Positions 1-64,000 of a DNA stretch of 64,000 nt are shown here, one piece after another; within the stretch, counting starts at the first letter, position 1, and each line of letters starts with the position of its first letter. Made by a program: the position numbers and the translations under genes. This stretch comes from Heterodera schachtii (taxonomy: Eukaryota > Nematoda > Chromadorea > Rhabditida > Heteroderidae): contig SIJG01000034.1 in the NCBI GenBank assembly GCA_023374025.1, positions 420,089 to 484,088 on the forward strand. Reading direction: 5' to 3'. Below the pieces are notes generated by a model, which saw only the letters and a program-made list of their open reading frames with translations, searched no databases and was not told the DNA's origin.

Positions 1-59
1 TGTCGCCAATTCGTTTTTTTTTAAATTTACATTTTGGCCCTTAAAATGGATGGGAGTGA

Positions 60-300
60 GTGTCCTCTCATTATTTCTTTGAATTAATGAAACCTGAATT
101 CCACAGTTTCCGGCTTTCGGCATCCAATGGTCATAAACAATGTCCAGCGAATTCTCCAACAAATCGGTCACAATTAATTGCCTTCAGACAGAAACTTCTT
201 TCGTGCTGTTTCACCTCAATCTCCATAATTGTCAAGCCGTTCTTTGAATATTTCGAATGAATATGTCTTCTAAAATGGAATTGTTACGTAAATAATGTAA
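60..300 (-). other. Possible exon of an unidentified downstream gene
   Basis: The base composition is less AT-rich than its surroundings. On the minus strand one frame reads GLTIMEIEVKQHERSFCLK and, one base out of register, another reads LIVTDLLENSLDIVYDHWMP before a possible donor (CAG/gtttca). It may be a real exon with a break, or chance. I do not recognise it. Confidence 0.15.
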
Positions 301-559
301 TTTTAATTTTCAACAGAAACACATTAGACATTTTTAGAAAATTCGACTTTTAGAGTCAAAAAATATATAAAATTAAACAAATAATTTTTAATGTGATTTG
401 TTAATGATTTTGTTCAAAAAATGACAAAATTTTTGCGATTTTGAGCTAATATCGTTAAGAGAATAAGGATTTTTAGGGGTTGGCCGGAAAATTTTTCAGA
501 TTTTATACCCATTTTAAATGCATTTCGCCATAAAAAAATGAAAAAAAAAATTATCCAGA

Positions 560-680
560 AAATCCAGGTGGTTTTTTATGCATGGACCTGGACCTGGATT
601 TCCAAATTGAACTGGATTTCTTGACAAAAATCCAGGAAAAATCCAGGCCTGGATCCAGGTCCAGGTCGAGCTCTGTTTTT
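560..680. repeat. Palindromic repeat built on the word CCTGGA
   Basis: GGACCTGGACCTGGATTT on one side and its reverse complement form AATCCAGG...CCAGGTCCAGGTC on the other make a foldback of about 100 bp. It has no coding role that I can see. Confidence 0.4.
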
Positions 681-1045
681 AATCGAAACTTAAATATATC
701 AAATATTCAAAATAAATATTTATATAACTTGTCAATTCTAAACTTGATTATTGAGTTTTTAGTTAGGCCAAATTTGCGCAACATTTTTTATACATTTTCT
801 TTACCCTTTTCTTTATAATTTTATATGTATATGAGAAATTATTTTAAATTTGAAAACAATGTGAAAATTTAAAAAGAAAAAAAAAATTTGCTCACACACA
901 ACAAATCACGGGGATACATTAATAGAAATGGTGGGCAATTCAGAGGTTCCACGTGAGGACGGGATGTAATATAACGCGTTTTACACATTCATTCAAAAAC
1001 AACAAAAATTGAGTGGTGGAAATGATTGATGACCTATGGCAACTT

Positions 1046-1166
1046 TTAAAAGGGGGCAATTTCAGTGTCGGGATTGATAACAAGAGAGGTTGGGCGCTTA
1101 ATTAAATTGCTAGGGATGCTCGAGAGTATCGTGGAGTCCATTATCTTGGTCTCGTTTCTCTTTTTA
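1046..1166 (-). CDS. Candidate C-terminal tail exon of the receptor cyclase
   Basis: After a good acceptor (ttttcag) an open stretch reads KKRNETKIMDSTILSSIPSN followed by about 18 more residues, ending EIAPF and TAA at 1046-1048. Its Ser/Thr/Pro-rich, basic character resembles receptor cyclase tails. The phase does not join directly to the donor at 2567 (phase 1 against one base needed), so an intermediate exon would be required; 1947-2030 is a weak candidate. Confidence 0.25.
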
Positions 1167-2566
1167 CTGAAAATTTTGATTCACGAGCACCTCAAAACAA
1201 TCAAATTACAAAAACTAGGTTTTTTTTTCTTGGATTTTCGATAATTAGCCCGAAAAAACCCTGATCTGTTGTCGAAGACTAAATATTAACAGACAGAAAA
1301 CAAAATAAAATCAATTTTGAATAGTCATTAAAAAATGCCCCGACATCAAAATGCCCTTCAACATTGTGTTTAAAATGGGGTTATAGTGGTGGTGTATGGG
1401 TTATTAATGGGCGAGCCAAAATGGGGTACAAAATAATAATTGGGATTTTACCCGCTTTAATGAAGAGAGAAAAAGAAGCAAAGAAAAGCAAGCGTAGTAC
1501 AATATATATAATATGTTTAGGGATGATAGATTATGTAAACCATGTGGAGTTTAGCCAACTTTTTTTTTGAATTTGAAAATGCCGTGGCACGCCTTTTAAA
1601 GTATTTAAATTGGGGCCTACAAATATACAAGGGTGGTACGGAATACCGATTTGCGACCTTTTTGGAGTCGGAATTCCGATTTTCAAAAAACTTTTGGCCT
1701 GGAATTATAATAATAAAAAAAAAGATAGTAGAGAATACAATTTCAAAAAAGTGACAAAAAAAATGGGTTATATGCTAGCTATATAGATTTTTTTAAATCC
1801 CCTGCTGCTGATGCTTTTTGTTGTTGTTCCGACCATAGACTGGCATAAAATGACGAAAAGCGCGCGTGGTGTGTGGTAGTAATTTGTGTATATGGTATGT
1901 GGCACAGTACCCGTCTCTCCTTGTGTTTGGTCAGTGTTGTACTTACTGTAGCATTTATTGTATGGTAATTAGTGGGTGGGCGCATTGATGAAGTAGTGAC
2001 GACACACTTGCACAGTTCAAATGTATTCAGGACCTTAATTTCCAATTAATTAAAATTTGTTATAGTTATAATTTTTTTAATTATATTTTTTAAATTTCGT
2101 ATTTTAATTTTATCAACCAAATTTTATAAATATGGTGTTGACAAGCTTTTGTTAAGCTATTTGTATGCAATTAGTGTTACAATTTGATAACCATGAAGAA
2201 GTTATGTAATTTTATGGATTAGAAGTTGTGGCCCGAAAAAATGCTTCAGACAGAACTGGACAAACGGAATATCGACCAGGTTCGAAAAATTAGTAGAATC
2301 AAATTTTTTTAAATAAAATCCAATAAAAAAGATTTATTAAAATTTTTAATAAAAAAATAAAATTTTAAAGATAAAACGAAAAGATATGCGCAAGGAGAGG
2401 GGTGGGGTGGTGAATAAATTTTCAAAACTAATTTTTTTTTTTGAAATTGTACAAAAAAAAACTTCACTTGACTTATCATGAAATTTAAAAATTAAAAATT
2501 TTCTTTTCCGAAAACACTGAATTTGTGTGTTTGTGTTTCTGTTTTTTCCATGGCATTTGAACTCAC

Positions 2567-4136
2567 CAAAATAGGGCACACGTGTGTCCTTGTAGCCCTT
2601 GAGCCAATACGTTGTCTGCTTGCCCTTGCCCTTCATTTCCACCTCACCGCGCAGCTCCAAATGGAAGTCGTGGTCCTGGCCGAGCAGTTCTTTGGTTATC
2701 GACGAGACATGAATCCGAAGAGCTGAATTTTTGTAAAAAAAAAATTTGAAAAATTTTATAAAATTTTTTAGTTTTTACGTAATCCGTTGCTCTCCATACG
2801 GCTGGATGTGTTCACAGTGTCGCCGAAAAGGCAATACCTGGGCATCTTTGAGCCAACAACGCCGGCCACGACAGAACCTAAATGTTTTAATCAAAAAAAA
2901 TTTTTTTAATTTAATTTAGGTTTTTTTTTTGAAAAAATATTTTAAACAAAAATTTTAATTGTTTTTAATTAGAAAAAACCTTTAATGAATTTTTAAAAAT
3001 TCGTAAATTCCAAAAATGATAATTTTAAAATTATAAAAATTTCGTTAAAAAAATTCCATCCTGGAAAAATCATTCATTGTTAAAATTCCTTGACGACCTG
3101 AGTGCATTCCGATCCGAAGCTTCAACTGCTCATTTGGCCTATGCCGAATGGTGAAATTCTTCACTTTGTGCAGCAATGCTAGGGCCATCTTCAAGCAAAA
3201 ATAAATATTTATAATAATTATTTAAAAAAATTATTGTTTTTTTACACTTTTCGGTTTTGGTCCTAATTTAAAATTTACAAAAAAAAATGTCATCAAAATG
3301 TGCACTGAAAGCTTTGAGGGTTAGGAGGCTCAAAACACTGAAAATTATCAAATTTTTGGGACCTGAGCAATTTGTGACGCATGGTCCGTGGTCCGTTCGG
3401 GCAGCCCAGAAACAACCATGTAAGCATCACCGATGGTTTCAACCTTGTACACTTGGAAATTGTCCACAACACCGTCAAACGCCAAATACAAGTCGTTGAG
3501 CAGTGTGACAACCTCAAAGACAAATGGGAAAAATTGAGAGTGGAGTGATCAGATGTGCTGATCAAAAAAAAATGGAAAAAATTTTTTGGGGGGGGGGTTA
3601 TAAAATAATCCCCCATGCCTTAAATTTAATTTTCAAAAATTGCTTATTTTTTTATTGGAATTTTCCCCCCTTTTTGAAAATTATTAGACTATTTTTTTTA
3701 GTTCCGAAATTTCTTAGAGGTTTTTTAATAACGATTTTAAATAAAAATTCTATCAAGAATTTTTGCACATTCGTTTTTACAATTATCAAGAAACAAATTT
3801 CGTAAAAAATACAAAATTTGCAAAGAGTTTTTAAGTTTTTTTATAAGGAAAAATTTCTAAGAAATTTAGAAAACGAAAAAAACAGTTTTTTTTTGAATTC
3901 GGAAAGAGAAAACAGAGGGATGAAAATAAAAAGGTGCTCAAATTTTTCGAAAATCTCTCAATCATAACGGTCCGGTCCACCTGCATCGGTGAGGACAAAG
4001 CGGAGAGTGAGGTGAAGCCGACAATGTCAGAGAAATAGATGGTCACACAATCGTACGACTCCGCTTGGACCGGATTGCCATCAATTAGCTGATCAGCAAT
4101 GGACGGTGGCAACAGTTGATGAAGCAGATCTTCCAC
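2567..4136 (-). CDS. Constant region: guanylyl cyclase catalytic domain
   Basis: Five exons (3981-4136, 3363-3512, 3098-3188, 2779-2877, 2567-2722). The domain opens with [10 protein letters not shown] and [11 protein letters not shown] (first metal-binding Asp), then [30 protein letters not shown] (the guanine-selecting Glu and the second metal-binding Asp), [34 protein letters not shown] (guanine-contacting Cys plus the transition-state Asn and Arg), and NGLPLRIHVSS. All residues expected of an active guanylyl rather than adenylyl cyclase are present. The last exon ends in TYWLKGYKD...PYF at a strong donor (gtgagt, phase 1), so a C-terminal tail exon should lie further down. Reading through would instead add an AT-rich tail ending near 2346. 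Confidence 0.9.
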
Positions 4137-7100
4137 CTATCATAGATAAGTGTCACGGTTTTTACATACGTAGACGCCAACTTTAAGCCCCAACATCATT
4201 TCTTACAATTCATCGAATAAATTGATATTAGTGCCCTTTTGAAATTTGGAATCCTCGATTTGATTCGTTTTTAAATTGAAACAAAAACTTAAAAAGCGAG
4301 TGCCAAAGTTGATTTTACACTATTGAAGATCAAGTTCTCGACCTGATGCCAAAAACCTGTTGGGTTTCGATTCAGTTCAGTTTTCATTTTGGATTTTTCG
4401 GACATTTTCCCTTTTCTTATTTTTGCCCAAAAAGCATTCCATTTGTTATTCGTTCCATCCCAAATCCATCACTCAACTTTGACCTATTTTTCCATTTCCC
4501 TTTGGCCAACCATTTGTAATCTCACTCGCTTGGCCCCTCCCATTATGCCAGTATTTAAGCTCGCCAATTGCCTCTCGCATTAACCATTCTTTCCCCATTC
4601 TCATCCTGACCCTTACTCATCTTACTCTTAACCTATTTACTTTACTTTACATCCTTTTCCTTTTGCTTAATTCTTTAACAAAATAAACCAATCGCATTCC
4701 CCTTTGTGGACATTTGGAAAAGTTAATATTTGGTGAAAGTTGGAATTAAATAAGGCACTCGGAGTCTAAGCTTAGCCAAATACACAACAATTTTTGGTGC
4801 CACGACCCGGGAGAAGGTCAAAAGGCTAAGCAAGACTAGCTGAATCAGTTCAGCTGTGGTAAAGGCTCTGTGCCCAACCAAATCTCTCAAATTTGAGCTG
4901 GTCTTAGTTGTGTACTACCAGCCGGGCTGTTTGTGCCAATCACCAAATTTAAAGGAGCTGGTCAAGTGTGTTTTCCAGCCGAGCTGTTGTGCTTAAAAAA
5001 AAAGACTAAGTGTCTTCGAAAAAAAAGAAGTGTCTTTAAAACGAAAAGAATTTTGGAAAATGACTGAGCAAAATTCTTTTAATTCCCAAAATGGTGAAAA
5101 TGTGGTCCTACCGGGACAAATTGGTTCGGATTTCGATCCTATCTTCTTTACCCCTGAGGAGAACCAAAATCTGAACAATGTACTGACCCGAATGCGAACA
5201 TTCGAATCCGCTATTTGCCGACAATTTCGCAAATTGGAGCGAGAATTTTCAGAACTGAAGAATTTGACTCACCAATCAGATGATGCCGATCGAATGGTCA
5301 AAATTGAACGGTCAATAATTGATTTGGAAGATCGAGGAGAAATGGACAATTTTCAAATGGAAGAAAAAATGATAAAAGTGGCGGAAAAAGCTGAAACACT
5401 CGAAATACGGCAAAATGCATTTGAAAGATTGACCAAAGTCAAATTTAACAAAGTGGTGGAGAAAATGAAAGTGGAAATGGCAAAAATAACAGAAAATTTT
5501 GACGTTTTGAAAATAAGAGTGGAATTCCTAGAAATGGAAAATAAATCAGAGGATGATTGGAACGAAAATGGTCACTCTTTTGAACACAAACAATTGCCCT
5601 CAAGCAATGATTCTGAGGATCAACCCAACGAAATGGAGAGTTGTGAAATAATGATTTCTGACCCTTTTTTGGGCGGAATTGCACCATTGGAAATGTTTGA
5701 TGGAAACCCAAGTGTATCGTTTTCACGTTGGGCATCAAAATTTGTGGATATGCTTTCTCTGCTACCCCAATTAACGGAAACCCAAAAACTGAGCAGATTG
5801 AGAATACTCTTAATTGGTCAAGCCAGAGCGGAATTTGAAGCATTGGACCCACCACCCGAAAATTTAACCACCGCTTTGAATCATTTAAAATCAAAATTTG
5901 AAAACGAAAATACCCGTTCCATAGCGAGACAAGCGCTTTCGATTTGCAAACAAGCGCCAGGCGAAAGAGTGTATGAGTTTGCCAACCGACTGAATGAGGC
6001 AATCAGAACTGCCCTCGCTGGGGAAAGTGAGGAGGCCATACGGAAAAGGCTTATGGAGGAGTTCATGGAAAGACTCATTCCCGAGCTCCAATTTGAGGTA
6101 AAGGCGGGAAGACCAAACAGTTATTCAGGTGCGTACGAACTCGCACAACATTTTGAACTGCTTTTGGCATCACGAAGGACAAATCAAATTTCTGTCGCCG
6201 ACTCTGTCGCAGAATTATCCTCCAAAGTTGAGGCGTTGAGCCTTGGGCAATATCAAAGAGAAAATGTCAAAGGAGGGCCCGACAGACGAAGATGCTATTA
6301 CTGCCGTCGCCCTGGGCATTTGGTGAGGGACTGCAAAACAAAGAAAAGAGATGAAAGGCAAAATAGCCGCGGGCCACAAAGAAATAACGAATATTATGGG
6401 AATGAGAGACATTGGAACAGAGGGCCAAATGGTGGAGAAAATTCTCGTTTTGTGAACAGAAGGGAACAAAGAAATGAACGGGAATTCCGCCGGTCCCCAA
6501 CTCCGAATATGCGCCCTAGGGGATACAGTAATAATTCGGGATCCCCCGGGAGAAGAGTTAGCTTTGGTGGAAGATTTGCTGCGGCAAGAATTGCCAGCCC
6601 AATTTTAATGGCATTTATTGCAATTCTGTCTCTCTTTGCCCCAAATATAGCTGCTAATACTGCAGTTAGCCCGATGATTTGCCTATCGGATGCTCCCTCA
6701 AGTCTTTGGTCTATTCCTTCTGACCCCTTTTGCCCAACTTGGACCCCAACAGTGGAACCGATTCCCGCAAATTTTGCCATTTTTAGGCAAAATACAATAC
6801 AGTACAAAACTGAGGCTACGGCTTGTAAATGTGTGAAAACAAGCATTTCAAGAAGAATCGGTTTCTTTGGCGGGAAAATTGAAGAAATAAGTACAAGCCC
6901 AGTGGAAGTCCCAACAGCGATTTGCCACCAAATGAAAGAAATGAAGTATTCACCCGCCGGAGATTTAAATTTTTACGAGGGAAACAAAACATTTAGGGCG
7001 ACAAATAATTCCCTTGAGGTGGGATGGTCAAGTTGGCCTACAGGTATTTTTTGGAGAACAAATGAAGTGACAAATTGTTACGTCTATGGGACAGTGGTGT

Positions 7101-10100
7101 TCACTCGGCACGGAATGCCAGGAATAAGTACACCAGTAAATGATTGTAATGCATGTGTGTACCAATCGGGAAATTGCCATTGTTCACAAATTAGCCTCAT
7201 TTGGAAACCCGATCAAACCCACCAATGTGCTTATGTTGAAGTTGGAAGATGGGGTGGAGAATATTCAACGAGGATTTGGACCGCAAATTATGGGGATTTT
7301 GCTTTAACATTTCTAAATGCCTCGAGAAAATCAGATTGTGATGGGACGGAATTTGTGATTTCCGACCAAGCATTCGCGGTCCCAGCGGCACAGTATGATG
7401 AAATAATTAAGCGAAGTGGTGAACCAAATGAGAGGCGAAAAAGAGAAATTGGCTTAGTGTACTCTTCACAATTGTCAGCTCAATTAACAGCGCTTAGTGT
7501 TAAAATTTCACAAAACACACAGCGATTGTTTACAGAAACAATCAGGCAAATTTGCATGAGTCTAAAATTTTTAGCCGATCAAACGCTTGCACTTGCCGAG
7601 GCCAATCCCACACTTTTGGCTCGCTTTTATTTGGGAAATCCATTTCTTTCGGCAAGATTGGTAACAAAAGAAACGCTGGAAATTAAACCGTGTTTTGCCA
7701 TAAATGAAAGGGAAATGCATTTTAATTGGCAAAGTGGGCACTGTTTTGACAAACTTCCTATTATTTTCAATTTGTATGGAAGACAAAAGCACGGTTTTTT
7801 GGACCCAAATACAATGATAATTCACCCGAGAGCAGGGGAAATTGATTGTAATCAAGCCAAACATTTATACATTGTAGTAAAAGGCAGTATTTTACAATAT
7901 GATCAAATGACAGGGGAAATGACTCATATTCCGTACGGGTCATTACACCAGCTCTCGAGACATGGAAAAATCGATTTTCCAGAATTTCCGGTGCAATTTT
8001 TCAAAAACAAAGTCATGGCAAATTTAACTGAATTGTACTCCCCAGAGAATTTCAATGAAACAATGGAAGTGGCCAAATTTGCCCAAGAAATAGCCCGTCT
8101 CTCTAAGCCCAATGCATGGGAAAGTCCATCAGAGAAATCTGAACAAATGGCTGCAAATATTGTGTCCAGTGGATTGTTTGCCTTCCTCAAAGGTGGAATT
8201 TTTACAATAAATCAGCTTTGGGTTTTTGTGTGTTGTTGCTATGTGACTATTACGGTTTTAATTCAAATTTTGTTGCCTCAACGAATTGCCCAGGCCATTC
8301 AGTACCTAAATTTGGTTGGCCAAGCTCTGAATGTTTTCAAAAATAACAGGAAAAACAGAGACAAAAATGACAGGGTGATTGAATTAAAAAACAATGACCA
8401 AAGGGGAGTGCCAAGGCCGATTCTGAAAAAAAGAGAAATGCGGAGCATAACGCCTTTAACAGAAAGATGGCTATCCCCGGAATTAGGAACAGCAACACCC
8501 CTACAAAGGTCCCTGAGATTTAAAGAAAACGAAATGGAACAAAGAGTGGTGCAAATTGCAGTCGCTGAAACAAATTGTGACCCCAATTTTCGAATTGTCG
8601 GAATGGCAAATGACAAAAAAGTAATCCATTTGTTGGATACAGGTGCACATGTGACTTTGTGTGGCATACAAACAGCAAAAAGACTTGGCATCACCGAATT
8701 GGAACCAGCGAAAATCACTGGAGTAATTGGTGTAAGCGGGAAAATTGTCAATATTTTGGGCCAAAAGAAAATTGAAATGCAAATTTTTGGGTGTACTGTA
8801 GAGACAGTTATTTATGTTGCTGAGGCAGAAATTGGTGGCGTTGGCACCTATGACATTATTGTTGGACGGAAAACTTTCCGCCAATTACCACTGCTGCTTG
8901 ACCTGCAAACGGGTACATTGATAAGGAAGGAAGATGGCCAAACATACAATTGTGAAAAATTCAACGAAAAAGATGTTTATTTTTATGAGTCCGAAAATAA
9001 GAAAGAAAATGGTGAAAAAATCAAAGAAGAATTGGAAATTTGTTTGGAAAAACATAAAAGTGTTTTTGCTAGGCATGAATATGACCTTGGCACATGTGCC
9101 TATTGCGCTCCGCCAATTCTAACAACCTCCGATCTTCCGGAGAGGGTCCGACCTTATCCCGTACCGGAAAAGTATGAGGAGGAATTGAAGGCACAAATTG
9201 AAAAAATGTTAAAATCCGGGGTGATCAGAGAAAGTTGCACCCCGTGGGCCCATAACATTGTCCTTGTCAAAAAGTCTAATGGGCAGTTAAGACCATGTGT
9301 GGATTTCCGGCCACTAAATAAAGTCACGGTCCCAGACCCTTATCCAATTCCCCGAATGGATAAAACAATTTTACGGGCAGCTGGTAAAAAGTGGTACAGT
9401 ACCCTGGATTTGGCCTCAGGGTTTTGGCAAATCCCATTGGACAAGGATAGTTCATACAAATGCGGAATTTTGACTCCCTGGGGACTGTACCAAATGTTGA
9501 AAATGCCGTTCGGCTTAAGAAATGCCCCTAGCATTTTTCAGCGGGTCATGGATAAAGTGCTGAAGGACCTCCCAAATGTCACGGCATACATTGACGACAT
9601 ACTGATACACACAGATTCAGAAAAAGAGCATTTAGAAACATTGGAAAGTGTGTTTGAGAAATTGGAGGAAAATGGGCTTAAATTAAAAAAGGAAAAGTGC
9701 TGTTTCTTTAAAAGTGAATGTACCTATTTGGGACATATTCTAAACAAAAATGGTTATCGCCCATCAATGAATAATCGGGAAGTCATTGAGGCATTCCCAG
9801 CACCGAAAAATGTAAAGGAAGTCAAAAGATTTTTGGGAATGATTTCATTTTTCAGAAAATTTATTCCAGAATTTGCAGTTATAGCCCACCCCTTAAATCA
9901 GTTAACCAAAAAAGAGAATGAATTTAATTGGTTGGAAAAGGAGGAAGAGGCATTCGGAAAATTAAAGCAACAATTGCTTAAGGCACCTTGCCTGAGGGCA
10001 CCGAATTATAAACTGCCATTTTACTTGTTCACGGACGCCTCCGCAGTCGCATATGCAGGCGCACTAATGCAATCAGCTGATGAGAATCAAATGCACGCTG

Positions 10101-13100
10101 TCGGTTTTTGGTCTAGGACTCTTAACTCGACGGAAGCAAAATTTCCTCCAACACATGGAGAGTTGGCTGCTATTGTTCACGCAGTCCAAAATTTCAAACC
10201 CATAATTTATGGAGCAGAACTGATCATTTTAACTGATCACAGACCGCTCACTTTCTTATTTTCCAAGTCAAGCTCAAACCCCAAGCTGAATCGGTGGTTG
10301 ATGTCATTACAGGAATTTGAACCAAAGGTTGTATATTTGGAAGGGAAAGCAAATCGGGTGGCGGATGCCTTATCCCGAGTCCCGATTAAATGGGATCAAA
10401 TTGAATCAAAATGTAAAGAAGACATTCCCTTTTTGCTGGTGACAGATGAAGAAAATGGTTTGGAAATAAATCGGGAGAAAATTGAGAAAGAAACCACTTT
10501 AGACCCAATTTTGTCACAAATTGTCTCAAAAATAAAGGAAAATTGGGTCGAACCAATTCAGGAAGAGCTTAATGTGTATTATAAGCAAAGAGATCAATTA
10601 TATTTGGAAGGAAATTTGATCAGGAAAAAGCCATTGAGACAAATTGTAATCCCGGAAAAAATGCGGAATTTGGTACTAAAACTGTTGCACAGGGCACATT
10701 TTGGGATTGTACGAAATAAGGCAAGGGCAAGAAACCAAGTGTGGTGGCCCGAAATTGGAGATGATGTCGAAAATTTTGTAAAAAGTTGTTGGATTTGTCA
10801 AAAGAATGGGCCTAATCCACCCAAAACAGATGCTGACTATAAATGGCCTGATTCCATGTTCCCATTCGAACGGGTCCATGCCGACTTAGCTGGGCCAATT
10901 TGGGGAACAAATTTTTTTATTTTGGTGGATGCGTATTCAAAATTTCCATTCGTTTACCAAATGAATTCGACTCATTCATCGGCACTTATTAATTCGCTCC
11001 GTGAATTATTTGGAATTTTTGGATCACCAAAAACATTGGTGACCGACAACGGCACTCAGTTTGTGTCAAATGAGATGGAGATGTTCCTTCAGGGGGAAGG
11101 GATACGCCATTTGACATCACCGACATACCATCCTTCGTCAAACGGCGAAGCCGAGCGGTTTGTTCGCACCTTCAAAGAAGGAATGGGCAAAATGTTGGAA
11201 GATGGAAAAAGCATCAAAATTGCGCAATTTGTTTTCCTGCAGGAGTACAGAGCGACCCCTTGCTCTGCAGCAGATGGACAAAGCCCCTCTCAAAGATTTT
11301 TGGGAAGAGAATTGCGTACAGAGTTGGATAAAATAAAAATGTCAGCAAGTGCCATTGAGCGAAAAAGGCGTCTGTTGCCCGAGGCAAATCGTGAAAGGGA
11401 TTTGGTAACGAAAAACTTTGAGCCCGGCGACTTGGTTTGGGTAAAAGAGCCAAATGGTAAATGGACGCCTGGTGTTTTATTGCGCCCAATTGGTGAAAGG
11501 ATTTGGGAGGTGGAGCCTGAGGGATGCTCCATTAGCAAAAGTGCCCATTTGGACCAGTTAAAAGCGCGACGCGCAGTCACTCGACATCATTAATACAGCA
11601 CATAAATGCAATTTGTATATATATTCAATTCCTATTATAAAAAAAAAAAAAAAAAAAAATTTTTGTGCCTCATTAAAGTTCCCAATTAAAAAAAAAAAAA
11701 ATTTAATTAAAAAAAAAAAAATTTAAGTGTTCCAATTTTAAAGCAAAAGCATTTCTCCAATTTGAAAACTAAATTAAATGAGCAACGAAAACACTCCGCC
11801 CACGAATGACCTGGAGGCGATGGAAAAGAAGCTCTTGGAGGGAAAAAAGCTGCGCGGAACGCATTTGGAGGAGTTGAAGCGCAATTTGGAGCAAATGAGC
11901 AGCGAAATTCGCGCCGCAATGAAAGAGCAATTTGAGACGATGTGGGAAAAATTGGAACCACGTTTGGTTGGCCAAGAAAGGGTGACAGCTGCGTTGTCCG
12001 AGGCCCTGGACGACTTCATGGCCGAGAAGCCGGTGACAGTGAACAGCGGGAGAGACGACAAGGACAAAAGCCAGTCGTTGGAGGATGACCCACCGGAAGA
12101 GGGTGGAGAGCCCGAGGTGGCTGAACCGTCGCCTGAGCCAGTGGCGGCACAGGGACAGAATTTTGCGCCTCAGGGAAGAGGCAGGGGCCAGCCGGGCCCT
12201 GGTCGAAAAGACCATTGGAAAAGTCGCGCACCGAAGCAGCAAAAGCGCGTGAACTACTTGGTCCGCCAGTTGGAGAAGGAATGGAAGGGTGCAAACATGC
12301 CGCACGCGCCGCAAAACTGCGACTGTTGGAGTTGTCGCCGTGGACGCGGTTGGAACTATCGTGGAGGGCGAGGCGGTGGCGCCGGAGGACGAGGCTTTGG
12401 ACGTGGCACGTATGGCTACGGGCGTGGGCATGAGCGCGGCCATCACCATGGAGCGGGACCATCGCACTTTGCTCATTGACGGAAGTGTACCAAGAAAATG
12501 CGCGCGGGAGACTCATGGTGGAGGGGAGGAATGTTGGGTTTCGATTCAGTTCAGTTTTCATTTTGGATTTTTCGGACATTTTCCCTTTTCTTATTTTTGC
12601 CCAAAAAGCATTCCATTTGTTATTCGTTCCATCCCAAATCCATCACTCAACTTTGACCTATTTTTCCATTTCCCTTTGGCCAACCATTTGTAATCTCACT
12701 CGCTTGGCCCCTCCCATTATGCCAGTATTTAAGCTCGCCAATTGCCTCTCGCATTAACCATTCTTTCCCCATTCTCATCCTGACCCTTACTCATCTTACT
12801 CTTAACCTATTTACTTTACTTTACATCCTTTTCCTTTTGCTTAATTCTTTAACAAAATAAACCAATCGCATTCCCCTTTGTGGACATTTGGAAAAGTTAA
12901 TATTTGGTGAAAGTTGGAATTAAATAAGGCACTCGGAGTCTAAGCTTAGCCAAATACACAACAAAACCGAATCGAGTGCGGCATTCGATTTAATTGTTAA
13001 TAGAATTTTTTTGCGGTTTCGGTGTCGCCATAATTAAGTCATCAAATTGAGGACTTAACCTGAATTGCAGACTAAGCATGACTCATGCTAGGGAAACCAA

Positions 13101-16100
13101 TCAATCTTTCTATTAAATTTAGAGATTCATTAGTGCTTTAATGGAGTTTTCAGTGCAATCAAATCCGAACCCGAATGAATAAAATATAAAATATGTTATA
13201 ATTTATTTCATTTAGTTTCTTACCTTTTTCTTCTCACCCAAATATTCTTGGGTCCGTTCTTCCACCAGCCCCTCCAAATTGGTCGCATATTGTTCCATAC
13301 GTTTCAGCAGATTGTCCACCAAATTGCTGGTCTCATTCTCTCTGTAAATAAGAATAACCATAGCAAAACGAAAATGTGGGTTTAATAATAAAAAAAAATA
13401 ATTTTTTCGATGCTATTTATGTCGCTGATTACGAATCTGACTTTTATTCTTAGTTTTCAGGCATTTTGAATTTAGTCAGATTTTGTACACAAATCAGACG
13501 TTTATAATTGCGCTTACCTAAATTAGAAAAAAAATAGATTGTCGTTAATCCGGGATTTTTAATTAAAAAATCATTAATCTGTGACTGCCTTTTGACTGCT
13601 TTATTAAATGAAACAATGCTGATGAATTCGGATGAAATTTTGGAAAATATTGCTGATTTTATGTTTGTTTTAGTTTTAAATCGATTTAATTACGCATGTA
13701 ACTAAGAATAAAAATCAGATTCATGATCAGTAGGGCCGCAACTTTTAGTGAAAAAACTTTTTTTTTTTTTTTTTTTGCTCAATTGTTTTGAAGAAAGGAG
13801 CTCAAAAAACGCATTTATGCATTAAAAATTTTCGATTCTGATGTCACTATAGGTCACTAGAAATCACTATTTTGGAGCTTTGTCACTAAAATAGTGAAAA
13901 TTCACTATTTTGGAGTTTTGTCACTATTTTTCACTATTTCGGCATTTTTTGGAAAATTCCTTAATAAAAATGCAATAAAATCAAAAAATACACCCCTAAG
14001 AATCGAGAAAAAATTTTTCTCAAAAATACACCCCTAAGAATCGACTTAAAATTTTTTTTCAAAATACCACTGAGAATTGGAAAATTTTCTTAAAAATTCT
14101 TCTCGCAATTTTTTTTTTCTTGACAAATTTTAATTTAAAAAAGTTCAGTATTTGCTAAGGAAATAATTCAAAGGAAATGTACTTCATTTGCAACTGCAAT
14201 CAGTGAATAAAAATTATTTTTGCTCAATTTTTGGCTGAAAATTATGTCACTATTCGTCACTATTTTGGACTTTTTGTCACTATTTCTTCACTATTTTGGG
14301 ATTTTTACTCACTATTTTAGTTAACTATTTTGGGATTTTTCTTCACTAAAAGTTGCGACCCTAATGATCAGCTTCAAAAAGTAGCCTAGAAAAAATTTAA
14401 AAAACAGGGGGGGGGGGGAGTGACAAAACCCGGAATTGCCAATTTATTTAAATGATTGAAAAATTAATTAGAAAATGCCAAAATCAAATGGCCCGCCCGC
14501 AAACCCACTTGTTCAACGTGTGCACCACTTTGCGTATGGTGCTGAAGTCGGGCCGTCCATGTGGGTTCTCGCTCCAGCATGCCATCATCAAGTCCAACAA
14601 CTTCCTCACCGTGTCCGGCGTGTCGTCCACCGGCGAGAAGTCGGGAATGACCGGTCTGTACAGCTCCGCGTCAATGGGCGGGATCACTTGCAAATGCTCC
14701 AAAACTTCTTTAAAGAAAAATCATTTAAATTCGAATTATGAGGCTTAATACAGGAAAAAGGGTTTATAGACGGAGGAAATTTTAATTGCAAAAAAACCGT
14801 AAGCCGTAATTTTATGTGTGTGTTTATAAAGGACGAAATCTAACTCGTACTGTTTTTCGACAAAGGAACCGTCATAACTTATTTTAATATTAATTAAAAT
14901 AAATATTTGTGGTAGATACTTTATCAATTTGCAAAATTCAAGAAAATTTTCTCATTCTTAAAAAAAGTTATGGATGAAAATATTTCTTTTTTATTTTTGA
15001 TCATAAATTTTTTGAAAAACAATAAAATTAAATTTGGTATTTAGATAAAGAATTTTAAGCGCTGTTTTATGATACCAAAAATGTTTAATTTGGTTTTTTT
15101 TTTTTTTGACGAAAAAAGGTACAAGTCGGGGCAGTACTACGGCTTTTTACCGTTTATAAAAATTCCAGAAAAATTGGTGGCCCTTAAAAAAACTTGCCTA
15201 ATGGGCTCGGGTTTTCTTCCTCGCCCCTGTAGAAGGCACCCTTCCTGTACAGCATTTCGTGCAGAATGAGCGCAAAACTGTACACATCGCCCTTCTGTGT
15301 GCCCTGTATGTGTGCGTCCGGATTCCTGAGCAATTCCGGGGCTGTCCACAATTTTTCTGGAAAATCAAGAGCATTAAAACTTGGAAATTCATGAAAAGAG
15401 ACGCAAAATTGAGGATTGGGAGAAGAACATTTATTTCGAATTGAAAAAAGCATAAAAAACTTTTTATAAGAGAATTTCAAAAAAAAATTTCAAAAAAGAA
15501 AAATGAATAAAAATATAAGTTTTCCCAAAATTTTCAAAAAATTTTCATAAAATTAAAAAAAAATTTTCTTGAAGATTTTTTTTTTAAGACGGGAAACGAT
15601 ATGGGGGAAAAGGCGGAGAGGGAGGGGAGGGGGAACGAGGTGTTCCCACCATTAATTAATAGCTTTGGGGGGGGGGGGGAATTGCATGTCATTAGTTTGT
15701 CAATTAAAATTATTAAAAATTATTAATTACTAAAATTATAGTAAAAAGCTGTGTCAAAGATGCCAATTTAAACACATTAGTCATGACATGCCACACACAC
15801 ACTTCTGTAAAAGGCGTGCGTGCCAATCTCCTCCGGGTTCGTTTCCTCCATGGCGTGCAGTTCGGCCAGCCCAAAATCGGTCACTTTGAGCACAAATCGG
15901 CTGTCCACCACACAGTTGGACGATTTCAGCCGCCCATGGGTACGAATCAACGAACTTGTGTGCAGATAATGCATGCCCTTCAAAACAATATTTTCACAGG
16001 CTTTAATTTTAAAATGAATATCTAAATCACTTTTAGTATGGACTTTTTTAAAATTTTAAATCATTTTTTTTTAATTTTAATTTCTTATGATGGCAATTAT

Positions 16101-19100
16101 ATGTAAAATTGTAATAAAAAAAATTAATAAACAAATGTTAATTAATATAGTAGTATTTTGCACTAAATATTCAATTTTCCTTATTGGTACCTCGTCCAAG
16201 ACCTCCCTCACTCAAATTTTCAATAAATTTCTCAGTTTTCCAAAATATCCATAAAAAATTAGAATTTTATTTGTTGAAAATCTGTTAAAAAGCTGGTTAA
16301 AATATCAAATTTTTCTTGGCTCAGCCCGGAACCCTCCTCTGTACCCAATAAAATGTCGAGGGCACAATTGGGAACGTCATTAATTGTTGATGGCATAAAT
16401 TACAATATTTAGTATACCAAAATACATAATTACACATCAGAGATGTGACCCGAAACTTTTTTTGGGGGGGGGGGGAGTTGCAAAATGAACTGTTAATTTT
16501 CGTAATTTTCCGTAAAATCAATTGTGCTCTGCGCATTTTGCCCCACCTTGACCAGGTCGTGCAGCAGCGAATACTTCATCATTTTGTCCAGCTTGATTTT
16601 CTCATTCTCCAAGATGTCTTCAAGCGATCCCTTCGGGCAATATTCCGTCACAATACAGTAATTTGGCGCATCCACACAAGCACCGCAGAAGCGTGTGATG
16701 TGCTCATGCTGTAAAAATGAAAGAAATTAAAATAAATTAATGAAATGAAAATGAAATAAATTAAAATTGATTAATTAAAAAATTGTCAGATACATATTTG
16801 CTAATTCATAAATGGAAAAGGAGGGGTAGGTCAAATCAAAATTTTTCCGAAATTTTCTAAAGCCGACTTTTTCAAAATCCCTGGAACCAATATCTACTGC
16901 GTTATTTTTTTTTCTAAAAAGGGGGCGGTTTAGAGAACACTTTTTATCATCATCATCATCATCATCATCATTTACTTGCAAGTCCTTCATCTCCTTTAAT
17001 TGGACAAGCAATGAGCGTGGCAATTCCAATTTTGGGTATTTCTTCGGGTCCAAATTGAGCATTTTGATTGCCACCATTGTGCCCTTGTACATCGCTGTTT
17101 TGGTGAAAATCTGCGCGTTGTTCTGCATTTGTATGGTCTCCACGGAACCGCCACTCTGTTAAAGAATGAGCAATATTAGTATTTAAGTAAAATGGTGGGC
17201 TTAACCTAGGAGGAGACCCTCCCATAGGTCGTTTCTTCAAGAAAAAATTTCAAAAACAAAATTTTCAAAAAATTAAGAAGAATTTCAAGAATTAAAAAAA
17301 AAAAATTTTTTTGAAAAAAAAAAAAAAATTAAACTACCTGCCGAAAGATCAGAAATATTTCTCGATAATTAAATCCATTTTCAGAGAAATCCAATAAAAA
17401 TTCATTTTTTAAATCAAAATAAAGTCAAGGCTGAATCACAAGTATCTCACAATCACAGTGAGGCCCTGACCTCACCCAAGAATTCTGGGCTCTAATGCAC
17501 TTTATGAGTCCAATCGAGTTTTATGAGTCCAATCTGACTTTTATGAGTCCAATCGAGTTTTATGAGTCCAATGATTTTTTTAATAAAGTTTTGAGTCCAA
17601 TTTTTATTTTTCACACTGTCAGCCTAAAATTTCAATACACAAAGTAAAGCAGTGTAATCCGGGATTGGGACCGATTTCTTGAAGGTCGATCATTTTGCTT
17701 GTACCTTGGCTAATGATTTCGAAAGAGATTTAAATTAACGAATACAAGAAAATTTCAACACAGAAATGCGTTTTTTGAGCTACTTTCTTCAAAACAATTG
17801 AGCAAAATAAAAGTTTTTCACATGATATCAAGGGGATACAGATAGACAATCACTTTCTATCATTTGTTTAATGCCATTTGGGCTATTAGTTTGAAAAAAC
17901 TCAGATTTGAACCCGGATTTTAGACATAGGCGAAAATGTTCGGGAATTTAATGCATACCAGGGATGGCATCCCGAAGTCCCAAAAATTTTCTGACGTCGG
18001 ACATTAATTGAAAAATTGATTGGACTCATAAACTATGATTGGACTCATAAAAGGTCATTGGACTCATAAATATTTGATTGGACTCAAAAACTCTGATTGG
18101 ACTCATAAAAGTCGATTGGACTCATAAAACTCGATTGGACTCATAAAGTGCATTAGAGCCGAATTCTGATATAACAAAGAGTTTTTGGCTTGGGTTGAAA
18201 GTTTTCCGAATTTTTTTTTTTTGTAATTTCCCCAATTATATATAAATAATATTTCTCTGCATAAGCGCTAACTCACTTTGATGGAATAGCCACTGAATGA
18301 GAATTTCCGGTTCTTGCTGTACGAAATCAATGACTTTTTCCCAGCCGCACTGTTGTTGTACGTGTCCAACTCCTGTTCCTCCACCGTTGATGTCACAGCT
18401 GTTTCCTCAGCGCTCGACTTCTTTTTGTTGTTGTTGCTGACCATGATGGCATTGAAAATGCCGCCACCGCCACCACCACCACCACCAGTGCCACAGTCGG
18501 TGTTGTTCGAATGGGCATAAGATGGAGATGAAAGGTTCCTGCTCATCCGGCTAGCGGTGCCACCACCGATTCGGCTCGCTGTGCCATCGCCGCCGCCGCC
18601 ACCACTCTCTCCACCGTCAATAATGGCACCACCGCCGGTGCCAACATGGTTCTGCTCCACGCTGAGTTTGACATGCTGTTGTTGTTGCTGTTGTTGATCG
18701 CTGTTTGGTGACGACTTTTTGCGCGTAAATATGCTGAATTTGCGGTCAATCATCGCCGAAATTTTGCGCGTTGCACCGGACGAGGAGCTCCGCTTAAAAA
18801 GTATCAAATAAATGTTTTATAAGAAGGGGTGGACATATAAAAGGGGTGCAAATTGTTTCCCCCACCCATGAATCGTTTCCCAGTCCTGAAGTTTTTAAAA
18901 AATATATTTTCAAACAGAGTTTCCAAAAAAAACATGAAATTTTTTTTTAGCGATTTTGAGAAATTTTAAAAATACAGTAACCCATCATAAAATTTTGATA
19001 AAATGGCAAGAAAAATTTTTCAAAATGCTTTTTTTTTTTCTTATAAAAACTCTTTGAAAACTTTGTTTGAAAATTTTAAAAAACCGGGAAAGGGGGGGGG

Positions 19101-22100
19101 GCTTAAATAAATTTCTTACCTAGAGAATATTTTATTTATTTATTTATCAAGAGGTAAAGCCGACAAATGAGTGCGAATTAATTTTGCATTTAAGATGATG
19201 GGTGACATATGCATATGCAAGACGCTGCACTTGGATCTTCTTGCACAAAAAGTCGCAAATCAGAATTTTCAAAAAAAAAAACCTTCTTTAACTCTTTTAA
19301 AAACAATAAAATGAGGAAAAACCCCGTGAAATTTTTTTATAAGTAATTTTTTTAGACATTTTGTAAAAACTGGGGGAAAATAGCGTTAGTGGCATAATTA
19401 GCAAAAAGTGCATTGCGCGACAATTATAATAAAAAAGTGTAGGAAATGCTAAAATTTTAATGGTTTTCTGTGTTGTGATGAGATCGGCAAGCCGGTAGGT
19501 CATTTTGGCGCCAGCCAATTTTCATTAGCTTGCAAAACTTAGAAAATTTCATTGCTGTCCAAAAATTTTATAGTCAAAAAATTGACTTTTTTAGGTTTTT
19601 GGCGCCGAGCGCCATTTTCTTTTTTGTAACAAAAGAAATTTTTTGAAATTTTGCAAGCTAATAGCCTGTAAGATTGGCTCATGCGCCAAAGTGACCCATA
19701 ACGTAGATAGCAATGTACACGCACAAAAAGCACACCAAAAATTTAAAAAAAAAAAGCAGATTGCCAAATTGTGCGAGTGCATATGTTCTCACCAGGCGGT
19801 CCCTTTGCGATAGTCGCACCACAGCAAACTCGTCTAACAACTCATCAGCAAACTGTAAAGCTACTGTATACTGGGGGTTTGAAAGCACAAGCAAGTTTTG
19901 GGTTATGGTAGAAGGAAGGAATTCGATTAGGCATTATTATGTATACTGTAGTGGGGTGGGCCAGCAGTTGGAAAGAAAGCTGCGATAATAATATAATTTA
20001 TGCTTATGATAGTCTAGAGAATATCGGTTACTGTAAAGGACCCAGACAAGTATAGAAGTTATACTATGTAGTGGAGTTTGAGTTGCTTCGAGCAATAACA
20101 CTTAAGGTTCTTTGATCTCCATGAAAAAGCAAGAAACTTTTTATATTTTTCTAAAAATTTATGACAAAAAATTGTAAAAAAAATTGTTTTCACCCATTTT
20201 TTTCAAAAAGATCAAATTTTTCATAAGGAAATAGAGAGAACCTTAAGGGCTATTGAATTACACCAAGAAGGTTTAATTTGATCAATCTTGACAAATGTCT
20301 TAAAAAAAGTATGAGTCGGTACAGTAAGAGTTGGGTTTCGTCAGTATTCCATACAGTTTCATTTTATCGTAAATTTCCAATATGCGAGACGGTACTGTAC
20401 CTTGTCCGAGCCGACGGACATGCGACTGTTGCAGCGCAACAACGCCTCGGACTGTTCCGCGGCATCGAAGCGGGCCAACTTTGTCGAGCTGTTCTGTTGT
20501 CGCTTTTTCTTCTTCTCCCGTCGAACATCTTCGCCGTCAAGCTCTTCCCATTTGATCTGCCAGTGAAGTTTTTTTTAAATTTTTTGTTTATTTCTTATTT
20601 TGTTTTATTTATTTTCATATAAATGTTCCTTTTTGATTAGGTAAACCTTGCATGTTTTTTATTTTAATGATTTTTGAAAATATTTATAAATAATTTTAAA
20701 ATATATATACCTATACAAAATTTTTTAATAAACCGAAATTTTTAGCTTCCTAATTTTTTAGGTTTTTTAGGAAAATCAAAAAAATTATTAAAGCTTTAGA
20801 TTTTGAAAAAATTTTTTCTTTGAAAATGTAAAAAAGAAAAAACATGTGAAAGAATTCTTTAGAAATGCCTAGAAAATTTTTTTTTGTTTTTGTTTCAGAA
20901 GATTTACCTTCCACGTCATTTTGGCCAACTCCGCCTCGGCACGGTAACGCCTTAATTTTTTAACAAAAACTTTTTTTAATGAGCTGTGCGGAGAGGAGGG
21001 ACCTGTAAAAGATGATGAAGCCGATCATCATGATAACCACCACAATGCCAAGGCCCATCAAAGCATACACATGGGCCGGATAACCTTCCGAGCATTTTGA
21101 ACGGTCCCAACCGCATACCCTGAGGGAAGGAAAGCGATTTATTTATTTATTTTTTGATAAATTAATTTAAAATATAATTACGGTTTGTCTTTTGGAGGCT
21201 TCCCGCCCACCCAGTGGAAGTCGGTCATCTTTTTCAGCTCGTTCGATGCACCCGAATAATAGGCAACTTCCTGAATAAAATGGGGAAATATTTATGTGTT
21301 GTTATACACATAAATTTTTCAATTTTGATTGTATTTCCAGCTTTTTTTTTATACTAATTATCAAAAAACCTATAATTAACGCCATAAAATTTTAATTAAT
21401 AAGTTCTTTCATTTGCTGAGCTCTATGTATGCAATATTAAATTGAAAAAAAAGAAGAAAGTTTAAGACATTTTCATCCTACAGGTAAAAAGTTGGAATAT
21501 TTGGTTTATCCATCTTCATTTTGGCATTTTTTTTTGCCGCCCCCTCCTCCCTCCCCCGTTTTCTTTGTTTGGGATTAAATCGGGTTTGTAATGGCAAGCC
21601 GGGCTGGATTCTGGACAGGGGGGTCCTTAATTAAAGCCTATATAATATCCAAATTCTAAAAAACCAAAACGTAAAAAAATATAAATTATTTTAAAAAATT
21701 TTGAATTAAATATTTCCCAAGTTTTATTATTTATTTATTTATTTATATGCACATATTTTCAAATTAATGCATTTAAAAAAATTGTTTATTTGTGGTGACG
21801 TCTTGTCTGTGCAAAGCAAAATTTCTGCAGATTTTGCACTATTTTGTCACAAAAAAATGGAAACAAATAAAATTCTCAATATTTGCCACGCTTAAACATT
21901 AAAATGTTGCAAAAAAAAGACTGATTAATTTGGAAATTATATCCGGATCCAATGGCTTGAGGGGGAAAGATTTTGTTCAATTGCTTAGTGATCAATTTCC
22001 AATGACCAATTTCCGGCGCCCAAAATTGAAATTGATTAATAGGGCATACATAACTAAGGCTGCAAAAAACATACACATAAAATCGTAAAATATGCATTAA

Positions 22101-25100
22101 AAATTGTAAAAAATGCACAAAAAGTAAAAAATATATGCACATAAATTATTATAAATTGAGGGCAAACTTTTAAAAATTCTTCAATTTCGTTAAATTGAGC
22201 AGAAAATCGCGAAAATAGCTAAATATGTTTATGAAAATCACTTTAGAAGAAATAATACAAAATATAGATAAAATTTATTCATTTTGATGAAAACCGAGTA
22301 AAAAGGAAAAATTAATTTTTCCATTATTGGACTTATTTTTGGCATAAATTTCCAATTTTAAAAGTTACAATTTTTATCAATATTTCGAGAAAATACTCCC
22401 AAAAAAAAGAATTTTTTCAAAAATTTCAGTGCTTAGAGGTCAAAAGGGCCGCTTTAATAGAGGATTTTTTTGAAAAATGCTCAATTATGCATCATAAAAT
22501 ATGCATATAAATCGCGAATATTGCAAACGAATCATTGTCATTTTGTATATCATTTATATTATACGGACCACAAATTTGTCCTGATCCGGGTCCAGGTCCA
22601 ACAATGAGTAATCCGAGTAGCGGTCCCCGTTGTTATCAATGCTAACATTGCCGGTGATGCCCACAAATGTGCGGTTCCACATTTTGCTGAAATTTGGAAA
22701 ATATTAAAAAAAAAAGAAAAGAATTTATTCATTATTTATTTAATTATTAAAAATTTAAAAAACTTGAAATTGTTTCACCTTGTGATACTTTGTCCGTTGC
22801 GCGGGTCCAACCCCTCCGCCAGTGTTTCGTTCAGTGCAATCGCATACAGCAGCACAGCGTCATAAAAGGCACTGATGAAGTTGTTCATCTACAGCACAAA
22901 GTAATATGTAATTTAAATAAATTTATCATTAAAAATAAGAAAATAATTATTTAAAATAAATATAAAAAAAATAAATACATTTTGCAAAATTTAATATTTT
23001 AATGTACCATTAAAAATTTAAAGAGATTATTTTATTTAAAATAAATGCTATAATGATGCGAAATTTATGTAAATTTTAAGCACCAATAAAATTTTTCAAT
23101 ATAAATTTAAAATTTTTTTTTTTTATCAGTTAGACTGTCCAAATTGGGTAAAATTTTTAAAATAATTTACAGTTATTTTTGAATTAATTTAAACAATATT
23201 TATTTCCAATTTGTTCAATTCATAGCCCATCCACCTCGTATTCCTTGCCGGTCCTGCGTGAATAGTTGTACTTCTTTTCCGCCCGTTCTTTGACCCGTGC
23301 TTCGAAGTTCTTGTACTCGTCGAGATCCGAGCGCTGGAACAAACCATAGAAATAGGTAAATAAATGTATATGAATTTAAAAATGTTTAGTGTGAAATCAT
23401 TTGGGTCCTGGGAAGAACTAAGTGATCATTCTCATTGTATTTAAATGATATCGGTTTGCGAAGCAGGTTGTCCCCCTCCAACACCGAGAATTTTTTAAAA
23501 ATTTACCAAAACATGAATTTTTCACTCAAAAAGGACTGAATTTTTTATAAATTTTTTTCCATCTCATAAATTTCGTAAACTTTTAAGAATGTTCATGATT
23601 TTTAAGAATTTTTTATTTCATTTTTTTACTTTTATAGAAAAAAATTATTCCAAAAAAAAAAAAAAGTTTTTTTGAATAGTTAAATTTTGCTAATTTTTTA
23701 GTTTCTCGGGAGAGGGAAACGAATGTTTTCACATTAATTTTGTCCTATTGGTGTCCATTTTCAAACACATTGGTTTAATTTATTAATTACTCTCAATGAG
23801 ATCGTTTTCAGTGCTCGGTAGGCCCGCTTTGCTTTTTCATTTTCCTCACTGGACGCTGATGTGTCATTTTGGCGCATCCATGGCTTTTCGGCATGGGACC
23901 TTCAAAAGTAATACTAATTAAATGAAGCTAATGAACAGAGACCGATATAAGAGATTCGATCGTTAAAAGTTCGATTAAAAAAAATCGATGTACCGATCTC
24001 TACTAATGATGGTATACATTAACTGGCATAGAATTTAAAAATGGTTAGGTCAAGAAATATCGATTTACAATTAAAAAAAATTGCCAAAAAAATCTTTATT
24101 TAAGTTTTTTCGTTTCTTGCTTCTTTTTTTCTAACTTTGTTTTAATGGAACGGAAATAAGATTCTATTAGGCAAATCAAATTTGTTTTGTGCATCGAAAA
24201 CGAAACATAGGTAAATTGTGTGCCCGTCGCAAGAGGCGAGGAACGGAACGAAATTCATTCTGCTAAAATGTAGAAACAAAAAAAAAAAATGAAAAAAGGG
24301 TACAGCACTAAAAAAACTAAACAATTAAATAGAATTTTTTAAAATATGATTTTTAATATTATTAAAAGCAGCCCCGTTGTCAGGGAGGAGGAATTGCCCA
24401 CTAAATGAAGAATGAAAAAATTTAAAAATTAAAAAAAAAATAAAAAATTTCTGATTTCCTTTTTCAAAAATTTTTTTTTCTGGCTAATTGTCTGATGAAA
24501 AGTATTAAAAATAAAAATATTAATCACCCTGTGGACACGTCAATGTTGATGAACACGTACTCGCCAGACTGTGCCATGCCCAGCTCGTACGCGGCCAACA
24601 TGATTTCGCGCACTGTGTCCGGACTGGCACAGAGAATGATCACTGAACAAATGTTGAAATGAAATTAAAATTGATTATAATTATTCTTTTTTAGAATATT
24701 ATTATGTTGATAAGCAATGCAGCACAACACAATCACAATACAATTTTGAATGATTACCACAACATGCAATATATAATATTCTGTTGAATTTATAAAAAAA
24801 AAATTTCAGGGATTAAATTTTAGGATATATGAAAAAATTATTTAAATAAATTCCCAAAAAATTCATGAAAAAACACATTAATAAAAAAAAAAGCATCGCC
24901 AAATAATCCATAAAAACATATTAACAAAAAAAAAAGTGTCCCCAAGAAATCTATGAAAAAAATATATTAATAAAATAGCGTCCCCAAGAATCCCGGAAAA
25001 TAATAATAAAAAATCAAACATTCGAAGCATAAAAAAGTGTTAAAAAGTGGGCTTTCCTACCTATGAAAAAAAAAACTGAAGCCAAACAGGGATACAATAT

Positions 25101-26699
25101 TTAGGATAAATACAATAAAAAAAAAATTAAAATTAATCCCCAAAAATAAATAAAAACACATTAATAATAAAAAAAAATGCGTTCCATCCAAAGTATGGAA
25201 GTGTTAAAATAGTGGGATTTCCTACCTATCCAACCAAAAATAACTTAAACCTTTAAAAAATTGAGAATTCTCGCCAGCACAATAAAAAAAAAAATAATTA
25301 GGCACCACATGAATCTCGCCATCCAAAACTCCCAAAATCGTAAAAAAATTATAAATAGCGTTTGTACAGTAATACAAGACAATGAATGAATGTCCTTTGT
25401 CACCACCGTCCAACACGCTTACTGTTGGACAAAAATGATGATTTGTTGAGCAGATCACGGAAGATGCTCCGATTTGTTGTCCGCTCACTGAACATCACTG
25501 GTGTCCAATTGCGACGATCGTACATGTTTTTGATCGCATTTAACGAAAAATAGCATTCCGATCGCCCCTGTGATCAAAAAGCATTTTTTGCCTATATATC
25601 ATTATTTGATGATTGATCCCTATGCGGAATGCAAATCAGCGTCAGAATCAAGTAAATTCAAATAAAAAAAACAAAATGCCTGCGATCCATGGACCGCCTG
25701 ATCATTGAAAAAGAAATGAAAGTTGTTGAAGCCGAGTTTGGTCGTTAACCGGTGCACCATTTTGCCCAGCGTTCGATAGGTGCCCATGAGACGAGTCCTG
25801 CCATCGATTTGGCACAATTTTTTTAATTTTTTCGGCATTTAATGCCGCTAAACAATTACGACGGGACGGAAACGTACAAGAGTGGGAACACGGTCCGATC
25901 CGTGAGTTCGTCCACCATTGCGGTTGTGGTGAACACCGGTACACCGCCAACCCCCCAAAATTGGGACATGCGCGCAACTTGGGCCAACGAGTACACATAG
26001 GCAAGGCCCATCACTGCGTCCACACTGTGATTGCAGTAGTGATCAACCACCCGTTGTGGGCCAATCGCATCACTGAGCTGTGTGTCCTCATAGGCCAATT
26101 GGAAAGCGCCCACGGGCAACAGCTGGAGACGGATATATGCCAACAATTAATTATACAAAATACCCAGAGTCATTGAGAGTGAAATTGATATGCCATGACA
26201 GAACCTGGAATTTCCCAGTGATGTCATCAATGGCAACATCAAACACGGGCCGAGCCTTAAAAAGTCAGTCTCGTAGGGATGTTGTTAAACCATTTGGCAC
26301 AAAAAGCGGAAAGAATGTGTGCCAATAGTTTGTTTGGCTCCTCACAATTGGAATGCTGAGTCGGAATGGGTTGCGCTGCGCGTTCAGCGGATGCTCCACA
26401 TTGTCCGGCAATGCCACAACAATGTTAAGCGGGAATGGATTTGGATAGGAGGAACCGCGGTTTTGTGACGACAAAATTGGTGTTGAATAAATGCCAAACA
26501 ATTGGGCATTATGCTTGCGTGGCACATTTGTGTCGCTTGAGGGAAGGTTGGACAACAGAAGCATCATCAACAGCAGCATGGGATGAAGTGCCGATGTGTG
26601 ATGATGGTTCTGCTGCCGCCGATGAATGCTTCTCCTCCTGCGACGGCAACGCTTATGGAGAAGCCAACAAAAAATGCTGGACGATATTGGGGGCAACAT
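2567..26699 (-). CDS. Receptor guanylyl cyclase: model using cassette A joined to the constant region
   Basis: Single-pass membrane receptor predicted to make cGMP from GTP on ligand binding. I rebuilt it from homology and splice phases. Cassette A exons: 26346-26699, 26205-26255, 25878-26122, 25695-25797, 25423-25567. Constant exons: 24528-24642, 23791-23899, 23235-23333, 22779-22888, 22569-22686, 21182-21270, 21003-21119, 20908-20950, 20401-20556, 19793-19852, 18277-18792, 16976-17155, 16547-16708, 15803-15977, 15198-15356, 14509-14707, 13224-13341, 3981-4136, 3363-3512, 3098-3188, 2779-2877, 2567-2722. Every junction keeps frame, giving about 1358 residues to the last exon found. The first ATG is 26699; an inner ATG at 26579 would put the hydrophobic leader at the very N-terminus. 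The 25695 donor is ambiguous (a GC donor at 25680 also keeps frame). The 3' end is unresolved: the last donor, TTTTG/gtgagt, implies at least one more exon. Confidence 0.85.
4358..4789 (+). repeat. 5' LTR
   Basis: The 432-bp repeat begins TGTTG and ends CAACA, a 5-bp terminal inverted repeat of the usual TG...CA type. A TATA-like TATTTAAG lies at 4552-4559 and a polyadenylation signal AATAAA at 4682-4687, so the R region probably starts some 30 bases after 4552. A pyrimidine-rich stretch fills about 4585-4680. Confidence 0.93.
4795..4812 (+). other. Primer-binding site
   Basis: Five bases after the 5' LTR the sequence TGGTGCCACGACCCGG begins. It starts with TGG, the complement of a tRNA CCA end, as expected for minus-strand priming. 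I could not assign the primer tRNA. Confidence 0.6.
4838..4979 (+). promoter_or_regulatory. Three tandem hairpins in the retrotransposon leader
   Basis: Three stem-loops follow each other: AGCTGAA-TCAG-TTCAGCT at 4838-4855, GCTGGT...ACCAGC at 4897-4922 and GCTGG...CCAGC at 4957-4979. The last two belong to an imperfect direct repeat ending CCAGCCG.GCTGT. Their place between primer-binding site and Gag suggests a packaging or dimerisation signal, which is inference. No ATG occurs between the LTR and the ORF start at 5060. Confidence 0.5.
5060..11593 (+). CDS. Retrotransposon polyprotein: Gag, glycoprotein-like module, protease, RT, RNase H, integrase
   Basis: This 2177-residue ORF starts at the first ATG after the LTR; the ten codons upstream lack an ATG. 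Residues 30-180 are coiled coil. About 200-380 is a Gag capsid-like region, and a CCHC knuckle lies at C412-C415-H420-C425. Residues 510-1080 form a Cys-rich module with an internal hydrophobic signal ([13 protein letters not shown]), a furin-type RRKR site at 792-795 and a transmembrane segment near 1050-1078. The protease DTG is at 1193-1195, RT YIDD at 1510-1513, the RNase H Asp at 1659, the integrase H1877/H1880/C1910/C1913 finger and the DDE triad D1942, D1996, E2032 (DX35E). [14 protein letters not shown] tail follows. Placing the glycoprotein-like module between Gag and protease, in one frame, is unusual: env normally follows pol. Confidence 0.9.
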   Translation: MTEQNSFNSQNGENVVLPGQIGSDFDPIFFTPEENQNLNNVLTRMRTFESAICRQFRKLEREFSELKNLTHQSDDADRMVKIERSIIDLEDRGEMDNFQMEEKMIKVAEKAETLEIRQNAFERLTKVKFNKVVEKMKVEMAKITENFDVLKIRVEFLEMENKSEDDWNENGHSFEHKQLPSSNDSEDQPNEMESCEIMISDPFLGGIAPLEMFDGNPSVSFSRWASKFVDMLSLLPQLTETQKLSRLRILLIGQARAEFEALDPPPENLTTALNHLKSKFENENTRSIARQALSICKQAPGERVYEFANRLNEAIRTALAGESEEAIRKRLMEEFMERLIPELQFEVKAGRPNSYSGAYELAQHFELLLASRRTNQISVADSVAELSSKVEALSLGQYQRENVKGGPDRRRCYYCRRPGHLVRDCKTKKRDERQNSRGPQRNNEYYGNERHWNRGPNGGENSRFVNRREQRNEREFRRSPTPNMRPRGYSNNSGSPGRRVSFGGRFAAARIASPILMAFIAILSLFAPNIAANTAVSPMICLSDAPSSLWSIPSDPFCPTWTPTVEPIPANFAIFRQNTIQYKTEATACKCVKTSISRRIGFFGGKIEEISTSPVEVPTAICHQMKEMKYSPAGDLNFYEGNKTFRATNNSLEVGWSSWPTGIFWRTNEVTNCYVYGTVVFTRHGMPGISTPVNDCNACVYQSGNCHCSQISLIWKPDQTHQCAYVEVGRWGGEYSTRIWTANYGDFALTFLNASRKSDCDGTEFVISDQAFAVPAAQYDEIIKRSGEPNERRKREIGLVYSSQLSAQLTALSVKISQNTQRLFTETIRQICMSLKFLADQTLALAEANPTLLARFYLGNPFLSARLVTKETLEIKPCFAINEREMHFNWQSGHCFDKLPIIFNLYGRQKHGFLDPNTMIIHPRAGEIDCNQAKHLYIVVKGSILQYDQMTGEMTHIPYGSLHQLSRHGKIDFPEFPVQFFKNKVMANLTELYSPENFNETMEVAKFAQEIARLSKPNAWESPSEKSEQMAANIVSSGLFAFLKGGIFTINQLWVFVCCCYVTITVLIQILLPQRIAQAIQYLNLVGQALNVFKNNRKNRDKNDRVIELKNNDQRGVPRPILKKREMRSITPLTERWLSPELGTATPLQRSLRFKENEMEQRVVQIAVAETNCDPNFRIVGMANDKKVIHLLDTGAHVTLCGIQTAKRLGITELEPAKITGVIGVSGKIVNILGQKKIEMQIFGCTVETVIYVAEAEIGGVGTYDIIVGRKTFRQLPLLLDLQTGTLIRKEDGQTYNCEKFNEKDVYFYESENKKENGEKIKEELEICLEKHKSVFARHEYDLGTCAYCAPPILTTSDLPERVRPYPVPEKYEEELKAQIEKMLKSGVIRESCTPWAHNIVLVKKSNGQLRPCVDFRPLNKVTVPDPYPIPRMDKTILRAAGKKWYSTLDLASGFWQIPLDKDSSYKCGILTPWGLYQMLKMPFGLRNAPSIFQRVMDKVLKDLPNVTAYIDDILIHTDSEKEHLETLESVFEKLEENGLKLKKEKCCFFKSECTYLGHILNKNGYRPSMNNREVIEAFPAPKNVKEVKRFLGMISFFRKFIPEFAVIAHPLNQLTKKENEFNWLEKEEEAFGKLKQQLLKAPCLRAPNYKLPFYLFTDASAVAYAGALMQSADENQMHAVGFWSRTLNSTEAKFPPTHGELAAIVHAVQNFKPIIYGAELIILTDHRPLTFLFSKSSSNPKLNRWLMSLQEFEPKVVYLEGKANRVADALSRVPIKWDQIESKCKEDIPFLLVTDEENGLEINREKIEKETTLDPILSQIVSKIKENWVEPIQEELNVYYKQRDQLYLEGNLIRKKPLRQIVIPEKMRNLVLKLLHRAHFGIVRNKARARNQVWWPEIGDDVENFVKSCWICQKNGPNPPKTDADYKWPDSMFPFERVHADLAGPIWGTNFFILVDAYSKFPFVYQMNSTHSSALINSLRELFGIFGSPKTLVTDNGTQFVSNEMEMFLQGEGIRHLTSPTYHPSSNGEAERFVRTFKEGMGKMLEDGKSIKIAQFVFLQEYRATPCSAADGQSPSQRFLGRELRTELDKIKMSASAIERKRRLLPEANRERDLVTKNFEPGDLVWVKEPNGKWTPGVLLRPIGERIWEVEPEGCSISKSAHLDQLKARRAVTRHH
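11778..12479 (+). CDS. Accessory ORF2: coiled-coil and RGG-rich protein of the retrotransposon
   Basis: A 233-residue ORF lies between the polyprotein stop and the 3' LTR. Residues 10-75 are charged and helical, probably coiled coil; 80-125 are acidic and Pro-rich. The C-terminal half is basic, with a CDCWSC cysteine cluster, repeated RGG/GRG motifs ([16 protein letters not shown]) and a His-rich end. Such RGG tails usually bind RNA. It is clearly GC-richer than the polyprotein, suggesting separate acquisition. It would need a spliced RNA, an internal promoter or reinitiation; AT-rich DNA from 11594 to 11777 separates it from pol. I recognise no specific family. Nucleocapsid-like, RNA-export or silencing-suppressor roles are only possibilities. 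Confidence 0.75.
   Translation: MSNENTPPTNDLEAMEKKLLEGKKLRGTHLEELKRNLEQMSSEIRAAMKEQFETMWEKLEPRLVGQERVTAALSEALDDFMAEKPVTVNSGRDDKDKSQSLEDDPPEEGGEPEVAEPSPEPVAAQGQNFAPQGRGRGQPGPGRKDHWKSRAPKQQKRVNYLVRQLEKEWKGANMPHAPQNCDCWSCRRGRGWNYRGGRGGGAGGRGFGRGTYGYGRGHERGHHHGAGPSHFAH
12520..12531 (+). other. Polypurine tract
   Basis: The purine run GGAGGGGAGGAA directly abuts the 3' LTR, the normal place for plus-strand priming. Confidence 0.8.
12532..12963 (+). repeat. 3' LTR
   Basis: A 432-bp copy of the 5' LTR, identical as far as I can read, with TATTTAAG at 12726-12733 and AATAAA at 12856-12861. The target duplication AAACC follows. Confidence 0.93.
13224..13341 (-). CDS. Constant region: coiled-coil dimerisation linker
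   Basis: A 39-codon exon plus one base, with heptad-like spacing ([20 protein letters not shown], then [14 protein letters not shown]). This is the signalling helix found between the kinase-homology and cyclase domains. The acceptor is ttacag; the first base A completes the Lys codon left by the preceding donor AACAA/gtgggt. The donor AAG/gtaaga is phase 0. The following intron is 9087 nt because the LTR retrotransposon lies in it; without the element and its duplicated target it would be about 476 nt. Confidence 0.85.
13723..14371. mobile_element. hAT-like non-autonomous element in a gcy intron
   Basis: The element is 13731-14363 (633 bp) with 22-bp terminal inverted repeats starting TAGGGYCGCAACTTTT (one mismatch), flanked by a perfect 8-bp duplication ATGATCAG (13723-13730 and 14364-14371). 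Many copies of TCACTATTTTGG-like words lie inside in both orientations. It has no ORF. The 8-bp duplication and TAGGG ends fit the hAT superfamily. Confidence 0.85.
14509..17155 (-). CDS. Constant region: kinase-homology (pseudokinase) domain
   Basis: Five exons: 16976-17155, 16547-16708, 15803-15977, 15198-15356, 14509-14707. The order is the small lobe ([10 protein letters not shown], with the VAIK lysine), [89 protein letters not shown], and the C-lobe [15 protein letters not shown] replaces the catalytic HRD motif while DFG is kept, as in other receptor guanylyl cyclases, so it should act as a regulatory pseudokinase. The donor of exon 15198-15356 is GC rather than GT (TTAG/gcaagt); it gives a perfect phase match to the next exon. 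Confidence 0.85.
16947..16972 (+). repeat. (ATC)n microsatellite beside a splice donor
   Basis: Eight or so ATC units lie just downstream, in gene orientation, of the donor at 16975 (CAA/gtaaat). Length change here could affect splicing of the kinase-homology exon. Confidence 0.6.
17480..18168. mobile_element. hAT-like non-autonomous element with subterminal repeat arrays
   Basis: The element is 17488-18160 (673 bp), flanked by a perfect 8-bp duplication GAATTCTG. The terminal inverted repeats begin GGCTCTAATGCACTTTATGA and continue almost perfectly for about 80 bp as an array of the word TTTATGAGTCCAATC, with at least four copies on one side and about seven on the other. Such arrays are typical transposase-binding regions. 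It lies in the intron between exons 18277 and 17155 of gcy. Confidence 0.87.
18277..20950 (-). CDS. Constant region: juxtamembrane linker including a long low-complexity exon
   Basis: Four exons. 20908-20950 ([14 protein letters not shown]) and 20401-20556 ([11 protein letters not shown]...[10 protein letters not shown]) form the usual basic juxtamembrane strand before the kinase-homology domain. 19793-19852 adds 20 residues ([20 protein letters not shown]). 18277-18792 adds 172 residues rich in Ser, Gly, Gln and Asn, with [12 protein letters not shown], a run of seven Gln, several Gly runs, and [11 protein letters not shown] at the end. The last two exons both start and end in phase 0, so either can be skipped without losing frame. 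The many R-x-x-S/T sites suggest phosphoregulation, which is inference. Such a long insertion is not typical of receptor cyclases that I know. Confidence 0.7.
21003..21119 (-). CDS. Constant region: transmembrane exon
   Basis: This exon encodes the end of the extracellular stalk (VCGWDRSKC, a paired-cysteine motif usual just outside the membrane in receptor cyclases). It is followed by a single hydrophobic helix, [19 protein letters not shown], ending at the basic stop-transfer residues RRYR shared with the next exon. The entry phase (one base) and exit phase (two bases) fit exons 21182-21270 and 20908-20950 exactly. Confidence 0.85.
21182..24642 (-). CDS. Constant region: membrane-proximal part of the ligand-binding ectodomain
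   Basis: Six exons (24528-24642, 23791-23899, 23235-23333, 22779-22888, 22569-22686, 21182-21270). They encode the last third of the ANF-receptor domain: [107 protein letters not shown] and the stalk [13 protein letters not shown]. The first exon is the only one in the window that can accept the phase-1 donors of cassettes A-D: its acceptor gttcag/TG supplies two bases. N-x-S/T sequons (NRT, NET, NVS) fit an extracellular location. Confidence 0.85.
22140..22540 (+). repeat. Dispersed repeat, copy 1
   Basis: About 400 bp in an intron of the constant region share ordered blocks with 61315-61715: AAATTGAGGGCAAA near the start and ATAAATCGCGAATAT near the end, plus related AT-rich text between. 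It looks like an old, diverged mobile-element copy with no coding capacity. Confidence 0.45.
25423..26699 (-). CDS. Variable ectodomain cassette A (gcy N-terminus, nearest to the constant region)
   Basis: Five exons (354, 51, 245, 103 and 145 nt) encode about 299 residues. The N-terminus is Arg/His-rich and followed by the hydrophobic stretch [11 protein letters not shown], a signal peptide or anchor. The mature ectodomain opens with a beta strand ending in LP and then the family motif NPFRLSI / [11 protein letters not shown]. It continues with an LLPVGAF...YEDT segment, [20 protein letters not shown] and [11 protein letters not shown], all typical of the ANF-receptor fold of nematode receptor cyclases. 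The last exon ends AAC A/gtaagc in phase 1. Joined to the acceptor at 24642 it reads N-M-I-I-L-C-A-S-P. A donor after TTCCAG (26205) is preferred over a downstream one that would leave a 34-nt intron. It resembles cassette B most closely: both have a His-rich tract before the leader. Confidence 0.8.
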
Positions 26700-29490
26700 T
26701 GATCGAGTTATGAAGTTTTTCGCTTGCACAAAAAAATGGTAGAAATATTTTAAATAATTGGCGTTTCGTTCCGTTGAATTTGTCGTTGTAAAAATTTGAA
26801 GAGGAGAGTAGCGTTAGTGATCGGCACTGTGCCAAAAGGGACGAACGAACAGAAAAGTGGTTCTTTTTTTGGCAATTCTTTTGCGCGTGTGCTGATTGTA
26901 GATGAACTATTTTTTGACGTCGTTTACACGTTATGCTGTTGCTTGCTTTGTGCTTTGCTCGGCTTCTTGCTGCTGCTGTTGCTGCTGCTGCCAGCCGGTG
27001 ATCGTTGAGTTTTCTACCAGCCGTCGTTGCTTTTTCCGCCTCTGCTTCTTCGTCTTCTTAAGTGGCGATGGTAGGGGAGTCGCTCGCCACCACTGCTGAT
27101 GAGGGCACAAAAAGGCTGATGATGAAGCGACGAGCGAAGAGGCTAACTGCTGCTTCTGCTGCGGGATAGGCAAACAAAAAATCTTGCAGAATGGAGTTTG
27201 AATGGCTGATGATGAAGCTGCATATTGACTTGGGGACGACCGGGGACACCGGGGGAGGGGAGACGGGAAAAGCGGCGTTGAGTTTTTGGAGAGATTGAAT
27301 TTTGAAGAAATTTGACGGAACGGGACAAAGAGAGGGGAAAGCGGTGGGGGAGGGGGTGAAGAGCCGAGGATGAAGTGCAAAAATTTAGGACGAGACGAAC
27401 ACCAAATTGTTGTTGTGTGTCCCGCGTCCGCGTTGTTCTTCCTTCCCCCTCCCACGACGGCGTCGTCCTCTTATTTAGCCCGGAGAAGGAGGGGGGGGAG
27501 GACACAAAGCAGCAAAAGGCGGGAAAAGAGGAGGATTTGCCGCTGCTAAAAGCTGAACGGAGAAGCGGATAGTAGCGACAGCGGTGGCATCCCCACTCTC
27601 GAGAGGGTCTTGTGGAAAGCCGAGAAATGTGGTGTGTGCCGCGGGCTAAGGAGGCATGAGGGGGAGGGGGGGGGAGGGGGGGAGGGCGGCACAATTTCAC
27701 TCTGCAGCGGATGTTCTTCTCCCCTCGCACCCCACCCACCCATTTTCGGGTTCAAAAGCGGCTAAATTGCGTTGTCCCAATTGCCAGCTCCCCTCGCTCC
27801 CGCCCCCCCCGGGGGCAGCAAGTAGTAGATAAGATGTGACTATGTGACTCGACGTGGTTCTCCATCGTCGGTCCCCCCTCCCGCGTCAACACCCCCCCCC
27901 CCCCCCCCCCCCAATCTTCTCGCATGGCTTTTGCTTTTGACCCCCCTCCCCCCCCCAATCCCCCGCAGCTCTCTCCCCGCATGCCCAAGCCCTGCCCCGT
28001 GTCCCATTTGGCACATCAGCAGTGGAGAAGCGGCTGAGCATGGGGGGGGGGGGAGGGAAGAGGACATGGAAGAGCATTTTTTCCGCCTTCCTTTATGTAT
28101 TAGCAGCACCCCCCGTCCGTTCTTCTCGCGTTGAAGGGCAGCAGCGGTGGTGTAGGATTTTTTTTTCCGCTTCAGGCAAAATCCTTAATGTTTTTTTTTT
28201 GCTCGAGGCAATTTCATGAAACTATGCTTTTCGCGTCACCACCATTTCTCGCCTATTCCCAGCAGTTTCTTTGCTCAAAGAAGCATTCATTTTCACAGAT
28301 ATATAATTTGAAAAGTATGAGATGGGGCAGGGGATGAGGGGGAGGGGAGGGAGAGGTGGAACCCATCTGGTGCTGATTTTCTTTCTCTCTTTTCTGTCCA
28401 AACTCAATTAAAGCCCCTTTTTTGAGGTTTGTAGCTCATTTGTCAGTGGCCAAAGTTGCACTGCACCACCATTCATGGAGAAAATTAGGAAATTTTTTAT
28501 AAATTTTGTTTTTACTAATAAGGCAATTTCTAAATTAGTAAAAGCTTTCAAAATTGAAAAATAGATTTAAGGTATAAAAATTACCTAGCTTTGCTCTTAG
28601 TTTTACAATAGGATATGCTTAAGCCAGTGTCACAAAGCCAAATGCGTTGGTTCGAAAATAAACAATAAACGAATTGCCACAAAATGCCATTAGGCATAGG
28701 CACCATTGGACAAAAAAAGATGCTTTATAAGCATTCGAATAGATAAATTTGGACATGGGCTTGAAAACCCAATCCAATTATAGAGAACGACAATGAATGG
28801 CCAAAGGTTAAAACAAAAAACAATGGGGAAAACAGTTATTTAAATGAAAAAAGATACTATTGTTCAAAGATTAAAAATAAAAAAATATAAAATTAATAAA
28901 TTGAATAAAAATAATTAATTTATATGGATTAAAGTGTAAAGTTAAGATTTTATTAAAAAAATAGGTAGGAATAGGTACAAAGCACTTACAAATTAGGTAC
29001 CAAAATAGATAAAGACAAAGCAAAAAAAAAAAAAAACCACTCAAAAATTGGAGTTTTTTTTAATTTCAATTGAAGAAGAAATATTCATAATTCAAAAAAA
29101 AATCATAAAAAAGAGAAAAATTTAAAAAAATGAAAAATAAAATAGTTATTTTAATGAAATGTTTGTGTAAAAACAAAAAACAAAAAATACAAAAATACAG
29201 AAAACCATAAAATTTAATATTAAATAAAATAAAACATGAATATTGAGTCATTTTAAAATCCATTATGAAAAATAGGCATTTAAATTATTAAAATTCCTGA
29301 AACGCAACAAATGGCAAATTGTGAACATGAATTGGAAACTCTGTTAATTAGTTTAAAAAGCTTTTGAATGACACCGAAACTGCACATAATTGCTCAAAAA
29401 TGTGAATGGGATTTAAATGTGGGGAGACTCATAGACTGATAGCGTTAATACCGTAATTAGTTTACTGTGATTATTATGTTTTGTATTTAC
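26700..29490. other. Interval between cassettes B and A; probable promoter and 5' UTR of cassette A
   Basis: 26700-28400 is unusually rich in G/C homopolymers (for example poly-C near 27892-27912) and in CTG/CAG-type triplets near 26960-26995. 28400-29490 is AT-rich. I see no transmembrane, kinase-homology or cyclase exons, which matters for the shared-constant-region interpretation. Confidence 0.5.
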
Positions 29491-30066
29491 CGTTTGCTTG
29501 CATCGATGCCAGTTTGACCCAATGATGTACCTCAGCTTTGCTGCGCGGCAATTCCTCATCAAACGCGACATGGGGCGTCTGTGATTTCCACGCATCCAAA
29601 AAGTGTTCGTTGTTCTCCTAATGAGGAGGTAGAGACAAAATCAGCCGGAACAGGAAAAAATTTCGCCGGGACAAAAATTTTACCGCCAAAATTTTAAAAA
29701 AAAATTTAAACTTTGTTTTTTCAAGAAAAAATCTTAGAATTTTTTAATAAGAAAATTTCAAGTAAAAATGCTAGAATTTCTTTTATAAGAAAATTTAAAA
29801 AAAAATTGTTTGAAAATTTTTCTGGCTATTTAGTGGAAAAATCTTTGAAGAAATTAGTAACTCATCATAAGTCTCGAAAAACGCTAGAATTTTTCTATTT
29901 TTTTCTTGAAATTTCTTTTAAAAAAATTATCTAAGCTTTCTTTCTTGAAAAATTTCCAAGTTTTATTTTTTATTTTTTTAAATTAGGTGGCGAATTTTTG
30001 GGCTGCGCCCAAATCAACTGGGATTGTTTGTTTTTTTTTTTGTAAATTTTACATTGAAAAAAGTAG

Positions 30067-30104
<38 letters not shown>

Positions 30105-31716
30105 GATATTTTGACACGGCATGACGATGGACGACCTGGAAGTAGAATTTGATGGCATGTAGCGAGAAGTAGCAACTGCTGGATGGCGACTCGTCCAGCT
30201 GTGCGGCGACCGCGGAGGAGGGCGGCGAGTCTGCGCTGCCACCGCCGCCGGCACCGCCCTTGCGACCGCTGCTCGGCGGCTTGTTCAACGCTCGTCGCTT
30301 GTCATGGTACATGAACACCATGTGCCGATAGTTCAGGTTGATGCCGGCAAGCGCTGGCCCGTCATCCGCGTCATGCATTGCCAAAAATGAGTAAGCCGCT
30401 GCGGCCATTTGTGTGTAGGAGCCGCGCAACCGCGTCACAAACGGGTACTGGTGCTGAACACGATATTTTTTGTTAATCGGACTAACGATCGGCGGAAGGG
30501 GGGCGGGGCATTTTGTCAATTTGTAATTGATGCCATGTTGCTAACTTGCGACTAATTTGTCACTTTGTAGAGACAAAATGCCCGTCTTTGGCATTTCCAA
30601 GCAGTACCTTAGACCCAATGATGGTGGTCAGTCCGGTTGTGGTTAGCACTGGCACACCGTCGCCAAAGCCGGCCGAAATTTTGGACGCAGTTGCAAGTGA
30701 ATAAGCGTCAGCAAATCCGAAAATGGCATCTAATCGCCGCTCACAGTACGCCTAACAGTGTTTCAAATTTTAATGATGAGAAAATTCACCGTTTTCCAAT
30801 TAAATAGTTTTAAAATTCGAAGAAGCATTCATGGTTCACAATAAAAATTAATGAAGCGACGTGCCGTGCCGTCGTACCTGCACAACACCGGTGGCGGAAA
30901 TGCGCTCAGCAAGCAGTGTGTCTTCCCAGTAGCGCGAGTCGTGGTACGTGATGTTGATCCAGCCGGGCGGCATTGTGCCGTGCCGAATCACGTCTTCAAT
31001 GGCAATGTCAATGACAGGCCGAACCTGCAGCAGAACATGGACAACCAATAAATGGCATCAATGAATGTTTGACTAATCCCATCCGAATTTTTCCGGCAAA
31101 TTATGAATTTTTTTCCGTTATTAGGCAACGAATTTTTTTTCTCTAAATCTGATCACCAAAATCAGATAAATCAAAACCAAAGTTGGATCAGCAGCTATCA
31201 CACCCGTCAAAACTGCACACACCGCACCTTGCCGACTGTCAGGCCGAATTTGTCGTTGTTTGATTCACGTTCGGGAAGTATCAGGATGACGTTGAATGGC
31301 TTGGCCGACGATTGTTGTTGTACAATTTTAGTGCTGCTTCTGCTGCCGTTTGGCAGTCGTTGTAGTTGCTGCAATCGCTGGCGATAGAACTCACTGGTCA
31401 ACGACTTGTACGGCTCGGCAGCCGGCTGCCGTGGTGGATCAGATAAAAGTGATCGGCTGGTTCGCCGTTCAGCGGGATCAGCAGCAGCAACAGCTGTGCC
31501 ATCATCAAAATTTTGAGCAGAAATCGAGCCAACAATTAGAGGAGACAGGATGATGAGCAGTAGAAGAAGCATTGAGGATGACGGTGTATGATGATAATGA
31601 TGATGATGTGTTGCAGCAGAATGCCATGAACGGTGGTGTCGCATTTTTGGCCTCCTCCCGATCCTGCACCGGTCTGTGCCATGTAATGTGGATTCATTTG
31701 CTGCAAATTGCGTCAT
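29491..31716 (-). CDS. Variable ectodomain cassette B (alternative gcy N-terminus)
   Basis: Five exons: 31228-31716, 30878-31024, 30608-30751, 30136-30453, 29491-29617 (489, 147, 144, 318 and 127 nt; 408 codons plus one base). ATG at 31716; a His-rich tract precedes the leader MLLLLLIILSPLIVGS. Then come FNVILILPERE, DKFGLTVGK / VRPVIDIAIEDV, DAIFGFADAYSLATASKIS, YPFVTRLRGSYTQ, a Gly/Ser/Pro-rich insertion, CYFSLHAIKFYF and AFDEELPRS. These are successive landmarks of the ANF-receptor ligand-binding domain. The final donor, AAC G/gtaaat, is phase 1. No second membrane-proximal half, transmembrane, kinase-homology or cyclase exon lies between this cassette and cassette A. It therefore either splices about 4.8 kb on to the shared exon at 24642 or is a truncated paralogue. 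The splice join is inferred, the coding content is seen. Confidence 0.75.
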
Positions 31717-34700
31717 CCTTGTGAGCCCGGCATTTGCTACATCCCTTTTTATGGCATGCTACTGTTGATGACGGTGGTGGTGATGATGATGAAGCAGTAG
31801 TGCACCAGCTGCTCTGTACGACGTCATCATCAGCTGGATCAACAGCAGAAGTTGAAGCAGTGGTGGCATCTTTGGCACAAATTGTTGTGCTCATTTGTAT
31901 ACAGCATTGACCAGCAATGCCATCGTCGGTGCCATTGCAGTTGCAGTCGCAAAATGTGCCAACTGATGACGTTGTTGAAGGGCATGCCGAACAACAGCAA
32001 CAACAACAACAAATAATCATGCCACTAATTCAGCAGCACATTCAAATTTAAGCGAGCGTTTTTTTGTATGTGTTGTACGAGTTGCTCTCTGTGTGTGTTG
32101 GTTGGTTGTGGTTGGTGTTCAGTTTGGACGTGAGAGAGAATTTTTTTCTCTTTTTTTTTACTCCCGATTCTCGACAATGACGAACAAAATTATTACGATG
32201 GAATTAATTAATGATGATGAAAATGGATAGGCGTGTGGAGAACAGAAATATGTAGATATTCAGCACCACTCTCACTCCTCACACAACTCTGAAAAATTTT
32301 TGAATTTAATAAATATATTTTCATTAAATGGCTTGTGCAAACAATAGGGGGTGGGGAGGGTGGGGGTGGGGTGGGACACAACTGTTGGAGGAATGGAATG
32401 GAATGGATGGAATGGAATTTTTTTTTTTTGGGCGCGGGAAAAGCATCCGCAAACAGTCAAAAGTGCCGCAAAAAGCCGCGAGAGGAATGGAACGGGAGGA
32501 AAATGAGGAAGTTTGGTGGAAAGGATGAATGATGAATGAATGTGTGAGGTGGATGATGTAGATAATGATGATGAGAAGAATGGTGAGGATGATGATGATG
32601 ATGATTGAGAAATGACAATGGCCAAATTTGGAATAAAGGACGAATTTGCAACAATTATGAAATTTTGAAATTATAGACTTATAAACGAGATAATGGCTTT
32701 ATTTACTGAGATAAATGAATTAGAAAAGCGAATGGGAGGACGAATTTGCAAGAGTGCAATTACGAAATTTTTTGATTTAATGGGCAAAGCTTGCAAAAGA
32801 GATAATGATGGCTTTATTGACTGAGATACTTAAGAAAAAAAGAATGATATTTATTTACTAGTAGAAAAGCATTAGTAGAACTTGTAAAAAAATTAATTAA
32901 AAAAATGCTTTAGTTGAATTAGCTTTTATGTAACTGTCGCTTCCATCACTCATCCCAAATAAATTCATCTCAAAATCAATATAAATTTGCGTTATTTTTT
33001 TTTGATTAATGAAAAAAGGCGTCTGAAACAATAAAAGACAATGAAAGCATATGAAATAAATCCTATATCATAGCTATCACAAATTTTTTATTTTAATCGA
33101 TTTTTACAAAATTCCAGCATTGATTTTTGTAAATTAAAAAAGGAGGAAAGTCCGAACAAACTACTGTTCGATAGTATACAGTAGCAAAGAATTTTGTTAG
33201 AAAACGCTCAACTAACAAGTACAATAATGGTAATAATAATAATAATAATAGAATTATGCCGAGATTCTCGGGACCAAGATCGGCATGGAAGTGATGGGCA
33301 CTGTGAAGTCCCGCCGAGGCGATTTTTGAGTGGTTCCTTCCTTTGTGGGCGGTGTGCGCCTTTGTTCCGTCGCGTCCCTTATACGGAAAGCATTTTCGGC
33401 TTGCCCACCCCCTTAAAGCACCCCCCCCCCCCTAAAGCAGGCTGTCCTCCCCCACGTTCCCCATCCTTAAAGCATTGCTTGCTGTGCCATTGGCCCCATT
33501 CATTCACTTTCCTTTGTTGTCCCCCTTGTCCCCTCACCGCTCCCGATGTTGTGTTACCGGGGCCCCGCCGGTGTGTGGAGAAAAATTTGGGGGGTGGGGG
33601 TGAAAAAAATTAAGGGGGCACACGGCCCTCAATGGAACACGAGAAGCAGAGGGGGGGGGGGGGGGGTAGGGGGGGGGACGCGAAGAAGAAATGCAATAGC
33701 AAAAGCCCCCCCCCCCAGCAGATGCCATTGAGTGATGGTGGTGGTGGTGCCTGTTTTGGTGGTGGTGGTCCAAGAGAGGTGAAAGAGAGTGGGAGGCGGA
33801 GAGGGGAGGGGAGGGGAGACTTTGAAGCTGCTGTGCCCTCGGGGGCATTTATGGGACAAAAAAAAATGCGAAAAGGAAATGCTTGGGGGAGGAGAAAAGA
33901 AGCAGCAGCAGAAGCAGCAAATATTGATGGAGTTAAATGCTGCACAAAACACATCTTCGAGAAAAAAATAGAATTGCTTTATTGCCAATAAAATTGGCAT
34001 TCTCGCCGTTTTGGCTCCAATTGATGGGGGGGGGGGAGGGGAGAGATTCAATCTTTAAGCCAGTGCCTGAGCAATAAGAAAAAAAGCGGCATTTTTGCCG
34101 CCGTCAATAAAATTGGCATTTACTTTTTTACCACCATTTACGGGCTGATTCAATTTATGTGGTGGATTGAATGATGTGCAGAAACCGACAAATTTGGCAT
34201 TTTATTTGCCAAGAAAGAGCAGAAAAAAAAGCTTTTTTGAATTAACAAAAGCAAATAAGATATATGAAAAGATTGATCCAAGAAAATAAGAATAAAATTG
34301 TAGTTATTAAATATGGATAAGGCGAGGTTAAAAAGAATTAAAGTAAAAAATGTAAAATAAAAATTGGGCCAAAATTAGTTATTTTAAAATAATAATTTAA
34401 AAAATAAATAAATTTCTATTTTTTTATTCTCACAACTCTACGGATAGAAAGGAATTAGATGGACTAATATTTAGCTAATCAAAAAAATTATGGAAAAAAA
34501 CTCTATTTTTAAGGAAAAGCTCCCCTTTTCTGTGCATAGCAGATAAAAATTCGGAATAAAAAACGGATCGAGACCAAAAAATACTAATTCTTGATTTAGA
34601 ATTTAAAATTCATTTTTTTTTTTACAAATTCCAATCCATCCGATTTCAATGCTCCGCACAAATGTGAGAGAGTGTGTGGAGGAGAGAGAGCCTTTGTTTT

Positions 34701-35367
34701 CCAAAATTGCTTCTCCGTTGACTGCGTAAAAGCTGCCACTGTGGTGTGTATACATATTTGCTTAGGCAAAAATTTTCTCAATTTTGGGCTAAGCCAACCG
34801 TTCCGGAAAATTTTTGCCGGAAATTCGTCCTAATTCAGTAGTGACTGGCGATGGGCCAATATTTGGGGAGAATTTGGTGGACCAAAATCCCGCGAGAATT
34901 AGCATAAAATTGACGCAAATAAATGGAAGGAATGCGTGTGAAACGGCGGTTGGAATTTAATATTTTTTCATTTTTCTTAATTACTAATTTAAGAGAATTT
35001 TTAATTTATGGCCGGCCGGTCGATTGACTGAACACACAGAACAGAATATTTTTAATTGGATCAATAAGAATGATCAATTTGGAGAAGAATAGAAAAAGAA
35101 AAAAGTGCATCAGACAGTGAACCAACTAATTGAATTAAATACACAAAATTTTTTTGTAAAAATATTTTATTTAGGATAGAAATTCAATGAATGTTTTAGA
35201 ATTTATTCAATAATTTTATTTTAAATAATTGTTTGGGATAATTGAATTTCGTCGACGCTAAAAAAGGAATTACACCCCCACTCCGATGCACTCAACAAAT
35301 TTTTGTCATGCCTATTTAAAGAAATTCTGTGTACATTATTAATTAATTATCCTCCTCCTCCTCCTTA

Positions 35368-35399
<32 letters not shown>

Positions 35400-37002
35400 A
35401 TGATCACTGTTCTGTCCCCCCTCTGCTGGTGCTCATCATCATCATCATCTGCCTGATTAGATTAGATGATTCCGATAGATACCTCAAAACATTCATTTTG
35501 TTAATCGGAAAGAGACAGTTGGAGATGGAGGAGGGGGGGGGGGGGGAGGGGAGTTATAAATTTGGTATGGTGTCGACTAATGGGACAAAATTGAGCGGGC
35601 GGACAAAAAATAGGGGGGGGGGGGAGTGATTGAAGCCCCCCCCCCCTCCGCCGAAGGGTTTACAAAAAAAAAAAACGACGAAAAGAAAAGAAATATAATT
35701 GAAAAGATAACAACCATTTTGCAAAAGTATACAGCAACAGCAGGTGCACAATTGTTGGACAGTTTTGCAAAATTTTGCAAAAGAGCCAAAACAACAAAAA
35801 TTGATAATGGCCCCGAGGGGGGGGGGGGGGGGGGGGGAGACGAGCGGTGGAGACAAAAATTGCTCGTCCGTCGTCCCATTATATTGATGAAAGAGTGAGA
35901 GAAAATAGAGAACAAAAGGATTATAGAAAAATGGGAAGGAGAGAAAAATATAAACAAAAATACTAACAAAATTTTGAAAATTTTATTAAATACTCGAAAT
36001 TAAAAAAATATCGAGATTATGAAGTTAAAATTAAATGTTTTACCAGCAAGGTTGAACTCACTTTTAGGAGTGGGAATTGAAATTACTTAAAAAATTAGAA
36101 TAAATTGCAAATTTCTAATAATATTCTAATGAATATAACTAAAACCGGTATTTGGTGTAGGGACTATAATTTTTTTTAATAGAAAATTGATTAAATTAAT
36201 GGACACAGAAGTGGGGAATGCTTGAGAACACTAATATCAGATTGAAAACCAGAATTTTAATATATTCCGCCCGCCATTTTTGAATTATTGATGAAAATAA
36301 TTGAAAATAGAAAAAATATGAAAATACAAATTTTTAATAAATTGATAAAAATCTGTTCATAAAAAATTTGTTTATTTTTTATCGGATTTTCGTGCAAATT
36401 TGCAAATAAATATTAAAAATAAGAAAAAAATTTTCAGAGTTTTCAGATCATCCATGAAGGAGTGATCTTTGAACATAGTGTGATTGACTTTTTTGACAAG
36501 CTTCAAAATTTAAGCAGCATGAATTATTTCAGATTTTTGGGGCGAGATATTATGAATTTTTTGAAAGTGTGGACCTATCATTTTGTAACCTTTTTTATAA
36601 AAAAAATTGGTGGATATGAAGACTAAAAAAGAAAAAATTTCTTTTATCAATTAAATCTTATTATTTGCGCGTATTTCAAACAATTTCGACTATTAGAATA
36701 TTGTAAAAACTCAAATTTGGGGGGTGAACCTATCATTTTGTGTCACACTGTAATAAATTCAAAAAATTCAGTAAAATTGAGTTTTGATGAGAGAAATCGG
36801 ACCCGAAAAAGTCATTTAAATATAAAAAAAAAAAAAAAAAAAAGTTGAAGGTATTAATCTGATATCAAAGATAAGAAGAGGAAGGAAGAAGGAGGTTAAA
36901 GGATGAAAGAAAAAACTGAAGAACAAACTCCGTTTCACTTCCATCCATCACATACCGTCACGAGGGCAAGAAGTTAAAAGTATGATGATGATGTGATTGA
37001 AC

Positions 37003-37023
37003 TGACAGACAGACAGACAGACA
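37003..37023 (+). repeat. (GACA)n microsatellite
   Basis: About five tandem GACA units; a similar short run lies at about 38028-38047. Confidence 0.6.
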
Positions 37024-37554
37024 ATGCGAGAGAGTGAGAGAAATGGTACATAATATTTTCTCTGTTTGGCATTGTGTTCTTATCGGCAAAAAAAAAAAAA
37101 AAATTTTTTATATGAACCCGCCGTTTTGCCCGGAAAGTTTTTTAAAAACCAAAATTTTTAGTTTTCTAACTTTGTTCGAGGTTAATCTAAAAATTTCATT
37201 AAGAGAATTCTTTCGAACAGAAAAAAATCCCAAGTTTAAAAAATATATATTTAATTTTTCCAAACAAAAAAAGCCCTAAGAAAATTAGAAAACTAATTTA
37301 TCAGTTTTTTAGAAAAAAAAATTTCCTGGGGAAGGGGAAGGAAACCTTAAGCTTCTGAAGAAATTCTCTAGAAAAACACAGTAATAATCATTCAGATAAT
37401 TAATTATCCTTTTGACTTTTATATCATTAGAAAGAGGAGACTTCATTCAATAAAATAAAATTTATTTTATAATTTATATTTAGAATTTAAATTTTTTGTG
37501 AATTTTTTAATTTTACATGACGGGACCAGATACATGGGTTGCACCACTGATGAA

Positions 37555-37812
37555 TTTACACGATTTCTTCCCTTAGTTTCGTCGTATATACGATGTCGGA
37601 TATACGATGGTCGGTTGTTAATTGAAACAAAATATACGACATCGGACATTTTTTCCATGATGTTACGACGATCGTATATACGACATCGGGACGATGAATC
37701 GAAACAGAAATGTGCGACATCGCATGTTTTTTATTGAAACAGAATTACACGATGCGATGTCGTATCGGAGATATGACATCATATCGGAGATACGACGGGA
37801 ATTGAAATAGGC
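37555..37812. repeat. Inverted-repeat tract of GTCGTATATACGA-type words
   Basis: Words such as TCGTATATACGA, ATACGACATCGG and ACGATGTCG recur in both orientations across about 250 bp, giving a strong potential for cruciform or foldback structure. It is probably a MITE relic; I could not set clean boundaries. Confidence 0.45.
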
Positions 37813-38902
37813 CCCTGGGGAAGGGAAACGATACGAGGTGGAAACGAACTGCTCCCCCCCCCCCCCCCTCTTCACCACCCCTACCAACAAATCCATTCCC
37901 ACCCCACCACCCACTTTTTGCATTAAAATATTTTTTGTTTATAATGCATTTTTATTTGCCCCGTCGTCATGGGTCGTCCCCTCGGGGGTTGGGGGAGGGA
38001 GGGGAGGGGTCTCGAGGGACGGGCAGAGACAGACAGACAGACAGACACAGATCAAAAATGATCAGCAGTCAGTAGATAAAAAAGAAAATGGGGGAAAATA
38101 TTGTATAAAAATTCCCTCACTGGTGCACGATGAATAGAGGGGAGGAAGAGATATTAATGTAGCAGAGGGAAAATGGAGAGTTGCGAGAGTCAATCGCAGT
38201 TTCGACTCTCGAGAGTTGAGAACTTTTAATTTCTCGACCTAAAAAGTGTATGGGTCGGGTCGATTTCATGAAATTGCCACCCTTGAAATGAATTCTTTCT
38301 CAAACAAATTCCTGTTTTTTCTCCCCCATGCTAAAAATTGGAGAATTTTTTTTTTTTTTTTTTTTGTTTTTTTTTGGCCCGAAGAGCAAAAAAGGCGCCT
38401 TCGGATTCCCCGCGCTCCGAATTTTTTTCTGGCTAGGCCTGCTTCCACTGATATATGTTGTATATCATTTCAAATTCTCAGGAAGTTTAATTGATGAACA
38501 GCAGGGGACAGGGCGACTTTTAATCCATTAGTCAAGAGGCCAATAATTACCCCCTTTTGTTCGTCCGACCGGCAGCCAGCAAAGGCGCTTCGCCAAATGC
38601 CCTTTTTATCAAAGTGTTGTGCACACATTTTCTGGCCTTCCATCCACCTCCACCCCCCCCCCCCCCCCTCATTCATACCTAACCCTTTTGTGTGTTCATT
38701 TTACGCCTTTTTCGACGGACTATCGACCCGAAGAATGTGAGGAGTGAATTTGGTGAATGAAGAATGAGAAGAATGGAATGAATTGAAATGAAATGGAATT
38801 TTGGGCATTTTTTTTGATGGGTATGAGGAGGAGGAAGAGGAGATTTATTGCAATAATTTGGCATTAAATAAAAGGAAATGGTGGAATTCGGTAAGAAATA
38901 CA

Positions 38903-39207
38903 CAAATTTCGGCTCTAGTGCATTTAATGAGTCCCCAGCCAAATTTTATGAGACCAATCTTCAGTTTCTTTGGCCATAACTGACATCATAAGAAAAAATC
39001 ACAATGAGAAAAAACGAAAATTAGCATTTTTCGAGTATATTCATCATTTTTTCTGTTGCTTTTAGCCCAGAATTTAGGTACATAGAAAATTCTATAGACT
39101 TCAAGCTATCGTTTAATACTAAGAATGTAGGGATTGACCAAGTAAGAAAAGTTTTGGCCAAATAAACTGAAGATTGGACTCATAAAGTGCACTAGAGCCC
39201 AAATTCC
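38903..39207. mobile_element. Short hAT-like element of the same end family
   Basis: The element is 38911-39199 (289 bp). Its ends, GGCTCTAGTGCA...TGCACTAGAGCC, match the element at 17488-18160, including TTTATGAG.CCAATC just inside. The flanks CAAATTTC and CAAATTCC are an 8-bp duplication with one change, so this copy is probably older. It has no ORF. Confidence 0.75.
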
Positions 39208-41693
39208 TTAAATTGCACTACAAATTCCGGATTTTTCAAAAAGGGAAAATGCAGTGAATAAAAAGGACAACAAAGGATGTTTTTGTGAAAAATATTTAAT
39301 TTTAAATTTCCATATTTAATGGAATTACGGAATTACAACAGCAAAAAAACAACCCAATAAAAAAGCCGATGAAGAAAAAGAGAGGAGAGCCAATGGAACA
39401 AATTGTATGGGATTTCCAAGGCAAATTCTTTTATACGTGCCTTTATCCTACACTGAGCGAGCTAGCAGCACAATTAGTTTTGTGCCGCCTCCAATGGCAC
39501 CGGCGGGCCCAATTGGCCGGCCCTTAAGGGCATGTAAAATGAAGGAGGAGATGCCCCCGAGAGGGTTGGAATGGAAGCAGCGGCCGGGATGGGTTCAATT
39601 TGGAGGATTTGGATTAAATGCAGAAACGTAATGCTGCTGGAAGAGATATCCGGAAGTATCAAAAAGTGCCAATTTTTTGTGGAAAATTATACTAAAATTG
39701 AAATTTGTTGCTTTTTTAAATGGATTAAACGCGTACATCACTCATTCCCCCATGCTTTTTTCTTTGTTGCATTAAATGTGCAAGCGCATCAAAAATTTAT
39801 TAATTTTTTGTCAACCGCCGCAAAATGTAAAATTGCGCGTTTTCCTAATATTTTTTTTTTTGGCAATTTTTTTGAGTTAGGCAAAAATATAATGTCTTAA
39901 AGTTAACTTTCGGCATTGTGTTAAAAAAATAATAATAAAAAATGAGATATGACATATTTGAATTAATAAATTATGTATTAGCATATTTTTGAAAAGAAAA
40001 TTAGACCCTCTCCGGAATAATTTCACTTTTCATATGTATTGGGGACATTTTGTGCCAATGAAGCACAACCACCACCACCACCACTACCATCCATCATTTT
40101 CTGGCAGTAAAATGAGCATTTGTGAGCCATCCGCCGCCCTTCCGGCTCTGCTCTCAAAAAGTCAGTCATTGCCCAGAGAGGGACATTTATGGCCTTAAAA
40201 CCGCCCCCATCTGCTGATGGCGGCGGTGTGTGCCGTGTTGTGTCCTATGCCAAAAGCTCCAAAATGCGCATCAAATTTCATTGTGAAAATTCGAAATTCG
40301 CGTCCGTCCCCCAGCAGAGGAGAAAATGCCGTGGAAAGGAGGCGCTTATTAGAGGGCCCCGGGAAAAAACACAAAATGAAGCAAAAGTGCAGCGGCCGTA
40401 AACCATGTGTAAATGCTCTATGAAAATGGGCACAAAACGTTAGAGAGAGAAAAAAAGAATATAAAAAATAAAAATTAAAAATAAGGAAATTGTATAAATT
40501 TTTCGTGTCTTAAATACGCATAGAAATTTTGGCTCAATTAAACAAACGGAATAATTATAAATTTTAATTGCTCAATAATTAAGCAAATGAATGCCAAAAG
40601 AATGTGGAATTTGCACAAATATCCTGCCGAAGGAGATAATGAAATAAAATTGTGATGGATAAAAACATTCTCGTTAATCTTTCAATGTTGGATGGATTGG
40701 AATTGGATTGGACCAGGATTTGCGGAGAAAGAACACTAATGAATGGGGGGGGGGGGTGGAAATGTTCTTCATCCCCACCCATCCCCGGGGGGCATGGTCC
40801 ACGGGAATCAATGCCCGCTGGGCATGACCCCCCCCTCGGCTGCTGATCAGCAGAAGAAAAACCACCAAAAACAGTTGTTGATCAGCGGCTCTCTCATTTT
40901 CGCACCCTACTTCTTCCCTCATCCTCTGATCTGAGGGATTGATCAGTGTGAGGGGATAACTTTGCAAAAACAATGAATGAATTCCCGATGCAACAGGCGT
41001 TGTGCTGTGCGATTGTGGGGGTGATACCCTCATCCGACATAATGTTCCCCACAAAGGCACCGATCAATAAACAAAAAAAAAACGCGGGGCCAATGGGCCA
41101 AGGATCGATAATGACAGGCGCAATGGAAATTAGGCGGATTATGCGTTCAGTTTTTTTTGGCTCGATACTTACTGTAGCACAAAAAGATTTATTGATCAAT
41201 CGATATTAGGGTAATACATACATATGAATAAGCGTGATTATAATAATTAGGTAAGTAAAATTAAAATGGGAAAAATAAGTAGGAAAAACGGTGAAATAAA
41301 ACAAAAAAAAAAAATCGGTATTTTAATTAATTAAATTAAAAATCAGTGCATAGATTAATTATGCAAAAAAAAAAACAAATAAAAAAGTTTAAAATAGGAT
41401 TAAAAAACAAAAAATATTATAATATTGAAATTTTAAATAATTAATTACATTAAAACAAACTCATAGTATACATAAAAAAAACATCAAACACGCCACAAAA
41501 ACAACAATTATATTACAAAATTTACATGTATATATAAAATCCAAAAATTGCTAATACATACATAATCTTATACATATAAAATGGAAAAATATTATATTAA
41601 TTAATTAATTAAGAATATGTTTGTTTTTTATATTTTTTCCTATATAAAATTGCTTGAAAAAATTGCAAAAATTCAATGGTTTTATGCACCCAC

Positions 41694-44560
41694 CGTTTGT
41701 CATCAAGCTAGCCTTTTGTAAATTTTCGCGCATCTTCATATGGTCATGGTTGAGCTCGTTGAACTAGAAAAATAAAAACAATAAAATTTGATTATCGAAA
41801 TATATATTTTTAATATTAATAATTAAATTTAAAAAAGAATGAGATAAAACAAAAATTGACAATTCTCTCATTCCTTTAAACATTTATTAGAAAACAAACC
41901 TGACCATGAAATGGTTATGCTCCAAATCCTGGGAGAGTTTAACCTGAAAACAAAGTTGAATATATTATATATATATATTGTTATTAGGTGTATTTAATAT
42001 TTAAAATCATTTTACTTTTTGCTTAATTTAGCAAAACCTTTTTACTTAATTAGCAAAACCCTTTCCTTGTACAGGTATGGATTTATTAGAGCCCAGAAAA
42101 GGGCAGGGCTTGTCAGATTTTCCCGACATTATGATCCTGAATGCTTCAACGTAAATTTGATACAAAAAAAAAGAATTTTTAAATCCTGAAATCCGGGTTC
42201 AGTGAGTTCCAAATCCCAGAAGGACGTCCCCCCACCCCGATTCAGTTACCCCCGTCCCCCCTCCCGCCGAATCAGTTTCTCCCCCTCCCGATCAGTTTTA
42301 CCCCCTGTTCCGCCCCCGGATCATCTCCCTCGTTACACTCGCCCCCCGAATCAGTTTCCCCTCTTCCCCTCCCCCCGATTCATTACCATTTTCGACTGAA
42401 GAGAGAGCATCAGCAAATAGCACTCGCCATGCGGGAAATTTGAGCCTGGCGAATTGTACCGTTCATCGTGGAACATGTAAGCCTGTTAATTTTTTCGTTT
42501 GTACATAATTCAGATTCTATCAAAACCATTTCGATGAATTAACGCAAATACATATGAGTTGATTAAATTAGACTCGGACCGCAAAATTGTTTTTTTTTCC
42601 CACATTTTACTGCCAATAATATTTAAATAGGATTTCCAGAAAATTGATTACAAATATGAAATTTAAAAATGCCGTCACGAAAAATCAAAAAAAAAATTTT
42701 TTTTCTTACCAATTTGCGCCATTGCATTTTGATGAACAGATTGAACAACGAATCACGCTACAACTTTGTATGGGCTGGAGATGCGCGTCATCAATTTGTA
42801 TTCCTCCCGATTATCTGATCAACAAACCAAACTCAATATAGAATTTTTCGGTATCAATCAATAGCTCTAAGTGCTCTTTATTAGCCTACAAAATTAAAAA
42901 ATTTTCTTAGACATACAAATCCAAAAAAAATTTCTTGCTTTGTATTTTTTTTTTACAAGTTGATGATTTTTTGTAAGATTTGAAAGCTGAATATAGAAAA
43001 CTAGGAATCATTGAAAGATATCAGGAATTTACAATTTGGTGAATTTTGAGCAAAGTTATGGCAAATTTTTGGGCTAAAAAACGATTAGTTGGCGAATTTT
43101 ACGAAATGTCAAAGATTTCGGTTAAGCTCGGAAAAAAATGAACATGAACAACCACCTAAATTTGTGGTCTGCCCAATGGACGTGATCACTGGGATGCCGG
43201 ACGAGTCGTTGTCATGCCAATATGGTGACATTCGCGCGACTGGTGCCAGCGCATAAACGAATGCATAGCCTTAGGGGGGGGGGGTAAGATTTTAAAATAA
43301 TTTTAATTTAAATTATTTATATTTTCCAACCAATTATGCAGTCAACTTTGTTTTCCACCAGCATATTAATGGCCACATTAGGCCCATGCGCATCCGATGT
43401 TTTTGAGTCATTAAAATGGGTGATCAATGAATTTCGAGGCAACAGTTGGCGCCGGTACACTTCCAGAATGCCCTATATGAATTGTAAAAATGGTGAAAAA
43501 AATGGGAATTTTTGCATTTAAAATGATCGATAGAGAATGGAATTTTAGCGCTATTTTTTCTGCGAACAATTCTTGATGAGAGAAGCACAAAAAACATTTG
43601 TTTTTCTCACTCCTCTTTCGGGGTCTTATTTGTTAGCTTCATTTTATAGCTTTTTGATTGTATATAAAAATTTAAGAAATTCGCCATACATTTTTTTAAT
43701 TTAAATTCTTTATTCTGATCAAGAAAATAAGAAATAAATTAACTTTAATTTTAATTTTTTCGTGCCTATTCGCACCAATTTTGGCACTTTTTTCAATCTA
43801 ACTTTTTAGTAACTATTTAAGTGCCTATGTATTTTGCGATTGTAAGCATCTAAAAATCCATTCTCTAATAATCAGCGGGCTCATATTTATTTAGTAAACC
43901 GACCTCATCCACCACCGGTCGTGCCTTCAGAATGGTGATGCCGAAAGGGTTTTGAGTCTTGCGCCCCTCCCTTGCTGGCAAAGGGAACAGAATGTGGATG
44001 GGATGTGCTGGATCTATGCGGAATCTACGTTGATGCCGTTGTTGTGGCATCCGATTGCCGTAATGCAGTTGTTGTTGTTGCTGCACAATTATCCGCCGTG
44101 CCATTCTCGGCAATGATGCCGGCTTTAAATCGGCATTATGGTCATGATCATCATTATCCTCATAAGATGATGATGACGACGATGATGATGAAGAGGACAC
44201 TGAGGAAGATGATGACACCACTTTTCTTCTGTTGTTGTTGCTGTTATATGGCCAGTCCTGTTGTTGTTGTGGTTCATCACGGTCTTCAAGCAGTACTTCC
44301 AACAATTCAGCAGCATCTGCTGCCAAATCGTCCTGCCTCCGGCTTGGTATGAATGTTGTTGCTTGGGTTTTTGTCGTTGTTTCTGTTGTTGTTGATTGTG
44401 CTTCATCGTTGTCTGCAGCAAAAGCAAGAGCCAATTCAAATGAATGGGCGACCAAAAACAGAACGAAAAATGCCATGCTGGTGGCAGTGAACGTTTTGAT
44501 CAGCATTTTGCCCGAGGCACTTTTTAGCTTCGGCAGTTGCCTTCTTTCTGTTGATGGCAT
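41694..44560 (-). CDS. Variable ectodomain cassette C (alternative gcy N-terminus, carries a frameshift)
   Basis: Seven exons: 43904-44560 (start uncertain; ATGs also at 44506, 44575 and 44770), 43331-43472, 43156-43269, 42710-42814, 42387-42482, 41905-41943, 41694-41763. The leader MLIKTFTATSMAFFVLFLV is followed by Thr, Gln, Ser and Asp/His low-complexity tracts. The fold then begins at IHILFPLPARE, NPFGITILKARPVVDE, and continues with VDCIIGGYAFVYALAPVARMS and IPVITSIGQTT. Exon 42710-42814 reads EEYKLMTRISSPYKVV, then hits TGA at 42753-42755; the homologous sequence resumes one base out of register as RDSLFNLFIKMQW. The last exon ends AAC G/gtgggt in phase 1, like the other cassettes. The summed length is one base too long to stay in frame with the constant region, as a single-base insertion predicts. 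Confidence 0.7.
42710..42814 (-). pseudogene. Frameshifted exon inside cassette C
   Basis: The flanking exons fix the entry phase (two bases needed) and exit phase (zero). In-frame lengths would be 104 or 107 nt, but the exon is 105 nt between a good acceptor (gatcag) and a good donor (gtaaga). On both sides of the break the translation matches the family (a TRI..PY.VV strand, then an F..L...MQWRKL helix leading into AYMFHDERY). This could be an inactivating mutation, a base error in the assembly, or use of a weak internal donor GTT/gtagcg that would drop about 16 residues. Confidence 0.6.
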
Positions 44561-45649
44561 TTTGTCCGTGCCCATTTGTCGCTTTATTTCTGAGTGGAGA
44601 TAGATGATGGCATCATTCTCTGCTGGAGAATGGCGGCGTCGTGGACAGCAGTTGTGCTTTTGTTGCCATCCATGATGATTACTTCCGTCATGGCCCCGCC
44701 GACTCATTGCCCTTCCTTCATGGAACATCATCCTTTCCTTTATGTGAGAATGATGTTTTATCCGCTTCATAATCCTTTCCGGATTTGTTCGGTGACCAAT
44801 GCAGGACTCGCTTTTGGTGCGTTTTAAAAAGTTGAACAATTTGTTTGGAGGGTGGTTTCTTGGCCACAAATGCAAGCAGTTCAGCAGCTATGCCGAGTTG
44901 TGCCAGCTTTGGAAATATGCTTTAGCACAATTTTTGGAGTAAAAAAGGGGCAAAAGGCGGAATTATTGAATAAAAATGAAGATTTGTTGGGATTTAATTA
45001 CGGTGGAGAGAGTGGTGCCGGTGGGTTTAATTTTAATGGCTTCTGAGTGATTAAGCCAATAGGCCTGGGGGAAATTTATATATTACCCCTACATATACTG
45101 TGCTTTCTGCTGCTCAATGCCTTAGTTTTTTTTTTCTCCAAATTTAGGGCCTCATGCGCACATAAGTGGAAATGCCAAACAGTTAAAGCTTGAGAAAACA
45201 TATAAAGTGAGGTTTTTCACAAAAAAAGGGGGGTGTAAAACAAAAAATGGGGACGGTGGTGTCTCGGTGGGAAAAGCCATTTTCGCGCGCGGCACCAAAT
45301 GGGGAGGGGGTGCGCAATTTGGTGGGAAAATGGCACAAAATATTTTATATAGAAAATGAGGGGAAAATGGATGGAAAATGTCAAGACAAATATGAATGTT
45401 TCGTAGGCTTTTTTGTATGAGCAGCAATGGTGCCAGATTTAGAAGGCATTTGCATAAAAAAAGGTGTGACGAAATGACCTTTAAGTAATTTTGGTAAGGA
45501 AGCGATGGCATTAAAAAGTTTTCAAGAAAAAATAGGCAGATTTTTTTGGAATTTTGACCCAAAATGGCAAAATTAGTTATTTTTTGACGAAAAACGCACC
45601 ATGGCGATGCAATTTTTGAAAGGTATGTAACAACTGGAGAAAAAATTTT

Positions 45650-45730
45650 TCCCGAAGAGCAAAAAAAAAAAAAATGTTTTTCTGATTCCCCCTAAGGGAT
45701 TTTTTTTTTTCTGGCTACGGGCCTGATTAT
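45650..45730 (+). repeat. CCCGAAGAGC...CTGGCTACGGGCCTG dispersed repeat
   Basis: The block CCCGAAGAGCAAAAAA followed by a short GATTCCCC segment and TTTTTCTGGCTA(C)GGGCCTG occurs here, near 38376-38440 and, split by poly-T and poly-G/C tracts, near 50218-50240 and 50675-50700. It is an interspersed family of unknown type. Confidence 0.45.
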
Positions 45731-46499
45731 ACCGATCAAGGTAAAACTTAGTCATTTTTTGTTGGTTACAGACTGGTACCAAGATTTAAATGTTGGTCAA
45801 CTCTATTGTAGAATTTAAAATAGGTATGTCAGTTTAAGCACAGAATTTCAGTGTAAAAGCAAGGCAATTTGTGTGAGCATTTTAGCATAATTAAATTATT
45901 TGCCATGGGAGACCAACTTCGTTTGAAGGCACAAAAAGGTGGAATTATTTATTACCATACTGACAAGATAACAAAAAAAAAGAAGTTAAATTTAGTTTAT
46001 TATAGTTGTATGCAAAAAAAAACCCTGCAATAATTTGAAAAACAATTTAATTAAGGCCTTAATTAACAATTAAGAAAAATCTCGTAGAGTAGAGAGAACC
46101 CACCATTATGTAAAATATAAGGAAAGGAAGTCATAAAAACTGCAAATGAAAATGCATTTTGTGTATAAAGTGCCGACGCCCTCAAAAAATCCGGCAATCG
46201 GAAATTGGCATTTCGACGAATGAAAAAAATGTTGGCAATCGATAAACGGAATTCCGACAGCCAAAAAATTTTGCAACGGGAATCTGTATTCCGAGCCTCC
46301 CAAAAAAAAAAAAATAATTTTAAAAAATGTGTACAATCTACTCCAAAAAGTGCGTGGGAACGGGAGCGGAATTCGCGCAAAAATCCGCGGGATTTCCTCC
46401 CAAACAGTTCCCTAAATTTACATTCAATCTTTAAATTAACTATAAAGGAAAGAGGTGAAGAAGTCCAAAAAAGCAGGACAAAAAATTTTTTTTTTTTTG

Positions 46500-46600
46500 A
46501 AACATGGAGCTATCGAACAACACCAAGAATGTTTAATTTAGTGGTTAACAACGAAAAAAGCTATGGTCCAAAAAGTCTTCCGGCGACGTTTTTTAGGGGG
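46500..46600 (+). repeat. Dispersed repeat fragment with an inverted copy at about 57330-57420
   Basis: The block TATCGAACAACACCAAGAATG and the roughly 60 bases after it recur, diverged, on the opposite strand near 57330-57420. Both copies share AAGAATGTTTAATTTA and a following AACAA(C/T)GAAAAAA. Confidence 0.5.
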
Positions 46601-47479
46601 AGGGGGGGGGGGGGGGGGGAGCAGTTCGTTTCCTTCTTCCAGCCGGTCACTGGCCCCCAGAAAAAAATTTTTCTGCATTTTCAGATAGAATTTTTCAAAA
46701 CAAAATTCAAGAAAAAAATTTTTGAAAGTTTTTTAGCGATTTTTCAAAATGTTGGGGTGCACATCCCATCCCAGCAACACAGCACAAAACCCCAGTGTAA
46801 GCCCTTGGGCATAAACAATGCTGTTTGTTCTTCCCACACATTTCAGTCCCCCCCCCCTTCCCAGAAGTCAGGAGGATATATTTGCGAAAGACTGGCAATA
46901 TAATGGACATCACATATCATCATACACAACAACAAACGTTGAATTGGTGTTGTCGCTAGTAAAAGTGCAAAAATGCAAAAGAAAAGAAAAAAAATGATGG
47001 TTGGTTTATAATAAAGTTTAAATTTCTTGATTTTTAAAATTTTTTATTTTAATGCACCATTTTTCGAGAAAATAACAAAAATAAAATATATTTTTTTAAA
47101 TTTCTTATGCATAAAAATGAACTTTTGTTGTGGAAAATGAAGACCAATTCCGCCAGCCCCAGGCCTCCCTCCCTATATGGCCTTTATGTACATATTTATT
47201 GGTCCTGAGGGAATTCAATGCCAAACTATGTCATAGTTGTATCATTTTAATTTTTTATTTTTTGGCCAAAAAATTCAATTTGGCCCTCGCTGCTCCATAG
47301 AATTTAGAGTTATGAAATTTTCATTGTTTAACCAAAGAAAAAAATGGATTTATTCCCTATTTTGTTATAGCTATATTAGTCCAAAATCGGCTGGAAAGAA
47401 TCCCGACTTCCTTTTTTCTTATTTTGGAATTACTTAGGTTTCATAACTTCGTTTAAAATAAATCAAATTTTAAAACTTG

Positions 47480-47695
47480 ATATTTTTCGTTAGCCCTAAG
47501 TGTTTTCTATTATCATGCAAAATTTCAAAAAAAAATTCGTTAAGTTTTAAAAAGTTATGACCTGAGAAACTCAAAAAACCAAACTTTTTTAAAACATTTT
47601 TGGTCATAACTTTGTTGACACTTAAGAAACTTTTTGAAATTTTGCAGGATAATAAAAAAAAACAATTAGGGTTACGTATATCGATTTTTAAAATT
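47480..47695. repeat. Imperfect inverted-repeat element with a diverged copy at about 60060-60260
   Basis: The left arm (TTAGCCCTAAGTGTTTTCTA and on through ATTATCATGCAAAATTTC) is repeated in inverted form at the right arm. The same words (GCCCTAAATGTTCTCTATTA, TTGGCCATAACTTT) recur near 60070-60170. It has the shape of a foldback or MITE-type relic. Confidence 0.45.
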
Positions 47696-50283
47696 AGGTT
47701 GCTTTGAGAAAAGTTATACCAAAAAAAAAAAACACACTTTCATTTGATGGTTTTTTGACGAACGCCCATTTTGTTGGTTTTTGACTAACGTCATAGCATC
47801 TAAGAAATGAGATTTCAAAAACATCCGTATTTAATAACTTTTTAATTTTCTTGTAAGAATTTTTGCACGATTTGTCTGCAAATTGTCGTGTCAATGTCTC
47901 ATTTGTCTAAATGTCGTCATTGGCAAGAAGGATTTTGCGCTTAACTGTGTAATCTATACACAGCACTTAAAGTGTGTAAAAAGTGAGGAGTGAATGGTGT
48001 CTGTCGCCCACTCATCTGTTTGGAAACGTCAAATTAATCCCAAAAAATTTTTTTTTAAGTAAATATTTTTAGAATGTATAAAACATTGAAAATTACAAGG
48101 ATCAAAAATTCGTCAAATAATAGGTAATTAATGAAAAATGACCGCACATAACTAATTAGAAATGCCAATTCTTTAAAAATATTTTAAATTAAAAAAATAA
48201 TACATAATTATATTTAAGCGTAAGGCGAAAGTTAAAAAATGCAACAAATGCATTTCTCGATAGGTAAAATGAAGAAAAAAAAAAATGATTTTTTTTTTGA
48301 AGGATTTTGTATACATATTATGAAAGTATGTTTTCTCCCTTCCTTAGCCATGTAGAAGACCGAGGATATCCGTATTATCGTTTTCATTTCCATGGGAAAT
48401 AATCCTTCCGCCGCCGGGATAAAAAATTTGTGTGCCAAAGTGTTCGTTCAAAAATGCCCATGTGACAAAATCCGCCGCCATTTGGCGCGGGTATAATGTT
48501 TTTTAATCCTTTAAAAGGGTGTACATACGGATCAGGGACAGAAATTAGTCTCGGACATTTTTAATAATTACCCTTACACAGAGGTGGAAATATGAACGGA
48601 AGAACATTGAAATTTTGTCCATTTATTAATCCTCCGCCCTCGACAGACAAAATTTTCTGCAAAAGTTTTTTGTTTTATAAATTTCTTAGAGATTTTCTAA
48701 TTAAAAAATGAAAATAATTTTCTTTAAACAAAGTTCGTTCAAAAAGTTCTTCTTTTTTTGTTTTTACAATTTTCAAAGAATTTTTAAACTAAACATAAAA
48801 GTTTTTAAAAGAAAAACACAGAATTTTTAAGATTGTTTTTTTTCAAGGAAATATACCTCTAACATAAGAATTTACAAAATAAATATAAATTTTCAGTTTA
48901 TTTTTGTAAAATAATGTATAAGTATACTGCAACCAAAACTAATGCCATTGGGGCATAAATAATAATTTTACCACATTCACTCGCATTCATTCCCGCAGGG
49001 CCATAGGTGAAAGGGGGAGGGACGAGGGGCATTGGCACCGCCTAACGCACAAATTTGGTATTGGCACTTCTAACATAAATTCATTCATTTTCTTTCCGCC
49101 TCCCTCCCCCGTGGGGAAGGGGGTGGTAAGGGGGTGTAAAAATGCGGTAAAAATATGCGGAAATATCCCCGCAGGGCATTGATTTTAGGCAAAAGAAATT
49201 CTTCCGCTGGCCAATGTGTGTTATTATGCTGCGCCGCCCCGCGTGGGGATGTGAGAACACTTAATACTAATTGAGGGCGGTGCTCTTTTTGATGTTTATT
49301 TATTTAAAAGCTACAATTTAAAATTAGCTCGAATTTGTTTGTCATCAATTAATTGAACAAATTGGCAATTACTGTAGAGTATTAATTTCTTTTTGTGTTC
49401 GTCATAGCAACAATTAACTAAAAAACAAACAATACGAAAATGGAATCAATTAACTGAAAAACAGTTAATAAACTTCATTAATAATCCAAATTAAATTGGC
49501 GGGAAAGATTTAAGAAAGGAAGAAAAGCTTAAAATAAGCACCGGAAATGACATTTCAATGAAAAGTATGTAATGAACAAAAGTGCGACAAACGGTCAAGA
49601 AAAAAGCAAAAAGAATACTGTACATAAAAAAGTCGAAACTTTTGAGCCCCGGGGAGAATAATTTATCAAAAATCTAATTGGAATAATAATTAAGTGCTTG
49701 AAGCGCAAATTAAAAAGCGAGAAAATTCTCCACTTATAGAGGAAGCGAGAAGCGTGTTAATACGAAAGAATCCCGAGGTTAAAGCAATGCAATGAAAATA
49801 TTTAAATGTCAATTAAACAAATTGATGCAAATACCAAGAGACTCGAAAACTTAGTGACTTACACGGCACATTCGAATGACGTAGGCATATTTTTTTTTCT
49901 TGTATTGGCGAACAGAACAGGAAAATAAGGTGCACCCGAAATAAGGACGGAAGATTTTTCACTTATCTTGAAAAAAAAAATTTGGCCAAACATTTAGAGC
50001 AGCTTTCGAATACCCCCTCACCCCCCGGAAATGAAAAATGAAAAATTTTCAAGAAAAAGGGCCAATTTTTGGAACGCCGAACGCCGATTTTACTATATTT
50101 CTATAGAGAATTTGACACCAAAATGGCTAAAATTTGTTATTTTTTGGCGAAGAACCGCCACAATGCTTTTTTCCCCGGCGCAAAAAATTCTAAATAACAC
50201 TGGGGAAAAAAGTTTTTGCCCGAAGAGCAAAAAAGAAAAATAATTCCCCCCAGGGGCTTGGGGGGGGGTACCGCCTCCCCCGG

Positions 50284-50285
<2 letters not shown>

Positions 50286-50338
<53 letters not shown>
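50286..50338 (+). repeat. Long poly-T tract
   Basis: Some fifty uninterrupted T residues, next to G- and C-runs. It could be the poly-A end of an old antisense retroposed copy or an assembly-prone homopolymer. Confidence 0.6.
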
Positions 50339-50340
<2 letters not shown>

Positions 50341-53300
50341 TTTCACTGCATTTTTTTTGCGGCGGTTTTTCCTAAAACTTTTGGGGAACGGAGGGGGTCC
50401 GGCCGTGCGTGCCGATAGGCGCCGGCGAGAAAAATTTTTCATTTTTTAATTCGATTCGATTTGTTAACGAATTTTGTCCAAAAAATGGCACATTTTGCGA
50501 TTTTGAGCCATTTTTAGCAGATTTTCATCAAAAAATTGTGGATTTTTTGAAAAATTTAGCGAAATTTCTTGAAAAATTTGGGTGAGGCTAAGCCTTGGGG
50601 GGGGGGGGGGGTACGTACCCCGCGTACCCCCCCCCCCCCCCTGGGACCGTCCCTGGTTCCCCCCCCCTTCAAAAAATTTTTCTGGCTACGGGCCTGCTAG
50701 GACGGAATTGGCGGGACGGAGTTGACCCCCCACCGCCAGTGGTGGATGCAAGGGATAACATGGACTGAAAAAAAATTAGAAAGTGTTATTGTTATATGAC
50801 GAGCCCAAAAACGGGGGGTGTCAAGAACGGTGATGAAGGATGGAATTTGAGAAGGAGATAGGGAGGAGATTAGGAGGACGGGGACATGGACACGGAAAAC
50901 TCCAATTAAGCGAAGAACGGCGCGGGAAGGATGGAAGAGGAGGAGGAGGAGGTGAAGGGAGGGATAGACGACGGCGGGAGACGACGCAAATGGAGCAAAA
51001 TTTTTGGCACAATATTAGTGTGACAACGAGCGATTAAGGATTTAATGTGTTTGTGTGTTGTCTTACAGATTTTGAGACACAAAATGTGCCTGCCACCATT
51101 GTTGTTAGGATAATTTTGGGTTTTTATTAATGTTTATGAAACGAAAGTACCAAAAAAAAAAGAAAGAAAAAACAATGTCAGAATTATGGCGCCGTTGCCG
51201 AAAATGCGAGGCCCCCGCCCCCACGAAGAAATCAAAAATTGAAATTCCTAAGGGAAGATAGTAATTTAGAAAAAAAATTTTTAGCAATTTAAATGCAAGA
51301 TTTCGTTAAATGGGGCTGAATTTTTGATCGGGAGGAAGGAAGTATGTAAATTTATACTTTATTTGAATTTTAGAATTTTTCATTTAAATTACTAAGTAAA
51401 AAAAGAATAATCTCCAATTTTTCATGCCATTTGTCTTCATATTTAATACGCAAAAAGAAAATAGATTGAAAAAATAAATTTTGGCCAAAAATAAGCCGCT
51501 ATTTTGCTGATGTAAGCGACGCATTTAGTTTCCCTAAAAAGTGTGTGTGCCGTGCCATTTCCCATCGCATTCAGTGGCAAATTCCACCCATTTTTTATGC
51601 CAATTCCTCACATTTAGCAGCACAAAAGCAGTCAGTCAGCGGTGGGGACACATCAATCACACGCAAAAATTAGACCAAAAAGGGTCCATTTTTGGGGCCA
51701 AACTCGGAAATTTGTACATATACAAAGTAAAAATGACAATTATGGTGGCAAAATTTGGTCAATATAATATTTTAAAATGCCAAATTGAATGCTAAAATTG
51801 GTAACACAATTAAGGGCGGCATCAAGCCCAACAAAGACATCATAATGAATGGGCCTTAATTGCGTGATGCTTATTGAATTTATTATGGGAAAATAAATGT
51901 TTGAACAAATGTGTTCAAATGGAGCTTTTTAAAATTGATTTACAATACAAATTCAACACAAACTGCATGATTGGACTTATAAAACCAATTGAAACAATTC
52001 AATGAAAAAAAATAGAATTCCTAATTATGAAAAAATAATAATTTAATTAATAAATGCCAAACTGTTTTCATTGACTAATTGTGTACTTAACGGGAATGTT
52101 TGAACAAATGTATTCAAATTGAGCTTTTTAAATGATTTTCAATACAAAATTCAACAAAGTTGCATGATTGGACTTATAGAAATCAATCAATTGAAACAAT
52201 TTCAATGAAAAAAATAGAATTCCTAATTTAAAAAACTAATTTAATTAATAAATGCCGAACTATGTTTGTTGAATTAAACGGGGAATGTTTGAACAATTGT
52301 GTTCAAATGGAGCTTTTTAAATTGATTTTCAATTTAAATTCAACATAGCTGGCATGATTTAAAAACAATTTCAGTGAAAAAAGAATTCTTAAAATATGAA
52401 AAAAATAGAATTTCTCTTAAAAATTTATAAAAAATAATAATTTAATTAAAAAAAATGCCGAAATGTAATGTTTGGTGTACATTTAACGCTAATCCGTTGG
52501 CAATTTATTCTCCATGGACAAAACAATTTCCGCTTTCAAACAAACAGAGAAAAAGAAATGGAAGAAGAAAAAAAAGTTTTGAGAATATGTAATAATGTTA
52601 ACCGATGGAAAAGGAAGAAAAAAAAAGCGATTTTTTATGTAAAAAAAGGTTGCCTAGAGGGCTGAAATGTACTTGCGAATTTGGGTTTTGGGCTGAAATG
52701 TACTTGCGAATTTGGGTTTTAGGCTAGGGTAAAAATTTTTTTTAAAGGGCCTTCGTTGTAAAGGGATAAAAAAAAACAACCGTATTTGGCATTGGCATTG
52801 TCACGCTTTGAACAATTAAAAAAAAAACTATTACCGGATATAATGCTGATTTATTTGTTCTTCTAAAAATAGTTACATTATTGTATTTGTCGTAAATTTA
52901 AAAAATGACAGGAAATGTGTGGGAAACTTTATTTTAAGATAAATTTTTGTCGTTAAGTACATTCATATTTATAGAAAGGGATGTTATTGTGTAAGTGGAA
53001 AAAATTAAAATTTTAAATTTAAAAGGACCTTCCTTATAGATGGACAAAACAATTCTTATTTTGGCATTGGCATTTCCACGATTTGAAAAATTAAAAAAAA
53101 CTGTTTCCGGATATAATGCCGATTGAATTATTCAAAAAATTAGTTCATTAATTGGAATTTTATCGTAAAATTAAAAAAAAGTCTGGAATATGCATGGAAA
53201 ACTTTATTTTACAATATAATTTTTTTATGGAAAGGCATGGTGTTGTGTAAGTGTAAGTGGAAAAAAAATATGGAAAACAAAATTTAAAAATAAAAAAATG

Positions 53301-53458
53301 AAATTTTTCACGTGTTAAGCTCTATCCATGCAAAAAAATAACAAAACAAACAACCAAACGGCACCACCAACACAAAAACTGATTAACATGTACGTACAAT
53401 CAAACATAACGCCAACAAACAAAGTTTTTTTTTTAATTTTTTAAATATTTGACTCTAC

Positions 53459-56400
53459 CTCCGTTGTTGACGCCAACCAGATCAACCAGGTCCTGGCGCG
53501 CCCAGTGCGGACCGCGCGAAGACGGCACAATTGAGGCGGACATTTCCAAGCCCCAGCGTTTGGTCACCGTCCGAGCGTAGAGACCCTTTAACCAAAATTA
53601 AATAGTGCTAAAAGCTAAAAGGTTAAGGAAAAAACGTGATTGACACCTCTGAAAAATTTTTGGAATATCTTCGCGAAAAACCGAGTAAAAAAATAGAAAA
53701 AATTCAAAATATTCCACAAGCGAATTACAAAAAAAAAAAAAAAGTGGCCTCAGGGATAACTGCACTATATGAAAAAGGACTTGAGAGAGATTTATAAATT
53801 GGAAAAATTAAATGTACAAAGATCAAAAATTTTTTTTTAATTATGGGCGGCTTAATCAAGATCGCAGCAAAAAACATTTAGGCTTAAAAATAAAAGATTT
53901 AGCCTAAAATTTTGTAAATAATTTTTTATTCGCTCAATAAATCGATGGAATTTGCTTACCCAAAACAACAGCTATGGAAATCGTAAGTCTAACCAAGTTT
54001 AAGAATTTTCTTCAGAAAATAAGCCATAAGTGGTGGTTGGTCCCCCTTTTTTAAATTGAATTTACGAAAATTTTTACAATGTTTTTTTGTTGTCGTTGAA
54101 ACTATTTTCGTTTTTTTAAGCATTAAAAATAATTTTTTCAAATTTTTAAAAATGAAATTTTTCGTCTCTTACATTCATCAACAGTTTGCAGAAACCGGCC
54201 TCGTGCAGTTCCGTCTCCCAAAACTGTTTTTCGTAGAACATGCGCGAACGGAGCCAACCAAATTGACGGAACAACCGCTCCAACAATTCGCTGATGTGAT
54301 CCTGGAAGAAGATGAAAAACACATTGAACTTTATTTTATTTTTACAAAATAATTAAAATTATTTCAATAAAAAAAAAAACTAAAAATAAAATTTAAAAAA
54401 GCAAAAAAGAAAATAAAACTTGACAACAAATATAAATATTAAATATATGTATATACTGTATAGATTGAATTAAAAAGGGTAAAATGTTGAAAAATGGTAA
54501 AAAAATATTTTTGGCTTTATGATTTTCATACAGTAATCACACTTTGATTGCACCTGAAGTGGTCCAACCCTGGTCAGCAGTACTGTACTCTTCTGTTCGA
54601 TGAAAAATTCACTGAAAAATGGGGTTTATTAAAGTCAGAAAAAAAAAAGAAGAAGCGACCTGAAGCCGGCATTAGTGAAAATTGGCACTCGATAGAAACT
54701 GAGAATGCGCGTGACAGTGGCCAACACATAATCGCAGGCGGGCCCAAAAGCAACGTCCAACTTAATTGGCAAAAATGAACAATTTATCAACCATTTAATA
54801 TATTTATATTACAATTTTTGATATGTTGTTATCATTTTTAAATAATTTTAATTACTTTAATTTGTATAATCACGTTTTTGATTTAGCAATGAGAATTTAT
54901 GAAAATGCAATAAAATTCAAAAAATGAGAAATTTAATGTTCACTTTTTAAGATATGTTTAAGCTAACAATAAGGAAAAGCTGTTTGTTTATTTTTGCGAA
55001 AATCGTCAACAAACGAATAAATTTTTAATGTTTGGAATAGGTAAGACTTTTTTGGATGACTGTAGTAGTCATTTTCTCTGAATGACCTCCTGTAAAATTT
55101 GGCATGCTTAGGAGAGATAGAAAAAAATTTCAAAAAATTTGAGCAAAAATTATTTTGAAAGCATAGCTTTATAAAAAAATTTCCTACCCCCGTGCCATTG
55201 GTCCATTGGACAGCTTCCAACGCTGCCCAAGCAGCACGTCCCTGGTCATGGCAGTGCAGAATGGGTGCCGTGTGTATTTGAAGCCAATCCGGATCAGCTG
55301 TCCATTGGGCCAAGTGAAGGCGGTGCGCGTCGCGGATAGCCACGTCGATGATCCAAAATTAAAACGTAAAAAATAAAATTTTATTCGAACGCAATTCCAT
55401 CAAAATTAATCTTTCTATGACAAATTGAGGTACTTTTCGGGTTTGGGGCTTAAATTTGAATTAAAAAAACAACAAAAGACGCGCAGAATTGCAAAAATAT
55501 TCAATCCAATTGAGTAATTAACGAAAGGGCATTTGTTTCCCACATTAGTACTCGGTTAAAATAAATTAGCATAGAATGAGCATACTTTGACTCTTTATTC
55601 CTCATTCTTCCTTACCACCATTCTTTAAAAAATGACCCTTAACCCTTTTCCAAAAATCATCTATTGAATTTTGAAGATGCCAAAAAATGTAACGCAGATC
55701 CATAATCCATTTAAGGAATATTAGCTTAAATTGTGGTATTTAGGCCCCAAATATAATTTTGGAGCGTAGTTTTTGCAATATTGCGCGTCCTTTGGTTTTT
55801 TAAAAATTCAAATCTAGGCCCCAAAACCGAAAATTACCCAAATTGATTAATGTGTGTGTGTGCCGAAGCGAACGGTTCGTTTATCCACTCCACCGCTGTT
55901 CCCCGCCCAAGAAATTTTTTTTTAATTCAAAAATTTTTTATTTTAATTTTTTATAAAAAATTTATAAGATCCTTTTTAAAAATTTAGTTTTTTAAAATTT
56001 TTAGAAAAATTTTTTTTGCGGGAGGGGGCGTTGAGATACAGGGGGACAGATATGGCGGGGCGAGGCCAATTGCTGAATTTTAAGGACATCCCCGAACATT
56101 TGAAAAAAAGACGGGGATTAGCAAATGTCGGGGATGGAGCATATCCCAGAAAATAGCCAAAATTGACGGGCTTAAGTCGTGCCTTATTAATAATATTTAA
56201 AAATAAGAATGTGTGTCAAACAGTACCGGCATTACTGAAGTGATGGTGGCCAAATGTCGTTCTGTCATTTCTGAAAAATTAAATTTTGAATTTTAAGCCC
56301 CCATTTTAAATTTATTATGCAAATATTACAACAAAAAAAAAATTGACCATTTTTGCCCGAAATCCTCTCAATTTCGGCATCGTCTGGCAAGAAAACAGCA

Positions 56401-57154
56401 CCAAGAAATGGGAACACGTCTCCATTGGTTGAAGACAAATGACGTCGTAAATGACGATGTTCTGGAATTTTTTTTTATATATTGCTTTTGATTTAAAAAA
56501 AATGCAGAAATAATGCCTAAATTTAATATAATTTTTTAGAATATTTAAAAAAAAACAGTTTTGAATATATTAAATTTTATAATTCTGTAAAATGCAAGTA
56601 TGTATTGCCTTTTCGACTCAACTTTTTCAAAACCAAGGATCGGATCTGGAAAATAAAAATTTGGAAGAACCAAGAATCCAGGACAGTTCTCCCCCCCCCC
56701 CACCCCCGCCCTAGGAAAAAGTTTTTAAAAAACTGAAATTTTTTAGTTTTCAATTTTTCTAGTAAAAATTTTTTTTAAGAATTTAACAATTCTATAAGAA
56801 AAATTTTTTTAAATTCAATTAAAAAAATAAGCAATTTTTTTTTGCTTTTTTACAAGAAAAAAGCTCTAAGCATTTAATACAAACAAATTTTCAACGCAGT
56901 TTGTACCCCAATGACCAAGCCACTTATAAAATAATGGCAATTTCTGTCACATAATAATTATCAAAATGATCTAAGCTTTTAACACTACCGATGGGTTGTT
57001 CTGCTGATTGCTTCTGATGAGATTGAATTTGTTGGCGCCGTAGGGGAAATGACGACGAAAATGAGTCGGCCGATGTGCCGATTATGCATGGCACAAACAT
57101 TACAATTGGGACCAAAACAACAAGTGCGAAATGCCGTAGAAGTACGCCAAACAT
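53459..57154 (-). CDS. Variable ectodomain cassette D (alternative gcy N-terminus, farthest upstream)
   Basis: Eight exons: 56989-57154, 56348-56461, 56227-56270, 55188-55352, 54660-54760, 54554-54611, 54173-54301, 53459-53585. ATG at 57154 opens the hydrophobic leader FALVVLVPIVMFVPCIIG. The fold follows: FLGAVFLPDDAE, SVMPIIDVAIRDA, LDVAFGPACDYVLA, RVPIFTNAGFS, STVLLTRVGPLQ, LFRQFGWLRSRMFYEKQF and LVDLVGVNN. It is the most divergent cassette, with a classic FGPACDY segment that I do not see in A-C, which suggests an older split. Phases run 1, 1, 0, 0, 2, 0, 0, 1, and the final donor, GGA G/gtagag, matches the shared acceptor. The 55352 boundary is odd: the bases before ATC ATC GAC are TTTTGG, not AG. 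Confidence 0.7.
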
Positions 57155-60100
57155 TCGAAGAGATCACAATTTGATCATGTTTCGGATGCAGTACAGTATA
57201 ATAAGTGAATGAAACAAAGAAAGGAAGGTTCAATCGGTAAAAATCTGTAGTAAATTTGGGAACAGAATTTTCGGGGAACCAAAAATTAAAAAAATAAAAA
57301 TAACAAAAAAAAAGGAAAAAAAAAACCCCAAAATGTTGCTGGGAGAATTCATGAACCATAATTTTTTTTTCATTGTTAGCCAATAAATTAAACATTCTTG
57401 GTAATGTTCGATAATTCAATGGTTTTTCTATGTATTCTTCAGAATTCTAAAAAAAAATTTAATAAGACACAAAAAAATCTATGGCCAAAAGTCAAAAAAA
57501 AAGTTAGTTTTTTTTTTGAGTATTTTGCCATATTTTTTGTAGATAAAGAAAAATTTTTAGTTTGAAAGTATATAGAGTTTGAAGCGCTTTCAAATACAAT
57601 GCTTAATTTAGTTGAGAAATAAAAAATTATGAGTTCAAAAATTGTCTGGCGACCATTCGCCGGAGCGCAGAATTTTTACAATGATGGATAAAATTTGAAT
57701 TTTAAAAATGAAAAAATTTTCGGGGGACAAAACTTATGTTACACCCTAAGTAGTAGTTTGAAAAAAAAATCCCTCTATCTTAATCTACCCGTCTCTAATT
57801 ATCTCCCACTTTCTGCTGAGGGGGTTGAAAAATAATATACCCGGGCATATAATTAGAGAAAATACGGTAAACGGTAAACCCTCAGGAAGCTTTATTTTGG
57901 AAATATTTACAAATTTTGTTTTAATTAAATTCGGTCTAAATAAATATTTGGGAATGGGATAATGGACAATTTTCAAATTTGCAATAATTTTAGTGTATCA
58001 AGTAATTGTATTATTTATAATTAAATTCATCAAATTTAAGCTAGTGAATTAAATTGAACATCTGCTTCTGGCAGACAAACAAAAAAAATCTCTTCCGATG
58101 CATTATGCATTTGGTGGCATTTTGACCGGTAGATAAATGGGATATAGCAGCTACAGCTGCTGCTGGTTGAAATGAATGAGCGCGTGCTTATGGCACAGAT
58201 GTTTTGGGGGGGGGGAAGTTTTGGACGGCGGAAAGAGCTGCCATTTTATGACAAAATGCCGTCCTGCCCCCACCCCTATTGAAGAGCATTTTAATATGCA
58301 ACGATATATGGCATTTTCATTTTCATGAGTCTGCGTCCGTCTCTGCCCCGGGGGGCACATTTGATGGACTGCTGACAAAAAGTATGGGCATTTTTCCAAA
58401 ACAAAAAAAAAGTTTTAATGGTAGGTGTGAATAGGAAAAAGTAACCTGAACAGGACAAAATTTCGGCGCCATTTTTTTTTAAATTTCAAATTTAGAAATT
58501 TTCAAGAAAAAATCTTAGAAAATTTTTTTTATAATAAAATTTCAAGAAAAAAATTTCGAAAAACGCTATATCTTGGAATTTTCTTCCAAAAAATTTCTAA
58601 GGTGTTAAACTAAGTCTGAAGTGTTTAAAAAAAAATTTCAGCGGTGAAATTTCGGAGCCAAATTTTTGGGGGTGCACTCGAAATAGTATATAGTCAAAAG
58701 TCAATAAATTTTAATGCCAAAAAATTTCAACCACCACAAATTTATGTTCCATCAAGCGTATGGAACAAAAATGGTTGGTTGATTAACAAATGCATAACAT
58801 AGGAGGAGAGAGCAATGCAGCAGAAAAAAGCACTTAAAAGCTTTTTTGCTAGCTAGTTTTGTTGCATTCATTTTACAAATTATGCTTAATCGTAAAGAAA
58901 GACGAGAGACATAAGCCTTGCTTTAAAGCTTTGTGCTAAAGCCGTTCATTTGTCAGTCAAGAAGGAAGCGGAAGATTTAAACTCAAAAGATAATTGACAA
59001 TTTATATTTTAATTTATGGATTTAAATTTTTTAAATTTGTGGATTTAAAAAATATGTAAATAAATGTAAATGATTTGAAATTAAAATATATTATGAATTT
59101 AATAAAAAAAATTTTTTTTAATCAAAATAAGTATAAATGTGATTTAATTTTTTAATTTAGGAATTAAAATCAAAATATAATGTTTAATATTACGAAAAAG
59201 TAAATAATAAAATAAATGAACAACTAAAATAATCAAAACTCACACACATATCTCTATGTATATAAATTCAGTAAAATGGCCAAAAAAAAAGTTGTGCCAT
59301 ACCTTTGGGCTTTGTGACCATCGAGCAAAAATATAATAGGCCCAAAAACCAATCGGCCAGCGCCGCCTAACTTTGGCCAAAGTCATTCTTTTGTGGCATT
59401 GTTTTGCGCTGACGGATGAGGAAAATATATTGAGTGGATTGGGTGGGTTGGTGGTGGTGGAAATCCCCCAGGAGAGGGGGTTGGAGTGGGGGCATTGCCG
59501 GAAAAAGCTCGAGTTGTGGCGGATTGGAAAATAAATAAATAGGCAAGGAAGGGAATGGCACAGGAAGATGCCAACGAGTCAGTCGCGGGTTGGGGATATA
59601 GATGTGTGCCATTGTGAAGATGAAAAGAGGGGATAAATGGGCGGAGGATTAATTGGAAAAATTGGATTAAGCAATGAGCGAGCCTGGAGAGAATAATACG
59701 AAGAAAAAAATTATAAAATATTCAAATTGGTGGCACAGAAATCTGTCATGTGACATAGCAATAGCAGAAAAATGGCAAAATGGTGGTAAGGTCTTTTGAG
59801 AATGCCGTTTTAGTTGGAGTGCCGCTTTTGCGCCCAAAAAAATGAAGAAAAATTGAAATTTTGTTTCAGAATAAATTTGTAAGAATTGTCCACAAATTTA
59901 ACAAATTGTCTTTATAAATAAAATAAAATAAATCGAGCTTGTGAAATGCAAACCCTGATTTGAAATACGATAAAATTTAAAATAAATATAGTTCAAAAAC
60001 CATCGAAATTGGCGTAAATACTCAAAAAATCATCAAAATAAAATTTTGCTTCTAAATTATTAATTTAGCCCTAAATGTTCTCTATTATCCTGTCAAAGTT

Positions 60101-63100
60101 CAAAAAATATCGTTATGTTCCCAAAAAGTTATCCAAAAAATTTGGTTTGTTGAGTTCCTTTGGCCATAACTTTTTAAAGTTGACGAAATTTTTTGAAATT
60201 TTACAAGCTAACAGAGGAAACAAAGCTATCGAATGATATCAAAAATTTAAAAAAATTTGATTAGTCATGAGCAAATTTTGAATAATTTTTTTAAGCATAA
60301 ATAAAACTGTGAAAATTGCGAGAATTGACCAGTCTATGAAAAAAAAACCGAGTGTAAAATTCAAATTTTTAAATTTAGAGCCCTTGCATTTCGGAACATC
60401 AAAAACGAAACTAAATCAAATGCCATTTTTGGACCTTCCAAAAAAAAGTGCCAAGCAAAAGGGACTAGACTAACCTATAAAAGAAAATTGATGATAATAT
60501 GCTTTGTGGTTGGATAATGTTGGGCTTCTTTCTCTCCCGCTTGGCCGGTCGGTCCATCACACATTTCCCATGGGGCTTTTTTCTGCTGCTGCTGCTGCTG
60601 CGGCTTCTGCTGGTGGATTTTGGGGCCCCATTTTTGCCGGTTTTTATTTCCACGATTTTTTCTCAAACAAAACAGACTTGTGGAGGGACAGGAAAGGGAA
60701 ATGAAGGAAAATAGCCTCAGCCACCCCTTTGCCCCCCCCCCCCTCCGGTGATGTTTTTTTTTTTTTTTGCAGTTTTTGGGGCCACAATTTTTGCCCCGAG
60801 GGGAGGAAATCGGTCGCCACGGGACGAATAATCATTTGTCTTATGTGCTTCTGCTGCTGCTGCTGGTGGTGGAGATGCCCAGTCAAGGCCAGGCCAAGCC
60901 AATGCTTCTCCCTCGGCTTGTGCTGCTGTGGCCTCACTCAACACAACGCCACACTCATTCATTGCTACTTTGTCCCCCCTTCCCCCCCCCCCCAAGGGGC
61001 GGTGGCGAATTCCTAAGCCCCCCGAGGGGACCACATTCTGCTGCCTGGGGGCTGTCCGGAAGAATGTCTTTGCAAGCGAATGGATAATTGCTCTGTGCCA
61101 TCATCTCGAGATGATGATGATGACGGAAGCAAGCAAACATCTTTTTTATACACAGAAATTGGTGTGATTAGCCGAGCTTGACCCTTATCGAAAACAATAA
61201 TTTTAATGTGTGTCAAAAATAAGTGAGTGAGTAAAATTAATTGAGTTTTTACTAAATCTCAAAATGGGGAAATAAAACATTGACTAAAACCCAGGAATAT
61301 GGAGAAAATTTTCAAAAAAATATGGCAATAAATGTTGTCAAATTGAGGGCAAATGTTCTCAAAGTTTCTTTAAATTTTTAAAATTTTTAAAAGGATTAAG
61401 CAATAATTTAAGAAAGAAAATAGCAAAAATAAAAATAAATGAAATTATTAATTTTAGCAAAAAACGACATAAATGGAAAGTTTCTATTCTTTGGATTTTT
61501 TGAGATAAATTACTCATTTTTGAGTAAGTTTAAAATTTATTCTCGAGAAATACATATTCAAAAAATTCTTATAGGTTAAAAAGATTAATTTAACTGCTGG
61601 AGCGGTTCTAATAGTGGATTTGATAATCTTATAAGTTCAAAAACATGGATATATTTCCAAATTATGCAAAAAAAATCGAATTGGAGATAAATCGCGAATA
61701 TGGAAAATTGGATAAAGAAGAATATGTTTTATTGTTTTTTCAGGTAAAAACTCAAAATTTGGCGTTAGCAAAAAAGAAAAAAGAAAAAAAGTAACAAAAA
61801 TTCCAGTAAAGCAAATGTTTGCCTGATACGTAAAATGATTGGAGCCCAAAATATTGATTGGATTAATCACCGACACATTTTGAAAAAGCAAAAATAAAGC
61901 AATTAGAAAAACAAGTGGAAATCAGAGAAACGGCGGCGGCTTTGTGATCAAAAACCACTTACCCTGGGTCTAATGAGTATTGTAGAATAGATATTATTTT
62001 TGCTCTTGGAGACATTGAAAATGAAACTTTGACATTTTAAATGGAGGATTAGACATTGAGATTATGAAATAATGAAATTTTTTAAATAAAATGATTAGAA
62101 CATTTCATTTGAATGGATTAAAAAGGCCCGGAATATGGATTCAACTACTTCCCATGGGCCAATCGAACTGAAAATTTTATCAAGCATGCCCTCCCCTTAA
62201 ATATTAAGACCCACGGAAAAAAATCTAAAAACGTAGAAGAAAAATTTTTATGAATTTTTTTCCGAAAACTACAAACAATCAGATACATTTTTTGGAAAAT
62301 TTTGGCACCTCAAATATGTTATAGTTTCAATTTGGAATTTTTTATTGGTTAATTTTTTTAAATTTTAATTGCAAACGGCACATTGAAGACATAGATTTGT
62401 AATGCAATTAAAATTGAAAAAAAAACCATTAAAACCAGCATTTATTACCACAATATTACATGTACTTATTTGTTATATTTATTTCAAATCGACCAGAAAT
62501 ATCATATATATTTGTGTGTGTCAAAATTCTCTCTCCATTTTCATGCTAACCAACCAAATTGAATATTCAAAAATATTCAAAACAAAATGCCGAAAGCTTT
62601 TGTCTTCTTTTAAACTTTGGCACAATGACAATATGAAATTGTCCTTTCCCCACGCTATTTTTCAGTTTCTTTCTTTCATCCAAATTGTTGCGGTTGACCC
62701 TTTTTTCTGTCATTGGACATAATTTTAAATTAAATGCCACCAGAGGACAATTATGGATGAAATTTAGTTTTGAAAATAAAAAAAAATTTTGATTGAGTTT
62801 CATTCAAAGAAAATTTCAAGAAAAATAAAAAAATTTTAGAAGATTTTCGAAAGATTTTAGTAATTAAGCATAAAATTTCAAAAAAAGAAAAATCGCTGAA
62901 AATTTTTCAAAAATTTTTTCCTTTAAATTTTCTTATAAAAAAATTTTAGGATTTTTTTCATGAAAACATTCTAATTGTAAGTTTGAAATTTTCTTAAAAA
63001 ATTTCTAGCGGCGTGATTTCGTCCGGGCGTGATTTTGTCCTGTTCCCAAAATAACCAAGATTATTGGGTGGTAAATATTTTATTTTATTTTAAATCCTTA

Positions 63101-64000
63101 ATATGCACCCAAATTTTACTCCGTTGTCATACAGCACTGCAGCGGATTGCATTATTATTGAGACTCAAATCCCCGTTTTGCTTGGGTTTAACCCCACAAA
63201 TCCTGATTTTGTTGGGGTCCGGCTTTGAACATTTTCCAAAACATACATTCTGATTTTGTTGGAATCCGGGTCCCAACAATTTCAAAAAGCCGGGATCCGG
63301 ATCAAGATCCCGATCACGTCTTGGCTTTAATTATTGTATCAAATACCGGTGGAAATTTTGTTTTCAACGGTTTACCGGGCGGCTTTCGATCTTTCCTATA
63401 GTATTTAATAAAATTGATCTCAGGAGCGTGAGTTGAAGATGCCAAGGCCCCGAAATTTTCAATGTTCCATTCTCTTCAATTACCAATTTTTTGTACAGCA
63501 CAAACTCAAGTTACAACTTAACAAATAATATTTATTAATTCATGATGTTTATAATATTAATGTTTCAATTTTTTAAACAAAAATGGAAAAATGGCGTATT
63601 TTTATGTTGGCCATTTCTGGAAAAATGGAGTTCGCCAATGTTCGTCATTGCCGGTTTCTTTTATCCAGTCATTTCTCCCCTCCCATCCCATCTCATCCCA
63701 TCTCACCCCCATTCCCCTCATCATTTGGCACTTAACCGCAATATTTTGGTTGGCATTGGGTCCGTCTGTCCGCGTCCCATGGGAAGAAGGTCTCTCCCCC
63801 AACCGCTGACACAAAAGAAAAAGCAAAAATGGGGGGAAACGGCAATCTCTGGCACTTTTGGGGCCAGGGCCAAGCAGAAGCACACAGTAACAGTGAGTGT
63901 GCCGTGCCGTCGTTGATGGGCCAATTTCCCCTCCTCCTCTCTTTTGGCCACCAAATTTTCCCACATTCCTAAAAAGATTTGGTTGGAGGAGGATGTAAGC
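57155..64000. other. Region upstream of cassette D, no gene found
   Basis: AT-rich with old repeats (57330, 60070, 61315), CTG/CAG triplets near 60585-60610 and 60850-60870, and C-runs near 60730 and 60980. There is no fifth cassette inside the window that I can see, but the locus could continue beyond 64 kb. Confidence 0.4.
61315..61715 (+). repeat. Dispersed repeat, copy 2
   Basis: This is the partner of the repeat at 22140-22540, with the same start (AAATTGAGGGCAAA) and end (ATAAATCGCGAATAT) blocks in the same order and orientation. Confidence 0.45.

Follow-up and report, generated by a model that had tools for sequence, protein, structure and literature searches.

Organisation of the locus

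In the window, the 64,000-nucleotide stretch of Heterodera schachtii DNA analysed here, the gcy-28 locus lies on the minus strand, where four head cassettes in the order D, C, B, and A precede one common tail. Cassettes D (57154-53459) and C (44506-41694) consist of eight and seven exons, respectively, cassettes B (31716-29491) and A (26699-25423) consist of five exons each, and the tail (24642-2017) has a single series of exons for the membrane-proximal, transmembrane, kinase-homology, and cyclase regions. In each of the four heads, exon 1 supplies its own start codon and a hydrophobic stretch, seen by eye, that is a putative leader, and the last exon ends in a phase-1 GT donor.

Head D exons 1 (56989..57154), 2 (56348..56461), and 3 (56227..56270) come from the exon model; exon 4 (55188..55352), which is preceded by GG instead of AG, matches the Bursaphelenchus D head; and exons 5 (54660..54760), 6 (54554..54611), 7 (54173..54301), and 8 (53459..53585) were found by both the exon model and tblastn. 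For head C, exons 2 (43331..43472), 3 (43156..43269), and 5 (42387..42482) were found by the model and tblastn, and exons 1 (43904..44506), 4 (42710..42814, the site of a one-base frame break), and 7 (41694..41763) by the model. Head B begins with exon 1 (31228..31716, exon model); exons 2 (30878..31024), 3 (30608..30751), and 4 (30136..30453) are present in the model and in H. schachtii protein P0003, which also links exon 5 (29491..29617) to the constant part. Head A exons 1 (26346..26699) and 3 (25878..26122) come from the model, exons 2 (26205..26255) and 4 (25680..25797, with a GC donor) are supported by the model and proteins P0001 and P0002, and P0002 links exon 5 (25423..25567) to the constant part. 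In the corrected model, which follows P0001 and P0002, head A exons 2 and 4 end at 26205 and 25680; head C exon 6 (41905..41943) also comes from a revised model. The GG before head D exon 4 is an addition to the initial annotation.

Constant exon 1 (24528..24642; [15 protein letters not shown]) carries the common acceptor. It is followed by exons 2 (23791..23899), 3 (23235..23333), 4 (22779..22888), 5 (22569..22686), and 6 (21182..21270), by exon 7 (21003..21119), whose hydrophobic stretch, seen by eye, is the putative transmembrane segment, and by exons 8 (20908..20950), 9 (20401..20556), and 10 (18277..18792, low-complexity juxtamembrane); exon 7 comes from the exon model, and the others from the model and tblastn. 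Between exons 9 and 10 lies an optional exon (19793..19852; [20 protein letters not shown]), which is present in P0003; it has a counterpart in the canonical GCY-28 isoform of Caenorhabditis elegans and is absent from isoform d. Kinase homology is encoded by exons 11 (16976..17155), 12 (16547..16708), 13 (15803..15977), 14 (15198..15356, with a GC donor), and 15 (14509..14707), and the cyclase by exons 17 (3981..4136), 18 (3363..3512), 19 (3098..3188), and 20 (2779..2877). Exon 16 (13224..13341) is a linker ahead of the cyclase, and exon 21 (2567..2722) follows it. The exon model and genome search agree on exons 11 to 18, 20, and 21, with Pfam matches in exons 11 to 15, 17, and 18, and exon 19 was found by the model and tblastn. 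The gene had been thought to end at 2567; its true end is 2017, since a last exon (2017..2033) encodes (G)PEYI and the stop, a C-terminus that is the same in P0001-P0003.

The terminal donors (25423, 29491, 41694, and 53459) are GT and in phase 1 in all four exon models, and the tail acceptor at 24642, which reads ttgttcag/TGATC, is compatible with each of them, as had been proposed. The lengths of cassettes A (913), B (1225), and D (904) are each 1 mod 3, and that of C (1169) is 2 mod 3 with its one-base frame break, which bears out the earlier reading that A, B, and D are in frame and C is off by one base. Fusions of heads A, B, and D to the 21 constant exons are translated with no stops. 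Overall, several 5' units with compatible donors stand before a single constant part. By codon-position GC, the exons have a GC3 of 0.49-0.65 vs an intron GC of 0.27-0.37; this contrast, and the grouping with heads of other nematodes, show that the cassettes are more than chance.

The exon models, tblastn, and assembly searches all agree with the claim of four minus-strand cassettes and a single downstream signalling module. No constant exons were found between or upstream of the cassettes by tblastn of the constant part against the window and its flanks, and these together with the whole-assembly searches excluded a second tail or constant-exon remnants between the cassettes. In the 178.5 Mb assembly, every match of the constant ectodomain/transmembrane query (8/8), head D (6/6), head B (7/7), and head A (5/5) lies at the gcy-28 locus; this assembly therefore holds a single copy of the constant part and of each of the heads A, B, and D. 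The intracellular query gave 83 matches with 79 of 167 candidates scored; among these, the best off-locus match had 44% identity over 150 residues, and short off-locus matches of 27-37 residues reached up to 81% identity. These off-locus matches are assigned to other cyclases. No fifth head was matched by tblastn at E 0.5 in the next 30 kb upstream or 10 kb downstream.

Could the layout be an artefact, in which complete genes were collapsed or cassettes of different loci were joined? Short-range assembly errors may exist, as suggested by the lesions in C and D, but no second tail was found in the assembly and the same heads occur in consistent partial orders in three other genera; such an error is very improbable indeed.

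In Pfam searches, the tail matched PF01094 (profile positions 181-352), PF07714, and PF00211, with constant exon 10 omitted from the query. Heads A (46.5 bits) and D (34.6) exceeded the PF01094 cut-off of 25.4, head B scored 21.7, below it, and a 122-residue piece of head C (exons 1-3) had no PF01094 match. Head and tail together thus contain the ANF_receptor, kinase-homology, and cyclase domains of a receptor guanylyl cyclase, and the ANF_receptor domain is split between head A (positions 3-169) and the tail (181-352). A loose PF01094 search of the assembly gave eight places, the gcy-28 locus not among them, and is therefore unusable for counting heads; a PF07701 search gave five places, none at the locus. 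Eight other ORFs in the window, one overlapping constant exon 10, had no Pfam match, and the window had no Rfam match.

Identity of the gene and its heads in other nematodes

Among the best 120 of 368 matches to the tail protein, the top 40 were nearly all nematode guanylate cyclases, including two C. elegans GCY-28 entries. These two proteins, numbered P0025 and P0028, comprise isoform d and the canonical isoform; they have an identical tail and different heads, which are of types B and C and are joined to it at one and the same residue, and the switch is located at [11 protein letters not shown]. By sequence comparison, the locus is the cyst-nematode gcy-28 gene, the orthologue of C. elegans gcy-28, and both have alternative heads that meet the tail at one residue. 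In the available parts of PMC9249223, gcy-28.c and gcy-28.d have separate promoters and cDNAs with one reverse primer; compared with the GCY-28 proteins, the primers printed there correspond to two N-termini (forward) and the common C-terminus (reverse). The isoform-specific promoters of c and d are described with separate expression in passages of PMC9249223 and PMC3842693. The initial annotation was aware of no such layout among described receptor cyclases and held that each C. elegans gcy gene normally has its own full set of exons. The two heads of GCY-28 on one tail rule out an undescribed layout, and gcy-28, the orthologue of the window gene, is the exception among the gcy genes. The proposal of alternative promoters and long-range splicing gains support through this orthology, from the GCY-28 isoforms and the c and d promoters.

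A tree built from 49 heads has four clades, A with 18 rows (81/85), B with 12, C with 9, and D with 3, and each includes the matching H. schachtii cassette; the suggested comparison with related nematodes therefore shows each head grouping with heads of other nematodes. An A head is annotated together with the tail in Globodera pallida P0002 and Meloidogyne enterolobii P0013, and also in H. trifolii P0001, where the model garbles constant exon 1. The B head is annotated with the tail in H. schachtii P0003 and M. incognita P0016, and the C head in C. elegans P0025 and in Parascaris P0123, a model that ends before the cyclase. Ditylenchus P0121 and Bursaphelenchus P0122 carry head D followed by head C, and two Aphelenchoides show C-B-A-tail. 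Over 76% of the query, head D is 65% identical to its counterpart in Ditylenchus and 52% to that in Bursaphelenchus.

Some of these models could suggest other uses of the heads. The Aphelenchoides models P0004 and P0023 hold C, B, and A serially ahead of the tail, as if consecutive heads (D-C-B-A-tail or C-B-A-tail) were spliced together to give a single, very long receptor; against this, every head in the window begins with a start and leader of its own, the inter-head stretches in P0004 and P0023 resemble read-through by eye, and the C. elegans and Parascaris proteins have one head each. In addition, the internal acceptors of heads A and B are in phase 0 or 2 in all cases (8/8), so that neither head offers an acceptor to fit the phase-1 donor of another head, and serial splicing is highly improbable. 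Heads C and D could instead be secreted, cyclase-less binding proteins (decoys or clearance-type) ending just past their last exon, since both D-head proteins found, P0121 and P0122, contain a D and a C head and terminate shortly past the C donor, with neither cyclase nor tail. However, C. elegans P0025 has a C head with the complete tail, Parascaris P0123 has one with the initial portion of the tail, and a secreted head would have an ectodomain without the membrane-proximal half, which the tail alone supplies (ANF_receptor 181-352). The P0121 and P0122 models read through their donors, presumably an error of the kind that gene finders may make if a distant exon comes next. Secreted C and D heads are thus unlikely, though less so than serial splicing.

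The best explanation, to which we give a probability of about 0.88, is a gcy-28 gene with four cassettes before one tail, in which each head likely has its own promoter and, by prediction, a transcript joins just one of them to 24642. It draws on four cassettes with matching phase-1 donors, one genomic tail, related heads elsewhere, and annotated models that join A, B, and C heads to the tail. Each head would likely be transcribed from its own promoter, as its own start codon and the C. elegans isoforms suggest; its terminal donor is predicted to splice onto the common exon at 24642, one head per transcript, and the cassettes lying between the chosen head and the tail would be skipped. Each head may bind its own ligand, and the tail would give the same cGMP signal. 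By our count on a printed alignment, the tail starts at NPR-A residue 209; therefore, the exchanged part would span positions 59-192, the hormone contacts predicted in a docking study (PMC9699598, as seen in part).

Use of the heads in H. schachtii

Heads A and B are very probably used. Heads C and D, which have a frame break and lack one AG, respectively, may carry real damage in the strain, or the assembly may misread them. The claim that all four heads are functional here is therefore unsupported as stated. It is possible, but on balance doubtful, that only A and B serve as receptor heads and that C and D are dying cassettes, a reading that is compatible with the gcy-28 gene of exchangeable heads and narrows it to two. 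It is favoured by the frame break in C exon 4 and the GG at the end of the intron before D exon 4 (55352-55188), and by annotated heads: in Heterodera, Globodera, and Meloidogyne, no annotated C head was found among five matches to the C. elegans C-head query, and no annotated D head among two matches to the D-head query. This absence is weak evidence, since the C-head query also overlooked three known C heads (P0023, P0033, and P0122) and gene finders may omit such cassettes. On the other hand, D has AG at its other internal exons, GT at all eight donors, and every exon open, and is 65% identical to the Ditylenchus head; the C exons, exon 4 excepted, have open frames and undamaged splice sites; and GC3 is 0.54 and 0.49 in the two heads vs 0.27-0.30 in introns. 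Assembly errors, too, can produce such single lesions, and head types C and D are conserved elsewhere despite them.

Age of head exchange and comparison with known systems

Head changes were compared by hand in 12 groups, two of them cross-species. NPR1-like isoforms of Argopecten, Haliotis rubra, Lineus, and Tachypleus have different heads on an identical or nearly identical tail, and their change of head falls no more than about two residues from the nematode junction. No head change was seen in Mytilus and C. briggsae among these groups; Lottia, Solemya, and two of three Tachypleus pairings were rejected as head switches since their tails differ, so that they look like separate genes. The annotated mollusc, nemertean, and chelicerate proteins that do switch resemble the nematode isoforms in changing heads at nearly the same point. 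In a larger tree of 77 rows, which omitted seven nematode rows (C. angaria, Syphacia, Enterobius, Mesorhabditis, one ENA protein, Dirofilaria, and the A. fujianensis A head), head D adjoins a Tachypleus head (99/92). Since AU tests did not reject a single clade of all nematode heads (p 0.168), or head D with the second lophotrochozoan class (p 0.35), this grouping is not taken as a deep origin of head D.

Since annotated proteins from C. elegans, a horseshoe crab, a ribbon worm, and shellfish switch at nearly the same point, head swapping probably has a very long history and is probably shared by animals other than the cyst nematode. We lean slightly towards a single NPR-type cyclase gene that has had exchangeable heads at one junction since the protostome ancestor, which would still be used by molluscs, ribbon worms, chelicerates, and nematodes, the last with as many as four heads in an unchanging order, each head for a different ligand and different cells. 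If the junction is common by descent, head exchange would be an old property of the receptor that is blurred in whole-protein trees, and several gene models with split or fused heads would need correcting. The four heads, their consistent D-C-B-A-tail order across related nematodes, and the scallop, abalone, ribbon worm, and horseshoe crab isoforms were not found described among the literature matches listed; Tsunozaki 2008 and Shinkai 2011 may say more. The H. schachtii locus is thus a new, and probably ancient, extension of the known C. elegans case. Many invertebrate receptor cyclases have no known ligand, according to part of PMC6878697, and a receptor in which the ligand-contacting half is swapped and the tail is constant may offer a clean route to ligands, head by head. 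Head exchange is also consistent with gcy-28.c and gcy-28.d promoters serving different cells in C. elegans.

The locus shares its domain order with the natriuretic peptide receptors NPR1/NPR2 (GC-A/GC-B), and the ectodomain homology extends across head and tail. In the passages seen of PMC10665444, NPR-A splice variants have short pieces deleted or inserted with no head exchange described, in contrast to the exchange of whole heads at the nematode locus. C. elegans gcy-28 is the same gene by sequence, with an identical tail and the same junction residue; it has two heads (B and C) in the two proteins retrieved, whereas the H. schachtii locus has four (A, B, C, and D). Clustered protocadherins and UGT1A-type loci also have several variable 5' units with their own promoters and one constant 3' part. 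They belong to other protein families, however, and their variable unit is one large exon, whereas that of the nematode locus consists of five to eight exons.

Organisation of the locus

Exon modelling placed four 5' cassettes (heads A, B, C and D) and one 3' constant part in the window (C34:420089-484088, from an assembly of 178.5 Mb in 356 contigs), all on the minus strand. These models and the initial annotation agree on the length of each cassette modulo 3, on the phases of the donors and on the common acceptor at 24642, and the annotation's observation of the locus as a whole is confirmed. The constant part, when fused to A, B or D, is open with 0 stops, and it comprises the second half of the ANF-receptor domain, a hydrophobic transmembrane segment, the kinase homology and the cyclase. 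Comparison with the C-terminal residues of P0001-P0003 (proteins from Heterodera trifolii, Globodera pallida and H. schachtii, respectively) revealed a short last exon, with which the gene ends at 2017. Over the aligned columns of the head alignment, head A is 99% identical to H. trifolii P0001 and head B is 99% identical to H. schachtii P0003, which points to a cyst nematode of the Heterodera type. An optional exon (19852-19793) was placed after SVGSDK; at this position the canonical GCY-28 of C. elegans has a different 13-residue optional exon, and its isoform d has none.

The whole assembly was queried with heads A, B and D, and every match lies at the locus (5/5, 7/7 and 6/6, one of the head B matches being inside cassette A), as do all eight matches to the constant ectodomain/transmembrane/juxtamembrane query. 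The intracellular query gave at least 83 matches with 79 of 167 candidates scored; among these, the best outside C34 has 44% identity over 150 residues, conserved pieces of 27-37 residues reach up to 81%, and such matches are probably the genome's other cyclases. No constant exons were found between the cassettes when the tail was searched against the window and its flanks, and no additional head was found within 30 kb beyond D.

In the 21 constant exons of the first model, all 21 acceptors are AG, and the donors are GT in 20 and GC in one. Head B has only GT-AG introns and head A has one GC donor. The GC donors at 15198 and 25680 stand in two introns of one gene; this genome may have many GC-AG introns. 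Every intron of head C is GT-AG, and its exon 42814-42710 carries a one-base frame break. In head D six of seven internal acceptors are AG; the other, before 55352, is GG (ttaattttgg followed by ATC), and no frame-keeping AG was seen near it by eye in the window sequence.

An LTR retroelement (4358-12964) lies in the ~9-kb intron that separates the constant exons at 13224 and 4136; its end repeats (4358-4790 and 12532-12964; 433 bp) are 100% identical, suggesting a recent insertion. Its one long open frame, on the plus strand, matches reverse transcriptase, RNase H and integrase, with an above-cut-off match to a viral fusion-glycoprotein family. Two arrays of a 19-bp unit (TTTATGAGTCCAATCGA-like) lie in opposite orientation at 18011-18147 and 17501-17572, also in a constant intron.

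A probable mechanism of head exchange

By eye, each cassette has a start codon and a hydrophobic leader, which, together with the C. elegans precedent, suggests that each head has its own promoter. Splicing from a head's terminal donor to 24642 would then span 0.8 kb for A, 4.8 kb for B, 17 kb for C and 28.8 kb for D. All eight internal acceptors of heads A and B are of phase 0 or 2 and none is of phase 1; therefore, mis-splicing to them would disrupt the reading frame. In head C at least two acceptors are of phase 1. The tail starts at NPR-A residue 209, as counted by hand in an alignment to NPR-A, and the NPR-A contacts listed in the excerpted text of a docking study run from residue 59 to 192 (PMC9699598); therefore, the ligand contacts would lie in the part that is swapped. 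The ligands may differ between heads. Head exchange is well supported for A and B, by orthology, and plausible for C and D.

Heads in nematodes and other protostomes

In a head tree of 49 rows (42 nematode), the heads formed clades A (18 rows, 81/85), B (12, 99/100), C (9, 96/99) and D (3, 100/100), each with one cassette of the window. Clade A spans Globodera to Caenorhabditis briggsae, clade B Heterodera to Loa and C. elegans, and clade C Ditylenchus to Parascaris, Pristionchus and C. elegans; other D heads came only from Ditylenchus and Bursaphelenchus (two matches in a search with head D). The C and D searches found no annotated C or D head in other cyst or root-knot nematodes, though the C search also missed three known C heads.

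The order D-C, with no cyclase, occurs in models P0121 (Ditylenchus) and P0122 (Bursaphelenchus), the contig of the latter having the same listed size (11,618,144) as that of the A-head cyclase P0008, and C-B-A-tail occurs in P0004 (Aphelenchoides besseyi) and P0023 (A. fujianensis). Head order is consistent across gene models and, with the window, suggests a single ancestral order D-C-B-A-tail; however, neither D-head model has a joined tail, which counts against it, as does the lack of annotated C or D heads in other cyst and root-knot nematodes. In public models P0121, P0122, P0004, P0023 and P0124 (Pristionchus), gcy-28 heads appear to have been divided or merged, giving cyclase-less heads, three heads serially, or a head that shares its model with a chemoreceptor-like (by Pfam) or retroelement-like protein.

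Of 124 retrieved proteins, 108 had a located junction with at least 60 residues before it. Tails were at least 97% identical in 17 pairs, and in 11 of these the heads were less than 70% identical. Eight of the 11 pairs are within one species (C. elegans, Parascaris, Argopecten, Haliotis rubra, Lineus and Tachypleus; three Argopecten heads make three of them), and the remaining three cross species or include a protein from a metagenome. In the eight and in one Meloidogyne pair, all of them annotated isoforms, identity ends within ~2 residues of a common point, in front of IILCAS, VVLCAS, IVVLCAS, VIVLCA, RVIVMCAS or NVIILCAS. A larger tree of 77 rows joins the nematode A, B and C heads in one clade (32 rows, 100/100), suggesting that these three are products of duplication among nematodes and do not descend from separate mollusc heads. 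Head D falls elsewhere in this tree, on a long branch adjoining a Tachypleus head (99/92), although AU tests also allow other placements.

Relation to gcy-28 of C. elegans

Nematode GCY-28 proteins were the first matches in the protein search (best 120 of 368). C. elegans GCY-28 isoform d (P0025) and the canonical isoform (P0028) are identical from the junction on, except for a one-residue gap and the optional exon, whereas before it their heads are very different (16% identity); the P0028 head belongs to clade B and that of P0025 to clade C. According to the excerpted text of PMC9249223, gcy-28.c and gcy-28.d cDNAs were amplified with different forward primers and one common reverse primer, and separate promoters were used; the primer sequences translate to the N-terminal ends of P0028 and P0025 and to their common end. 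Expression of gcy-28.d is specific to the AIA pair, as stated in an excerpt of PMC3842693. Therefore, the layout is already known in C. elegans, and the initial claim that no receptor cyclase of this layout had been described is wrong in its plain form, as gcy-28 has two heads and one tail.

Among the matches listed, the open literature offered no account of a receptor cyclase locus with several heads, and the main text of an NPR-evolution paper (PMC6878697), in the portion consulted, has 'isoform' and 'alternative' zero times and 'splic' twice. Head exchange may have been noted before for C. elegans. In the texts consulted, the C. elegans layout is not drawn as a cassette locus; what is new beyond it is the four heads, their consistent order, and a switch point that is nearly identical among annotated proteins from several phyla of protostomes.
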